From an uncultured Bacteroidales bacterium (GTDB taxonomy: Bacteria > Bacteroidota > Bacteroidia > Bacteroidales > Paludibacteraceae): 38,441 nucleotides of DNA. Location: contig CADBZO010000034.1 of NCBI GenBank assembly GCA_902799185.1, positions 1,078 through 39,518 of the forward strand. Reading direction: 5' to 3'. The position numbers and the translations under genes are program-made. This document shows, piece by piece, positions 1 to 38,441 of this stretch. How positions within the stretch are numbered: the stretch's first letter is position 1; each line of letters starts with the position of its first letter. The notes under the pieces are model-generated. The model made no database searches, was not told the DNA's origin, and was given only the letters and a program-made list of their open reading frames with translations.

Positions 1-869
1 GACTTTTTATTGCCCCAACCGAAGTCAATAGCGATCTTCACACCCGCACGGATGAGGTTGGCCTTGCCTGTCTCGTTGGAGTCGAACGTTCCTCTATAGT
101 CAATCACGGCGGGGTTCTCGGCGTTGATCATGATCATCTCCTCCGTCTTCTCCTCGCCGAGGAGGTTCGTGAAACCATAGCCGGCGTACAGACCGAAGTA
201 CATACCCCAGTTGTCGTTCATCGCTACGCGGAAGCCGAGGTCGGCAATAACCGAACCGCCCACCTTCGCGCGGTTGTTCCATTTAGCGTCCTGGGTCGTC
301 GTATAGGTGCTGAAGCCGTGCTCCGGCATGTCGCTAAAGGCGTACGAGCCGAGGGAAGGGACGACACCGGTGGTGCTGTAGCTGCCGGACTTGGCGAGAT
401 ACTTGCCGTAGAGGGGAATGTCCAGCGCCAGACCTACACCGCCGATGAAGGCAGCGCGATCGTTGAGCGTCTTGCGGAACAGCACCTCTACCGGGATGGA
501 GAGATAGCCGATGTTCTGCCGCTCCTTGAAGTCGTTGAAGCCCGTGGTGAGGTTATACGGCGTGTTGGGGTTGTTGGCATGCGTCAGACCCGTCGTCACC
601 TCGTTCCAGTTATACGTCGCATAGGCGTTCGCCCACGAGAACTGCAAGCCCACGCCCAGACCGACGGTCTTGTTGAAGAAATGACCGTAGTGCAGACCGG
701 CGTCGAAGCCGAAGCCCAGACCGTGCGTGCCGTTCGCCGGCTTGTACAGCATCGAGTTCAGACCACCGCCGAAGTTAACACCTACATAGTTGTCATGCTC
801 GCTTTGCTGAGCTACGGCTGTCAAAGCAATGCTCGCTGCAACAATGGTAAGAAAATACTTTGTTTTCAT
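1..869 (-). CDS. Outer membrane beta-barrel protein, C-terminus beyond the window edge
   Basis: Reading from the ATG at 869-867 gives 289 open codons to the window edge with no stop, so the gene is partial. Residues 1-20 form a classic signal peptide (MKTKYFLTIVAASIALTAVA, then QQ). The rest is alternating hydrophobic and aromatic/Gly-rich stretches such as GFDAGLHYGHFFNKTVGLG, typical of small Bacteroidetes outer-membrane barrels of the OMP_b-brl/PorT type. The visible end (AIDFGWGNKK) looks like a last strand, so few residues are probably missing. The specific role is unknown; such proteins usually serve as porins or structural outer-membrane proteins. The gene lies 158 bp downstream of the giant surface-protein operon, and no terminator with a T-run or clear TAnnTTTG promoter separates them, so co-transcription is possible. 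Barrel family is likely; function is open. Confidence 0.85.
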   Translation of the reverse strand, partial: MKTKYFLTIVAASIALTAVAQQSEHDNYVGVNFGGGLNSMLYKPANGTHGLGFGFDAGLHYGHFFNKTVGLGVGLQFSWANAYATYNWNEVTTGLTHANNPNTPYNLTTGFNDFKERQNIGYLSIPVEVLFRKTLNDRAAFIGGVGLALDIPLYGKYLAKSGSYSTTGVVPSLGSYAFSDMPEHGFSTYTTTQDAKWNNRAKVGGSVIADLGFRVAMNDNWGMYFGLYAGYGFTNLLGEEKTEEMIMINAENPAVIDYRGTFDSNETGKANLIRAGVKIAIDFGWGNKK

Positions 870-884
870 AATAATCTATTTTTT

Positions 885-986
885 GACCGCTTCGCTGAAG
901 GAGTAAAGACCGCTTCGCTAAAGGAGTAAAGATTAAATAGTTTTGAATAGTCTATTCATTTTTGTCTTTATTCCTTATTCCTTTAG
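885..986 (+). repeat. Two 23-bp tandem units followed by a heptamer array (intergenic copy)
   Basis: Two near-identical 23-bp units at 885-907 and 908-930 (core gaccgcttcgctraaggag) are followed after a gap by three 7-bp units at 966-986 (ctttatt, ccttatt, cctttag). The same arrangement, in the same order and orientation, lies at 28581-28692 where it is translated as the N-terminus of the PotC-like protein. A perfect dyad gaatag-t-ctattc sits between the parts at 945-957. Confidence 0.8.
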
Positions 987-1000
987 CAGGCAGAGCCTGC
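986..1000. repeat. Short palindrome with GGC-AGA-GCC core
   Basis: gcaggc-aga-gcctgc forms a 6-bp stem with a three-base loop just 3' of the minus-strand surface-protein gene. There is no T-run on the minus-strand side, so it is not a convincing intrinsic terminator. It shares its stem-triloop core with palindromes at 14429-14441, 15283-15293, 17394-17404, 17497-17507 and about 17696-17706. Confidence 0.55.
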
Positions 1001-1027
1001 GATCTTTATTCCTCCCGCGTTAGCATT

Positions 1028-4000
1028 TTATTTCTTCATTACTTTGACTACGATGCCATCGACGGAGATCATGTAGTTGCCCTGAACGAAGCCGTCCATG
1101 TCCACCTTGGTCTCGTTGCCCTCGAAGGTAGCGTTCATTACCTCGATACCCATCAGGTTGACGATACGCAGGCTGTGGTTCCAATTCTCCGAGTTTTCGA
1201 TGGTCACCGTGGTGGTGTTAACAACCGGGTTCGGGAACGCCTTGACGGTAGCCTTCTTCTGCTGCTTGTCGGCGCCGTAGAGGGTCTCCAAGTCGGACTG
1301 GCCGCAGGTGTAGGTCGGTTCGCCGTTCATCTTAGCCTTGACGAAGAACTCACCCGTCAGTTTGGCTCCGCCTTCCGGACGGTAGTAATGACCCGTAGCA
1401 CCCGGGATCGGCTGCCATGCCTCCGAAGCGTCAGCACGGTGGTACCACTGGATGTCCGTGAAGCACTCGCAGGTATCTACCAGCGCAATCACGTTGTTGA
1501 ACTGCGGCATCACGTAGGTCTGAGGCAGGTTCACATGGAACGTCACCGTGAACGGATTGGACTCCAGCCAGTCGAAGCGGCTGTCGCGGAAGGTGACGGT
1601 CATCTGATAGTCACCCGTCGGCATATCCGCAGGGATGTTGATTTCAATCATACCGTCAGGACCGGAGATGGTGTAGTCGCCGTAGTTCACATCGGTGAAG
1701 CGGTTGTCCGCAAACTCGATCTTGTACTGGTCGGGGTTACCGCGGTTGAGGTGGTAACGCATATATACATGGTCGTCCAGACAATAGCCGTACGCATAGA
1801 CCTCGATACCTTCTTCTATCTGTGCCTCCTCGTCCTCTTTCTCGGTCTCGCCTTCCTCGGCAGGGATGAAGTCCTCGATGATGACGCCCTCGACCGTGAA
1901 GATCTCGGATGTCGGAATGAGGTCGTAGTTAGCGAGCAGTGCTGCATCGCCCGTCAGCGTATAGTACAGCGTGATGGTCTTGTTCTCACCTACCGTAGCA
2001 TCGCTGAACGAAGCAGTCGTCTCATGAGAAATCGGGTCGCTGAGCTTGATGCCATCGAGCGTACCGGCGTTGAGTACCACCGCATCGGTTGTACCGCTCT
2101 CAATCTTGGCAATCTGTGCCTCGGCACCGGATACTTTGACGACAGCCTTGTTGACCGTCAGCGTACCGTCCTTGTACTCGAACTCGTAGTTCTGCGCCGT
2201 TGCGCTGTGCGGGGTGATGGCGTACGTGCCGATATAGCTGCCCGGTGCATAAGCGCAGGTGTAATCGAGATCGCTGACAACAGACTCGTCGTCCTCGTTC
2301 TTCCAGCCCTCGTAGGTGGCGGTGAACTCGGGATGCTCGTCGCCGTAGATCATCGTCTTGTCCTCGGCGGTGACGGTCAGCGTAGCTTTGTTGACGGTCA
2401 GCGTACCATTGGTGTAAGAGATAGCGTAGTTCTGTGCCGTGGCGTTAGCCGGAACGATGTCGTACTCGCCTACGTTGGAGGTAACGAGATATTCCGTGCT
2501 GAAGGTCAGACCGCTTACAACAGACTTGTCGTCGGCGTTCTTCCAGCCGCTGTAGGAAGCGGTGAACTCCGGATGCTCGTCGCCGTAGATAACCTCTTTG
2601 TCATCCGCGGTAATCATCAGCGGCGCCTGGTTGACAGTGAGCGTACCGATGGTGTAAGAGATAGCGTAGTTCAGCGCCGTAGCGTTCGCCGGTACGATGT
2701 CGTACTCGCCTACGTTGGAGGTAACGAGGTAGTCGCTCGTGAGTGTCAGACCGCTCACTACGCCTACCGTATCCTCACCGAGCAGGCCGGTATAGGCAGC
2801 GGTGAAGGCAGGTGCCGGTTCGCCGTAGATCGTATCTTTGTTCTCCGCGGTGATGGTCAGCGGCGCTTTGGCGATCGTCACGGTATGCGTCTCAACCGGC
2901 AGACAGCGGTGCAGTACGTCGGTCGAATCCACATAGCAATAGAACGTATGCGTACCGGCGTCCTTGATCTGCGGCAGGTCGGTGGACCAGGTAGCGCTGT
3001 CCAGCGAGTACTTGAACTGACCTCCGATAGCCTCACCGTTCACCAGAATAGTCTGTGCATAGCCGGTGTAAACGAGGGTGTCGAAGACTACCGGCTCTTT
3101 GGTTACGATAGCGGGCACGGTATCCGGCGCGAAGAACGCCAGGAGTTCGGTGTTGCCCTGTACCTGCGCTTGGGCGCGGAGCTTGGCATCTACGGCAGCG
3201 CCGTTGCTCCAGTAGCGGAGGTGGAAACCTTCCGCCGGAGTAGCCTGTACGATCATGGTTGCTCCCGGCACAGCGAAGAACGTGTTGCCTTCACCGGCGC
3301 GGACACTGTCGCCCAGCGGTGTTACCGCAGCTACGGTACCCCACTCGGCGTTGTTGGTCAGCAGTTTCATCGTATCCGGCGCCAGCACCGTGACATGGAA
3401 GGCAGCGGAGTCGTACTTGAAGTCCGCATCGTTGCGGTGGATAACCGCCAGATCGGCTTCACCTACGCCGTTGAGAAGGAAGCTGCCGACACCGAGTACG
3501 CCCACTACATCCGGATTCGAGGTGAAAGCCTCCAGTACGGAAGTGCCTGCATCAAGTGCCGCAAAGAATTTATCCGATGCTTTGATGTTCGGGATAGCCA
3601 CCAACGGCTGGAAGCCGTGGTAGCCGGAGATGGCGGTGACAGGCTGTTTGTCGTTATCCACCCATGCCAGTTGAGGCTCGTCCTTGTAGGTCACGCGGAG
3701 CATACGGTTGCCGGCAGGCATGTAAGCTTGCCAAGCACCGTTAGCCTGCTGCGCGGGCGTCGTCATCATCTGGTCCACACTCGGCAGTGCCGGACGGATA
3801 TAGGAATAGGACATCATATGGGCTGCCGCCGTGTTGATATCCACGACCGTACCGTCCGCATCTACCTGCACGGCTGCCTGTTTGTTGAAGGTCACCTTGC
3901 CTCCGATGGCTGCGCCGACGGAAGCGGTATTGCCGTCAATCAGACCTCCGGTCATCCAGAAGCCTCCGGGCAGCTCATACGCTGTGTTAAATACGCCGCC

Positions 4001-7000
4001 GCCCGCGTCGGTTGCGCTGTTGCCGGTGATCTCGCCTCCGTAGAGGGTGAAGGCACCGTTGTTGAGCACACCGCCTCCGATGGTGACGGTGTTACCGCCG
4101 GTGATCTTACCGTTGCCGGCGTTGTCCATGATAGCGAGCGTACCGTTATTGATGATCACGCTACCGTTGTCAGCGGGAGCTGTCAGGGCGCGGTTGAGCG
4201 TGTGTCCGTTGAGGTCGATCACCACGGTCTTGCCGGCGGGCACGGTGAGCGCCGCATCGGCGGGTGTCGCCGTCACGTCGGTGGACAGTTTGATGACGCC
4301 GCCGTTGTTGACAGCCGTCTGCAGGGCTGCCCAGCCGGTGATCTCACCCGCCTCTTTGTTCATGTCCAGCCCGGCGTTCTCGCTCTGGAGACCGGTTATC
4401 TCACCGTCTTTGATGGTGATCTTGACCGTCTCGGAGCTCAGTCCGGTGTACGCCGGCAGGGGCAGTTCGAGCGTATAGGTGAAACTGCCGTCCGCATTCT
4501 CTGCCTTGGAGGCTGCGGTGAAGTCGCCGAAGGGCACATCCAAGGTGTAGTTGCCACCCATGAAGGTAGCGCGGAACTCGTTCACTTCGTCGCCGCGGCT
4601 GTAGCTGATGACGCCGGTGTTGACGCCGTAGCCCGTCCATGTCTCGTTGCCGAGGGCGGCATAGAGTTCCGAGAGGATACCGAACTTCTCCAAATCCGGC
4701 ATGACGGGTTGGATATAGTCGTATTTGACCATACCTGTCTTAGCCGTTGCGTTGCTGACGGTGCTACCGGCAGCGTTCACCTGTACGACAGCCATGTTGC
4801 TGAAGGTCACATCGCCTCCGATGGCTGCGAAACTGCCGGCGGTGTTGCCGTCAATCAGTCCGCCGGTCATCCAGAAGCCTGCCGGTGCTGCCGCAGCGTT
4901 ATATACGCCGCCGCCCATGCCGGAAGCCTTGTTGCCGGTTATCTCACCTCCGTAGAGGGTCAGCACACCGTTGTTGAGGATACCGCCGCCGTTGCCGGTG
5001 GTCTTACCGCCGGTGATCTTGCCGCCGTTGGTGGTCTGGATAGCGAGTGTACCGTTGTTGATGATCACGCTACCGTTGGCAGCGGGGGCTGTCATGGCGC
5101 GGTTGATAGTGTATCCGTTGAGGTCGAGCACGACGGTCTTGCCGGCAGGTACGGTCAGTGCCGCATCGGCGGGTGTCGCCGTGATGTCGGCTGTCAGCTT
5201 GATGACGCCGCCGTTGCTCATAGCCGTCTGGAGCGCCGCCCAGTCGGTGATCTCGGCACCCTCTTTGCTCATCTCCAGTCCTGCGTTCTCGCTCTCCATG
5301 CCGGTTATCTCACCGTCTTTGAGGGTGACGCGCAGCGTCTCGGACGCCATGCCGGTCTGGGCAGGCAGGGAAACATTCAGCGTATAGGTAGCAGAGCCGT
5401 CGGTGTTGAGGGCTTTGGTGATCGAGTTGACATCGCGGAACGGGATATCGAAGGTATAAGTACCGCCCATGATGGTAGCGCGGAACTCTTTGGGTTCGTC
5501 ACCGCGGCTGTAGCTGATGACGCCGGTGTTGACGCCGTAACCCGTCCAAGCCTTCTCGCCGAGGGCGTCATAGAGTTCCTGAAGGATAGCGTCGTTGGCT
5601 TCCCAGTGGGCTGTATAGCTCTTTTCCCCCGTGGAGCCCTTGGCAATCGTGACAGTCAGTTGCACCTCCTCGCCGTTGGAGCCTGTCCAGCCGAGGAAGG
5701 TATAATCCTCGCGAACGGGAGCCTTGAGCGTAAAGGTCTCGGTCTCGATCGTATAACTTGCCGGATTGCCGGTATCCGTACCGCCTTCGAGGTTATAGGT
5801 GATGGCGTATGGTGCCGGTGTCAAGTAGGCATAGAGCGTCGTGTTAGCGGTCTTGTCCCAGTTCTTGGCAGAGGTACCGTCGGCGTTGTAGTATTTCATA
5901 CCTTTGCCGTTTGCCTCCGTGAAGTAGCCTTGGAAAGTATAACCCGTGCGGGCAGGAACAGTGATTTTCGGCATTGCCGCAGCGTAGGTTGCTGTCACGG
6001 AACCCGTACCGCCTGTACCGCTCTGTTGATTGAGCGTTACGGTGTACTTGTTCGCCGTCCATTTCGCATAAAGGGTCACATTGGCATTGGCGGTGTAATT
6101 GGCTCCGGCTGCATAGTTGGTACCTGTTCCGCTATTATTCGTGTTCCAACCGTTGAAGGTATAACCCGTACGGGTCGGCGTGGTAGTGCTCAGTTTGAGC
6201 GTAATATCCTGCACCTTTTTCTGACTACCCGGAGCACCGCTACCACCGTTGGCGTTGTAGCTAACGGTGTACGGAGCACTAACGGTAACCGCCTTCACTT
6301 TACCGCTTTGGTCCGCATACCCTATATTAGGGTTGCTAATGCCTTGTTTGTCAATGGCAAACACGCGAACGTAATAGGTACCCGGATTGAGGTCGGTCAA
6401 ACTTAGGTTAAAATCGAAACCGTGCATCACACCGTGTCCATGACTTGCCAAGTCGTCACGTTTGAGGTTCGCTGTACCGGCGTTGATACCCTTTTTCGCT
6501 TTGCCCAAATCGGTCTCCGTGGCATTGTCGAACACATACACGTGGACGGTCACAGCATAACTGTCTTCAGCATCCGGGTCATAAGCCCATCCCCAGACAC
6601 GGAACGAACCGTTCTTTCCGGTGAGACCTTCAACCGCACCCGTCGGTTCTTCAACCTTGTAGAAAACCTCTATCACTCCAATCCTGTACTCACCCTCGGT
6701 ACTCAATGTGACAGAAGTGCTGTTGACATTATCGACGTAAGCGCGAGCTTCACTTTGAGGCCTGTTGTTACTTAACGTTCCTTTCGTAGTACTGATGGTC
6801 ATTCTATCGACAGCTCTATCCACATCAAACCTTATAGAGGTAATCGAATATCCCGCCGGTACGGAAATAGTCAAATTTTTACCACCATATCTCAAGAGGG
6901 CATATCTATCGTAAACTGCCCCGCAGTTCACCGTAACCTTATTCATGACATTATTGCCTTGATTAAAGCCTTGATTAAAGTAGTAGAAACCCGCTGCTTC

Positions 7001-7072
7001 GTCTGCCCATGCTGTTGCGCTAAAGACTATCAACGCAACAAGCATCAATTGTTTTATTAATCTATTTCTCAT
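1028..7072 (-). CDS. Giant T9SS-secreted surface protein with InlB, beta-helix and MBG repeats
   Basis: This 2014-aa exported protein starts at ATG 7072 with a signal peptide (residues 1-23, ending SATAWA). About 145-262 is an Ig-like module with the motif GSFRVWGWAYDPD. About 269-494 holds three InlB B-repeats (Listeria-Bacteroides type; YTFNGW and LYAKW signatures). About 496-1094 is a duplicated unit of roughly 299 residues, each copy containing a beta-helix-like stretch (GGEITGN and GGLIDGNTA). About 1399-1640 holds three MBG-type repeats (IYGDEHPEFTA, NGTLTVNKA), then a related domain to about 1727. The last about 70 residues (from KAFPNPVVNTTTVTIEN to KVMKK) are a Por secretion-system C-terminal sorting domain, so the protein should cross the outer membrane by T9SS and be anchored at the surface. 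It begins 27 bp after the preceding giant gene and is probably cotranscribed with it. Adhesion or matrix function is inferred only from the domains. Confidence 0.93.
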   Translation of the reverse strand: MRNRLIKQLMLVALIVFSATAWADEAAGFYYFNQGFNQGNNVMNKVTVNCGAVYDRYALLRYGGKNLTISVPAGYSITSIRFDVDRAVDRMTISTTKGTLSNNRPQSEARAYVDNVNSTSVTLSTEGEYRIGVIEVFYKVEEPTGAVEGLTGKNGSFRVWGWAYDPDAEDSYAVTVHVYVFDNATETDLGKAKKGINAGTANLKRDDLASHGHGVMHGFDFNLSLTDLNPGTYYVRVFAIDKQGISNPNIGYADQSGKVKAVTVSAPYTVSYNANGGSGAPGSQKKVQDITLKLSTTTPTRTGYTFNGWNTNNSGTGTNYAAGANYTANANVTLYAKWTANKYTVTLNQQSGTGGTGSVTATYAAAMPKITVPARTGYTFQGYFTEANGKGMKYYNADGTSAKNWDKTANTTLYAYLTPAPYAITYNLEGGTDTGNPASYTIETETFTLKAPVREDYTFLGWTGSNGEEVQLTVTIAKGSTGEKSYTAHWEANDAILQELYDALGEKAWTGYGVNTGVISYSRGDEPKEFRATIMGGTYTFDIPFRDVNSITKALNTDGSATYTLNVSLPAQTGMASETLRVTLKDGEITGMESENAGLEMSKEGAEITDWAALQTAMSNGGVIKLTADITATPADAALTVPAGKTVVLDLNGYTINRAMTAPAANGSVIINNGTLAIQTTNGGKITGGKTTGNGGGILNNGVLTLYGGEITGNKASGMGGGVYNAAAAPAGFWMTGGLIDGNTAGSFAAIGGDVTFSNMAVVQVNAAGSTVSNATAKTGMVKYDYIQPVMPDLEKFGILSELYAALGNETWTGYGVNTGVISYSRGDEVNEFRATFMGGNYTLDVPFGDFTAASKAENADGSFTYTLELPLPAYTGLSSETVKITIKDGEITGLQSENAGLDMNKEAGEITGWAALQTAVNNGGVIKLSTDVTATPADAALTVPAGKTVVIDLNGHTLNRALTAPADNGSVIINNGTLAIMDNAGNGKITGGNTVTIGGGVLNNGAFTLYGGEITGNSATDAGGGVFNTAYELPGGFWMTGGLIDGNTASVGAAIGGKVTFNKQAAVQVDADGTVVDINTAAAHMMSYSYIRPALPSVDQMMTTPAQQANGAWQAYMPAGNRMLRVTYKDEPQLAWVDNDKQPVTAISGYHGFQPLVAIPNIKASDKFFAALDAGTSVLEAFTSNPDVVGVLGVGSFLLNGVGEADLAVIHRNDADFKYDSAAFHVTVLAPDTMKLLTNNAEWGTVAAVTPLGDSVRAGEGNTFFAVPGATMIVQATPAEGFHLRYWSNGAAVDAKLRAQAQVQGNTELLAFFAPDTVPAIVTKEPVVFDTLVYTGYAQTILVNGEAIGGQFKYSLDSATWSTDLPQIKDAGTHTFYCYVDSTDVLHRCLPVETHTVTIAKAPLTITAENKDTIYGEPAPAFTAAYTGLLGEDTVGVVSGLTLTSDYLVTSNVGEYDIVPANATALNYAISYTIGTLTVNQAPLMITADDKEVIYGDEHPEFTASYSGWKNADDKSVVSGLTFSTEYLVTSNVGEYDIVPANATAQNYAISYTNGTLTVNKATLTVTAEDKTMIYGDEHPEFTATYEGWKNEDDESVVSDLDYTCAYAPGSYIGTYAITPHSATAQNYEFEYKDGTLTVNKAVVKVSGAEAQIAKIESGTTDAVVLNAGTLDGIKLSDPISHETTASFSDATVGENKTITLYYTLTGDAALLANYDLIPTSEIFTVEGVIIEDFIPAEEGETEKEDEEAQIEEGIEVYAYGYCLDDHVYMRYHLNRGNPDQYKIEFADNRFTDVNYGDYTISGPDGMIEINIPADMPTGDYQMTVTFRDSRFDWLESNPFTVTFHVNLPQTYVMPQFNNVIALVDTCECFTDIQWYHRADASEAWQPIPGATGHYYRPEGGAKLTGEFFVKAKMNGEPTYTCGQSDLETLYGADKQQKKATVKAFPNPVVNTTTVTIENSENWNHSLRIVNLMGIEVMNATFEGNETKVDMDGFVQGNYMISVDGIVVKVMKK
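3790..5585 (-). repeat. Two tandem coding units of about 900 bp
   Basis: The surface-protein gene carries two consecutive copies of a unit of about 299 codons, at about 4690-5585 and about 3790-4687. Both begin with a motif of the type ELYxALGxxxWTGYGVNTG and both end in a glycine-rich beta-helix segment (ITGN, GGLIDGNTA). Stretches are identical at DNA level, for example around the encoded TPADAALTVPAGKTVV. This suggests a fairly recent duplication or ongoing gene conversion. Confidence 0.8.
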
Positions 7073-7099
7073 AGCTGTAATATTTTTTATTCGTTATGC

Positions 7100-10000
7100 T
7101 TATTGGTTGACAGTTCCGCCGTTGGGGTCGATGGTGGCCTTGAGCAGCGTCTTGTCGCCGCTGACGGTCAGTGTCGTACCCACTCCGGCAGCCCGGATGC
7201 CGTATTCGCCTTCCTTAGTACAGGTGATCGTGTTCTCACCTACGACAACTATCTCGGCATTGCCGCCGCAGAGGACTGCCGGGTGGCTACCCGTGTTCGT
7301 CAGGTTCACGTCCTTGAAATAGACTTTTGCATCCGGCACGATGACAATCGAGATATGGCCGTTCGCGGTACCGGTGATGCTGTCGCCGTCCAGGATGTAA
7401 ATCACGCTGTCGGTGACGGTAGCGAGGTCGAGGAGATACGGTACTATCTCAACCCGCTTCACATCCTCGGGTTTGACAGGCATGATGTCGAACCGGTCGT
7501 TGGCTGCGATGTTCTTGACAGCACCGTTGACTACGGCTACCTCTTCGTCGTTCACCTTGACGCTCCATCCCTCGGGGATACCGAAGAGGCCGTAGGTGGC
7601 AGGATAGTTGTAGGCGATGGTAGCGATGACGGTAGCCGGAGCTACATCCTTGTAGTCGTCGGTAGCCTGTACCTTATAATATATCGTGTACGCGCCCGCG
7701 AGGAGAGCTGTCGGGAGCTCCGTGCTGTAGTTCTCTCCGTCGAGCGAATAGAGGATGGTACCGTGCTCGGCTGCGCCGGCAGTGATGAGCGCTTGTGCTG
7801 CGCCGGTGTACTGCAGAGCCTCCACAGCTGCCGGAACGGTAGTCACCGTTGCGAACGGACGGGCTGCTTCGTAGGCTGCCTCGGCTGCGGTGAGCTTATC
7901 GAGGTTGCTGACGTACGGCTTGAGTTCGTCAGAGAGGGCATCGTAAGCCTCGCGTGCATCTACGATCTTTCCCTTGCTTTCTGCAGAGAAAGTCACCTCG
8001 CCGATATCGTTAATCTTGGTAACGACTGCGGTAGCGTCCTTGATGAGCAGTGCGAAATCGGCTTCAGCTTTTGCCAGTTTGTCGATGTCGGCATCGTCGA
8101 GCAGGCTGGCGTTCTCGCCCAGCGCGGTTACGGCTTCGCGTGCAGCGTCAATCTTCGCCTTGCAATCGTCACTCAGCACTACCGGTTGCGGGATAGCGTC
8201 AATCAGGTCTTTCGCTGCCTGTGCGTCAGCAAGAGCGGTAGAAGCAACTACATTAAATGCGAGGATAGCGCGAATATAGAAGTCGTCGCGATCCTTTTTG
8301 TTTTTATACCATTTCACTATATCAGGACTGAAGTATGGATCCCACGCTTCAGCAGGATTGTTTGCCCACTCCGTGGTGGTCCAATAACTCCACTCAACGA
8401 AGCCATTTCCGCCTGCAGCCAAGAGTTTATCCCTCAGTCCTAAGTAATCAGTTACCGCGCCGCTCGTCTCGCTCGGGATAAGATCAGCTCCACAACCGAC
8501 GAACATCTGTTGCCATTCAAGGAGGCTGGGCAGTTTCCATGTTCCACCGGTAACAGCAGGCGTATGGGCAGCAGCTGTTGTGATGGCGGTGCTCCAAATC
8601 ATTGTGTTGCTTTCATCTTCCAATGCGATAGCCAGACCCTTGCTGTCCTCAACGTAAGCTATCATGGCGACCGGAGTCTTGCTTGCAGCCGTTGCCTCAT
8701 CTTTCGTAGCATAGAGGCTTCCATCCGCACAAAGCACTTTACCGATATCTTCGGTGGATACATTCAAACCTGTGCCACCACCGATAGCTGCGAAGGCTGC
8801 TTCTGCGGCTTCGAGTTTGCCGTAGTTGGTGACTGCGGCTTTCTCCTCGTCGGAGAGGGCGTCGTATGCCTCGCGCGCGTCCGTTACCTTATTATATTCA
8901 GAGAGTTTCTTGGTTGCGTCGGTCAGCGGCGTATCCGGCAGGGCATCAATCTGATCCTTAACGGCTGCCACAGCCTGTGCCAAGAGTTGTGCATAAGCCG
9001 TCTCGGCATCGGTCAGTTTCTGCAGGTCGGCATCGTCAAGCAGGCTGGCGTTTGCGCCCAAAGCATCTACTGCCTCACGGGCTGCCTTGATAGCTGCACC
9101 GCACTCCGGCGTATAGACTACCTGTTGCGGGATAGCGTCAATCAGGTCTTTCGCTGCCTGTGCGGCTTCTGTAGCACTAACCGTTGCGCCAAGCGTGAAT
9201 TGAATCGTATTAACATCCCAATAAGAGGTTGCAGTAAGACCGTCCCAAATCTTAACGGTTGCTGCATCACCTGTCCATGTTGCGGTTTTATTTTCATTGC
9301 TTGCAGCCCAACCTTCACCCATACCGGCGAGAGGTGTAGAAGGCATTGCATTGGTAGAAGAGATTACTATCTTTTGGAAGTTCCCTTCCAGAGTATTGGC
9401 AAACTCAAATGAGAGTCCTAATCCTGCTATGTTGAAACGCAGCATGTCATTTTCTGGACCAAACCCGCCACCTTTGATGCTAATAGTTATACCTTCGTAT
9501 GCAGGACTGGTGGTGGTTCCGGAAATCTTTTCAATACCGGTGTTCTTGTCCCATGTGATTACGGTTTCACTTCCAACCGAAGGAATCGCAGCGAAAGCTG
9601 CTTCTGCTTCTTCGAGGATGGCGAGGTATTCAGGAATAGCTGCTTTCTCCTCATCGGTCAGCGCGTCGTATGCCTCACGCGCGGCTGTCACTTTCTCATA
9701 AGCCGAGAGCTTGAGGTTGCTCGTAATCGGACTCGGGATAGCCTTGATAGCGGCGATAGCCGGTTGGGCAGCGTCCAATACGAGGTTCTTGTATGCTTCC
9801 TCGGCGTCGGTCAGCGTCTCGTAATTGGTTACTTGTGCTTTGTCACCGTCGCTCAGGGCGTTGTAAGCCGCACGGGCTTCGTCAATCTTAGCCTTGCACT
9901 CGGCGGTATAGGCTACCTCACCGATGGCGTCAATCAGATTCATAACCGTCTCATAAGCCGGAGCGGCAGGGATGTCGAATGCGAGACAGGCACGAACATA

Positions 10001-13000
10001 GTTATCGCCCTCCTGATAGTCATCAAACCATTCGCCGTTATTGAATTTGTAGCACCATGCATAATACATAAAACTCGTAGATGACCAGTACCCGACATTT
10101 TTCATATTCGTACCGCCAACGGCACTGAAGCCGTCGCGCAGAGCTTCGTAGCCTCCTGCCGCGGTAATCATATTGTCCCAATCGTCCTTGGAGGCCAGTG
10201 TCCATGTGCCGCCGCTGACGGCTGGCGTATGAGCAGGTGCGGTTGTTTTTGCCGTTGCCCAGTCCATCTCACCACCATCATCTGCCAGCGCGAGTGCGAG
10301 AGCCTTGCCGTTCTGTGTGTCAACATAAGCAATCATGGCTACAGCCGTTTTGCTTGCAGCAGCTGCTTCGCTTACTGTGGCATAGATACTACCATCGGTG
10401 CAGAGCACCTTGCCAAGATCTGCTGCGGTGCAGGGGATAACGTCTGTCGAACCGCCGCCGGCGAGAACGGGGTAGTAATAATGGGCTTGAGCATTCTCGA
10501 AGATAGCACTACGTACGATTGTTCCTGTGCTCGGATCCTTGACTTGTTCACCCATCTTAGCATAAACTGACACTTCATCATTTTCAGGGAAATCAAAGAT
10601 GACAAGTGAAGGTTCGTCGGAGTTAATGGGCAGGGCACTGGCAATCTCGTAGGTAGTAGCTACAAAGCCAGGAAAATCAGCACTGGTAATAGGTGAATTA
10701 TCATTTTCCCACGAAGCAGGCGCCTGGAATTCGATAAGTTTCAAATTTGCTGTTGAACCGCTGCCATCGTGAACGGCAAAAGTAAATTGCGGAGTACCAT
10801 AGTAATCTCCAACATTGGTTACTTCGAGACCGTCGGACGTAGCCGTGGCTGCGAGTAATGTGCCTTTTGCAGAATTAGAAAGCAAATAGTAGGTTCCCGC
10901 GCTAGGATGCGTAAATTTTAATACATAATACGCGCCATCTTCTGCCTCAGTCACTACGGGATCATCATATTCGTGCTCCTGAACAATGTTTGCTCTCAGC
11001 AATGTATAAGGAGCCCAGTCCGGTTTGATAACACCATAATCATTAGCAGATCCCCATTCTACAGACGGACTAAGCTGGTCTCCGACTTTGATCACATCAC
11101 CCACTTGAAGCGAAGTCCATACCGTGGGTGCCGGAGCAGGAGCAATGTCGCTGACGAGGCGCACCGAGCGGCCGTTGTACCGATTGCCGCTGTTCTCCGG
11201 GTTCAGGTAGCCTGCGTAGAAGCGCAAGAAGAAGGCGAGCTTATCCGACGAAGCCGAAGAAGACCAATAGTCCCCGTAGGCACCAGCGTAGTTCACAGTC
11301 GTATAGCGGTAGCCCGCAGCAGGAAGGAATACCGCGCCGGCTGCCTGCAGGGCAGTCCACTCTGCCTCCGTGAAAGTGGCCTTCGTGTAGTTCAGACTAG
11401 TTGCCGCTACCGCACAAGCAGACCACTTGGAAGCTATGCTACCCTCCGAAGGAAGATTATTATACAAATCATCCGGCAGGATCATCAAACCCGGATAATC
11501 AGTGCCGCTGACAGTGATCTTGCACAGACCGCGGAGGGACTGGTAATTGGCGCGCTTATCCGAAGGAGTAGTACCGCCGATACCCGGACCAATCAGGTAT
11601 CCCCACTCTTCTGCGGTCAGCGTACGCCAGCCGTCACCCATGTTCTTACCCCAGTCATAATCGCCGAGCGTCTCGTCGGCGCTTTTGGTGGTCGTAGTAC
11701 CGTAATCCGCATTGTTGGTAGAAGTGGAATACGGCTGATAAGCGGTCACGCCGGTACGGTCGATACCGCTGGCTGCCCAACCGAAGAGGTCAATCCAGCC
11801 GGTCTGGGAATCGGAAGGCGAGTGGTTGGCGGAGGAGGTGTTGTACGGAGCGGCATTGTTGCTGCCGTTGCTGCCGCCGACAGCCTCATACTGGTTCTCG
11901 GCGAAACGCCAGGTGTTGGTGGATGCCTGGTACTGCAGATTACCGCGCGAGAAATACACTACCTGGCTTGCGCTTACCGAGAACTTACCCGCTAATTTAT
12001 CTCCATTACCTGAAGGAGCCGGAGTCGAACCGCCGCCGGTGATAGCCTGTACATCAAAAGCTTTCCACTGATTGGCTGCGGTGTAAGCAGCTACACTTTC
12101 GGACGGCACATACAGAGGAATGCTCGATGTGTTGGATATTTTATAAAACACGCTCGAGCCCAGAGTAGGAGGAGTCGTTGCTTCGCAAGTGAGAGAAGTC
12201 AGATTCCTGCACCAAGAGAAAGCTTTATAGCCGATACTTGTTACGCCGCTTGGGATCGTGATAGAGGTGAATCCGCAGTTGGCAAAACCTTGATCATCAA
12301 TGGTCTTAAGAGAACTCGGGAGAGTCATCTCAGTTATCTCTTCGGAATTCGTGAAGGCAAACACACCAATACGTTCAACACTGTTAGCGATCGTAACGGC
12401 TGTGAAATTCTCGCTTAAATCATTAAAGGCATAGTTGCCAATAGATTTCACACCGTCGCCAACAATAACGGTTGTGATCGCTGATTTATTCTCTTTCCAC
12501 GGAGCTACGTTAACAGGGTTTTGATCGTTTTCATAGCCGAAGTCAGTCATTTCACCTGTACCTTCACCGTCATAGGAGATGGTAAGCACACCTTCACTCA
12601 GTTCCCATGTCAGACCGTCACCGCACACGTTAGCCGGAGTCGAACCGCCGCCGGGAGCAGGATCGTAACCTTGGATATTAAAAGCATTCCACTGATCAGC
12701 AGCAGTATAGGCTGCTACGCTTCCGTTCGGAACATTAAGAGGAATAGAAGTAGGCACTCCATCAAATACCGTCTCTTTAAGCGTAGGCGGAGTGGTTGCT
12801 TCTACAGTAATAGATGTCAAAGCAGCACAATACATAAAGGCTGATTGTCCAATGCTGGTAACATTGCTTGGAATAGTGAGGGAGGTAATAAGTTTATTTT
12901 GTAAAAAGGCACGATCACCAATGGTTTCAAGAGTACTCGGGAGTGTAAAACCGGTGAGTACTTTAGCCCACATGAATGCGCGATTTCCAATATGTTTAAC

Positions 13001-14077
13001 GCTATTACCTAAATTAAGTGTTGTAAACTTGTAACAATCACCAAAAGCATATTCTCCAATTGTTTCAACATCGTTACCAATAGTAACTGTTACAAGGTTT
13101 CCGTAATATCCAAATGAGTACGAACCCACACTTTTCACACCGTCGGTAATAGTAACGGATGTAATATCATTTTTGTAACTATACCAAGGTGCATCTGACG
13201 CTGAGGCATAATTATCCATCACACCGGTTCCCGTACCGGTATATGAGATGGTCAGTTCACCGTTGTTCAACTCCCATATCAGACCGTCACCGCATGCATT
13301 AGCCGGAGCGGCATCGGTAACGGTAACAACGCAAGTAGCGGAGTAATCGCCTTCGACAGTGGTGACGGTAATATTAGCTGTTCCCGGGCCTACGGGTATT
13401 ACAACGCCGTTATCAACGACAGCTACGTAGCCATTGTCCGAATTCCACATCACCTCCTTGTTTGTAGCATTGCTGGGAAGGACGGTTGGTATGAGTGTCA
13501 GATTCTCGCCACCAACGGTCAGCTCTGCCGCGCTCTTATTGAGCGTTACGCCGGTTACAGCCGTTGCCGCGTCTTCGATAGTAAATTCAATAGAGGTAAT
13601 ATTTTCTATATGCCTGGGAGCGTCTCCTGTCAACGTAATTGATGCGGCAGGAGTTCCGGACCATGTAAATATTCCTCCATCGAAATTTTCATAATACGGG
13701 CTGATCCAGTCTCCATTGGCATTTCTCCATTCTCCAGCACCCGAGTGATTAATATCAATTTGGGCAATGTTTCCTACACTGGATGTGAACGTTAAATAAC
13801 CTCCACCACTTCCTTCGCCATTGCCTATTTCGATAGCACCGCCATCGCCAAATAAGACAACCTCACCAGTGCTTACAGCCGTTACCGTAATGCCGTCACT
13901 GGTTTTACTGTCAGAGCCGGACGAAACGTTCATAGCCATACTGGATACTTTGGACTGATCCCACGTGATGACTGTTGCCCAACTCATCCCTATGCTTGCC
14001 GCGAGGGCGAAGAAGAGGGCAAAGATTTTTCGTTTTCGTGCCACTAAGGCGCGAGTAAGAGAAAAAAGTCTTTTCAT
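7100..14077 (-). CDS. Giant exported BspA-like protein with FISUMP-like and helical repeat modules
   Basis: This 2325-aa protein starts at ATG 14077 with a signal peptide (about 1-35, ending SIGMSWA). About 36-170 is a module opening with VITWDQ; a second copy opens with VITWDKNTG at about 1506-1632. About 172-252 is a Big_2 bacterial Ig-like domain (VTGVTLNKSAAELTVGG). About 260-690 holds two BspA-type LRR_5 blocks (VTIGNDVETIGEYAF, SLTIPSNVTSIGQSAF). About 700-980 resembles the Fibrobacter succinogenes major paralogous domain (RGNLQYQAS to SVRLVSD). Two related modules follow at about 1222-1372 and 1772-1944. Between them are helical repeats with the pattern AREAYDALSDEEKAAV (about 1373-1499, 1634-1769, 1946-2072). 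An Ig-like stretch lies at about 2074-2159. It ends in DPNGGTVNQ with no recognisable T9SS sorting domain, unlike its operon partner. Surface adhesion is plausible but not shown. Confidence 0.9.
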   Translation of the reverse strand: MKRLFSLTRALVARKRKIFALFFALAASIGMSWATVITWDQSKVSSMAMNVSSGSDSKTSDGITVTAVSTGEVVLFGDGGAIEIGNGEGSGGGYLTFTSSVGNIAQIDINHSGAGEWRNANGDWISPYYENFDGGIFTWSGTPAASITLTGDAPRHIENITSIEFTIEDAATAVTGVTLNKSAAELTVGGENLTLIPTVLPSNATNKEVMWNSDNGYVAVVDNGVVIPVGPGTANITVTTVEGDYSATCVVTVTDAAPANACGDGLIWELNNGELTISYTGTGTGVMDNYASASDAPWYSYKNDITSVTITDGVKSVGSYSFGYYGNLVTVTIGNDVETIGEYAFGDCYKFTTLNLGNSVKHIGNRAFMWAKVLTGFTLPSTLETIGDRAFLQNKLITSLTIPSNVTSIGQSAFMYCAALTSITVEATTPPTLKETVFDGVPTSIPLNVPNGSVAAYTAADQWNAFNIQGYDPAPGGGSTPANVCGDGLTWELSEGVLTISYDGEGTGEMTDFGYENDQNPVNVAPWKENKSAITTVIVGDGVKSIGNYAFNDLSENFTAVTIANSVERIGVFAFTNSEEITEMTLPSSLKTIDDQGFANCGFTSITIPSGVTSIGYKAFSWCRNLTSLTCEATTPPTLGSSVFYKISNTSSIPLYVPSESVAAYTAANQWKAFDVQAITGGGSTPAPSGNGDKLAGKFSVSASQVVYFSRGNLQYQASTNTWRFAENQYEAVGGSNGSNNAAPYNTSSANHSPSDSQTGWIDLFGWAASGIDRTGVTAYQPYSTSTNNADYGTTTTKSADETLGDYDWGKNMGDGWRTLTAEEWGYLIGPGIGGTTPSDKRANYQSLRGLCKITVSGTDYPGLMILPDDLYNNLPSEGSIASKWSACAVAATSLNYTKATFTEAEWTALQAAGAVFLPAAGYRYTTVNYAGAYGDYWSSSASSDKLAFFLRFYAGYLNPENSGNRYNGRSVRLVSDIAPAPAPTVWTSLQVGDVIKVGDQLSPSVEWGSANDYGVIKPDWAPYTLLRANIVQEHEYDDPVVTEAEDGAYYVLKFTHPSAGTYYLLSNSAKGTLLAATATSDGLEVTNVGDYYGTPQFTFAVHDGSGSTANLKLIEFQAPASWENDNSPITSADFPGFVATTYEIASALPINSDEPSLVIFDFPENDEVSVYAKMGEQVKDPSTGTIVRSAIFENAQAHYYYPVLAGGGSTDVIPCTAADLGKVLCTDGSIYATVSEAAAASKTAVAMIAYVDTQNGKALALALADDGGEMDWATAKTTAPAHTPAVSGGTWTLASKDDWDNMITAAGGYEALRDGFSAVGGTNMKNVGYWSSTSFMYYAWCYKFNNGEWFDDYQEGDNYVRACLAFDIPAAPAYETVMNLIDAIGEVAYTAECKAKIDEARAAYNALSDGDKAQVTNYETLTDAEEAYKNLVLDAAQPAIAAIKAIPSPITSNLKLSAYEKVTAAREAYDALTDEEKAAIPEYLAILEEAEAAFAAIPSVGSETVITWDKNTGIEKISGTTTSPAYEGITISIKGGGFGPENDMLRFNIAGLGLSFEFANTLEGNFQKIVISSTNAMPSTPLAGMGEGWAASNENKTATWTGDAATVKIWDGLTATSYWDVNTIQFTLGATVSATEAAQAAKDLIDAIPQQVVYTPECGAAIKAAREAVDALGANASLLDDADLQKLTDAETAYAQLLAQAVAAVKDQIDALPDTPLTDATKKLSEYNKVTDAREAYDALSDEEKAAVTNYGKLEAAEAAFAAIGGGTGLNVSTEDIGKVLCADGSLYATKDEATAASKTPVAMIAYVEDSKGLAIALEDESNTMIWSTAITTAAAHTPAVTGGTWKLPSLLEWQQMFVGCGADLIPSETSGAVTDYLGLRDKLLAAGGNGFVEWSYWTTTEWANNPAEAWDPYFSPDIVKWYKNKKDRDDFYIRAILAFNVVASTALADAQAAKDLIDAIPQPVVLSDDCKAKIDAAREAVTALGENASLLDDADIDKLAKAEADFALLIKDATAVVTKINDIGEVTFSAESKGKIVDAREAYDALSDELKPYVSNLDKLTAAEAAYEAARPFATVTTVPAAVEALQYTGAAQALITAGAAEHGTILYSLDGENYSTELPTALLAGAYTIYYKVQATDDYKDVAPATVIATIAYNYPATYGLFGIPEGWSVKVNDEEVAVVNGAVKNIAANDRFDIMPVKPEDVKRVEIVPYLLDLATVTDSVIYILDGDSITGTANGHISIVIVPDAKVYFKDVNLTNTGSHPAVLCGGNAEIVVVGENTITCTKEGEYGIRAAGVGTTLTVSGDKTLLKATIDPNGGTVNQ

Positions 14078-14150
14078 TTTCTTGTTGTTTTTAGTTAAAC
14101 ATTTAGTTAGTTATTTTGTTATTTTTCTTTACAGATATAACATTTCGGTG

Positions 14151-14183
14151 CAAAGATACAAAAAAGTTCGCATACGCGCAATA
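14151..14183 (-). promoter_or_regulatory. Bacteroidetes-type promoter for the giant surface-protein operon
   Basis: On the minus strand TATCTTTG (14158-14151) matches the -7 consensus TAnnTTTG exactly. An ATTG at 14183-14180 lies 21 bp upstream as a weak -33 (consensus TTTG). The leader to ATG 14077 would be about 70 nt. Confidence 0.65.
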
Positions 14184-14195
14184 CGTACACGCAAA

Positions 14196-14301
14196 AATTT
14201 ACGTATTGCAAAGTTTTTGGTGCAGAAATTTACGAAGTGCAAAGTTTTTTACCTCCATGTGTCAATTTTTACCCCCGCCATGTGTCAATTTTTACACATG
14301 A
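14196..14301. repeat. Direct repeats and a dyad just upstream of the surface-operon promoter
   Basis: Two 24-bp near-identical units (14196-14219 and 14227-14250, 31-bp spacing, core tgcaaagttttt) are followed by two identical 17-bp units catgtgtcaatttttac at 14257-14273 and 14280-14296 (23-bp spacing). The second of these also forms a perfect 7-bp dyad, catgtgt (14280-14286) with acacatg (14295-14301). The placement immediately upstream of the promoter suggests regulator binding sites, but no regulator can be named. Confidence 0.6.
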
Positions 14302-14375
14302 AGCGACACCCCCCCGCCCCCCTCGACACCCCAAAAAACTCTGATCTTTGATTTAAGAAAAAAACATAAAAAACC

Positions 14376-14594
14376 CCTTTGGATGATTTGGAAGCGTTGC
14401 ACGCTTACGTTAAGGCTCGTTATGACTCGCGGCTCTGCCGCTCAATGGAAACTCGCCTTGCGCTACGCTCTCCCCATCGCAAACACTTCGTTCGGTTTAC
14501 GTTGGGGGCCCCGCTGCTAAAAACTCCCTGTGAATAAATTCCCGGATAGTTTTCATCCCTCATCCGCACCCCTTACGGGCAAATCATCCAAAGG
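14376..14594. mobile_element. 219-bp MITE-like element with 15-bp perfect terminal inverted repeats
   Basis: The left end cctttggatgatttg (14376-14390) and the right end caaatcatccaaagg (14580-14594) are exact inverse complements and enclose 189 bp with no ORF. The interior is clearly more GC-rich than its flanks and contains a palindrome gcggc-tct-gccgc at 14429-14441. No obvious target-site duplication is visible. A non-autonomous transposon relic is the simplest reading, but a structured intergenic repeat is also possible. Confidence 0.45.
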
Positions 14595-14599
14595 CCATA

Positions 14600-15550
14600 A
14601 ACACAAAAAACAATTTTTATTGGTCCAAAATTACCAAAAATGATCCAAAAATAATTTTCTTTTAGGTCAACAATTAAAGACAATTAAAGACAATTCTTTT
14701 TTTTACATAGGATGCATATTTTTTAATTGTTGGTAATTGTTGATAATTCTTAGCCCTACGGGCACGATCTGCTTCGCCGTATGGTTGACTGATAGAAAAA
14801 TCAGAGGACTTGGAAAATTGTTTTTTATGTTTATGTCCGCAGGCGTTTGTACTCCGTAAGGAGTGTGGATTAGGGCGGTAGGCAAACGGATACGGTGTTT
14901 TATAGGTTTTTTTTCTAAAAAAATTAGTCGACTTTCGACTTTTGTCTTTCTACTCAAGAAAGGTGGGGGTTGCAGGGGTAAAGGACAGGAGAGTGATGTA
15001 CCTGTGACGTACCTGTGACGTAGTTTATATGGTCTAGGTATGGTCTAGGTATCGTCTAGCCCAGTATGCATCCACAGAGGCAATTATATAGAAACTCATT
15101 GCAATCCATAAAACCCCATTGTTACCCATTAAATTAAACAAAAATTATTCTTTCGCTGTCAACAATTATCAACAATTGAAGACAATTCTTTTTCCTTCAG
15201 TCCAAAATTGCCCAAAATGATCCAAAAATTATTCTTTCGAAGTCAACAATGGAATTAAAAATTACGAATTACGAATTAATGACGGCGGAGCCGTGTCCGG
15301 ATAAAATCCGGACGCAATGAACGAAGGAAGGGCTCGCGCAAATATGCGCGAGAAGGGACATAAACCTAAAAAACAGTTTTTTATTCTTTCAGTCCAAAAT
15401 TACCCAAAATGATTCAAAAATTATTCTTTCGCGGTCAACAATTATCAACAATTAAAGACAATTCTTTTTCTTTCAGTCCAAAATTACCCAAAATGATTCA
15501 AAAATGATTCCCATAAAACTCTTCAATTATCATCGCATCGGATTGCCGGA
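14600..15550. repeat. Gene-free stretch of 10-bp and 11-bp periodic repeats
   Basis: No convincing gene lies here. Decamer arrays of the type ccaaaattac/ccaaaatgat/ccaaaaatta occur at about 14622-14655, 15203-15235, 15392-15425 and 15477-15510. Arrays of the type tcaacaatta/tcaacaattg/aagacaattc lie at about 14670-14700, 15160-15190 and 15433-15465. A further decamer array (cattgcaatc, cataaaaccc, cattgttacc) lies at about 15098-15127. Eleven-base units occur as gtacctgtgac (14998-15019, twice) and tatggtctagg (15028-15060, three times, the last diverged). The 11-mers are unusually rich in CTAG and CG/AC steps. Confidence 0.7.
15250..15475 (+). repeat. Hairpin-rich dispersed repeat, copy A
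   Basis: The unit begins with 7-bp repeats (gaattac type, about 15252-15280), then a small hairpin cggc-gga-gccg (15283-15293), a perfect 8-bp stem gtccggataaaatccggac (15295-15313) and a second perfect 8-bp stem ctcgcgca-aata-tgcgcgag (15333-15352). It continues into an A/T-rich tail with the decamer arrays. Related copies lie at 17349-17750, on the other side of the ATPase gene and in the same orientation. Confidence 0.75.
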
Positions 15551-15552
15551 TT

Positions 15553-15614
15553 CCAAAAGTTGCGGAGTGAATTTTCCAAAAGTTGCGGAGTAAAATAGCA
15601 AAAAGTTGCGGAAT
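15553..15614 (+). promoter_or_regulatory. Three 16-bp direct repeats at exact 23-bp spacing (operator-like)
   Basis: ccaaaagttgcggagt occurs at 15553-15568 and 15576-15591, and the close variant caaaaagttgcggaat at 15599-15614. The start-to-start distance is 23 bp both times, so the units lie about two helical turns apart. The third unit ends three bases before the predicted -33 element of the ATPase promoter, which suggests cooperative regulator binding. Confidence 0.65.
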
Positions 15615-15616
15615 AA

Positions 15617-15648
15617 TTTGCATAATTCATTTATTTTTAGTAATTTTG
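15617..15648 (+). promoter_or_regulatory. Bacteroidetes-type promoter for the DUF4143 ATPase
   Basis: TTTG at 15617-15620 and TAATTTTG at 15641-15648, separated by 20 bp, match the -33/-7 consensus TTTG and TAnnTTTG fully. The ATG at 15718 lies about 65 nt downstream. The leader contains tgaacattttt twice (about 15677-15687 and 15701-15711). Confidence 0.75.
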
Positions 15649-15717
15649 CAGCCGAAAGTCTAAAATGTTGCAACAACTGAACATTTTTGGTTTTACTTTT
15701 GAACATTTTTATCCGTT

Positions 15718-16902
15718 ATGATACAAAGATCTGAAATCAAGGAACTTACAACAAGGTTAAAAGAGCCGAGAAAGTTCATTCAAGTGATCGTTGGTCCCCG
15801 TCAGGTAGGCAAAACAACGATGGTGACCCAAGCCATGGAGCAGCTGGACATTCCTCATCTGTTCTTTTCGGCGGATAATATCTACGCCTCTGACGAATGG
15901 TTGGCGGAGAAGTGGCAGTCTGCGCGGTTGATGGTAGAATCCCGCCAACCGGAGCAACTGATTTTGGTTATTGACGAAGTGCAGAAAATCCCCAACTGGT
16001 CCGAACGCGTCAAGAAGGAATGGGATCTGGATACATTCAACCGTATGCCCATCAAACTGGTGCTCCTGGGTTCATCCCGTCTGATGATCATGAACGGACT
16101 GACAGAGTCCTTAGCCGGACGGTTTGAACTCATCCGCATGACGCACTGGACCTACTCCGAGATGCACGAGGCGTTCGGTTGGGATCTCGACACCTATATC
16201 TATTATGGCGGCTACCCCGGTGCGGCAGAGATGATTGCTGACGAAGACCGATGGCGGGCTTATGTCGAGAATGCCATTTTAGAGGCCTCTATCAACAAAG
16301 ACGTTCTGCAAACCAGTAATATCTACAAACCCGCTTTGCTGCGCCAGTTGTTCACGATGTGCTGCGCCTACTCCGGCGAAGAGTTGTCTTTTAGGAAGAT
16401 GTTAGGCAACCTGCAGGAAGCAGGCAACGCTACCACGCTCGCCAACTATCTGCAACTGCTTGCGGAAGCCAACTTGGTATCGGGGTTGCAGAAATACGCA
16501 CGCGACAAAGCACGCAAGTACAGCAGCACACCGAAGCTGCAGGTGTTTGACAACGCGCTGATGAATGTCTATAACCAGACCACTTTTGGTTCCGTCCGGA
16601 CCGATGCCGCCCTGTGGGGACGGCAAGTGGAATCGGCGGTAGGCAGTTATCTGCTATCCCAGGCGGAGAAACACCGCATGCAGGTTTACTACTGGCGGGA
16701 GAATAACGCCGAGGTGGATTTTATCCTCCAGCGCGGCCTGTCCGTGGTGGCGATAGAGGTGAAAAGCAACAACGCCCGCACCAACGCCGGGTTGCATCTG
16801 TTCAGCAGCAAATACAAACCGCTGCAAGCCTTTGTCGTAGGAAACGAGGGAATGCCTCTGGCAGATTTCCTGCAAACGGACTTGCGTCTTCTGTTTCGGT
16901 AA
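15718..16902 (+). CDS. AAA-type ATPase with C-terminal DUF4143 domain
   Basis: The 394-aa product is full length for this family. An N-terminal AAA_14 P-loop domain shows Walker A GPRQVGKTT (about residues 26-34), Walker B LVIDEVQKIPNW (about 83-94) and a sensor-like GSSRLMIMNGLTESLAGRF. The C-terminal DUF4143 part contains GRQVESAVGSYLL and then EVDFILQ followed by AIEVKSN, the pattern of a PD-(D/E)xK nuclease-like fold. Family members are common, often laterally spread orphan genes of unknown cellular role; some have been suggested to act in nucleic-acid or stress functions. The gene is monocistronic: its own promoter and repeat cluster lie upstream and a hairpin terminator follows at 16923. 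It sits alone in a repeat-rich, gene-poor stretch flanked by related hairpin repeats, which suggests it arrived by transfer. Confidence 0.93.
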   Translation: MIQRSEIKELTTRLKEPRKFIQVIVGPRQVGKTTMVTQAMEQLDIPHLFFSADNIYASDEWLAEKWQSARLMVESRQPEQLILVIDEVQKIPNWSERVKKEWDLDTFNRMPIKLVLLGSSRLMIMNGLTESLAGRFELIRMTHWTYSEMHEAFGWDLDTYIYYGGYPGAAEMIADEDRWRAYVENAILEASINKDVLQTSNIYKPALLRQLFTMCCAYSGEELSFRKMLGNLQEAGNATTLANYLQLLAEANLVSGLQKYARDKARKYSSTPKLQVFDNALMNVYNQTTFGSVRTDAALWGRQVESAVGSYLLSQAEKHRMQVYYWRENNAEVDFILQRGLSVVAIEVKSNNARTNAGLHLFSSKYKPLQAFVVGNEGMPLADFLQTDLRLLFR

Positions 16903-16922
16903 TCCAATAGGTCAAAGATCGT

Positions 16923-16947
16923 TGCGGGTCGTCGCGCCCGCATTTTT
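16923..16947 (+). terminator. Intrinsic terminator of the ATPase gene
   Basis: tgcggg (16923-16928) pairs with cccgca (16937-16942), followed by ttttt (16943-16947), beginning 21 bp after the ATPase stop codon. Confidence 0.7.
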
Positions 16948-16989
16948 ATTTATGACGCTTACGCTATCCCAGATAAACCAGGCGAGCAT

Positions 16990-17025
16990 AAAAAAGCGGT
17001 AGTCCGCTTTATTGGATTACCGCTT
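16990..17025 (-). terminator. Intrinsic terminator of a small minus-strand transcript
   Basis: aagcggtagtcc (16994-17005) and ggattaccgctt (17014-17025) form a 12-bp stem with one G-T pair and an 8-base loop. On the minus strand the stem is followed by a run of T. It ends the small transcription unit that starts near 17220. Confidence 0.75.
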
Positions 17026-17053
17026 AAATAATAGTGTGTTATGTATTGACTGC

Positions 17054-17110
17054 TTAGTACAGGAAGCCGAACAGCCAAAGAGGGAGTTTGTTGCCGTACG
17101 GGTTTTTCAT
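17054..17110 (-). CDS. Candidate 18-aa peptide ORF in its own transcription unit
   Basis: ATG at 17110-17108 opens MKNPYGNKLPLWLFGFLY and stops at 17056-17054. It is far shorter than ordinary annotated genes, but it is the only ORF inside a short unit bounded by a consensus promoter (17225-17257) and a strong terminator (16990-17025). The peptide has a polar, basic start and a hydrophobic aromatic end, so a membrane-active or leader peptide is conceivable. The transcript could equally be a small RNA that is not translated. I do not recognise a family. Confidence 0.4.
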   Translation of the reverse strand: MKNPYGNKLPLWLFGFLY

Positions 17111-17160
17111 TGTCTGTAGTGTTTGTCTGTGATTATTCAATTGAGCAATCCATCCCTATT

Positions 17161-17218
17161 TGTGCTTTTTGTATTGAACACAAATTGTATATATGTGCTT
17201 TTTGCATTAAACACAAAT
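17161..17218. repeat. Two 25-bp direct repeats, each with dyad ends
   Basis: Positions 17161-17185 and 17194-17218 start with tgtgctttttg and end with aacacaaat, differ at only two positions and are spaced 33 bp. They lie between the promoter and the 18-codon ORF of the small minus-strand unit. Confidence 0.7.
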
Positions 17219-17224
17219 CCGGTG

Positions 17225-17257
17225 CAAAGGTACTGCTTTTGTCTGATATACGCCAAT
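17225..17257 (-). promoter_or_regulatory. Bacteroidetes-type promoter of the small transcript
   Basis: On the minus strand TACCTTTG (17232-17225) matches TAnnTTTG exactly. ATTG at 17257-17254 lies 21 bp upstream as a weak -33. Confidence 0.6.
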
Positions 17258-17348
17258 CTTCTTTTAATAAAAATGCTGTTTTATTTCATTTTTTTGTGAT
17301 TTTGCACATCTTTTTGACATAATACAGCCTCACCGCCAACAACTGAAC

Positions 17349-17750
17349 AAATTAAAAATTACGAATTACGAATTACGAATTACGAATTAATGACGGCGGA
17401 GCCGTGTCCGGATAAAATCCGGACGCAATGAACGAAGAAAGGGCTCGCGCAAATATGCGCGAGCGGATACAATCCGCCGGAAACAGACATACAAAACGGC
17501 GGAGCCGTGTCCGGATAAAATCCGGACGCAATGAACGAAGGAAGGGCTCGCGCAAAAATGGGTGAGAAAGGGACATAAACCTAAAAAACAGTTTTTTATT
17601 CTTTTAGTCCAAAATTACCCAAAATGATCCAAAAATTATTCTTTCGCAGTCAACAATGGAATTAAAAATTACGAATTACGAATTACGAATTAATGACGGC
17701 GGAGCCGTGTCCGGATAAAATCCGGACGTAATGAACGAAGGAAGGGACAC
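17349..17750 (+). repeat. Hairpin-rich dispersed repeat, copies B, C and D in tandem
   Basis: A 7-bp array (gaattac type, 17349-17390) leads into copy B (17392-about 17465), followed by copy C (17497-about 17660) and truncated copy D (about 17694-17750). All three keep the perfect stem gtccggataaaatccggac (17406-17424, 17509-17527, 17709-17727). Copy B keeps the ctcgcgca/tgcgcgag stem, copy C has a changed second stem (ctcgcgca with tgggtgag) that still largely pairs through G-T, and copy D lacks it. A further gaattac array (about 17659-17692) precedes copy D. Confidence 0.75.
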
Positions 17751-17757
17751 CCCCCGA

Positions 17758-17774
17758 CCCCCTCTCAGAGGGGG
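17758..17774. other. GC-rich hairpin ccccctc-tca-gaggggg
   Basis: A perfect 7-bp stem with a three-base loop follows a C-rich run (gacaccccccgaccccctc). A similar C-rich run without the hairpin lies at about 14306-14325 upstream of the MITE-like element. There is no T-run, so it is not called a terminator. Confidence 0.5.
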
Positions 17775-17777
17775 AGG

Positions 17778-17913
17778 CAATGTACAATGTACAATGTACA
17801 ATTAACAAAGCGTCCTGGTAGGTTTTGTGCAAACTGAAGGGTCCGTACGGGTCTTAAAATGTTGTACCAAACTCCAAAAGCCCTTTGTAAATTGTAAATT
17901 GTACATTGTAAAT
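17778..17913. repeat. Pair of oppositely oriented heptamer arrays
   Basis: Four 7-bp units caatgta/caattaa lie at 17778-17805 and four tgtaaat/tgtacat units at 17886-17913. The unit families are inverse complements, so the two arrays could pair across the intervening 80 bp. The stretch between shows no gene. Confidence 0.7.
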
Positions 17914-17916
17914 TAG

Positions 17917-17941
17917 AAAAACCGTCCTCAGGGCGGTTTTT
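17917..17941. terminator. Strong bidirectional intrinsic terminator
   Basis: aaaaaccgtcc (17917-17927) pairs with gggcggttttt (17931-17941) over 11 bp, including one G-T pair, around a three-base loop, with A- and T-runs on opposite sides. It lies downstream of the decayed GNAT gene on the minus strand. The 183 bp between it and 18125 show no gene. Confidence 0.75.
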
Positions 17942-18124
17942 CTGTATAGGTGCTAAAAAAGCAGCGCATAGTACGAGACTACACGCCGCCTGCAAGACTG
18001 AGAAAAAAATCGTGCCCTTGCGGCTAAGAAATTATTGATATTCTTTATGTTGCACCCATTCGTAATGGGGACAAAATCGAACATTGGCTTGTGAGTAAGT
18101 TTGTAGATTTATAAGTAGTTGCGA

Positions 18125-18380
18125 CTAAACGCCTTGCTCCAAACTATCTTTGAAAGGCTTCAAGTCAAAATACATCAAACGCGTTGAATCAAGCGTGTCC
18201 AACATAGTGAAATACTCGAAATCGTTCTTGCGGTAGAAATCAGTGGCATTGGCATAAGCATCAACCGTCAGGAAACGGCAACCGGCACGATTACCGCGCG
18301 CATAGAGTTCTTTGATGTAGTACAAGATTGTAGAGCCAAGACCCGAATGGGCATAATTCAAAATCCATCCTCTTAGTCAT
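18125..18380 (-). pseudogene. GNAT acetyltransferase remnant, internal deletion
   Basis: The open part, starting at about 18361, encodes the C-terminal half of a GNAT-family N-acetyltransferase: SGLGSTILYYIKEL is the acetyl-CoA-binding motif A region, and FLTVDAYANATDFYRKNDF with RLMYFDLKPF is the conserved C-terminal part. A full member is about twice this length, so about 80-100 N-terminal residues are missing. The preceding ATG at 18380-18378, which overlaps the stop of the upstream small gene by one base, starts MTKRMDFE in another frame. That fits an original start joined to the C-terminal half by an out-of-frame deletion. No upstream in-frame ATG exists; the frame closes at the TGA at 18379-18377. 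Family members paired with a small upstream gene often behave as toxins; this copy should be inactive. Confidence 0.75.
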
Positions 18381-18538
18381 TAGAGCTCGAAAGTAGCGAT
18401 TGATTTGAACCATTCGTACGCCTCTTTTGCACGCCGTACATCTTCTGTAGATACCGGTTTCGGATGTTCTACGGCATAAGCGAAACGCCTCGCGTCCTCA
18501 CCGTACAACGTAGGGGTTTCTTTAATCGGTCTGGCCAT
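18380..18538 (-). CDS. 52-aa small protein, likely antitoxin partner of the GNAT remnant
   Basis: ATG at 18538-18536 begins MARPIKETPTLYGEDARRF and the protein ends EAYEWFKSIATFEL with TAA at 18382-18380. From memory of Bacteroidetes genomes, short proteins starting M(A/T)xPIKETPxLxGxDAxxF commonly precede GNAT genes and are regarded as antitoxin-like; this could not be checked here. The stop overlaps the old GNAT start (TAATG), indicating translational coupling. A consensus promoter lies upstream at 18579-18610. The reading frame is intact although the partner is broken, so it may be a leftover or may neutralise a GNAT elsewhere. Confidence 0.75.
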   Translation of the reverse strand: MARPIKETPTLYGEDARRFAYAVEHPKPVSTEDVRRAKEAYEWFKSIATFEL

Positions 18539-18578
18539 AATTCAGTAGTCTTTTTTGTTACCTTTACTTTTTCGGGTG

Positions 18579-18610
18579 CAAAGGTAGTAAAAAATTGCGA
18601 GATATGCAAG
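18579..18610 (-). promoter_or_regulatory. Bacteroidetes-type promoter of the small gene/GNAT pair
   Basis: Minus-strand TACCTTTG (18586-18579) fits TAnnTTTG. A weak -33 (CTTG, 18610-18607) lies 20 bp upstream. The leader to ATG 18538 is about 35 nt. Confidence 0.65.
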
Positions 18611-18687
18611 GTTTTAGGCTAAAAAAATAGAAAAGGGCGAAGATTTTTCGTTTTGTTGTTGATTCGTTGTTGTTTACCGGAAATCCC

Positions 18688-18741
18688 GGAAGTTCCAGAC
18701 CGCTGCGCTATTCCGGAAGTACTGGACCGCTGCGCTATTCC
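18688..18741. repeat. Two 27-bp tandem units near the 3' end of the AraC gene
   Basis: Units 18688-18714 and 18715-18741 share ggaagt and gaccgctgcgctattcc. The core gaccgctkcgct recurs in the 23-bp units at 885-930 and 28581-28626. The gap 18611-18764 holds no gene and no clear terminator for the minus-strand AraC gene was seen; position relative to that gene is 3'. Confidence 0.7.
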
Positions 18742-18764
18742 AGAGGGTACGAGGGTGAGAGAAA

Positions 18765-19988
18765 TCACTTCTGAGTAGCAGACCACTCGCGTGGAGAGAG
18801 GCCTGTCTGGCGGGTGAAGGTGCGTGAGAAGACGGCAGGCGAAGAGAAACCGCAGGCGGAGGCTATCTCCGTCAGTTTCATATCCGGGTGCGCAGACATG
18901 AGGCGCTGCGCTTCCTCTACGCGGTAGCGGTTGACGAGATGGAAGAACGAACAGCCGTACGCCTCACGGATGAACTGGGAGAGATACGTGCGGTTCGTGG
19001 GCAAGACGGCACGCAGGTCGGTGAGCTGGAAATCCGGATTGAGATAAGGTCTCCCATCCGCCATCCAGTGCTCGAAGATGCGGCGCTCCGCTTCATGAGC
19101 TTCGCTGTTTGAGGCTTCGCCGTTTGGGAGAGTTTGAAGTAGTTTGAGATTGTTTGAGGTTGTTGGAGAGTTCGTACCTTGTACATTGTCCCCTTGTACC
19201 TCCTTCCATGGGTCCTTGCGGAAGAGTATCTGCTCGGTGGCATAGACGAACATCAGCACGACAAACCACTGCTGGGTGAAGCCGCGGGCGTGATAGTGGG
19301 TGGAGCACATCCATACATAGTTGATCCCGACGATAAACAGCATCACGCAATAACGGATAATCCAACGGACATCTATATTATCCAGGGAAGAGAAGTTATC
19401 CTCGCACCACTTATGATAGGCGTGCATGTGGTTGAAGAGAAATACCAGCAGGATATAGGGATAGAGGGCAATGAATGGCCAAAGGTTGAACGGCAGCACA
19501 TAATCGAGCGCAGCGAGCAGCAGCACCGGCGTGAACTGCAACGCCGCCCTTTTCCAGTTCATCCATCCCGGTCGCAGTGCCTCGGTAGGATAGAGGAGCA
19601 GCACCCATCCGAGGAGATTGCCGAGGACGAGTTCGTAGGTAGTGAGCTCATACGCCGCCATGTCCATCACCCGGTGCGGCGCAACCGCCCAACCCACCAG
19701 ATAGATGAGATCGCATGTCCCCCAGACCAGCAACGCCACGGCGAACAAACGCCGCGCCTTGATCCCCTCCGAACGGCGGAAAAGCATCCACGCACCGCCG
19801 AAAGAGACTACTATCGTACCCGTGTTGAAGATAGGGGTGAGAATATTGTCGTACACCTCATCGGGGATAAAACTGCCCAACCACGTGCTAAGAACGACTA
19901 TACACGCGCTACCGAGCATGAAAACAACCTCGGACTTATAGTCCAGCCAAAGCTCCCAAATCCGTTTACTCAACCACTTATTCTTCAT
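18765..19988 (-). CDS. Membrane-anchored AraC-family transcriptional regulator
   Basis: The 407-aa product has about seven or eight hydrophobic segments over residues 20-255, for example VVFMLGSACIVVLSTWLGSF and LFAVALLVWGTCDLIYLVGW. A polar linker follows (about 262-296), then a C-terminal AraC double helix-turn-helix (about 300-405) with RTYLSQFIREAYGCSFFHLV and LTEIASACGFSSPAVFSRTF. This membrane-plus-HTH layout occurs in Bacteroidetes regulators thought to sense envelope or small-molecule signals; the ligand is unknown. The linker DNA (19100-19201) is built from short tandem repeats and is probably an expanded, tolerant segment. The gene is monocistronic with its own promoter at 20010-20041. 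Its targets cannot be read from the sequence. Confidence 0.9.
   Translation of the reverse strand: MKNKWLSKRIWELWLDYKSEVVFMLGSACIVVLSTWLGSFIPDEVYDNILTPIFNTGTIVVSFGGAWMLFRRSEGIKARRLFAVALLVWGTCDLIYLVGWAVAPHRVMDMAAYELTTYELVLGNLLGWVLLLYPTEALRPGWMNWKRAALQFTPVLLLAALDYVLPFNLWPFIALYPYILLVFLFNHMHAYHKWCEDNFSSLDNIDVRWIIRYCVMLFIVGINYVWMCSTHYHARGFTQQWFVVLMFVYATEQILFRKDPWKEVQGDNVQGTNSPTTSNNLKLLQTLPNGEASNSEAHEAERRIFEHWMADGRPYLNPDFQLTDLRAVLPTNRTYLSQFIREAYGCSFFHLVNRYRVEEAQRLMSAHPDMKLTEIASACGFSSPAVFSRTFTRQTGLSPREWSATQK
19100..19201 (-). repeat. Composite 15-, 10- and 7-bp repeats forming the AraC linker
   Basis: Two 15-bp units (19100-19114, 19115-19129), four 10-bp units of the type agtttgagat (19131-19170) and four 7-bp units of the type gtacctt (19174-19201) follow one another. 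Together they encode the hinge between membrane and DNA-binding domains. The 15-mer gcttcgctgtttgag at 19099-19113 also occurs in the glycogen synthase insert at 23017-23031. Confidence 0.75.
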
Positions 19989-20009
19989 ATCTTCCCATCA
20001 AATCGAGTG

Positions 20010-20041
20010 CAAAGATACAAAAAAAATCTCATTTGAGCAAT
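20010..20041 (-). promoter_or_regulatory. Bacteroidetes-type promoter of the AraC gene
   Basis: Minus-strand TATCTTTG (20017-20010) matches the -7 consensus. ATTG at 20041-20038 lies 20 bp upstream. The ATG is at 19988. Confidence 0.65.
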
Positions 20042-20081
20042 AGAAACGTGCAAAAAATGACAAAAAATAGAAAGAAACAAA

Positions 20082-20108
20082 CAAAAAACGCGCCCGTCAG
20101 GACGCGTT
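20082..20108 (-). terminator. Intrinsic terminator of the miaA/glycogen synthase/C69 operon
   Basis: On the minus strand aacgcgtcc and gggcgcgtt pair over 9 bp (one G-T) around a 4-base loop, followed by a T-run. It starts 25 bp after the C69 peptidase stop. Confidence 0.8.
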
Positions 20109-20132
20109 ATGCACTATTGGCAGCAGCAAGAA

Positions 20133-21902
20133 TCACTCATGTGTGATCTCGGGGGCAACCATGCGGAGGAAAGGTTCGGGAAGGGGCAGGCGGTTCGGTC
20201 CGCAGGAGTTGCCGTAGGGATTGCGTTTGAAAGCTCCGTTCTCCTCCTTGCGCTCCTGTCCGTCGAGGAACTTGGTGAAGAGATAGATACCGAGTTTCTG
20301 CCAGTCGGCTACGAGGTTCTCCGCCTGCGCGCACGAATAATCAGTAAGGAACGCGCGCGCGTCCTCCTCATTCATCCCCGCCGCTTCGGCATCCACTCCG
20401 GCGACCTGGGTATTGAACTTGTCATCCCAAGCCTGCTGCAACTCGCGTATATGGGGGTACATACGGCTGTATTTGGTATATGCCCAGTTCGCCACGATAT
20501 TAAACGTCCACCAGGCGGAGGTAGGCGAGAAAGTGTAACTGTCTCCGTTGCCCTCGGCGAAGCACTCCGGCACATGGTTGATACAGGAGTACATCGGCAC
20601 GTAGCAGGAACAAGCGGCGTCGTCCACTCCGAACCAGAAGAGACCGTAGGGTTGGTCATTTCTCATCTGTGCGACGAAAGACCAAGCGGTCTGCTGGGTA
20701 GCCGTAGGACGCTCGTACCAGTACTGCAGGGTATCGGTGCCTTCGGGTGCCAGCTTGAATCCTAAGCCTCCGTAACGCAGTTTGCTGTTCCAAGGGCCTG
20801 CATCGGTGCCTTGGGTGATATCCAGCGGCGTACCTTTGTACTCGTCACGCATACATTCCTTGATATCCTGCACGGACACCTTACGGTCCGGAACGATCCA
20901 CAAAGGCATGTGCTCCCCTTCGGGGAGAATTGAGAATTGAGAATTGAGAATTGAGAGTTGAGAGTGGTTTTCTCTAAAGGTCTTGCCGGTGGCGTAGTCA
21001 AAATATTTATCCATGTCGTTGCTGAAATGGCGGAAGAAGGACCATACGCGTGCCTCGCAGACATAGAGCCCGCTGAAATCGAAGGGGTTATAAGCGGCCT
21101 GGAAGGAGAAGTCCTTGTCCTCGCCGGAGAAGAATCCTTTCTCTTTGGCAAACGCGATGAGGTTTTTGTCCCACATCCAGACATCCCCCATCCCCTTCTC
21201 GGAAGGGGTGACTATCTTACAGTTCAGTTTCTTCTCCAGTCTTTTCTGCTCCTTGGTCAGTCTGGCTTTGGCGTCAAGGGGGAGCGTAGTGATACGGGAC
21301 TGGTTGGCATGGGCGCAGACGGCATTATCCGGCACGCGCACGGCCACCCAGTTGGCGCCTTTCTGTCCGGCACCCTTGCCGATGAGGTCCATCACCCAAA
21401 TCTCGTTCGGGTCACCGATGGAGAACGACTCTCCCTCGGAGGCATATCCGTATTCATTGACCAGCGTGATCATCCATTCGATAGCCTCCCGCGCCGTTTT
21501 GGAGCGCTCCAGAGCGATGTATATCAGACTGCCGTAGTCAATACCGACGGTGTCCCACAGCGCTTCCCGTCCTCCCCAGGTGGTCTCGCCGATGGTAACC
21601 TGGTGCTCGTTCATATTACCCACGACGGTATAGGTATGCGGCACTTGGGGGATGGCGCCTTGCGGGCGTCCGGTGTCCCAGTCCTTGACCTCCCGCATGG
21701 CACCCTCGGGCCAGTCCTGCGCGGGGCTGAAATGCAGGAAACCGTACATGCCGTACGAGTCGGCGGCATAGGAGATGATGGTACTGCCGTCCGCGGAGGC
21801 GTCTTTGCCGACCAGGAAGTTGGTGCAGGCCTTGAGAGTTGAAAGTTGAAAGGTGAAAGGTGAAAGGAGCAGCAGGGCTGCTATTATCGTTGATTTTTTC
21901 AT
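20133..21902 (-). CDS. Secreted C69-family dipeptidase (Ntn-hydrolase fold)
   Basis: The 589-aa product belongs to peptidase family C69, which cleaves dipeptides from an N-terminal Cys nucleophile. That Cys is C26, exposed after removal of residues 1-25, and starts the signature CTNFLVGKDASADGSTIIS. Further family blocks are GETTWGG, IDYGSLIYIALERSKTAREA, SFSIGDPNEIWVMDLIGK and NAVCAHANQSRI. The protein is predicted to be exported. Two heptamer arrays lie inside the gene: one encodes most of the signal peptide just before C26 (21834-21868), the other encodes a Ser/Leu/Asn/Gln-rich 14-residue insert at about 312-326 (20925-20966). The ATG overlaps the stop of the glycogen synthase gene (ATGA, 21899-21902). 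It is the last gene of the operon and probably serves peptide nutrition. Confidence 0.93.
   Translation of the reverse strand: MKKSTIIAALLLLSPFTFQLSTLKACTNFLVGKDASADGSTIISYAADSYGMYGFLHFSPAQDWPEGAMREVKDWDTGRPQGAIPQVPHTYTVVGNMNEHQVTIGETTWGGREALWDTVGIDYGSLIYIALERSKTAREAIEWMITLVNEYGYASEGESFSIGDPNEIWVMDLIGKGAGQKGANWVAVRVPDNAVCAHANQSRITTLPLDAKARLTKEQKRLEKKLNCKIVTPSEKGMGDVWMWDKNLIAFAKEKGFFSGEDKDFSFQAAYNPFDFSGLYVCEARVWSFFRHFSNDMDKYFDYATGKTFRENHSQLSILNSQFSILPEGEHMPLWIVPDRKVSVQDIKECMRDEYKGTPLDITQGTDAGPWNSKLRYGGLGFKLAPEGTDTLQYWYERPTATQQTAWSFVAQMRNDQPYGLFWFGVDDAACSCYVPMYSCINHVPECFAEGNGDSYTFSPTSAWWTFNIVANWAYTKYSRMYPHIRELQQAWDDKFNTQVAGVDAEAAGMNEEDARAFLTDYSCAQAENLVADWQKLGIYLFTKFLDGQERKEENGAFKRNPYGNSCGPNRLPLPEPFLRMVAPEITHE
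20925..20966 (-). repeat. Six 7-bp units inside the C69 peptidase gene
   Basis: gagaatt four times, then gagagtt and gagagtg, 42 bp in all. Because 6 x 7 = 42 is a multiple of three, the frame is preserved and 14 residues are added. Confidence 0.85.
21834..21868 (-). repeat. Five 7-bp units inside the C69 signal peptide
   Basis: gagagtt, gaaagtt, gaaaggt, gaaaggt, gaaagga. On the coding strand they encode residues about 11-23 of the signal peptide (LLSPFTFQLSTL), ending just before the catalytic Cys. Confidence 0.85.
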
Positions 21903-23485
21903 AACAAACGGGGATTTTGGAGTTCTGATAGTCGGATATCTCTTTTTTTCAAGGCAATCTCGTACGCCTTGCGGTAATACTTGAAGAAATGTTTCCAGTC
22001 GGCTTTTTTGGCTACCGCCTCCGCCTCTTTGCGTGCCCGCGCTTTCTCCTCTTTGGACAAGCGGTCAAAACGGAGCAGGTCGTCGGCAATATGCTCCGCC
22101 ACCTCGTTGAAGTTGGAGTCATTGCGGTCAATCACCACCACGCCGTACTGGTCTTTCTGCCTTGCCGCCCATTCCCCGAAGCCGGCGAGGGAGGTGGTGA
22201 TAGTCGGTACATGGAAGGCGCAGGACTCCAGCGGAGTGTAGCCCCACGGCTCGTAGTAAGAGGGGAAGACCGTCACATCCATGCCGATGAGCAGGTCGTA
22301 GTATTTCATGCCGAAGAGCGGATCTTGTCCGTCCAGATAATAAGGTACAAAGACCGCAGAGACTTTGCCTTTTCTCGACGGGGCGCGATCCAGATACGGA
22401 ATCATGACAAACGCCACCACTTCGCGTTCCGGTTGGCCGGAATGGTAAATCTTCTGCGCGAGTTTGTCCAGCGCGGCGGCGAAGACATCTATCCCTTTGT
22501 TTTTCCATTCCTGTCGTCCGGATATAGCCACCAGGAGTGCGTTCTCGGGCACCACTCCGCCGAGCTGCTCTCCGGCTACGCGGCGCAGCGCCTCCCGCGC
22601 CTCCGCCCGTTTCCTGTCAAAAGCCTTGCCTTTGGGCACAAAGGTAGGTTCGAAGCCGTTGGGCGTCTCTATATCCGGCTGTTTGTCCAGCAGCTGCTTG
22701 CACTCGCGGGCGGTGATATAGCTGACGGTAGTGAAGCAGTCGGCATGGTGCGCCGCCTGTTTCTCCACCGAGTGCTTGGAGACCATATTCAGCTCCTGCG
22801 CCATCTGGTCGCCGTTGTAACACTCGAAATAGTCGTAGAGGGGTTTGCCGTTGCCGGCAATAGAACGTCCGATACCGGTAGCATGGGTGGTGAAGAGCGT
22901 AGCTATCTCAGGACAATGGTCCTGCAGGTAGAAGATCGAGAAGGCCGTCTGCCACTCGTTGGCATGGGCGCAGACCGCAGGCACAGCCTGCTGTTTGAGC
23001 GTTTGGGTGTTTGAACGCTTCGCTGTTTGAGCGGTTTTGTCTGTCAGAAAGTGATACAGGCTCTCCATGGCCACCCCTGCGGCATAGCCGAAGAGGCATG
23101 ACTCGTCATAGTCGCCATAGGCGGCATGGCTCTGGACTTGGAATTTCTCCCACGCCCAACCGTAAATCTCATTCTTGCGCGCCCAGAGAGCGTCGAACTT
23201 CAGCAGTATGGCTATCGGTTCGCCCGGCACCTGCCAGCGGCCTATACGTATAGACGAAAGACCGCTCTGCTCCAAGTCGAAAGCCGAAAGCCAGTCCTTC
23301 AGGAGCGACTGGTCCTCCTTGAAATAGATGTCACTATGGTCTCCGAAATCGGGACCGAAGAAAAACACTTTGTCGGGGTGCTCGGCTTGCATGGAAGCCG
23401 CCCTTGTGCTTAATACCGCATAGATACCGCCCACGCGGTTGCAGACCTCCCAGGAGGTCTCAAAGATATAATCGGGTTGATTCAT
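21899..23485 (-). CDS. Glycogen synthase, GT3 (animal/fungal-type) family
   Basis: The 528-aa protein elongates alpha-1,4-glucan from a nucleotide sugar in the cytoplasm. It opens with ETSWEVCNRVGGIYAVLSTRA, the donor-binding Gly-rich start of GT3 enzymes. Further blocks are CAHANEWQTAFSIFYLQ, TTHATGIGRSIAGNG and KQAAHHADCFTTVSYITA. The C-terminal SYYEPWGYTPLESCAFHVP carries the catalytic E-x7-E-like region and is followed by TTSLAGFG. Bacteroidetes use this GT3 form rather than bacterial GlgA in many genomes. Residues about 148-164 are an insert encoded by six 8-bp units (22993-23040), placed before the conserved CAHANEW block. Start and stop overlap both neighbours by ATGA, so translation is coupled with the PKD lipoprotein upstream and the C69 peptidase downstream. 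Confidence 0.92.
   Translation of the reverse strand: MNQPDYIFETSWEVCNRVGGIYAVLSTRAASMQAEHPDKVFFFGPDFGDHSDIYFKEDQSLLKDWLSAFDLEQSGLSSIRIGRWQVPGEPIAILLKFDALWARKNEIYGWAWEKFQVQSHAAYGDYDESCLFGYAAGVAMESLYHFLTDKTAQTAKRSNTQTLKQQAVPAVCAHANEWQTAFSIFYLQDHCPEIATLFTTHATGIGRSIAGNGKPLYDYFECYNGDQMAQELNMVSKHSVEKQAAHHADCFTTVSYITARECKQLLDKQPDIETPNGFEPTFVPKGKAFDRKRAEAREALRRVAGEQLGGVVPENALLVAISGRQEWKNKGIDVFAAALDKLAQKIYHSGQPEREVVAFVMIPYLDRAPSRKGKVSAVFVPYYLDGQDPLFGMKYYDLLIGMDVTVFPSYYEPWGYTPLESCAFHVPTITTSLAGFGEWAARQKDQYGVVVIDRNDSNFNEVAEHIADDLLRFDRLSKEEKARARKEAEAVAKKADWKHFFKYYRKAYEIALKKRDIRLSELQNPRLL
22993..23040 (-). repeat. Six 8-bp units inside the glycogen synthase gene
   Basis: gtttgagc, gtttgggt, gtttgaac, gcttcgct, gtttgagc and ggttttgt, 48 bp in all, add 16 residues rich in Lys, Gln, Thr and Asn without shifting the frame. 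Confidence 0.8.
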
Positions 23486-24513
23486 CGTAGTGTGTTGTCA
23501 ATCGCTATTTTAGTTACATTCCCCATGGTATTGAGGGTAGTCGGGGTAGTGACGAACTTGTTGTTTGCCGACCCCACGAACGGCATATACCATACGCCTT
23601 CTTCATTCGCCCAGTAGATACGGTTCGTCTCCGTATCGAGCGTCATGGCGGCGCAATCCGCCGCGTCTATCTGCTCTCTGTTCGAGCCGTCCAGGTTAGC
23701 CACCCATAACCCGTCCGCGCGGTAATAGAGTTTGCGCGCCGCTATATGGAATCCCTTCATCCCGGGATAGACCTCCGCCAGACTGTCCAGGCGGAATGTA
23801 CGTCCGTTGTAGGTCTGGAGGGTATCCTGTTCTGAGGTGAGCAAAGCATCCTCCTCCACAGGCATAGCCGTCTCCGCGCGGCCGGCAAAGATCCGCTGGC
23901 GGTAATCGCCGTCGGAGGTACGCATCAGCACCGAACGCGCGGTACGGTCCTTCACCCGGAAGGTCTTGCGGATGAAGGTAGTATCTCCGTTCAGCACCAC
24001 CCTGAGCCATACAGGCGCCTCCTCCAGCGGACAGGTGAAATAGACACGGATAGCACCGCCGTCCAAACGGACAGAGGTGTCGGAAGGAGACACATAAGGC
24101 GTGTTCAGCGGGAAGCTCCATTCATAGGACACCTCATAGTTATAGGGGTTATAGACATTCGCCGTAAACGTATAGTCCCGGAATATCTCAAACTCCGTGT
24201 CGGCACAGGTGAAAGTAGGCACGGTGTCATAGACGGTGATCTGCTTGGTAGCGGTCCATGCGGATTTCTTATCCACCTGCAGGGTGACCGAATAGGTGCC
24301 GGGCTGCTTATAGACATGCGAAGGCGACTTGAGCGTCGTCAGGGCGCCGTCGCCAAACGTCCAGCTCCATTCCTCACCGGAGGAGGAGTGGTTGGTGAAA
24401 ACCACGCTCTCGCCGGCACGCGGTGCCGAGGGCGAATAGGAGAAATCGACGTTATTCTTCTTGCACGCCATCAGCGCGCAGCCAAGAATCAATAAGAAGT
24501 ATGTTTTTTTCAT
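23482..24513 (-). CDS. PKD-domain lipoprotein with a propeller-like C-terminal part
   Basis: I chose the ATG at 24513 (MKKTYFLLILGCALMAC) because it gives a proper lipoprotein signal with the acylated Cys at 17; an upstream in-frame Met at 24528 is possible but adds a poor MQMMI extension. Residues about 22-95 are a PKD domain (EWSWTFGDGALTTLKSPSHVY, PGTYSVTLQV). The middle is unassigned. The end (about 265-330) has GLWVANLDGSNREQID and NRIYWANEEGVWYM, resembling YWTD/beta-propeller repeats. It likely sits on the cell envelope; partner unknown. The start overlaps the 3' end of miaA by about 60 bp, and the stop overlaps the glycogen synthase ATG (ATGA). Confidence 0.88.
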   Translation of the reverse strand: MKKTYFLLILGCALMACKKNNVDFSYSPSAPRAGESVVFTNHSSSGEEWSWTFGDGALTTLKSPSHVYKQPGTYSVTLQVDKKSAWTATKQITVYDTVPTFTCADTEFEIFRDYTFTANVYNPYNYEVSYEWSFPLNTPYVSPSDTSVRLDGGAIRVYFTCPLEEAPVWLRVVLNGDTTFIRKTFRVKDRTARSVLMRTSDGDYRQRIFAGRAETAMPVEEDALLTSEQDTLQTYNGRTFRLDSLAEVYPGMKGFHIAARKLYYRADGLWVANLDGSNREQIDAADCAAMTLDTETNRIYWANEEGVWYMPFVGSANNKFVTTPTTLNTMGNVTKIAIDNTLR

Positions 24514-25405
24514 AATCATCATTTGCATTGAGCCATCGTATGGCTTTGTCGCGCCGGAACCAAGTCATCTGGCGTTTGGCATAATGGCGGGTGTTCTGCT
24601 GAATCAGTTCGATTGCCCTGTTCAGGTCGTACTCGCCGTCCATATAGGCGAACAACTCGCGGTATCCTACCGTCTGGAGGCTGTTCAGATGGCGCTTGGG
24701 ATAAACCGCCTTGGCTTCCTCCACCAGTCCGTTCTCCACCATCTGCAAGACACGCCGGTTGATACGGTCGTAGAGTTCTTCGCGGGGACGGGTGAGCGCT
24801 ATCTTCAGTATATGGAAAGGCCGCTGCCTGACAGCGCCGGAACGCAGCGACGAATAGGGTCTCCCCGTCGTCATACACAGCTCCACGCAGTGCGCCAGCC
24901 GTACCGGGTTGCTGCGGTCCACCGTCTCCCAATAGGAGGGGTCCAGGCGCTGCACCTCGGACTGAAGCCATGCCAACCCCTGCTCCTCATACCGCCGGCT
25001 CACCTCCGCACGTATCTCCGCGGGAACGGCGGGTAGGTCGTCCAGGCCGTTGCATACCGCGTCGGCGTAAAGCATCGACCCTCCGGTCATGACGAGGATG
25101 TCATGCGTCCGGAACAGCTCCTGCATCAGCGCCAGCGCGTCCCGCTCGTACCGGCCGGCGTTATAGTCCTCCTCCAGCTCCCGCACAGCGACGAAATAAT
25201 GCTTCACCCGCGCTTGTTCTTCGGCCGTAGGAGCAGCGGTACCGACCGGTATGGAACGGAAGAGCTGGCGGCTGTCACAGTTCAGTATCGGACAGCCGTA
25301 ATATTCCGCCAGCCGGAGCGACAGCTCCGTCTTGCCGACTCCCGTAGGACCCAAGAGCAAAACTAACGTTTTGCGATTTGACAGTTGACAGTTGATAGTT
25401 GACAA
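24452..25405 (-). CDS. miaA: tRNA dimethylallyltransferase
   Basis: MiaA transfers the dimethylallyl group to A37 of tRNAs reading UNN codons. The 317-aa product shows the P-loop GPTGVGKTE (residues 19-27), the Asp of LNCDSRQLF, the GGSMLY motif, VGYRELFAY and the C-terminal NTRHYAKRQMTWFRRD. The start is unusual. There is no in-frame ATG between the upstream stop (25421-25423) and the P-loop. The first usable start is a TTG at 25405-25403 that lies within a 7-bp repeat array (25380-25421), giving MSTINCQLSNRK before the usual TLVLLLGPTG. Translation may depend on re-initiation after the upstream gene. The 3' end overlaps the PKD lipoprotein gene. Confidence 0.95.
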   Translation of the reverse strand: MSTINCQLSNRKTLVLLLGPTGVGKTELSLRLAEYYGCPILNCDSRQLFRSIPVGTAAPTAEEQARVKHYFVAVRELEEDYNAGRYERDALALMQELFRTHDILVMTGGSMLYADAVCNGLDDLPAVPAEIRAEVSRRYEEQGLAWLQSEVQRLDPSYWETVDRSNPVRLAHCVELCMTTGRPYSSLRSGAVRQRPFHILKIALTRPREELYDRINRRVLQMVENGLVEEAKAVYPKRHLNSLQTVGYRELFAYMDGEYDLNRAIELIQQNTRHYAKRQMTWFRRDKAIRWLNANDDYEKNILLIDSWLRADGVQEE

Positions 25406-25421
25406 TTGACAGTTGACAGTT
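25380..25421 (-). repeat. Six 7-bp units spanning the miaA start
   Basis: gacagtt, gacagtt, gatagtt, gacaatt, gacagtt, gacagtt. The array fills the gap between the stop of the pRiA4b-like gene and miaA and encodes the first residues of MiaA. Confidence 0.85.
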
Positions 25422-25972
25422 TAGAACATGGTGCCGTCGTCAAAACTCAGATCCTGGAAGCCGTCCATGTCAATGTCGCCCAAGTCGTATTCGTCCTTGA
25501 ACTCGTCATCGAACATGAAATCGTCGTTTCCTCCTTTAGCTCCCATGCCCGCCAGCGGATCTTCCGACTTGAGCTGCTTGGGCGCCTTGCCACGGCTCTC
25601 AACGCACTCCACACCGGTCATCGAGCCCGGTTTGATCTCCTTGAGCGAGCCGAAGAAATAGCGCTCGAACATCGGGTCAAAGATGTAGATAAGCCGCTGT
25701 CCCTGCTCCTTGATGAGGTCGCTCAGACGGGTGGACTCCATGACCATATTGTCGTATTCAAAGGAGGAGTCCATCTCCACGAGCGTCACTTCCTGGCCCT
25801 TCTCCCACTCGTCGTTACAGAGGAAGAAAGAAGTCATCTGATCGTCGGGATAATTGACGGACTGAAGGATAGCCTTGTGCAGATCCAGGAACGTGGCATC
25901 CGCATCCGCCTCAAACACGCGGCGGAAATTCGGGTCGCCCTCTTCGCACGAAAAAGTAAATCTATATATCAT
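25421..25972 (-). CDS. Plasmid pRiA4b ORF-3-like (IS1096 passenger TnpR-type) protein
   Basis: The 183-aa cytoplasmic protein begins MIYRFTFSCEEGDPNFRRVF and continues with FLDLHKAILQSVNY and LIYIFDPMFERYFFGSL, the conserved blocks of the pRiA4b ORF-3-like family, a fold of unknown biochemical role found widely in Bacteroidetes chromosomes. The C-terminal third is acidic and Asp/Phe-rich (DEFKDEYDLGDIDMDGFQDL), probably disordered. I chose ATG 25972 over an upstream non-ATG start at 26002 because it begins at the conserved IYRFTF strand and sits 20 bp after the promoter -7 box. It is the first gene of the five-gene minus-strand operon. Confidence 0.9.
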   Translation of the reverse strand: MIYRFTFSCEEGDPNFRRVFEADADATFLDLHKAILQSVNYPDDQMTSFFLCNDEWEKGQEVTLVEMDSSFEYDNMVMESTRLSDLIKEQGQRLIYIFDPMFERYFFGSLKEIKPGSMTGVECVESRGKAPKQLKSEDPLAGMGAKGGNDDFMFDDEFKDEYDLGDIDMDGFQDLSFDDGTMF

Positions 25973-25991
25973 AATTTCAAAAATTAGCGCA

Positions 25992-26023
25992 CAAAGGTAC
26001 AATTATTTTTGCATATATGCAAA
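25992..26023 (-). promoter_or_regulatory. Bacteroidetes-type promoter of the miaA operon
   Basis: Minus-strand TTTG (26023-26020), 20-bp spacer and TACCTTTG (25999-25992) match the consensus at every position. A palindrome gcatatatgc (26011-26020) sits in the spacer. Confidence 0.8.
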
Positions 26024-26070
26024 TAAATAGCTGTTTTTTTGCAAAAAAACATACATATATCCTTGCGCGC

Positions 26071-26101
26071 TTGCGTATATCATTTTTTTTTCGTACCTTT
26101 G
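26071..26101 (+). promoter_or_regulatory. Bacteroidetes-type promoter of the pot operon
   Basis: TACCTTTG (26094-26101) matches the -7 consensus, with TTGC (26071-26074) 19 bp upstream as a partial -33. It is divergent from the miaA-operon promoter about 50 bp away. The leader to the potA ATG is about 140 nt. Confidence 0.65.
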
Positions 26102-26191
26102 CCGCCGATTTTGCACAAGTGTGCACGTATGCGCTGTATGCGTATGCGAAAATGTATAACCAAAATAATTGTTTTATGATTTATTCGGAGT

Positions 26192-26228
26192 ACAGAAACC
26201 CGATTTAGGGGCACAGAAACCGATTTAG
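26192..26228 (+). promoter_or_regulatory. Direct repeat in the potA leader
   Basis: acagaaacccgatttag (26192-26208) and acagaaaccgatttag (26213-26228) are separated by 4 bp and end 13 bp before the potA ATG. They may be a binding site or a leader structure controlling polyamine transporter synthesis. Confidence 0.5.
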
Positions 26229-26241
26229 TTTGTTTTAAAAA

Positions 26242-27729
26242 ATGGGAAAAAATCCGTTTATCATTGAGGTGAACCATGTCTCAAAGCGTTTTGAGGATGG
26301 CAAGTATGCCCTCAACGACGTAAGCCTTCAAGTGAAGAAGGGAGAGTTCGTCACTATTCTTGGCCCTTCGGGCTGCGGTAAAACAACCCTGCTGCGCTGC
26401 ATAGCGGGCTTCCAGGTAGCCAGTTCCGGCGACATCCTGCTCAAAGGGGAGGATGTAACGAAGACGCCTCCCTACGAGCGCCCCGTGAACACGGTATTCC
26501 AGAAATACGCGTTGTTTCCGCATCTGAATGTATTCAACAATGTAGCCTTCGGTTTGAAGCTGAAAAAGATAGCGCCCGACGTGATCAAGAAGAAAGTGCG
26601 GCGCGCGCTGAAGATGGCGAACATGACGGGTTACGAGGAGCGCAAAGTCGATACCCTGAGTGGCGGTCAGCAGCAACGCGTAGCCATCGCCCGCGCCATC
26701 GTCAACGAGCCGGAAGTGCTGCTGCTGGACGAACCGCTGAGTGCACTCGACCTGAAGATGCGGCACGACATGCAGATCGAGCTCAAAGAGCTGCACGAGA
26801 AACTCGGTATCACCTTTATCTACGTGACCCACGACCAGGAGGAGGCGTTGACGCTGAGCGATCGCGTGGTAGTGATGAACGAAGGGAAAATCAAACAAAT
26901 CGGTACTCCGACAGATATATACAACGAACCGCAGAACTGCTTCGTAGCCGATTTCATCGGCGAGAGCAACATCCTCTCGGGCCGGATGATCCGCGACCGC
27001 AAGGTACAGTTCCTGGGACTGGAGTTCGATTGTATCGACGAAGGCTTCGGCGAAGACGTACCCGTCGATGTAGTCATCCGACCGGAAGATATCTACCTCT
27101 GGAAAGTCGAAAGTCAAAAGTCGAAAGTCGAAAGCGATAAGGGTCCCGATGCCGCCTCGCAGGCTGATCTGGACGAGGAGGACAGGGTGCCGAAAGGCAA
27201 GTTCACCAAATGGTACGGGACCGTACAGAGCTGTATCTTCAAGGGCGTGCATTACGAGATGCGCGTGCTGACACCCGACGGCTACGAGTTTCTCATCCAG
27301 GACTATCATGAGTTCCTGCCGGGCACGGAAGTGGGTATGCTCGTCAAGCCCGAAGATATCCAGATTGTCAAGAAAGAGCACTATATCTACAATTATTTTG
27401 ACGGCGAGATCACCAAGAACGGCAAAGTGCGTTTCATTGATGCCGAATGGGAAGTGATGCCGCAACAGATAGAAGGCTTCGAGCCGGGCGAGAAGGTGCA
27501 GGTCCGCGTGCCTTTCCGTTCCATCGACCTGCAGGACTACGAAGAGGAAGGCACGCTCTCCGGAGAAGTGCATTTCATCCTCTACAAGGGCAACCACTAC
27601 CACCTGACCATCCGCACCGACGAAGGCCATGATATCTACGTCAACACCAATGACGTGTGGGACGACGGCGATCGCGTAGGTATCGTCATTCCGGCGAAAG
27701 AGATATTAATCAGCAAAGCTGATAATTGA
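26242..27729 (+). CDS. potA: Spermidine/putrescine ABC transporter ATP-binding protein
   Basis: PotA powers polyamine import on the cytoplasmic face. The 495-aa protein has Walker [10 protein letters not shown] (41-49), Q-loop Q87, the signature LSGGQ (139-143), Walker B VLLLDEP (159-165) and the H-loop His 197. It is longer than the usual 350-380 aa because the C-terminal regulatory part holds additional TOBE-like segments ([18 protein letters not shown], then [19 protein letters not shown]). Bacteroidetes homologues also tend to be long. Residues about 287-298 are encoded by a 7-bp repeat array (27102-27136), a Lys/Ser/Glu-rich linker between the first TOBE strands. It is the first gene of potABCD, and its stop lies within the repeat array that separates it from potB. 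Confidence 0.96.
27102..27136 (+). repeat. Five 7-bp units inside potA
   Basis: gaaagtc, gaaagtc, aaaagtc, gaaagtc, gaaagcg (35 bp) encode the linker [15 protein letters not shown] and keep the frame open. Confidence 0.85.
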
Positions 27730-27783
27730 CAATTGAGAATTGAGAATTGACAATTGAGAATTGAGAATTGAGAATTGACAATT
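27721..27783 (+). repeat. Nine 7-bp units between potA and potB
   Basis: The units are gataatt, gacaatt or gagaatt throughout. The array includes the potA stop codon and ends directly at the potB ATG, filling the whole intercistronic gap. Confidence 0.88.
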
Positions 27784-28578
27784 ATGAGTAAAGTGATTCA
27801 GATATTTTCAAGCCGCCGGACATGGGCATGGCCGTATGTGCTGTTCATGCTGCTATTCGTGGTGCTGCCGCTGATTCTGGTAGGTTACTACGCTCTCACG
27901 GACATCAACGGGCAGTTCACGCTACGTAATTTCGCGAAGTTCTTTACGCATAGCGAGGCTATCCAGACTTTTCTCTATTCAGTCATGATAGCGGTGTTCA
28001 ACACCGTGATATGTCTGCTGGTGGGTTATCCGGCGGCGTACGTCATGGCGCAGGAGGATTTCAAGACACCCAAAGTGATGGCCATGCTGTTTATCCTGCC
28101 GATGTGGATCAATTTCCTGCTGCGGACGGTAGCGACGGTAGAACTGTTCAACATGCTGGGGCTGCCGTTAGGCGAAGGGGCATTACTCTTCGGATTATGC
28201 TATGACTATCTGCCGTTTATGATCTACCCTATTTACAACACGCTGCAGAAGATGGACTACTCTCTGGTGGAAGCGGCGCAGGACTTAGGAGCCAACCGGT
28301 GGCAGAGTTTCTGGAAAGTCATCGTGCCCCTCTCCATGCCCGGTGTGTATAGCGGCGTGGTAATGGTGTTCATGCCGACTGTCTCCACCTTCGCCATCGC
28401 AGAGCTGCTGACGCATAACAACATCAAACTGTTCGGCAGCCTCATCCAGGACTATATCACCACGACCGACCTGCTGAACTACGGCGCCGTGCTGAGCCTC
28501 GTGCTGCTGATTATCATCGGTCTCACGTCGTTCTTCGGCGACAATGACTCCGAAGGAGAGAAAGGAGGGATGGTATGA
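27784..28578 (+). CDS. potB: Spermidine/putrescine ABC transporter permease PotB
   Basis: The 264-aa inner-membrane permease has about six transmembrane segments, starting with YVLFMLLFVVLPLILVGYYA. The permease coupling (EAA) loop is EAAQDLGANRWQSFWKVIVP at about residue 160. I chose ATG 27784 (MSKVIQIFSSRRTW) rather than a TTG nine bases upstream, which lies in the repeat array. The stop overlaps the potC start (ATGA, 28575-28578). With PotC it forms the membrane channel for polyamines delivered by PotD. Confidence 0.95.
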   Translation: MSKVIQIFSSRRTWAWPYVLFMLLFVVLPLILVGYYALTDINGQFTLRNFAKFFTHSEAIQTFLYSVMIAVFNTVICLLVGYPAAYVMAQEDFKTPKVMAMLFILPMWINFLLRTVATVELFNMLGLPLGEGALLFGLCYDYLPFMIYPIYNTLQKMDYSLVEAAQDLGANRWQSFWKVIVPLSMPGVYSGVVMVFMPTVSTFAIAELLTHNNIKLFGSLIQDYITTTDLLNYGAVLSLVLLIIIGLTSFFGDNDSEGEKGGMV

Positions 28579-29981
28579 TAGACCGCTTCGCTAAAAGAGT
28601 AAAGACCGCTACGCTAAAGGAACAAAGACAAGTTACTATCGGCCGATACATATTTGTCCTTATTCTTTATTCCTTATTCTTTATTCCTCTTTCCGCCCAG
28701 TCGAACCTGACGTTCGACCTGAAGGTCGGTGCAACGGGCAAAGTAGCGGTATTGACGGATTTCCCGGAGAGCTACTCCGGCGAAAAAGTAAATATCCGAA
28801 TAGGAGAAATAGTTGAACCGGATAAACTGGAAAAACCGGATGAAATAGACTTCATCTTCTCCTCCCTTGAGCAGAGGCCGGGAGGGTTTTCCGGCTTCAG
28901 CGAGGTCTATCGCTTCACGGAGGACGGAACGGAATGGACAGTATGGCGGAACAAGAAAGAGATCAAGAACCGCGCTCAGCGTGTGCTGGTGAACAATGCC
29001 TATAACGCCTTCGAGAAGTACCTGCACGAGGCCACCGAGAGCCGGCGCAGCTACGGCTGGATATGGTTTGTGTTCGCCGGACTGATGCTTCTGGGAGCCT
29101 CCATCTATGGCGGCTACGTCTTTATCGAGCGGCGCAAGGAGAGAGAGCTGAGCGCGGTAGAACAAGAGACACTCCGCCGCAAAAGGATGGGCAAAAGACG
29201 GCATTATATCTCGCAGGCCTACCTATGGCTGCTGTTGGTCGTGCTGTACGCTCCGATTGCCTTGATAGCCGTCTTCTCGTTTACGAAGAGCAAGGTGCTG
29301 GGCAACTGGACGGGCTTCTCGCTCGATCTGTACGCCAACCTCTTTACGGGTCAGGCGGACGCGGGTCTGAACAGCGCCATCTGGTACACGGTGGTCATCG
29401 CGCTCATCGCGGCGGTCAGCTCCACCATCCTCGGTACACTCGCCGCCATCGGTATCTATAACATGCGTGCCCGCAGCAGAAAGGTGGTCAGTTTCCTGAA
29501 TTCCGTGCCGATGATCAACCCGGATATCATCACGGGTATATCTCTCTTTCTGCTGTTCGTGGCGTTAGGTATGAGCCAAGGTCTCGCAACCGTGTGCATC
29601 GCCCATGTGGTGTTCTGTACGCCATACGTGGTATTGAGTGTGCTTCCCCGTCTGAGCCGGATGAATCCCAACACGTATGAAGCAGCGCTGGATTTAGGTG
29701 CTACGCCGGCGCAGGCACTCAGGATGGTGATGCTGCCGGAGTTATGGCCGGGCATGCTGAGCGGCTTCATCCTCGCGCTGACGCTCTCCGTGGATGATTT
29801 CGGCGTGACGTTTTTCACCAAAGGTTCGGGAGGTCTGGAGACACTATCCACCTTTATCTACTCGGACGCGCGCAAAGGCGGTCTGACACCGGAGTTGAGA
29901 CCGCTGTTCAGCATCATACTATTAGTCATGCTAAGTGTACTGATATATATTAATTTCAAAAACAAAAAAGAAGAAAAATGA
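28575..29981 (+). CDS. potC: PotC-type permease fused to an N-terminal exported domain
   Basis: Residues about 205-468 are a complete PotC permease of normal length (about 264 aa): AYLWLLLVVLYAPIALIAVF starts it, and the EAA loop is EAALDLGATPAQALRMVMLP. In front is a 204-residue extension in the same frame. Residues 1-20 are encoded by the 23-bp tandem repeats. About 24-42 form a signal-peptide-like hydrophobic stretch (YIFVLILYSLFFIPLSAQS) encoded by heptamers. About 43-158 are soluble and presumably periplasmic (for example YRFTEDGTEWTVWRNKKEIK), and about 160-182 is a transmembrane helix followed by a basic/acidic cytoplasmic linker. I know no standard domain for the soluble part. An internal start near MGKRRHYISQ (residue 205) would give an ordinary PotC, but the extension is open, overlaps potB by ATGA and looks protein-like throughout. 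The potD start overlaps the stop. Confidence 0.9.
   Translation: MIDRFAKRVKTATLKEQRQVTIGRYIFVLILYSLFFIPLSAQSNLTFDLKVGATGKVAVLTDFPESYSGEKVNIRIGEIVEPDKLEKPDEIDFIFSSLEQRPGGFSGFSEVYRFTEDGTEWTVWRNKKEIKNRAQRVLVNNAYNAFEKYLHEATESRRSYGWIWFVFAGLMLLGASIYGGYVFIERRKERELSAVEQETLRRKRMGKRRHYISQAYLWLLLVVLYAPIALIAVFSFTKSKVLGNWTGFSLDLYANLFTGQADAGLNSAIWYTVVIALIAAVSSTILGTLAAIGIYNMRARSRKVVSFLNSVPMINPDIITGISLFLLFVALGMSQGLATVCIAHVVFCTPYVVLSVLPRLSRMNPNTYEAALDLGATPAQALRMVMLPELWPGMLSGFILALTLSVDDFGVTFFTKGSGGLETLSTFIYSDARKGGLTPELRPLFSIILLVMLSVLIYINFKNKKEEK
28581..28692 (+). repeat. Two 23-bp units plus heptamer array at the start of potC
   Basis: Units 28581-28603 and 28604-28626 match those at 885-930. Five 7-bp units ccttatt/ctttatt/cctcttt follow at 28658-28692. 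The DNA between and around the heptamers (ttactatc, then acat and tttgtcct) is shared with the start of the outer-membrane protein gene at 34226-34277. Confidence 0.8.
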
Positions 29982-31228
29982 AAAAAACAATCTTTGGTAC
30001 TTTGTACCTTGTGGCTTTGTCCCTTATCATGGTTTCCTGTGGCGGTTCCGACCGTGCTCACCAACTCAAAGTGCTGAACTGGGCGGACTACATTGACGAG
30101 GACGTGAAGACGAACTTCGAGCAGTGGTACTACGACCAGACCGGCGAGAAAGTGCAGCTGGTGTATGAGACCTTCGACATCAACGAGACAGCACTCACCA
30201 AGATTGAGGTGGGGCATGAGGACTATGATGTGTTCTGCCCGTCGGAGTATATCATCGAGCGCATGCTCAAGAAAGGGCTGGTACAGCCGATCCAGAAAGA
30301 ACTGATCGCTGACTCCATCTATTATTTCGACAACATCTCCCCGTTCGTGACGGAGAAGTTCCAGCAGATGGCGCCTTCTGCGGATATCCAAGTGAGTGAC
30401 TACACCGTAGGCTACATGTGGGGAACGACCGGCTTTATCTACAACCCGCAGTTTGTGAACAGCGAGGATTTGCAGAGCTGGGCCGCCGTACTGAATCCGA
30501 AGTTCGAGAATCGCATCCTGATGAAAGACGCTTTCCGCGATGTCTATTCCGTACTGGTACTGTACGCATATGCGGACGCTATCGAGCGCGGCGAGGTGAG
30601 CCGCGACGAGTTGGTGCACGACATCACTCCGGAGCGTGTAGCAGCCGTGAAGGATATACTCCTGAAAGCTAAGAAACAGATATGCGGATGGGAGGTTGAC
30701 TTCGGCAAAGAGGAGATGACCAAAGGCAAAGCATGGCTCAACCTGTCCTGGTCCGGCGACGCACAGTTCGCTATCGAGGAGGCAGCCGAGATGGGCGTGA
30801 TGCTCGATTATATCGTTCCGCAAGAGGGTTCTAACGTATGGTTCGATGGATGGGTAATCCCGAAATACGCCAAGAACGTGAAAGCCGCCACCTATTTTAT
30901 CGACTATATGTGCCGCGCGGACAATGCGCTGGCTAACATGGACGAGATAGGTTATGTATCCTGCGCAGGCGGACCGAACGCCGCAGCTACGATACTGGAG
31001 GAGCAGAACGACGACGAGGAATGGCCCGAGACCGTAGATGCTTCCTATTTCTTCGGCGATGAGGCTATCGAAGTAGACGGCGAGATGCTTGACCCGCACG
31101 CACTGCACCTCAACCCGGTTTACTACGCCGACAAGAGCATCATCGACCGTTGTGCACTGATGCACGACGCCGGCGAGAGCCAGGAGATGCTACTGGAGAT
31201 GTGGAATGAAATCAAACTCGCACGGTGA
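29978..31228 (+). CDS. potD: Spermidine/putrescine-binding lipoprotein PotD
   Basis: The 416-aa solute-binding lipoprotein captures polyamines outside the inner membrane. The signal peptide ends at the lipobox LIMVSC with the acylated Cys at 21. The mature part begins with LKVLNWADYIDEDVKTNFEQ, the classic PotD/PotF opening, followed by YDVFCPSEYIIERMLKKGL, VGYMWGTTGFIYN and WFDGWVIPKYAKN. At DNA level the signal peptide region (29994-30028) is a degenerate 7-bp array. The start overlaps potC by ATGA. A 51-bp gap filled with another 7-bp array separates it from the TPR gene. Confidence 0.96.
   Translation: MKKTIFGTLYLVALSLIMVSCGGSDRAHQLKVLNWADYIDEDVKTNFEQWYYDQTGEKVQLVYETFDINETALTKIEVGHEDYDVFCPSEYIIERMLKKGLVQPIQKELIADSIYYFDNISPFVTEKFQQMAPSADIQVSDYTVGYMWGTTGFIYNPQFVNSEDLQSWAAVLNPKFENRILMKDAFRDVYSVLVLYAYADAIERGEVSRDELVHDITPERVAAVKDILLKAKKQICGWEVDFGKEEMTKGKAWLNLSWSGDAQFAIEEAAEMGVMLDYIVPQEGSNVWFDGWVIPKYAKNVKAATYFIDYMCRADNALANMDEIGYVSCAGGPNAAATILEEQNDDEEWPETVDASYFFGDEAIEVDGEMLDPHALHLNPVYYADKSIIDRCALMHDAGESQEMLLEMWNEIKLAR
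29994..30028 (+). repeat. Five degenerate 7-bp units inside the PotD signal peptide
   Basis: ttggtac, tttgtac, cttgtgg, ctttgtc, ccttatc. They encode FGTLYLVALSLI, the hydrophobic core. Confidence 0.6.
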
Positions 31229-31276
31229 GAGTTAAGAATTAAAAATTAAGAATTAAGAATTCAAAATTCAAAATTC
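31228..31276 (+). repeat. Seven 7-bp units between potD and the TPR gene
   Basis: Units of the type agaatta, aaaatta and aaaattc fill nearly the entire gap, starting inside the potD stop codon. A looser 8-bp periodicity (cattacga, cattacgt, aattacca) continues at about 31279-31310 in the TPR signal peptide. Confidence 0.85.
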
Positions 31277-31279
31277 GTT

Positions 31280-34216
31280 ATGATGTCATTACGACATTAC
31301 GTAATTACCATTGCTCTGGCTCTATGCGCGGTAGTCGGTTATGCCCAGACGAGCGAGATGGAGACGCGCTACAACGCTTTGGCGGCTCGTTTTGAGGGAC
31401 GGGACAAGCTGTTGCAGCGCGATCTCAAGGCGTACCTGCAAGCCTACCCCTACACGACTTTTACCAATGAGGTGAATTTCATGCAGGGGGTTCTGCAGGT
31501 AGAGAAAGGACATTACAAACAGAGTCTCAAGCTCTTGGAGCAGGTAGAGGCGAAAGCGCTGACGCGTCCTCACCAGACCGATTACTCGTTCTATCGCGGC
31601 TACGCCTACCTCATGATGCAGGACTACCAACGGGCGGCTGTCTATTTCGGGCAGTTATCGAAGTCCGAGAACCGGTACACCACCCGCGGCAGGTATTACT
31701 ACGCCTATTGCCGCTATCAGCAGGGCAAGTACGACGAGGCGCTGCCGGCACTCCTGCAACTGGAGGACAACGCCGCTTATAGCAAGACCGTCCCGTACTA
31801 TATCGTACAGATCTACTACACCCAAAAGAACTACGAAGAAGTAAGCTCGCGTGCCGAGAAACTCCTTCGCGATTATCCGGAGGCTCCGAATAACACAGAG
31901 CTGCACCGTATTTTAGGCGAGATCTATTACGCGAAGAAAGAATACGCATCCGCCAAGACACATCTTCGCCAGTACCGCGATACCACAACGGCATTGAAAG
32001 AGCCGCTTATCCGAACGGACATGTATATGCTCGGTCAGGCGGAGTATGAGACGGGCGAGTACGAGGCGGCTGTCAAATCGCTCAAACAGGTGAAGCAGGA
32101 GAAAGACTCCGTCTCGGAGTCCGCGTGCCTGACGATGGGTAACGCCTACCTGCAGCTACACCAGCCGGAGCAAGCCAAACTGTCCTTCCAGGCCGCAGCG
32201 AACTACAACCTGACACCTGTTATCACAGAGGAGGCGGCATATAACTATGCCTTATGTACCTATCAGAGTTCCAGTGCTTTAGGCGAATCGGTAACGGCTT
32301 TTAACGACTTCCTTCACCGTTTTCCCAATTCCCGATACGAGAGCCGTATCTACCAGCTCCTGAGTTCCGCTTTGATGCAGAGCAAGAACTACGCCGCAGC
32401 CATCAGCGTGCTGGATTCGATTGACAACCCCACGCCTAAGATGCTGCAGACCAAGCAGTATCTGCGCTACCAGCTGGGCGCGGACCATTTCCTGCAGGGC
32501 AAGATGCCGCAATCGGTGGAATGGATGACAGAGGTCATCAACCACGCCGGCGAATCCGACCTCTATACGACCGAGGCTTACTACGTACGGGCGGAGGCAA
32601 ACTACCGGCTGCGCAACTATCCCGCTACGGAGCAGGACCTGAGATCCTTCTTCAGCCGCCCGGATGCACGGCAGTCAAGCAACTACGCCGTCGCCCGTTA
32701 CCTGGAAGGCTACTGCTCTTTCGCGCAAGCCAAATATAATGACGCGCGCGAAGCGTTCACCACCTATATTGACGCCGCAGTGGCGACCGATCCTACCTAT
32801 GCTGACGCGCTCAACCGCATCGGCGACTGCTATTTCAATGCCCGCCAGTTCACTCAGGCCATCTCGTATTACAGCCAAGTGAGCCATCTGCAGGCCTTGG
32901 GAGCCGACTATGCCCTTTTCCAGAAAGGCTATGCGCTCGGCCTGCAGCACCAGTACGCCGGGAAGATAGAGGTGCTGCGCGACCTGCTCAAGCGCTATCC
33001 CAAATCGGATTACGCGGATGACGGCATCTATGAGACTGCACGCGCCCAACTCCAGATGGACGACGAGCGCGGCGCTATCGAGACGTACGACCGCCTGCTG
33101 GAAGCATTCCCCCATTCGGCGCTGGCACGCAAGGGCTCTCTGGAGCGCGCAATGCTCTATCGCAACCTCCATGAGAACGAACAGGCTATTGCCGCTTACC
33201 GCAGGACGATAGAGAAATATCCCGCGACGGAGGAAGCCTACACCGCCCTGGAGGCCTTGCAGGCGCTCTATGTAGAGACCGGAAGGGTGAATGACTACAT
33301 GGCTTACACCAAGGAGCTGGCGAAACTCAACATGACCGTCTCCACGCCGGAGGACAGCCTCCTCTACGCCGCAGCGGAGATGCAGTACATGCAGGCGGAT
33401 TACCAGAAGGCGGCGCTCACGCTGACCAATTACCTCACGCGTTTCTGCGCCGGAGGGCGGTACTGCACCACAGCCCGCTACTACCAGGCGGACTCCTATT
33501 ACCGTCTGGGCAAGACCACGGAGGCGTTGGAGTCCTACCGTATCCTGGCTGAGACCGATGCCAACCCCTATCAGGAGGAGGCTGCCACCCGCGTAGCGGA
33601 GATATGCTTCGACAAGGAGGACTACAACTGCGCTCTGGAGGCTTTCTACCGCATGCATGCGCTGGCTTCTACCGCCGAGAACACCGCCGTAGCACGGCTG
33701 GGTATCTTACGCTGCTCACAACGGCTGGGACGCCACCAGGCTACCATCGACATTGCGGAGCAGATACTGAATGACAAACCGCTCCCGGAGGAGACCAAGA
33801 CAGAGGCGCTCTACTGCCGCGCCAAGGCTTATATAGCCATGGGTAACCCGGCCAAAGCCCGCCCCGACCTCATGCTCCTCGCATCCGACGTACGCACCGC
33901 ACAAGGCGCAGAGGCAAAATACCTGCTCGCACAGAGCTATTACGAAGCAAAGGAGTTGGATCAGGCGGAAGAGGAGGTGATGCAGTTCACCCGGATGAAC
34001 ACCCGCCAGCAATACTGGCTGGCCCGCGCACTGATCCTCTTGAGCGACATCAACCGCTCCCGCGGAGAGCTCTTCCAGGCACGCCAGTACCTGCTCGTCC
34101 TGCAGCAGAACTATACGCTCTCCGGCGATGATATTTCCACCCTCATTGCCCAGCGCCTCGCCGAACTGGATGAGATGGAGAAACCTATAGAAAAGGAGGT
34201 AGAAGATGAAGACTAA
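31280..34216 (+). CDS. Large exported tetratricopeptide-repeat protein
   Basis: The 978-aa protein has a signal peptide (MMSLRHYVITIALALCAVVGYAQ) and then TPR-type helix pairs over nearly its whole length, for example YYYAYCRYQQGKYDEALPAL, GNAYLQLHQPEQAKLSFQAA, DALNRIGDCYFNARQFTQAI and RAKAYIAMGNPAKARPDL. It ends in an acidic tail (VEDED). Periplasmic or outer-membrane-associated TPR proteins act as assembly scaffolds. It overlaps the next gene, an outer-membrane beta-barrel, by 11 bp, so the two products are made together and probably work together. Whether it has any link to polyamine uptake is unclear; it may simply share the transcript. Confidence 0.92.
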   Translation: MMSLRHYVITIALALCAVVGYAQTSEMETRYNALAARFEGRDKLLQRDLKAYLQAYPYTTFTNEVNFMQGVLQVEKGHYKQSLKLLEQVEAKALTRPHQTDYSFYRGYAYLMMQDYQRAAVYFGQLSKSENRYTTRGRYYYAYCRYQQGKYDEALPALLQLEDNAAYSKTVPYYIVQIYYTQKNYEEVSSRAEKLLRDYPEAPNNTELHRILGEIYYAKKEYASAKTHLRQYRDTTTALKEPLIRTDMYMLGQAEYETGEYEAAVKSLKQVKQEKDSVSESACLTMGNAYLQLHQPEQAKLSFQAAANYNLTPVITEEAAYNYALCTYQSSSALGESVTAFNDFLHRFPNSRYESRIYQLLSSALMQSKNYAAAISVLDSIDNPTPKMLQTKQYLRYQLGADHFLQGKMPQSVEWMTEVINHAGESDLYTTEAYYVRAEANYRLRNYPATEQDLRSFFSRPDARQSSNYAVARYLEGYCSFAQAKYNDAREAFTTYIDAAVATDPTYADALNRIGDCYFNARQFTQAISYYSQVSHLQALGADYALFQKGYALGLQHQYAGKIEVLRDLLKRYPKSDYADDGIYETARAQLQMDDERGAIETYDRLLEAFPHSALARKGSLERAMLYRNLHENEQAIAAYRRTIEKYPATEEAYTALEALQALYVETGRVNDYMAYTKELAKLNMTVSTPEDSLLYAAAEMQYMQADYQKAALTLTNYLTRFCAGGRYCTTARYYQADSYYRLGKTTEALESYRILAETDANPYQEEAATRVAEICFDKEDYNCALEAFYRMHALASTAENTAVARLGILRCSQRLGRHQATIDIAEQILNDKPLPEETKTEALYCRAKAYIAMGNPAKARPDLMLLASDVRTAQGAEAKYLLAQSYYEAKELDQAEEEVMQFTRMNTRQQYWLARALILLSDINRSRGELFQARQYLLVLQQNYTLSGDDISTLIAQRLAELDEMEKPIEKEVEDED

Positions 34217-35948
34217 CAGACGAATTACTATCAGCAAACACATTTTTGTCCTGACTCTTTATTCCTTATTCCTTACTCCTGTAAATGCGCAGCAGGATAG
34301 TGCCCTGAACCGTTCCGTGACGGTGGAGCGTGATTTCCAGCCGGTGATTCAGTCGGCGGGCAAGATATCCACCAAGCCGGCAGTCGTAGAGACAACGCTC
34401 GAACCGGCTCCCGTAGAGTACTCCGCTTATACGGCCTCCCTCACCCCCGAAGGAAGCGTCCGGCCGATGCTCTCGCAGCCTACGCGTTTCACGCCCGGCA
34501 CACCGTTCAACGGCTATGTACGCGGAGGGCTGGGACATCCGCAGACGCTCTTCGATTTCGGATACCATCTGGATGACGGCAAACGCTCCATCCTCGATGT
34601 CTATGCGCATCACAAGGGCGACTGGTGCCACGCGCTGATGCTCAGCAAGACGAAAGCGGGGCTGGATTTCACCCATACTTTCGCTACCTGCGACCTCTAT
34701 TTCGGCGTCAACGGCGGGAATATCTACTACCACCGTTACGGAGACCTCTACAGCTCCTCGCTGCCTAAGAACTCCACGACCCTCTGGACCGCAGAGGTGT
34801 ACATGGGCGTGAAGGCGAATGCGCGGCAGGAGGTGCAGTATCTCTTCCAGACGGGCTATGCGCTCTTCACCAAACCCGGTGCCGTAAGCGAGCACCAGAT
34901 TCGTACCAAGGGTTTCTTCGACTGGCATACCGACATCCACCATGTGGGGGCAAACCTCTATGTGCAGAACAACTTCATGCAGCTGGGTTCGCTGGCGGAT
35001 GTCATCGCCCCCTCGCAATACAACAGCCGGCATAACATCCGTCTGGAGCCGTATTATGCGCTGGAGGGACGGAGAGTGCAACTGCATGTAGGAGTGAATA
35101 TAGATATGAATATCGGCTGCGGCAAGATGCTCTCCGGCTCGGACAACATCTCCTTTGCCCCTTCGCCCCACGTCCATTTCGAGGCGCAGCTCGCCAAACA
35201 ATGGATGACGCTCTACGCCGATGTGACGGGCTTCCACGGCATGGGCAACCTGCAGGAGTTCATGGAGACCAACCGCTACCGCTATATCCAGGCGGGTATC
35301 ACCGAGCACCACGCTGCAGCATACACGCCAGTGGATGCGGAGTTGGGATTTCATATCCGCCCGTACCGCGACCTGATGATCGAGCTCCACGGAGGTTTCG
35401 CAAGGTTGAACAACCAGGAGGTGCTGTTGGCGGACGGGACAGGCAGTTTCGACTTCCTCTATGCCGATTACAACCGCGGCAAGGTAGGCGGTCAGATCAA
35501 CTACCACTACCGCGACTACGTACGCGTGAACCTCAACGGCGATTATTTCATCTGGGGTGGCAAGACGCCCGTCTATGACCGCGCGGCCTGGGAACTGGGC
35601 CTGCGTATCGACGGACGGATAGACAAACACTGGTCGCTTTTCTCGGACAACCGTTTCAGCGGTTCCCGCAAGGCACTGGCATGGGACGCAGCTACCAACG
35701 CATATACCGAGCACACCCTCAAACCGATGATTGATTTGGATTTAGGAGTTCAGTATGAGATGTGGGTAGGCAGAAAGATGAACGGTGAAAGGAAGAAGGA
35801 TGAAGGAACTCTTCTTGCGCCGGAACCGCAGCCGAACCTCGTCCTTTTTGCGCAACTGGAGAATTTCATCCATCGCAAGAACGAGATCTACTATGGCTTC
35901 CATCACCACGGGATAGGTTTCCTCATCGGAGCCACTTTCCGTTTCTGA
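34206..35948 (+). CDS. Outer membrane beta-barrel protein (TonB-receptor-like)
   Basis: The 580-aa protein has a signal peptide (about 1-28, ending TPVNAQ) of which the hydrophobic core is encoded by 7-bp units (34250-34277). A short periplasmic lead follows (SVTVERDFQPVIQSAGKI, with proline-rich APVEYSAYT). From about residue 95 there are repeating beta strands such as GYVRGGLGHPQTLFDFGYHL and QINYHYRDYVRVNLNGDYF. It ends in GFLIGATFRF with a terminal Phe, the usual barrel-assembly signal. No plug domain or TonB box is evident, so receptor annotation should be cautious. It is translationally linked to the upstream TPR gene. Its 3' end overlaps the convergent gene by 26 bp. Confidence 0.88.
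   Translation: MKTNRRITISKHIFVLTLYSLFLTPVNAQQDSALNRSVTVERDFQPVIQSAGKISTKPAVVETTLEPAPVEYSAYTASLTPEGSVRPMLSQPTRFTPGTPFNGYVRGGLGHPQTLFDFGYHLDDGKRSILDVYAHHKGDWCHALMLSKTKAGLDFTHTFATCDLYFGVNGGNIYYHRYGDLYSSSLPKNSTTLWTAEVYMGVKANARQEVQYLFQTGYALFTKPGAVSEHQIRTKGFFDWHTDIHHVGANLYVQNNFMQLGSLADVIAPSQYNSRHNIRLEPYYALEGRRVQLHVGVNIDMNIGCGKMLSGSDNISFAPSPHVHFEAQLAKQWMTLYADVTGFHGMGNLQEFMETNRYRYIQAGITEHHAAAYTPVDAELGFHIRPYRDLMIELHGGFARLNNQEVLLADGTGSFDFLYADYNRGKVGGQINYHYRDYVRVNLNGDYFIWGGKTPVYDRAAWELGLRIDGRIDKHWSLFSDNRFSGSRKALAWDAATNAYTEHTLKPMIDLDLGVQYEMWVGRKMNGERKKDEGTLLAPEPQPNLVLFAQLENFIHRKNEIYYGFHHHGIGFLIGATFRF
34250..34277 (+). repeat. Four 7-bp units inside an outer-membrane protein signal peptide
   Basis: cctgact, ctttatt, ccttatt, ccttact. 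The unit family is the same as in the potC start at 28658-28692 and in the intergenic copy at 966-986. Confidence 0.75.
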
Positions 35949-37926
35949 TACGGATGCCGCGGGCATCATAGACCTCTCCGTCGTGGACGATGTATAACGC
36001 ACCGTCCACGATTTTTTTGTACGCTCCCTTTTCCGGGGAGATGGATGGTGCGAGAGTCCCTGTCGGCGTAGCAGCCCGCGGCGTTATCTCTATCGTAAAC
36101 CGCTGGTCTGTACAGCCTTGCGGAATAGCAGTGGTATAATCGCCGAGAGTCATATCCGTTCTTGTATCTGCGTTATGATCTATCAGGATGACGCTTCTCC
36201 CCGCTACGCTCTCCGGCATGGCAAACGTATATTCACCCGCCTCGGCTACCTGTACGCCTATGGGTACGATGATCTTCTGCCCGCTTTCCGGCAGACTGTT
36301 TCCGGCGGCACGCGTAGTGCCTATCAGGGTATAGATATTCGCTCCGACGTTCATCTCTTTCGCCAAATCGGCGCCGAACTCAAATCCCTCAGTCACCTCC
36401 TCTTCCTCACTCAGCCGGATAAACGTGCGGTCCTTCTCCTCACCGCCTTGCTGTAATTCTATCCGAATAGAGGAGCGTTCGTTGGCGTTACGCGCCTTCG
36501 CCGGTACTCTGACATGTTCCGGTGCGTGCCAGATGATTGCATTAGACGACTGCGTCAGATAGGCGTGCGTCGGTTCGTAGGTCCATTTATCCACATCCAC
36601 TACCGACAAACTGTTATCGGGATTACACTGATAGACGAAAGAAACGCCCGTGAGAGTGTAGCCCGTCTCACCCGGCACGCCGATGCACCGCCAGTAGCTG
36701 TCCGCTTCTCTACGGTCTGCGTCCGTACCTAAGGTAGCGGAATAGTCGATCGTGCAGTGATAGTTCTCACCCAACGCAGGAATAGTCTCGTTGGCATAGG
36801 TCAGCACCACCGGCTCGTGAGAGGGGAAATAAAGCGTCAGATGGTCGATGCCTTCGCTCCATATATCCGTCTTGTCTGCCGCCAGATTCTTGCTATTGAG
36901 TTTGAGCAGATAGCCCTGATAGGCATGCAGCAGGGAGTCGGTGTCGGTTATCCGTTTCCAGTTGGGTTCGGAGTCCGCCCAATAGCCGCTCTGCGCACGG
37001 TTTAGGCCGTCGTAGTACTCTATCAGCCAGTGTTTGCCATAGGTGCCGAAACCGGTTATATCCCCTACCCGCACGTCAAACGGAAAGGAGAGGAAATAGT
37101 TGTACCGCTGCGATGCAGTCAGTGCCTCGTTATGGATGGTCCCTTTGTCGAACTGCATGACGCCATATACTATCTGCGGCTCTACCGACTCGTCGCCCAG
37201 CACTATCTGCACGCCTGCCCTCTGATGGCTGCGCACCAGTACGGCAGCCGCCGCACTCGGATAGACATCCACCGCCTTCTTGTCCGTAGCTACTTCCGTG
37301 CCGGTACAGGAGATCAACGACCGCATCTTCGTTTGCAGGTAATACCTGCCGGCGGCAGGGGCGGTGAACAAGATCTTGTTCAGCAGTACTTCTTCTTTGT
37401 AAAAGACAACTCCCTCTACGGGATAGGCACACGCCTCATCGTGGTAGAGTTCCCAGCACAGAAACGACTTGCCGGCAGGAGGAGATGTCACGGTAGGCGC
37501 AACAATCACTTTCTCCCCCTTGCGGATAGTGCTGTTCTGTATAGTCAGGGAGACTGTCGTAGCCGCAGCCGGTATGACCGCTAATAACAGCACCATGGCT
37601 GCTGTGCGCAACCGCTTGCCGCGCAGAAAGATATACGCTATCGCCAGAAGAAGCATCACCCACGGCTCGCCTGCCGGCGTGGTGGCAGTCAGCGGGTTGT
37701 TTTGCGTACTCTGCAATCCGTCTGCGCTCCCTGTCCATCCGTCCTCTTCGAACACCACCGGCGCCCTGTGCGGCGCACCCTGAGGAGCTGCATTCCCGTC
37801 CTCTCCTGCCGCGGCAGAACCGCCGCTCATCCCTATCTCGGAAGGTATAGACAAAGTAAACGGCGTATAGATTGTGCTTCTATACGCCGTTCCTGTATGT
37901 GGAAACGCGTGTATATCGTCTTGCAT
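35923..37926 (-). CDS. Exported/membrane-anchored protein of unknown function
   Basis: The 667-aa product starts at ATG 37926, placed about 27 bp after a consensus -7 box, which favours this long start. Residues 1-85 are polar. Two hydrophobic segments follow: WVMLLLAIAYIFL with basic GKRLR (about 88-105), then MVLLLAVIPAAATT, which could be a cleavable internal signal. The long remainder has beta-rich, Ig-like character (TVSLTIQNSTIRKGEKVIVA) and blocks such as RYNYFLSFPFDVRVGDITGFG seen in Bacteroidales surface proteins. The C-terminus (KKIVDGALYIVHDGEVYDA) resembles the short C-terminal motif of many Bacteroidales secreted proteins rather than a full T9SS domain. The last codons overlap the convergent barrel gene. 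The role is unknown; a fusion of an old anchor tail to a new exported protein is possible. Confidence 0.85.
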   Translation of the reverse strand: MQDDIHAFPHTGTAYRSTIYTPFTLSIPSEIGMSGGSAAAGEDGNAAPQGAPHRAPVVFEEDGWTGSADGLQSTQNNPLTATTPAGEPWVMLLLAIAYIFLRGKRLRTAAMVLLLAVIPAAATTVSLTIQNSTIRKGEKVIVAPTVTSPPAGKSFLCWELYHDEACAYPVEGVVFYKEEVLLNKILFTAPAAGRYYLQTKMRSLISCTGTEVATDKKAVDVYPSAAAAVLVRSHQRAGVQIVLGDESVEPQIVYGVMQFDKGTIHNEALTASQRYNYFLSFPFDVRVGDITGFGTYGKHWLIEYYDGLNRAQSGYWADSEPNWKRITDTDSLLHAYQGYLLKLNSKNLAADKTDIWSEGIDHLTLYFPSHEPVVLTYANETIPALGENYHCTIDYSATLGTDADRREADSYWRCIGVPGETGYTLTGVSFVYQCNPDNSLSVVDVDKWTYEPTHAYLTQSSNAIIWHAPEHVRVPAKARNANERSSIRIELQQGGEEKDRTFIRLSEEEEVTEGFEFGADLAKEMNVGANIYTLIGTTRAAGNSLPESGQKIIVPIGVQVAEAGEYTFAMPESVAGRSVILIDHNADTRTDMTLGDYTTAIPQGCTDQRFTIEITPRAATPTGTLAPSISPEKGAYKKIVDGALYIVHDGEVYDARGIRIRNGKWLR

Positions 37927-37952
37927 AATAGATTGTATTTAGAAATCTGCTG

Positions 37953-37984
37953 CAAAGGTACTACAAAAAATCGACATACGCAAG
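37953..37984 (-). promoter_or_regulatory. Bacteroidetes-type promoter of the 667-aa protein gene
   Basis: Minus-strand TACCTTTG (37960-37953) matches the -7 consensus. CTTG (37984-37981) lies 20 bp upstream, inside the loop of a perfect hairpin. Confidence 0.65.
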
Positions 37985-38001
37985 TGTTATGTCGATTTTT
38001 T
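37965..38001. terminator. Perfect 14-bp hairpin overlapping a promoter
   Basis: aaaaaatcgacata (37965-37978) and tatgtcgatttttt (37988-38001) are exact inverse complements around a 9-base loop, with T-runs on both strands. It should terminate minus-strand transcripts coming from the XRE gene. It also covers the -33 region of the next gene's promoter. Confidence 0.75.
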
Positions 38002-38028
38002 GCATTTTTCCGCTAATCCACTCATCCA

Positions 38029-38112
38029 TTAAGCTGCGGAGCGTTTACGACGGAAGTAAACAAACATTCCAAAAGCGAGGGACATCAAGAGCAAGGGAAG
38101 AAGAGCATCGCT
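38029..38112 (-). pseudogene. Orphan C-terminal membrane-anchor tail
   Basis: A minus-strand frame closed upstream by a TAG near 38133 encodes SDALLPLLLMSLAFG followed by MFVYFRRKRSAA and a TAA. A polar start, one hydrophobic helix and a basic end are the usual C-terminal anchor of Bacteroidales exported proteins. There is no gene body in front, so it looks like the tail of a lost gene. The XRE gene ends where this tail begins. Confidence 0.4.
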
Positions 38113-38432
38113 TACTCTACTAAAACCGCCCTATGACGTCGAGGTGAGCGAACCAAATGATGTGAAGCAGATGGCTTAGACTGAATAGTTGTACCGGACG
38201 TCTTCTTCATCGGCTTCAATTGAAATTTGGGCACACAATTCAACTTAATAGCAAGATCAACTAATTTGGAAATACTATAGTTATAATCACCATTCAGCAA
38301 TTGAGACACGTACCCTTTTGAAACTCCAAGATACGCAGCCAGTTCAGAACGATTCATATGGCGATCAGCCATAAACTTCTCAGCCGCCTGATAAAGCGAC
38401 AACTGGATTTGCGAAGTCCAATACTCCGGCAT
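38112..38432 (-). CDS. XRE-family helix-turn-helix regulator, possibly continuing past the window edge
   Basis: The 106-aa product has a Cro/CI-type helix-turn-helix (MNRSELAAYLGVSKGYVSQL, about residues 26-45, then LLNGDYNYSISKLVDLAIKL), typical of antitoxin-like and phage-like DNA-binding proteins. ATG at 38432 is possible, but the three preceding codons (Ile-Leu-Gln) are open to the edge, and relatives commonly have residues before MPEYW, so the true start may lie outside. The basic tail (SHHLVRSPRRHRAVLVE) is not part of the HTH fold and may result from a rearrangement that also left the orphan anchor tail just downstream. No partner toxin is visible in the window. Confidence 0.82.
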   Translation of the reverse strand: MPEYWTSQIQLSLYQAAEKFMADRHMNRSELAAYLGVSKGYVSQLLNGDYNYSISKLVDLAIKLNCVPKFQLKPMKKTSGTTIQSKPSASHHLVRSPRRHRAVLVE

Positions 38433-38441
38433 TTGTAAGAT

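Follow-up and report, generated by a model that had tools for sequence, protein, structure and literature searches.

The closest described counterparts of the arrays considered here are the G-rich GGGAATC/GGGGAYT heptamers of Xanthomonas and Nostoc, in which a bias towards four units was connected with the formation of quadruplexes (Rehm et al. 2015, PMC4692102). A second system is that of the TAACTGA repeats, found in marine Beggiatoaceae, some cyanobacteria and five Bacteroidetes (MacGregor 2015, PMC4679880). Among the long simple sequence repeats (LSSR) of prokaryotes, heptanucleotides are the commonest, and slippage was proposed for them (Mrazek 2007, as cited in PMC4679880 and PMC4692102); Calothrix heptamers are also mentioned in PMC4692102. 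In these two papers the prevalence of seven-bp units and of four copies in bacterial arrays is left unexplained. In a literature search, heptameric arrays proved to be known as such, but none was found to be reported as copied, as replacing host sequence or as serving in signal peptides.

The window analysed here is a 38,441-bp stretch of a 2.43-Mb rumen Paludibacteraceae-type MAG (86.7% complete), and period-7 arrays are present in it far above chance. Runs of at least 12 matches at lag 7 occurred 10 times, against none in 20 dinucleotide shuffles in which any period up to 40 was counted, and 7 was the dominant period by the same lag-run count. A tolerant scan (score ≥11) returned 13 period-7 arrays across the window and 73 in a 400-kb sample of the genome. 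With up to two mismatches, AATTGAGAATTGAGAATTGA gave 167 matches in the genome and the same letters reversed gave none, overlapping registers of one array being scored separately. In 80 congener loci, 319 arrays were found in the real sequence and 6 in total in the shuffled control. Arrays with a non-primitive unit and stretches reading as N (L270, L278, L280 and L285) were left out of the counts. The preliminary description had expected an excess of period 7 over shuffled sequence and arrays elsewhere in the genome, and both were found. The genome-wide excess, the apparently related units, the preference for ~30 bp and the orthologous sites with and without arrays support its proposal that one shared process spreads short arrays, both between and within genes.

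By the tolerant scan, 12 of the 15 heptameric loci listed in that description were recovered (Table 1), and an array that it had overlooked was found at 17660-17692. The other three were not recovered: 966-986 holds merely 2.3 copies (TRF score 32), and 19174-19201 and 29994-30028 were missed both by TRF with a score of 30 and by the scan. At 22993 the 8-bp array is weak (73% matches and score 32 by TRF; 78% and 60 as a 16-bp unit), and the 10-11-bp arrays are short by TRF. That each locus has its own unit is true of part of the set only, since AATTACG is common to 15253, 17349 and 17660, AATTGAG to 20925 and 27720, and a TTATTCC type to 28660 and 34259. The argument that differing units exclude a spreading sequence is unsound, because 28 unrelated sites carry exactly the same heterogeneous array and the three AATTACG arrays of the window lie in copies of one longer dispersed repeat. 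By eye, the 23-bp modules at 885..932 and the TTATTCC run at 966-1008 look like an inverted repeat, with the modules as its left arm and the run as its right.

Table 1. Tandem arrays and associated repeats, in window coordinates
Position	Strand	Feature	Basis
885..932	+	Two copies of 23-bp module GACCGCTTCGCTAAAGGAGTAAA	TRF, sequence
968..983	+	TTATTCC, 2.3 copies, weak	TRF
15253..15278	+	AATTACG array, 2 pure units, within longer dispersed repeat	scan
17349..17389	+	AATTACG array, 4 pure units, within same longer dispersed repeat type as at 15253	scan
17660..17692	+	AATTACG array, 3 pure units, within same longer dispersed repeat type as at 15253 and 17349	scan
17778..17802	+	CAATGTA array, left end of ~135-bp palindromic element	scan
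17803..17884	+	Core of palindromic element (ACAAAGCG...CCCTTTGT), 27 genome places	
17885..17914	+	ATTGTAA/ATTGTAC array, right, inverted end of ~135-bp palindromic element	scan
20925..20965	-	AATTGAG array, last two units AGTTGAG, within peptidase C69 gene (20133-21902, minus)	scan
21832..21867	-	AGTTGAA/AGGTGAA array, encodes likely signal-peptide core of C69 peptidase (MKKSTIIAALLLLSPFTFQLSTLKAC)	scan
22990..23033	-	Weak 8/16-bp array, glycogen synthase gene	TRF; Pfam
25378..25421	-	CTGTCAA array, end of PRiA4_ORF3-like gene and miaA start	scan
27102..27134	+	AGTCRAA array, ABC ATPase linker; holds exact dispersed 30-mer AGTCGAAAGTCAAAAGTCGAAAGTCGAAAG at 27105-27134	scan
27720..27783	+	AATTGAG/AATTGAC array, ATPase/permease junction, directly ahead of permease ATG	scan
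28580..28629	+	23-bp module pair, encodes basic N-terminal stretch of permease ORF 28575-29981	TRF, translation
28660..28686	+	TTATTCY array, encodes hydrophobic stretch FVLILYSLFFIPLSAQS of permease ORF 28575-29981	scan
31228..31276	+	AATTAAR/AATTCAA array, between substrate-binding-protein gene and TPR gene	scan
34259..34280	+	TTATTCC array, encodes likely signal-peptide core of ORF 34206-35948 (FVLTLYSLFLTPVNAQ)	scan

Judged from the translations, arrays have become coding sequence, for instance for predicted signal peptides and putative linkers. Pyrimidine-rich coding strands give hydrophobic residues and purine-rich ones give K/R, in a survey that had no random control of its own and that took in 15 bp of flanking sequence at either end of each stretch. 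The array at 25378..25421, read in frame, is likely to form the N-terminus of MiaA (..LSTINCQLSNRKTLVLLLGPTGVGKT, TTG start). At the 20925 site, the closest relative, L101, carries ATTTGAG units.

The lengths of the congener arrays are not those of a steadily falling distribution. In the 80 congener loci, abundance peaks at 30-32 bp (92 of 319 arrays, against 8 of 319 at 36-38 bp, orthologous arrays being counted once per locus), and the genome itself has a broader peak (20 and 8 of 112 arrays, respectively). The number of units is nearest to four in 158 of 348 arrays. The arrays are like the Xanthomonas and Nostoc heptamers in being genome-wide, at many loci and with a clear four-unit preference. 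They are unlike them in having no G-tract per unit, only 3 of the 348 arrays containing four G- or C-runs, and yet four units prevail; moreover, one array type here is dispersed verbatim and arrays encode likely signal peptides. Since four units are preferred here without G-tracts, quadruplexes, to which the bias in Xanthomonas and Nostoc was ascribed, do not appear to be the general reason for four units. With the TAACTGA repeats the arrays share direct repetition of a heptamer, often ahead of start codons, a patchy occurrence over phyla and an occasional absence from the corresponding gap in a closely related genome. Unlike that single-unit system, TAACTGA is absent from the unit tally of the genome's own 73 arrays; it occurs as a short run within one congener array (L170:3741). 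In cyanobacteria, tandem heptamers with other units, the STRR sequences, were reportedly described by Mazel in 1990, and the arrays resemble these in being tandem heptamers.

Comparison of orthologous sites shows that an array can replace host sequence. Thirty leuS loci were compared, of which five did not match the reading pattern and were left out; among the 25 congener segments that could be read, 22 share a 36-residue form, and in G335 the segment has 37 residues and the array AGTCGAAAGTCAAAAGTCGAAAGTCGAAAG replaces DKSLIDNKTVF. On this alignment the array stands in for ancestral codons, which makes one clear replacement. Clean presence or absence between relatives, as the preliminary description had anticipated, was not the rule, and swaps were mostly seen instead. 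In 72 comparisons of array with no array, the median net length change was +12 bp for arrays of ~30 bp, and the change was a multiple of three in 54; a gain of at least 25 bp, which fits insertion, was seen in 15 and a loss of length in 22, where arrays longer than 60 bp or within 120 bp of a locus end were excluded and related loci share events. At the same orthologous site, congeners often have arrays that differ from one another, with units of 7, 8 or 9 bp, and one signal-peptide stretch has such an array in 40 of 55 congeners. Some arrays differ between species that are ~95% identical. Among 23 anchored sites in the five closest congener pairs, counted by hand, 9 showed a swap, 3 a length difference, 4 substitutions only and 7 were identical; given the identical and the merely substituted sites, turnover is not universal. 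A search of G341 with a 2.9-kb query returned dispersed short repeats only and no orthologous gene.

The uneven array AGTCGAAAGTCAAAAGTCGAAAGTCGAAAG, as an exact 30-mer, was found at 28 sites with unrelated flanks, in a locus set enriched for it by targeted search. Sixteen stretches were taken around 30-mer matches, so both this count and that of end phases are enriched; in the same set, the phase of the right end was identical in 44 of 48 AGTCRAA arrays, and the ends of other array families were less fixed. Four tandem copies of AGTCRAA were found at 161 places, distributed over 20 of the genus's 41 genomes, this one included. The unit order GAGG (CGA-CAA-CGA-CGA) leads across the genus, with 44 of the 150 places listed among the 161, followed by GGAG (21), AGGG (6) and GGGA (5). 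In the six genomes with at least 14 listed places the counts were 36, 13, 3 and 5, respectively, giving a chi-square of 48 if the places are independent. The order GAGG was absent from 29 viral stretches with the AGTC unit type, whose flanks distinguish 17 sites, and 28 of these 29 arrays were uniform. In the untargeted set of 348 arrays, the AGTC heterogeneous 24-mer occurred at six unrelated sites only, and beyond AGTC no heterogeneous 24-mer reached as many as four unrelated sites. Uniform 24-mers did so in 34 cases, but because these arrays are uniform their recurrence cannot discriminate copying from slippage. A unit-order permutation control gave 5-8 occurrences against the 12 observed, a comparison that is not clean since orthologous copies were permuted apart. 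Verbatim copying is established for one family, AGTC, and for the majority of array families we infer the same mode of spread.

The arrays are best explained as a class of short dispersed repeats. We think it probable, with considerable room for doubt, that arrays spread as short patches, which are copied into new sites, replace host DNA there and are later altered by slippage and allele exchange. A ready-made patch of ~30 bp, about four 7-bp units, would be copied to a new location and would displace the host sequence at the target; point mutation and slippage would then alter its units, and whole array alleles would be traded between related species. Selection would tolerate such patches where nearly any peptide or spacer serves, at gene junctions and in linkers, N-termini and signal peptides. 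A first guess at the machinery is that short single strands anneal at replication forks or breaks, as in short-patch illegitimate recombination, and a second is that a HUH/REP-type transposase may work on array-ended palindromes. In the events of short-patch double illegitimate recombination (SPDIR) that Harms and colleagues are said to have described in 2016, short segments are replaced by ectopic copies joined at microhomologies, with variable ends in consequence. The arrays are like this in that a host segment is replaced by a short ectopic copy in one clear case (leuS), the 72 comparisons being mixed, and unlike it in that the 30-mer has fixed ends. Fixed ends are not expected from random short-patch annealing.

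Under slippage in situ, arrays would instead grow from chance seeds, and the footprint of the polymerase would favour 7 nt, as Mrazek proposed (cited in PMC4679880 and PMC4692102). The prevalence of period 7 agrees with this, as do differences of 14 bp between this genome and L101 in the 31228 array and between it and L061 in the 21832 array, the varying number of AATTACG units (2, 3 and 4) among the copies of one longer repeat inside the window, the uniformity of the viral AGTC arrays and the identical or merely substituted sites of the close congeners. Some differences between relatives are indeed plain unit gains or losses. The arrays also resemble LSSR in having tandem copies beyond chance and a prevalence of heptamers, but a steady fall in length, free ends and independent arrays would be expected of these, and the congener arrays show a 30-32 bp peak with few longer arrays, a common end phase and one heterogeneous array at 28 unrelated sites, the latter two in the enriched set. 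The replacement of conserved leuS codons and the likely use in signal peptides are further differences, and the units look related by inspection. Slippage alone therefore fits poorly, and we regard it as a doubtful explanation.

REP elements are short dispersed palindromes with RAYT transposases. The genus likewise has short dispersed palindromes and, by profile searches, RAYT-like HUH proteins, and the arrays could be terminal iterons of palindromic mobile elements whose loss leaves solo arrays, perhaps through a RAYT-like HUH transposase. The ~135-bp element, which is bounded on either side by 7-bp arrays in inverted orientation, lies at 27 places in the genome, shorter versions occur in G022 and G015, and the most frequent class of arrays is CAATNNN (27 of 86). 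However, only 6 of the 86 arrays are located at such element ends, and a search with strict filters detected the element in 4 of 61 genomes; among the 80 congener loci it was present in one (L103), arrays being present in many more; it was rejected as a general source of arrays. The genome's RAYT-like gene (G000:C8:83003-83284) scored 24.1 bits in one search and 22.3 bits in another against Y1_Tnp (cut-off 23), and 53.8 bits (E 1.9e-14) against NCBIfam REP_Tyr_transpos, below the cut-off of 80. Unlike in REP/RAYT systems, heptamer arrays do not flank this gene, none lying within 350 bp, and the array-rich genomes G001, G015 and G029 gave no Y1_Tnp match. An iteron origin is thus unlikely. In the element's RNA structure none of 15 predicted pairs was changed on both sides, and Rfam gave no match up to E 0.5 for positions 14000-18800. 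A reverse-transcribed origin is disfavoured, since RVT_1 (PF00078), present in 10 of 41 genomes of the genus and in array-rich G015, is absent from this genome (86.7% complete) and from array-rich G001, G007, G009, G022 and G029.

Homologous recombination among rumen congeners could, on its own, shuffle a standing pool of array alleles. At the junction site, allele types are alike in distant species and different in near ones, an AGTC type being common to L116 and L101, ATCAGC to L119 and L126 and an ACTAGT type to L120 and L103. Such exchange covers swaps at one site but neither the same array at 28 different sites nor the origin of arrays, and as the sole process it is very unlikely. Chance, composition or assembly artefact, which the A+T-rich units and nothing further favour, can be set aside almost entirely, chance and composition being rejected by both shuffle controls and the arrays occurring in 80 loci from several assembly projects (RUG, RGIG, UBA and metaWRAP bins).

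For the copying of array patches with replacement of host DNA, a wider reading is offered tentatively. A process active in the genus may follow a length rule of its own, ~30 bp or four units of 7 bp, and write ready-made arrays that replace host DNA, the same rule may lie behind the heptameric arrays of other phyla, and new signal peptides, linkers, N-termini and spacers may be yielded within the divergence of sister species. Because arrays are abundant in the genus, some differing between species ~95% identical, and reach into leuS and miaA, the question of seven-bp units and four copies is testable there. If copying and replacement are true, short repeat patches would be a source of new protein segments, chiefly signal peptides, beyond mere hypermutable tracts.

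A lag-7 scan of the window found 10 unbroken runs of at least 12 matches, and 20 dinucleotide shuffles of the window contained no such run at periods up to 40. The excess of period 7 anticipated in the preliminary description is thus borne out, and arrays do occur beyond the window, with 73 in 400 kb (∼18 per 100 kb) on five other contigs of the source genome (2.43 Mb in 55 contigs, 86.7% complete). A tolerant scan gave 13 arrays in the window, recovering 12 of the 15 seven-bp loci in that description and adding one at 17660; those at 19174–19201 and 29994–30028 were not confirmed. The largest period class is 7 and its multiples, the second 9, 18, 27 and 36, which we take to be coding repeats. 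At ≤2 mismatches, with overlapping registers counted apart, AATTGAGAATTGAGAATTGA matched the source genome 167 times, and its reversed letters gave 0 matches in the same search. Matches to GACCGCTNCGCT numbered 16 in 438 kb of the source genome and 65 in 1.49 Mb of congeners.

By unit, the 86 arrays of the source-genome sample and window were 27 CAATNNN, 21 CAA[ACG]NNN, 17 of AATTAMR type, 5 AGGTGAA, 4 AGTCRAA and 12 others; judged by appearance, the units look like one cloud. The window's three AATTACG arrays have 2, 4 and 3 pure units, within copies of one longer repeat running on into GACGGCGGAGCCGTGTCCGGATAAAATCCGGACG. Array lengths in 80 congener loci (1.49 Mb; arrays scoring at least 9, each orthologous array counted per locus) peaked at 30–32 bp, with 92 of 319 arrays there, 43 at 27–29, 40 at 33–35 and 8 at 36–38; the shuffled control gave 6 arrays in total. 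The source-genome sample and window showed the same peak, more broadly (20 of 112 at 30–32 bp, 8 at 36–38). Four units was the nearest whole number for 158 of 348 arrays scoring at least 12, and AATTGAG arrays in 26 viral stretches had a modal length of 32 bp (8 of 39; the search demanded 25 bp). Rehm et al. report that G-rich heptamers also favour four units, coinciding with the quadruplex requirement (PMC4692102). The preference is common to both. Four G- or C-runs are present in just 3 of the 348 arrays here, so it can arise without G-tracts.

Verbatim copying is shown for the AGTCRAA (AGTC) family only. Four successive AGTCRAA units occur in 20 of the 41 genomes of the genus, the source genome included, at 161 places in total, and the same letters reversed in none of the 41. 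The unit order, read as the letter at R in successive units, was GAGG (CGA-CAA-CGA-CGA) at 44 of the 150 places listed, GGGG at 33, GGAG at 21, AGGG at 6 and GGGA at 5. In the six genomes with at least 14 listed places, the orders with one CAA were GAGG 36, GGAG 13 and the other two 3 and 5, giving a chi-square of 48 if places are assumed independent; they are not fully so, since registers overlap and some flanks are duplicates. We see no reason why point mutation and slippage should prefer GAGG over its mirror GGAG. An exact 30-mer lies at 28 sites, in a locus set enriched by searching in part for the 30-mer itself, and its 40-bp flanks are unrelated by a similarity limit that 3 of 3000 random flank pairs passed. 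A common end phase, ...GAAAG, was present in 44 of 48 AGTC arrays. The untargeted set of 348 arrays contained an AGTC heterogeneous 24-mer at six unrelated sites, and none of its other heterogeneous 24-mers reached as many as four. Viral stretches with this unit type (29, at 17 different sites by flanks) were uniform in 28 cases, and the GAGG order was seen in 0 of the 29.

One 30-mer copy lies in leuS of genome G335, where there are 37 residues. Among the 25 congener segments that could be read, a 36-residue form (e.g. WAWDEKNRKVVDKSLIDNKTVFPLELCTMPG) is present in 22; two congeners have a module of a different repeat family (45 residues), and one 37 residues with no array. A shortened leuS form occurs in G336, which shares 96.3% identity with G335 at the ATPase locus. 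The 80 congener loci, together with the corresponding portion of the window, supplied 223 arrays for comparison; 120 of these had an anchored relative, and 72 had an anchored array-free one. In these 72 comparisons the median net length difference was +12 bp; the difference was a multiple of three in 54, at least +25 bp in 15 and negative in 22. Given this distribution, most comparisons show one stretch in another's stead, with the caveats that linkers vary for other reasons and that related loci share events.

Arrays also differ between orthologous sites. At 20925 the window has mainly AATTGAG (final two units AGTTGAG) and L101, the closest relative's locus, ATTTGAG throughout; at the ATPase/permease junction AATTGAG/C stands against AGTCRAA. 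Arrays at this junction differ between loci L117 and L122 (96.3% identical over aligned parts), and in two signal peptides L150 and L154 (95.5%) differ by a CCTAGG-type 9-bp stretch versus a 7- or 8-bp one, one side of each read by eye. In a hand count of 23 anchored array sites from the five closest pairs, 9 were swapped, 3 differed in length, 4 had substitutions only and 7 were identical; plain unit gain or loss was seen at some sites (14 bp at 31228, 14 bp at 21832). Near relatives can differ where distant ones agree, a pattern suggesting that allele exchange acts in addition to the formation of new arrays. At the ABC ATPase linker (window 27102), loci such as L063, L064 and L065 have CCCCTCCCC..AAGGGAGGG-like palindromes where other species carry arrays.

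Gene positions of the 86 arrays were taken from a crude ORF caller and compared with random placement. Gene ends were overlapped by 28 (33% versus 4% random), and 8 lay ≤60 bp upstream of a start (9% versus 1%). The remaining gaps held 14 (16% versus 10%) and coding interiors 30 (35% versus 73%); the first 30 codons held 5 (6% versus 7%) and the last 15 codons 1. By the genetic code, the pyrimidine-rich strand of an array specifies hydrophobic residues and the purine-rich strand K/R. Within the window the hydrophobic core is array-encoded in MIDRFAKRVKTATLKEQRQVTIGRYIFVLILYSLFFIPLSAQS, MKTNRRITISKHIFVLTLYSLFLTPVNAQ and MKKSTIIAALLLLSPFTFQLSTLKAC, predicted by eye to be signal peptides, and so, probably, is the N-terminus of MiaA. 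As raw frequencies, without a random control of their own, 7-, 8- or 9-bp arrays were found in anchored congeners at the permease N-terminus (28580–28692; 27 of 33, 28 allele clusters), the TPR junction and signal (31228–31345; 35 of 56, 45 clusters), the putative signal of ORF 34206 (40 of 55, 48 clusters) and the ATPase/permease junction (41 of 79). The ATPase linker had one in only 9 of 80 congeners, and the lipoprotein signal in only 9 of 72.

The nearest named loci are MAGs titled Bacteroidales or Paludibacteraceae bacterium, many ruminant-derived; the closest, RUG12032 (L101), is 98% identical in its ABC ATPase and 89.5% identical in DNA over aligned locus parts. Array density varies between genomes. 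Of the 20-kb stretches from 20 congeners, 19 were readable and 8 of these contained arrays, 22 altogether, with 7 in G034 (a 19-kb stretch). No array was seen in 80 kb from two sister genera. For other genera of the order, 13 stretches were readable and 4 contained arrays (8 in total); three of the 4 had been chosen for arrays already detected there. Of 295 genomes in the order, 17 contain the AATTGAG 20-mer (source genome 63 matches, G199 36). Its reversed control letters form arrays elsewhere, with 56, 30 and 22 matches in three genomes, so the units differ among lineages. Period 11 recurs in many congener stretches, including some without 7-bp arrays. Heptameric repeats, their patchy distribution and a slippage hypothesis are already published (PMC4679880, PMC4692102), and a survey of 117,861 genomes gives a high repeat density for Bacteroidota (PMC12699852). 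Our literature search, thin on subscription journals, found no account of such arrays being dispersed verbatim, replacing other sequence or serving in signal peptides.

Coordinates of arrays, repeats and candidate elements
Feature	Coordinates	Description
Weak array	window 968-983	TRF only
Coding tandem repeat	window 2268-2866	240 bp; the gene encodes MBG_2 and Por secretion-tail domains
Dense mosaic	window 14600-15620	10-/11-bp arrays with TCCAAAATNANCC / TCAACAATTA words; recurs near 17590-17660
GACCGCTNCGCT modules	window 885-932, 28580-28629, 18686-18741	23 to 27 bp, often in pairs; genes and gaps
Imperfect palindrome, ∼135 bp	window 17778-17914	bounded by inverted arrays, (NNNCAAT)n on the left and (ATTGNNN)n on the right
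Different hairpin element	L087:11932-12000; L338	AATAATCGTG[hairpin]CTAAGAATTA, adjoining AATTACG or ATTG arrays
11-bp-period arrays	L116:9530-9630, L153:7270, L141:9716	
RAYT-like HUH protein	G000:C8:82703-83830 (source genome; L311:2204-3328)	∼375 aa; PDHLHV and YVHDNPRR motifs, extra C-terminal half

The ∼135-bp palindrome occupies 27 places in the source genome, with NNN varying among copies, and was found under strict filters in 4 of 61 genomes (two with short versions only). Among the 80 congener loci only L103 had a copy. The palindrome's RNA fold showed no compensatory changes. Only 6 of the 86 arrays lie at a palindrome end, so the element uses arrays and does not account for them. 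RVT_1 is present in 10 of the 41 genomes of the genus, with one in array-rich G015, and was not found in the source genome (86.7% complete) or in array-rich G001, G007, G009, G022 and G029. Y1_Tnp matched 17 of the 41, above cut-off in 13. By eye, 14 of 15 translated loci from 13 genomes, the source genome included, appear to be a single family, mostly ∼330–400 residues with HUH and tyrosine motifs, and all four proteins scanned matched REP_Tyr_transpos, each below its cut-off. Three array-rich genomes had no Y1 match, and the flanks of the RAYT-like gene in the source genome lack arrays. This gene has a CGGGCATCCGCCCGGG hairpin on each side, in inverted orientation; in L313 and L322 the palindrome CCGAATAGTATTCGG or a near form, a candidate REP partner, lies within or adjoins RAYT-like genes.

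Short-patch illegitimate recombination would be consistent with replacement by an ectopic copy; the fixed ends of the 30-mer, however, do not fit it. On balance we lean towards a process in which short array patches would be copied to new sites and the copies later altered by slippage and allele exchange.
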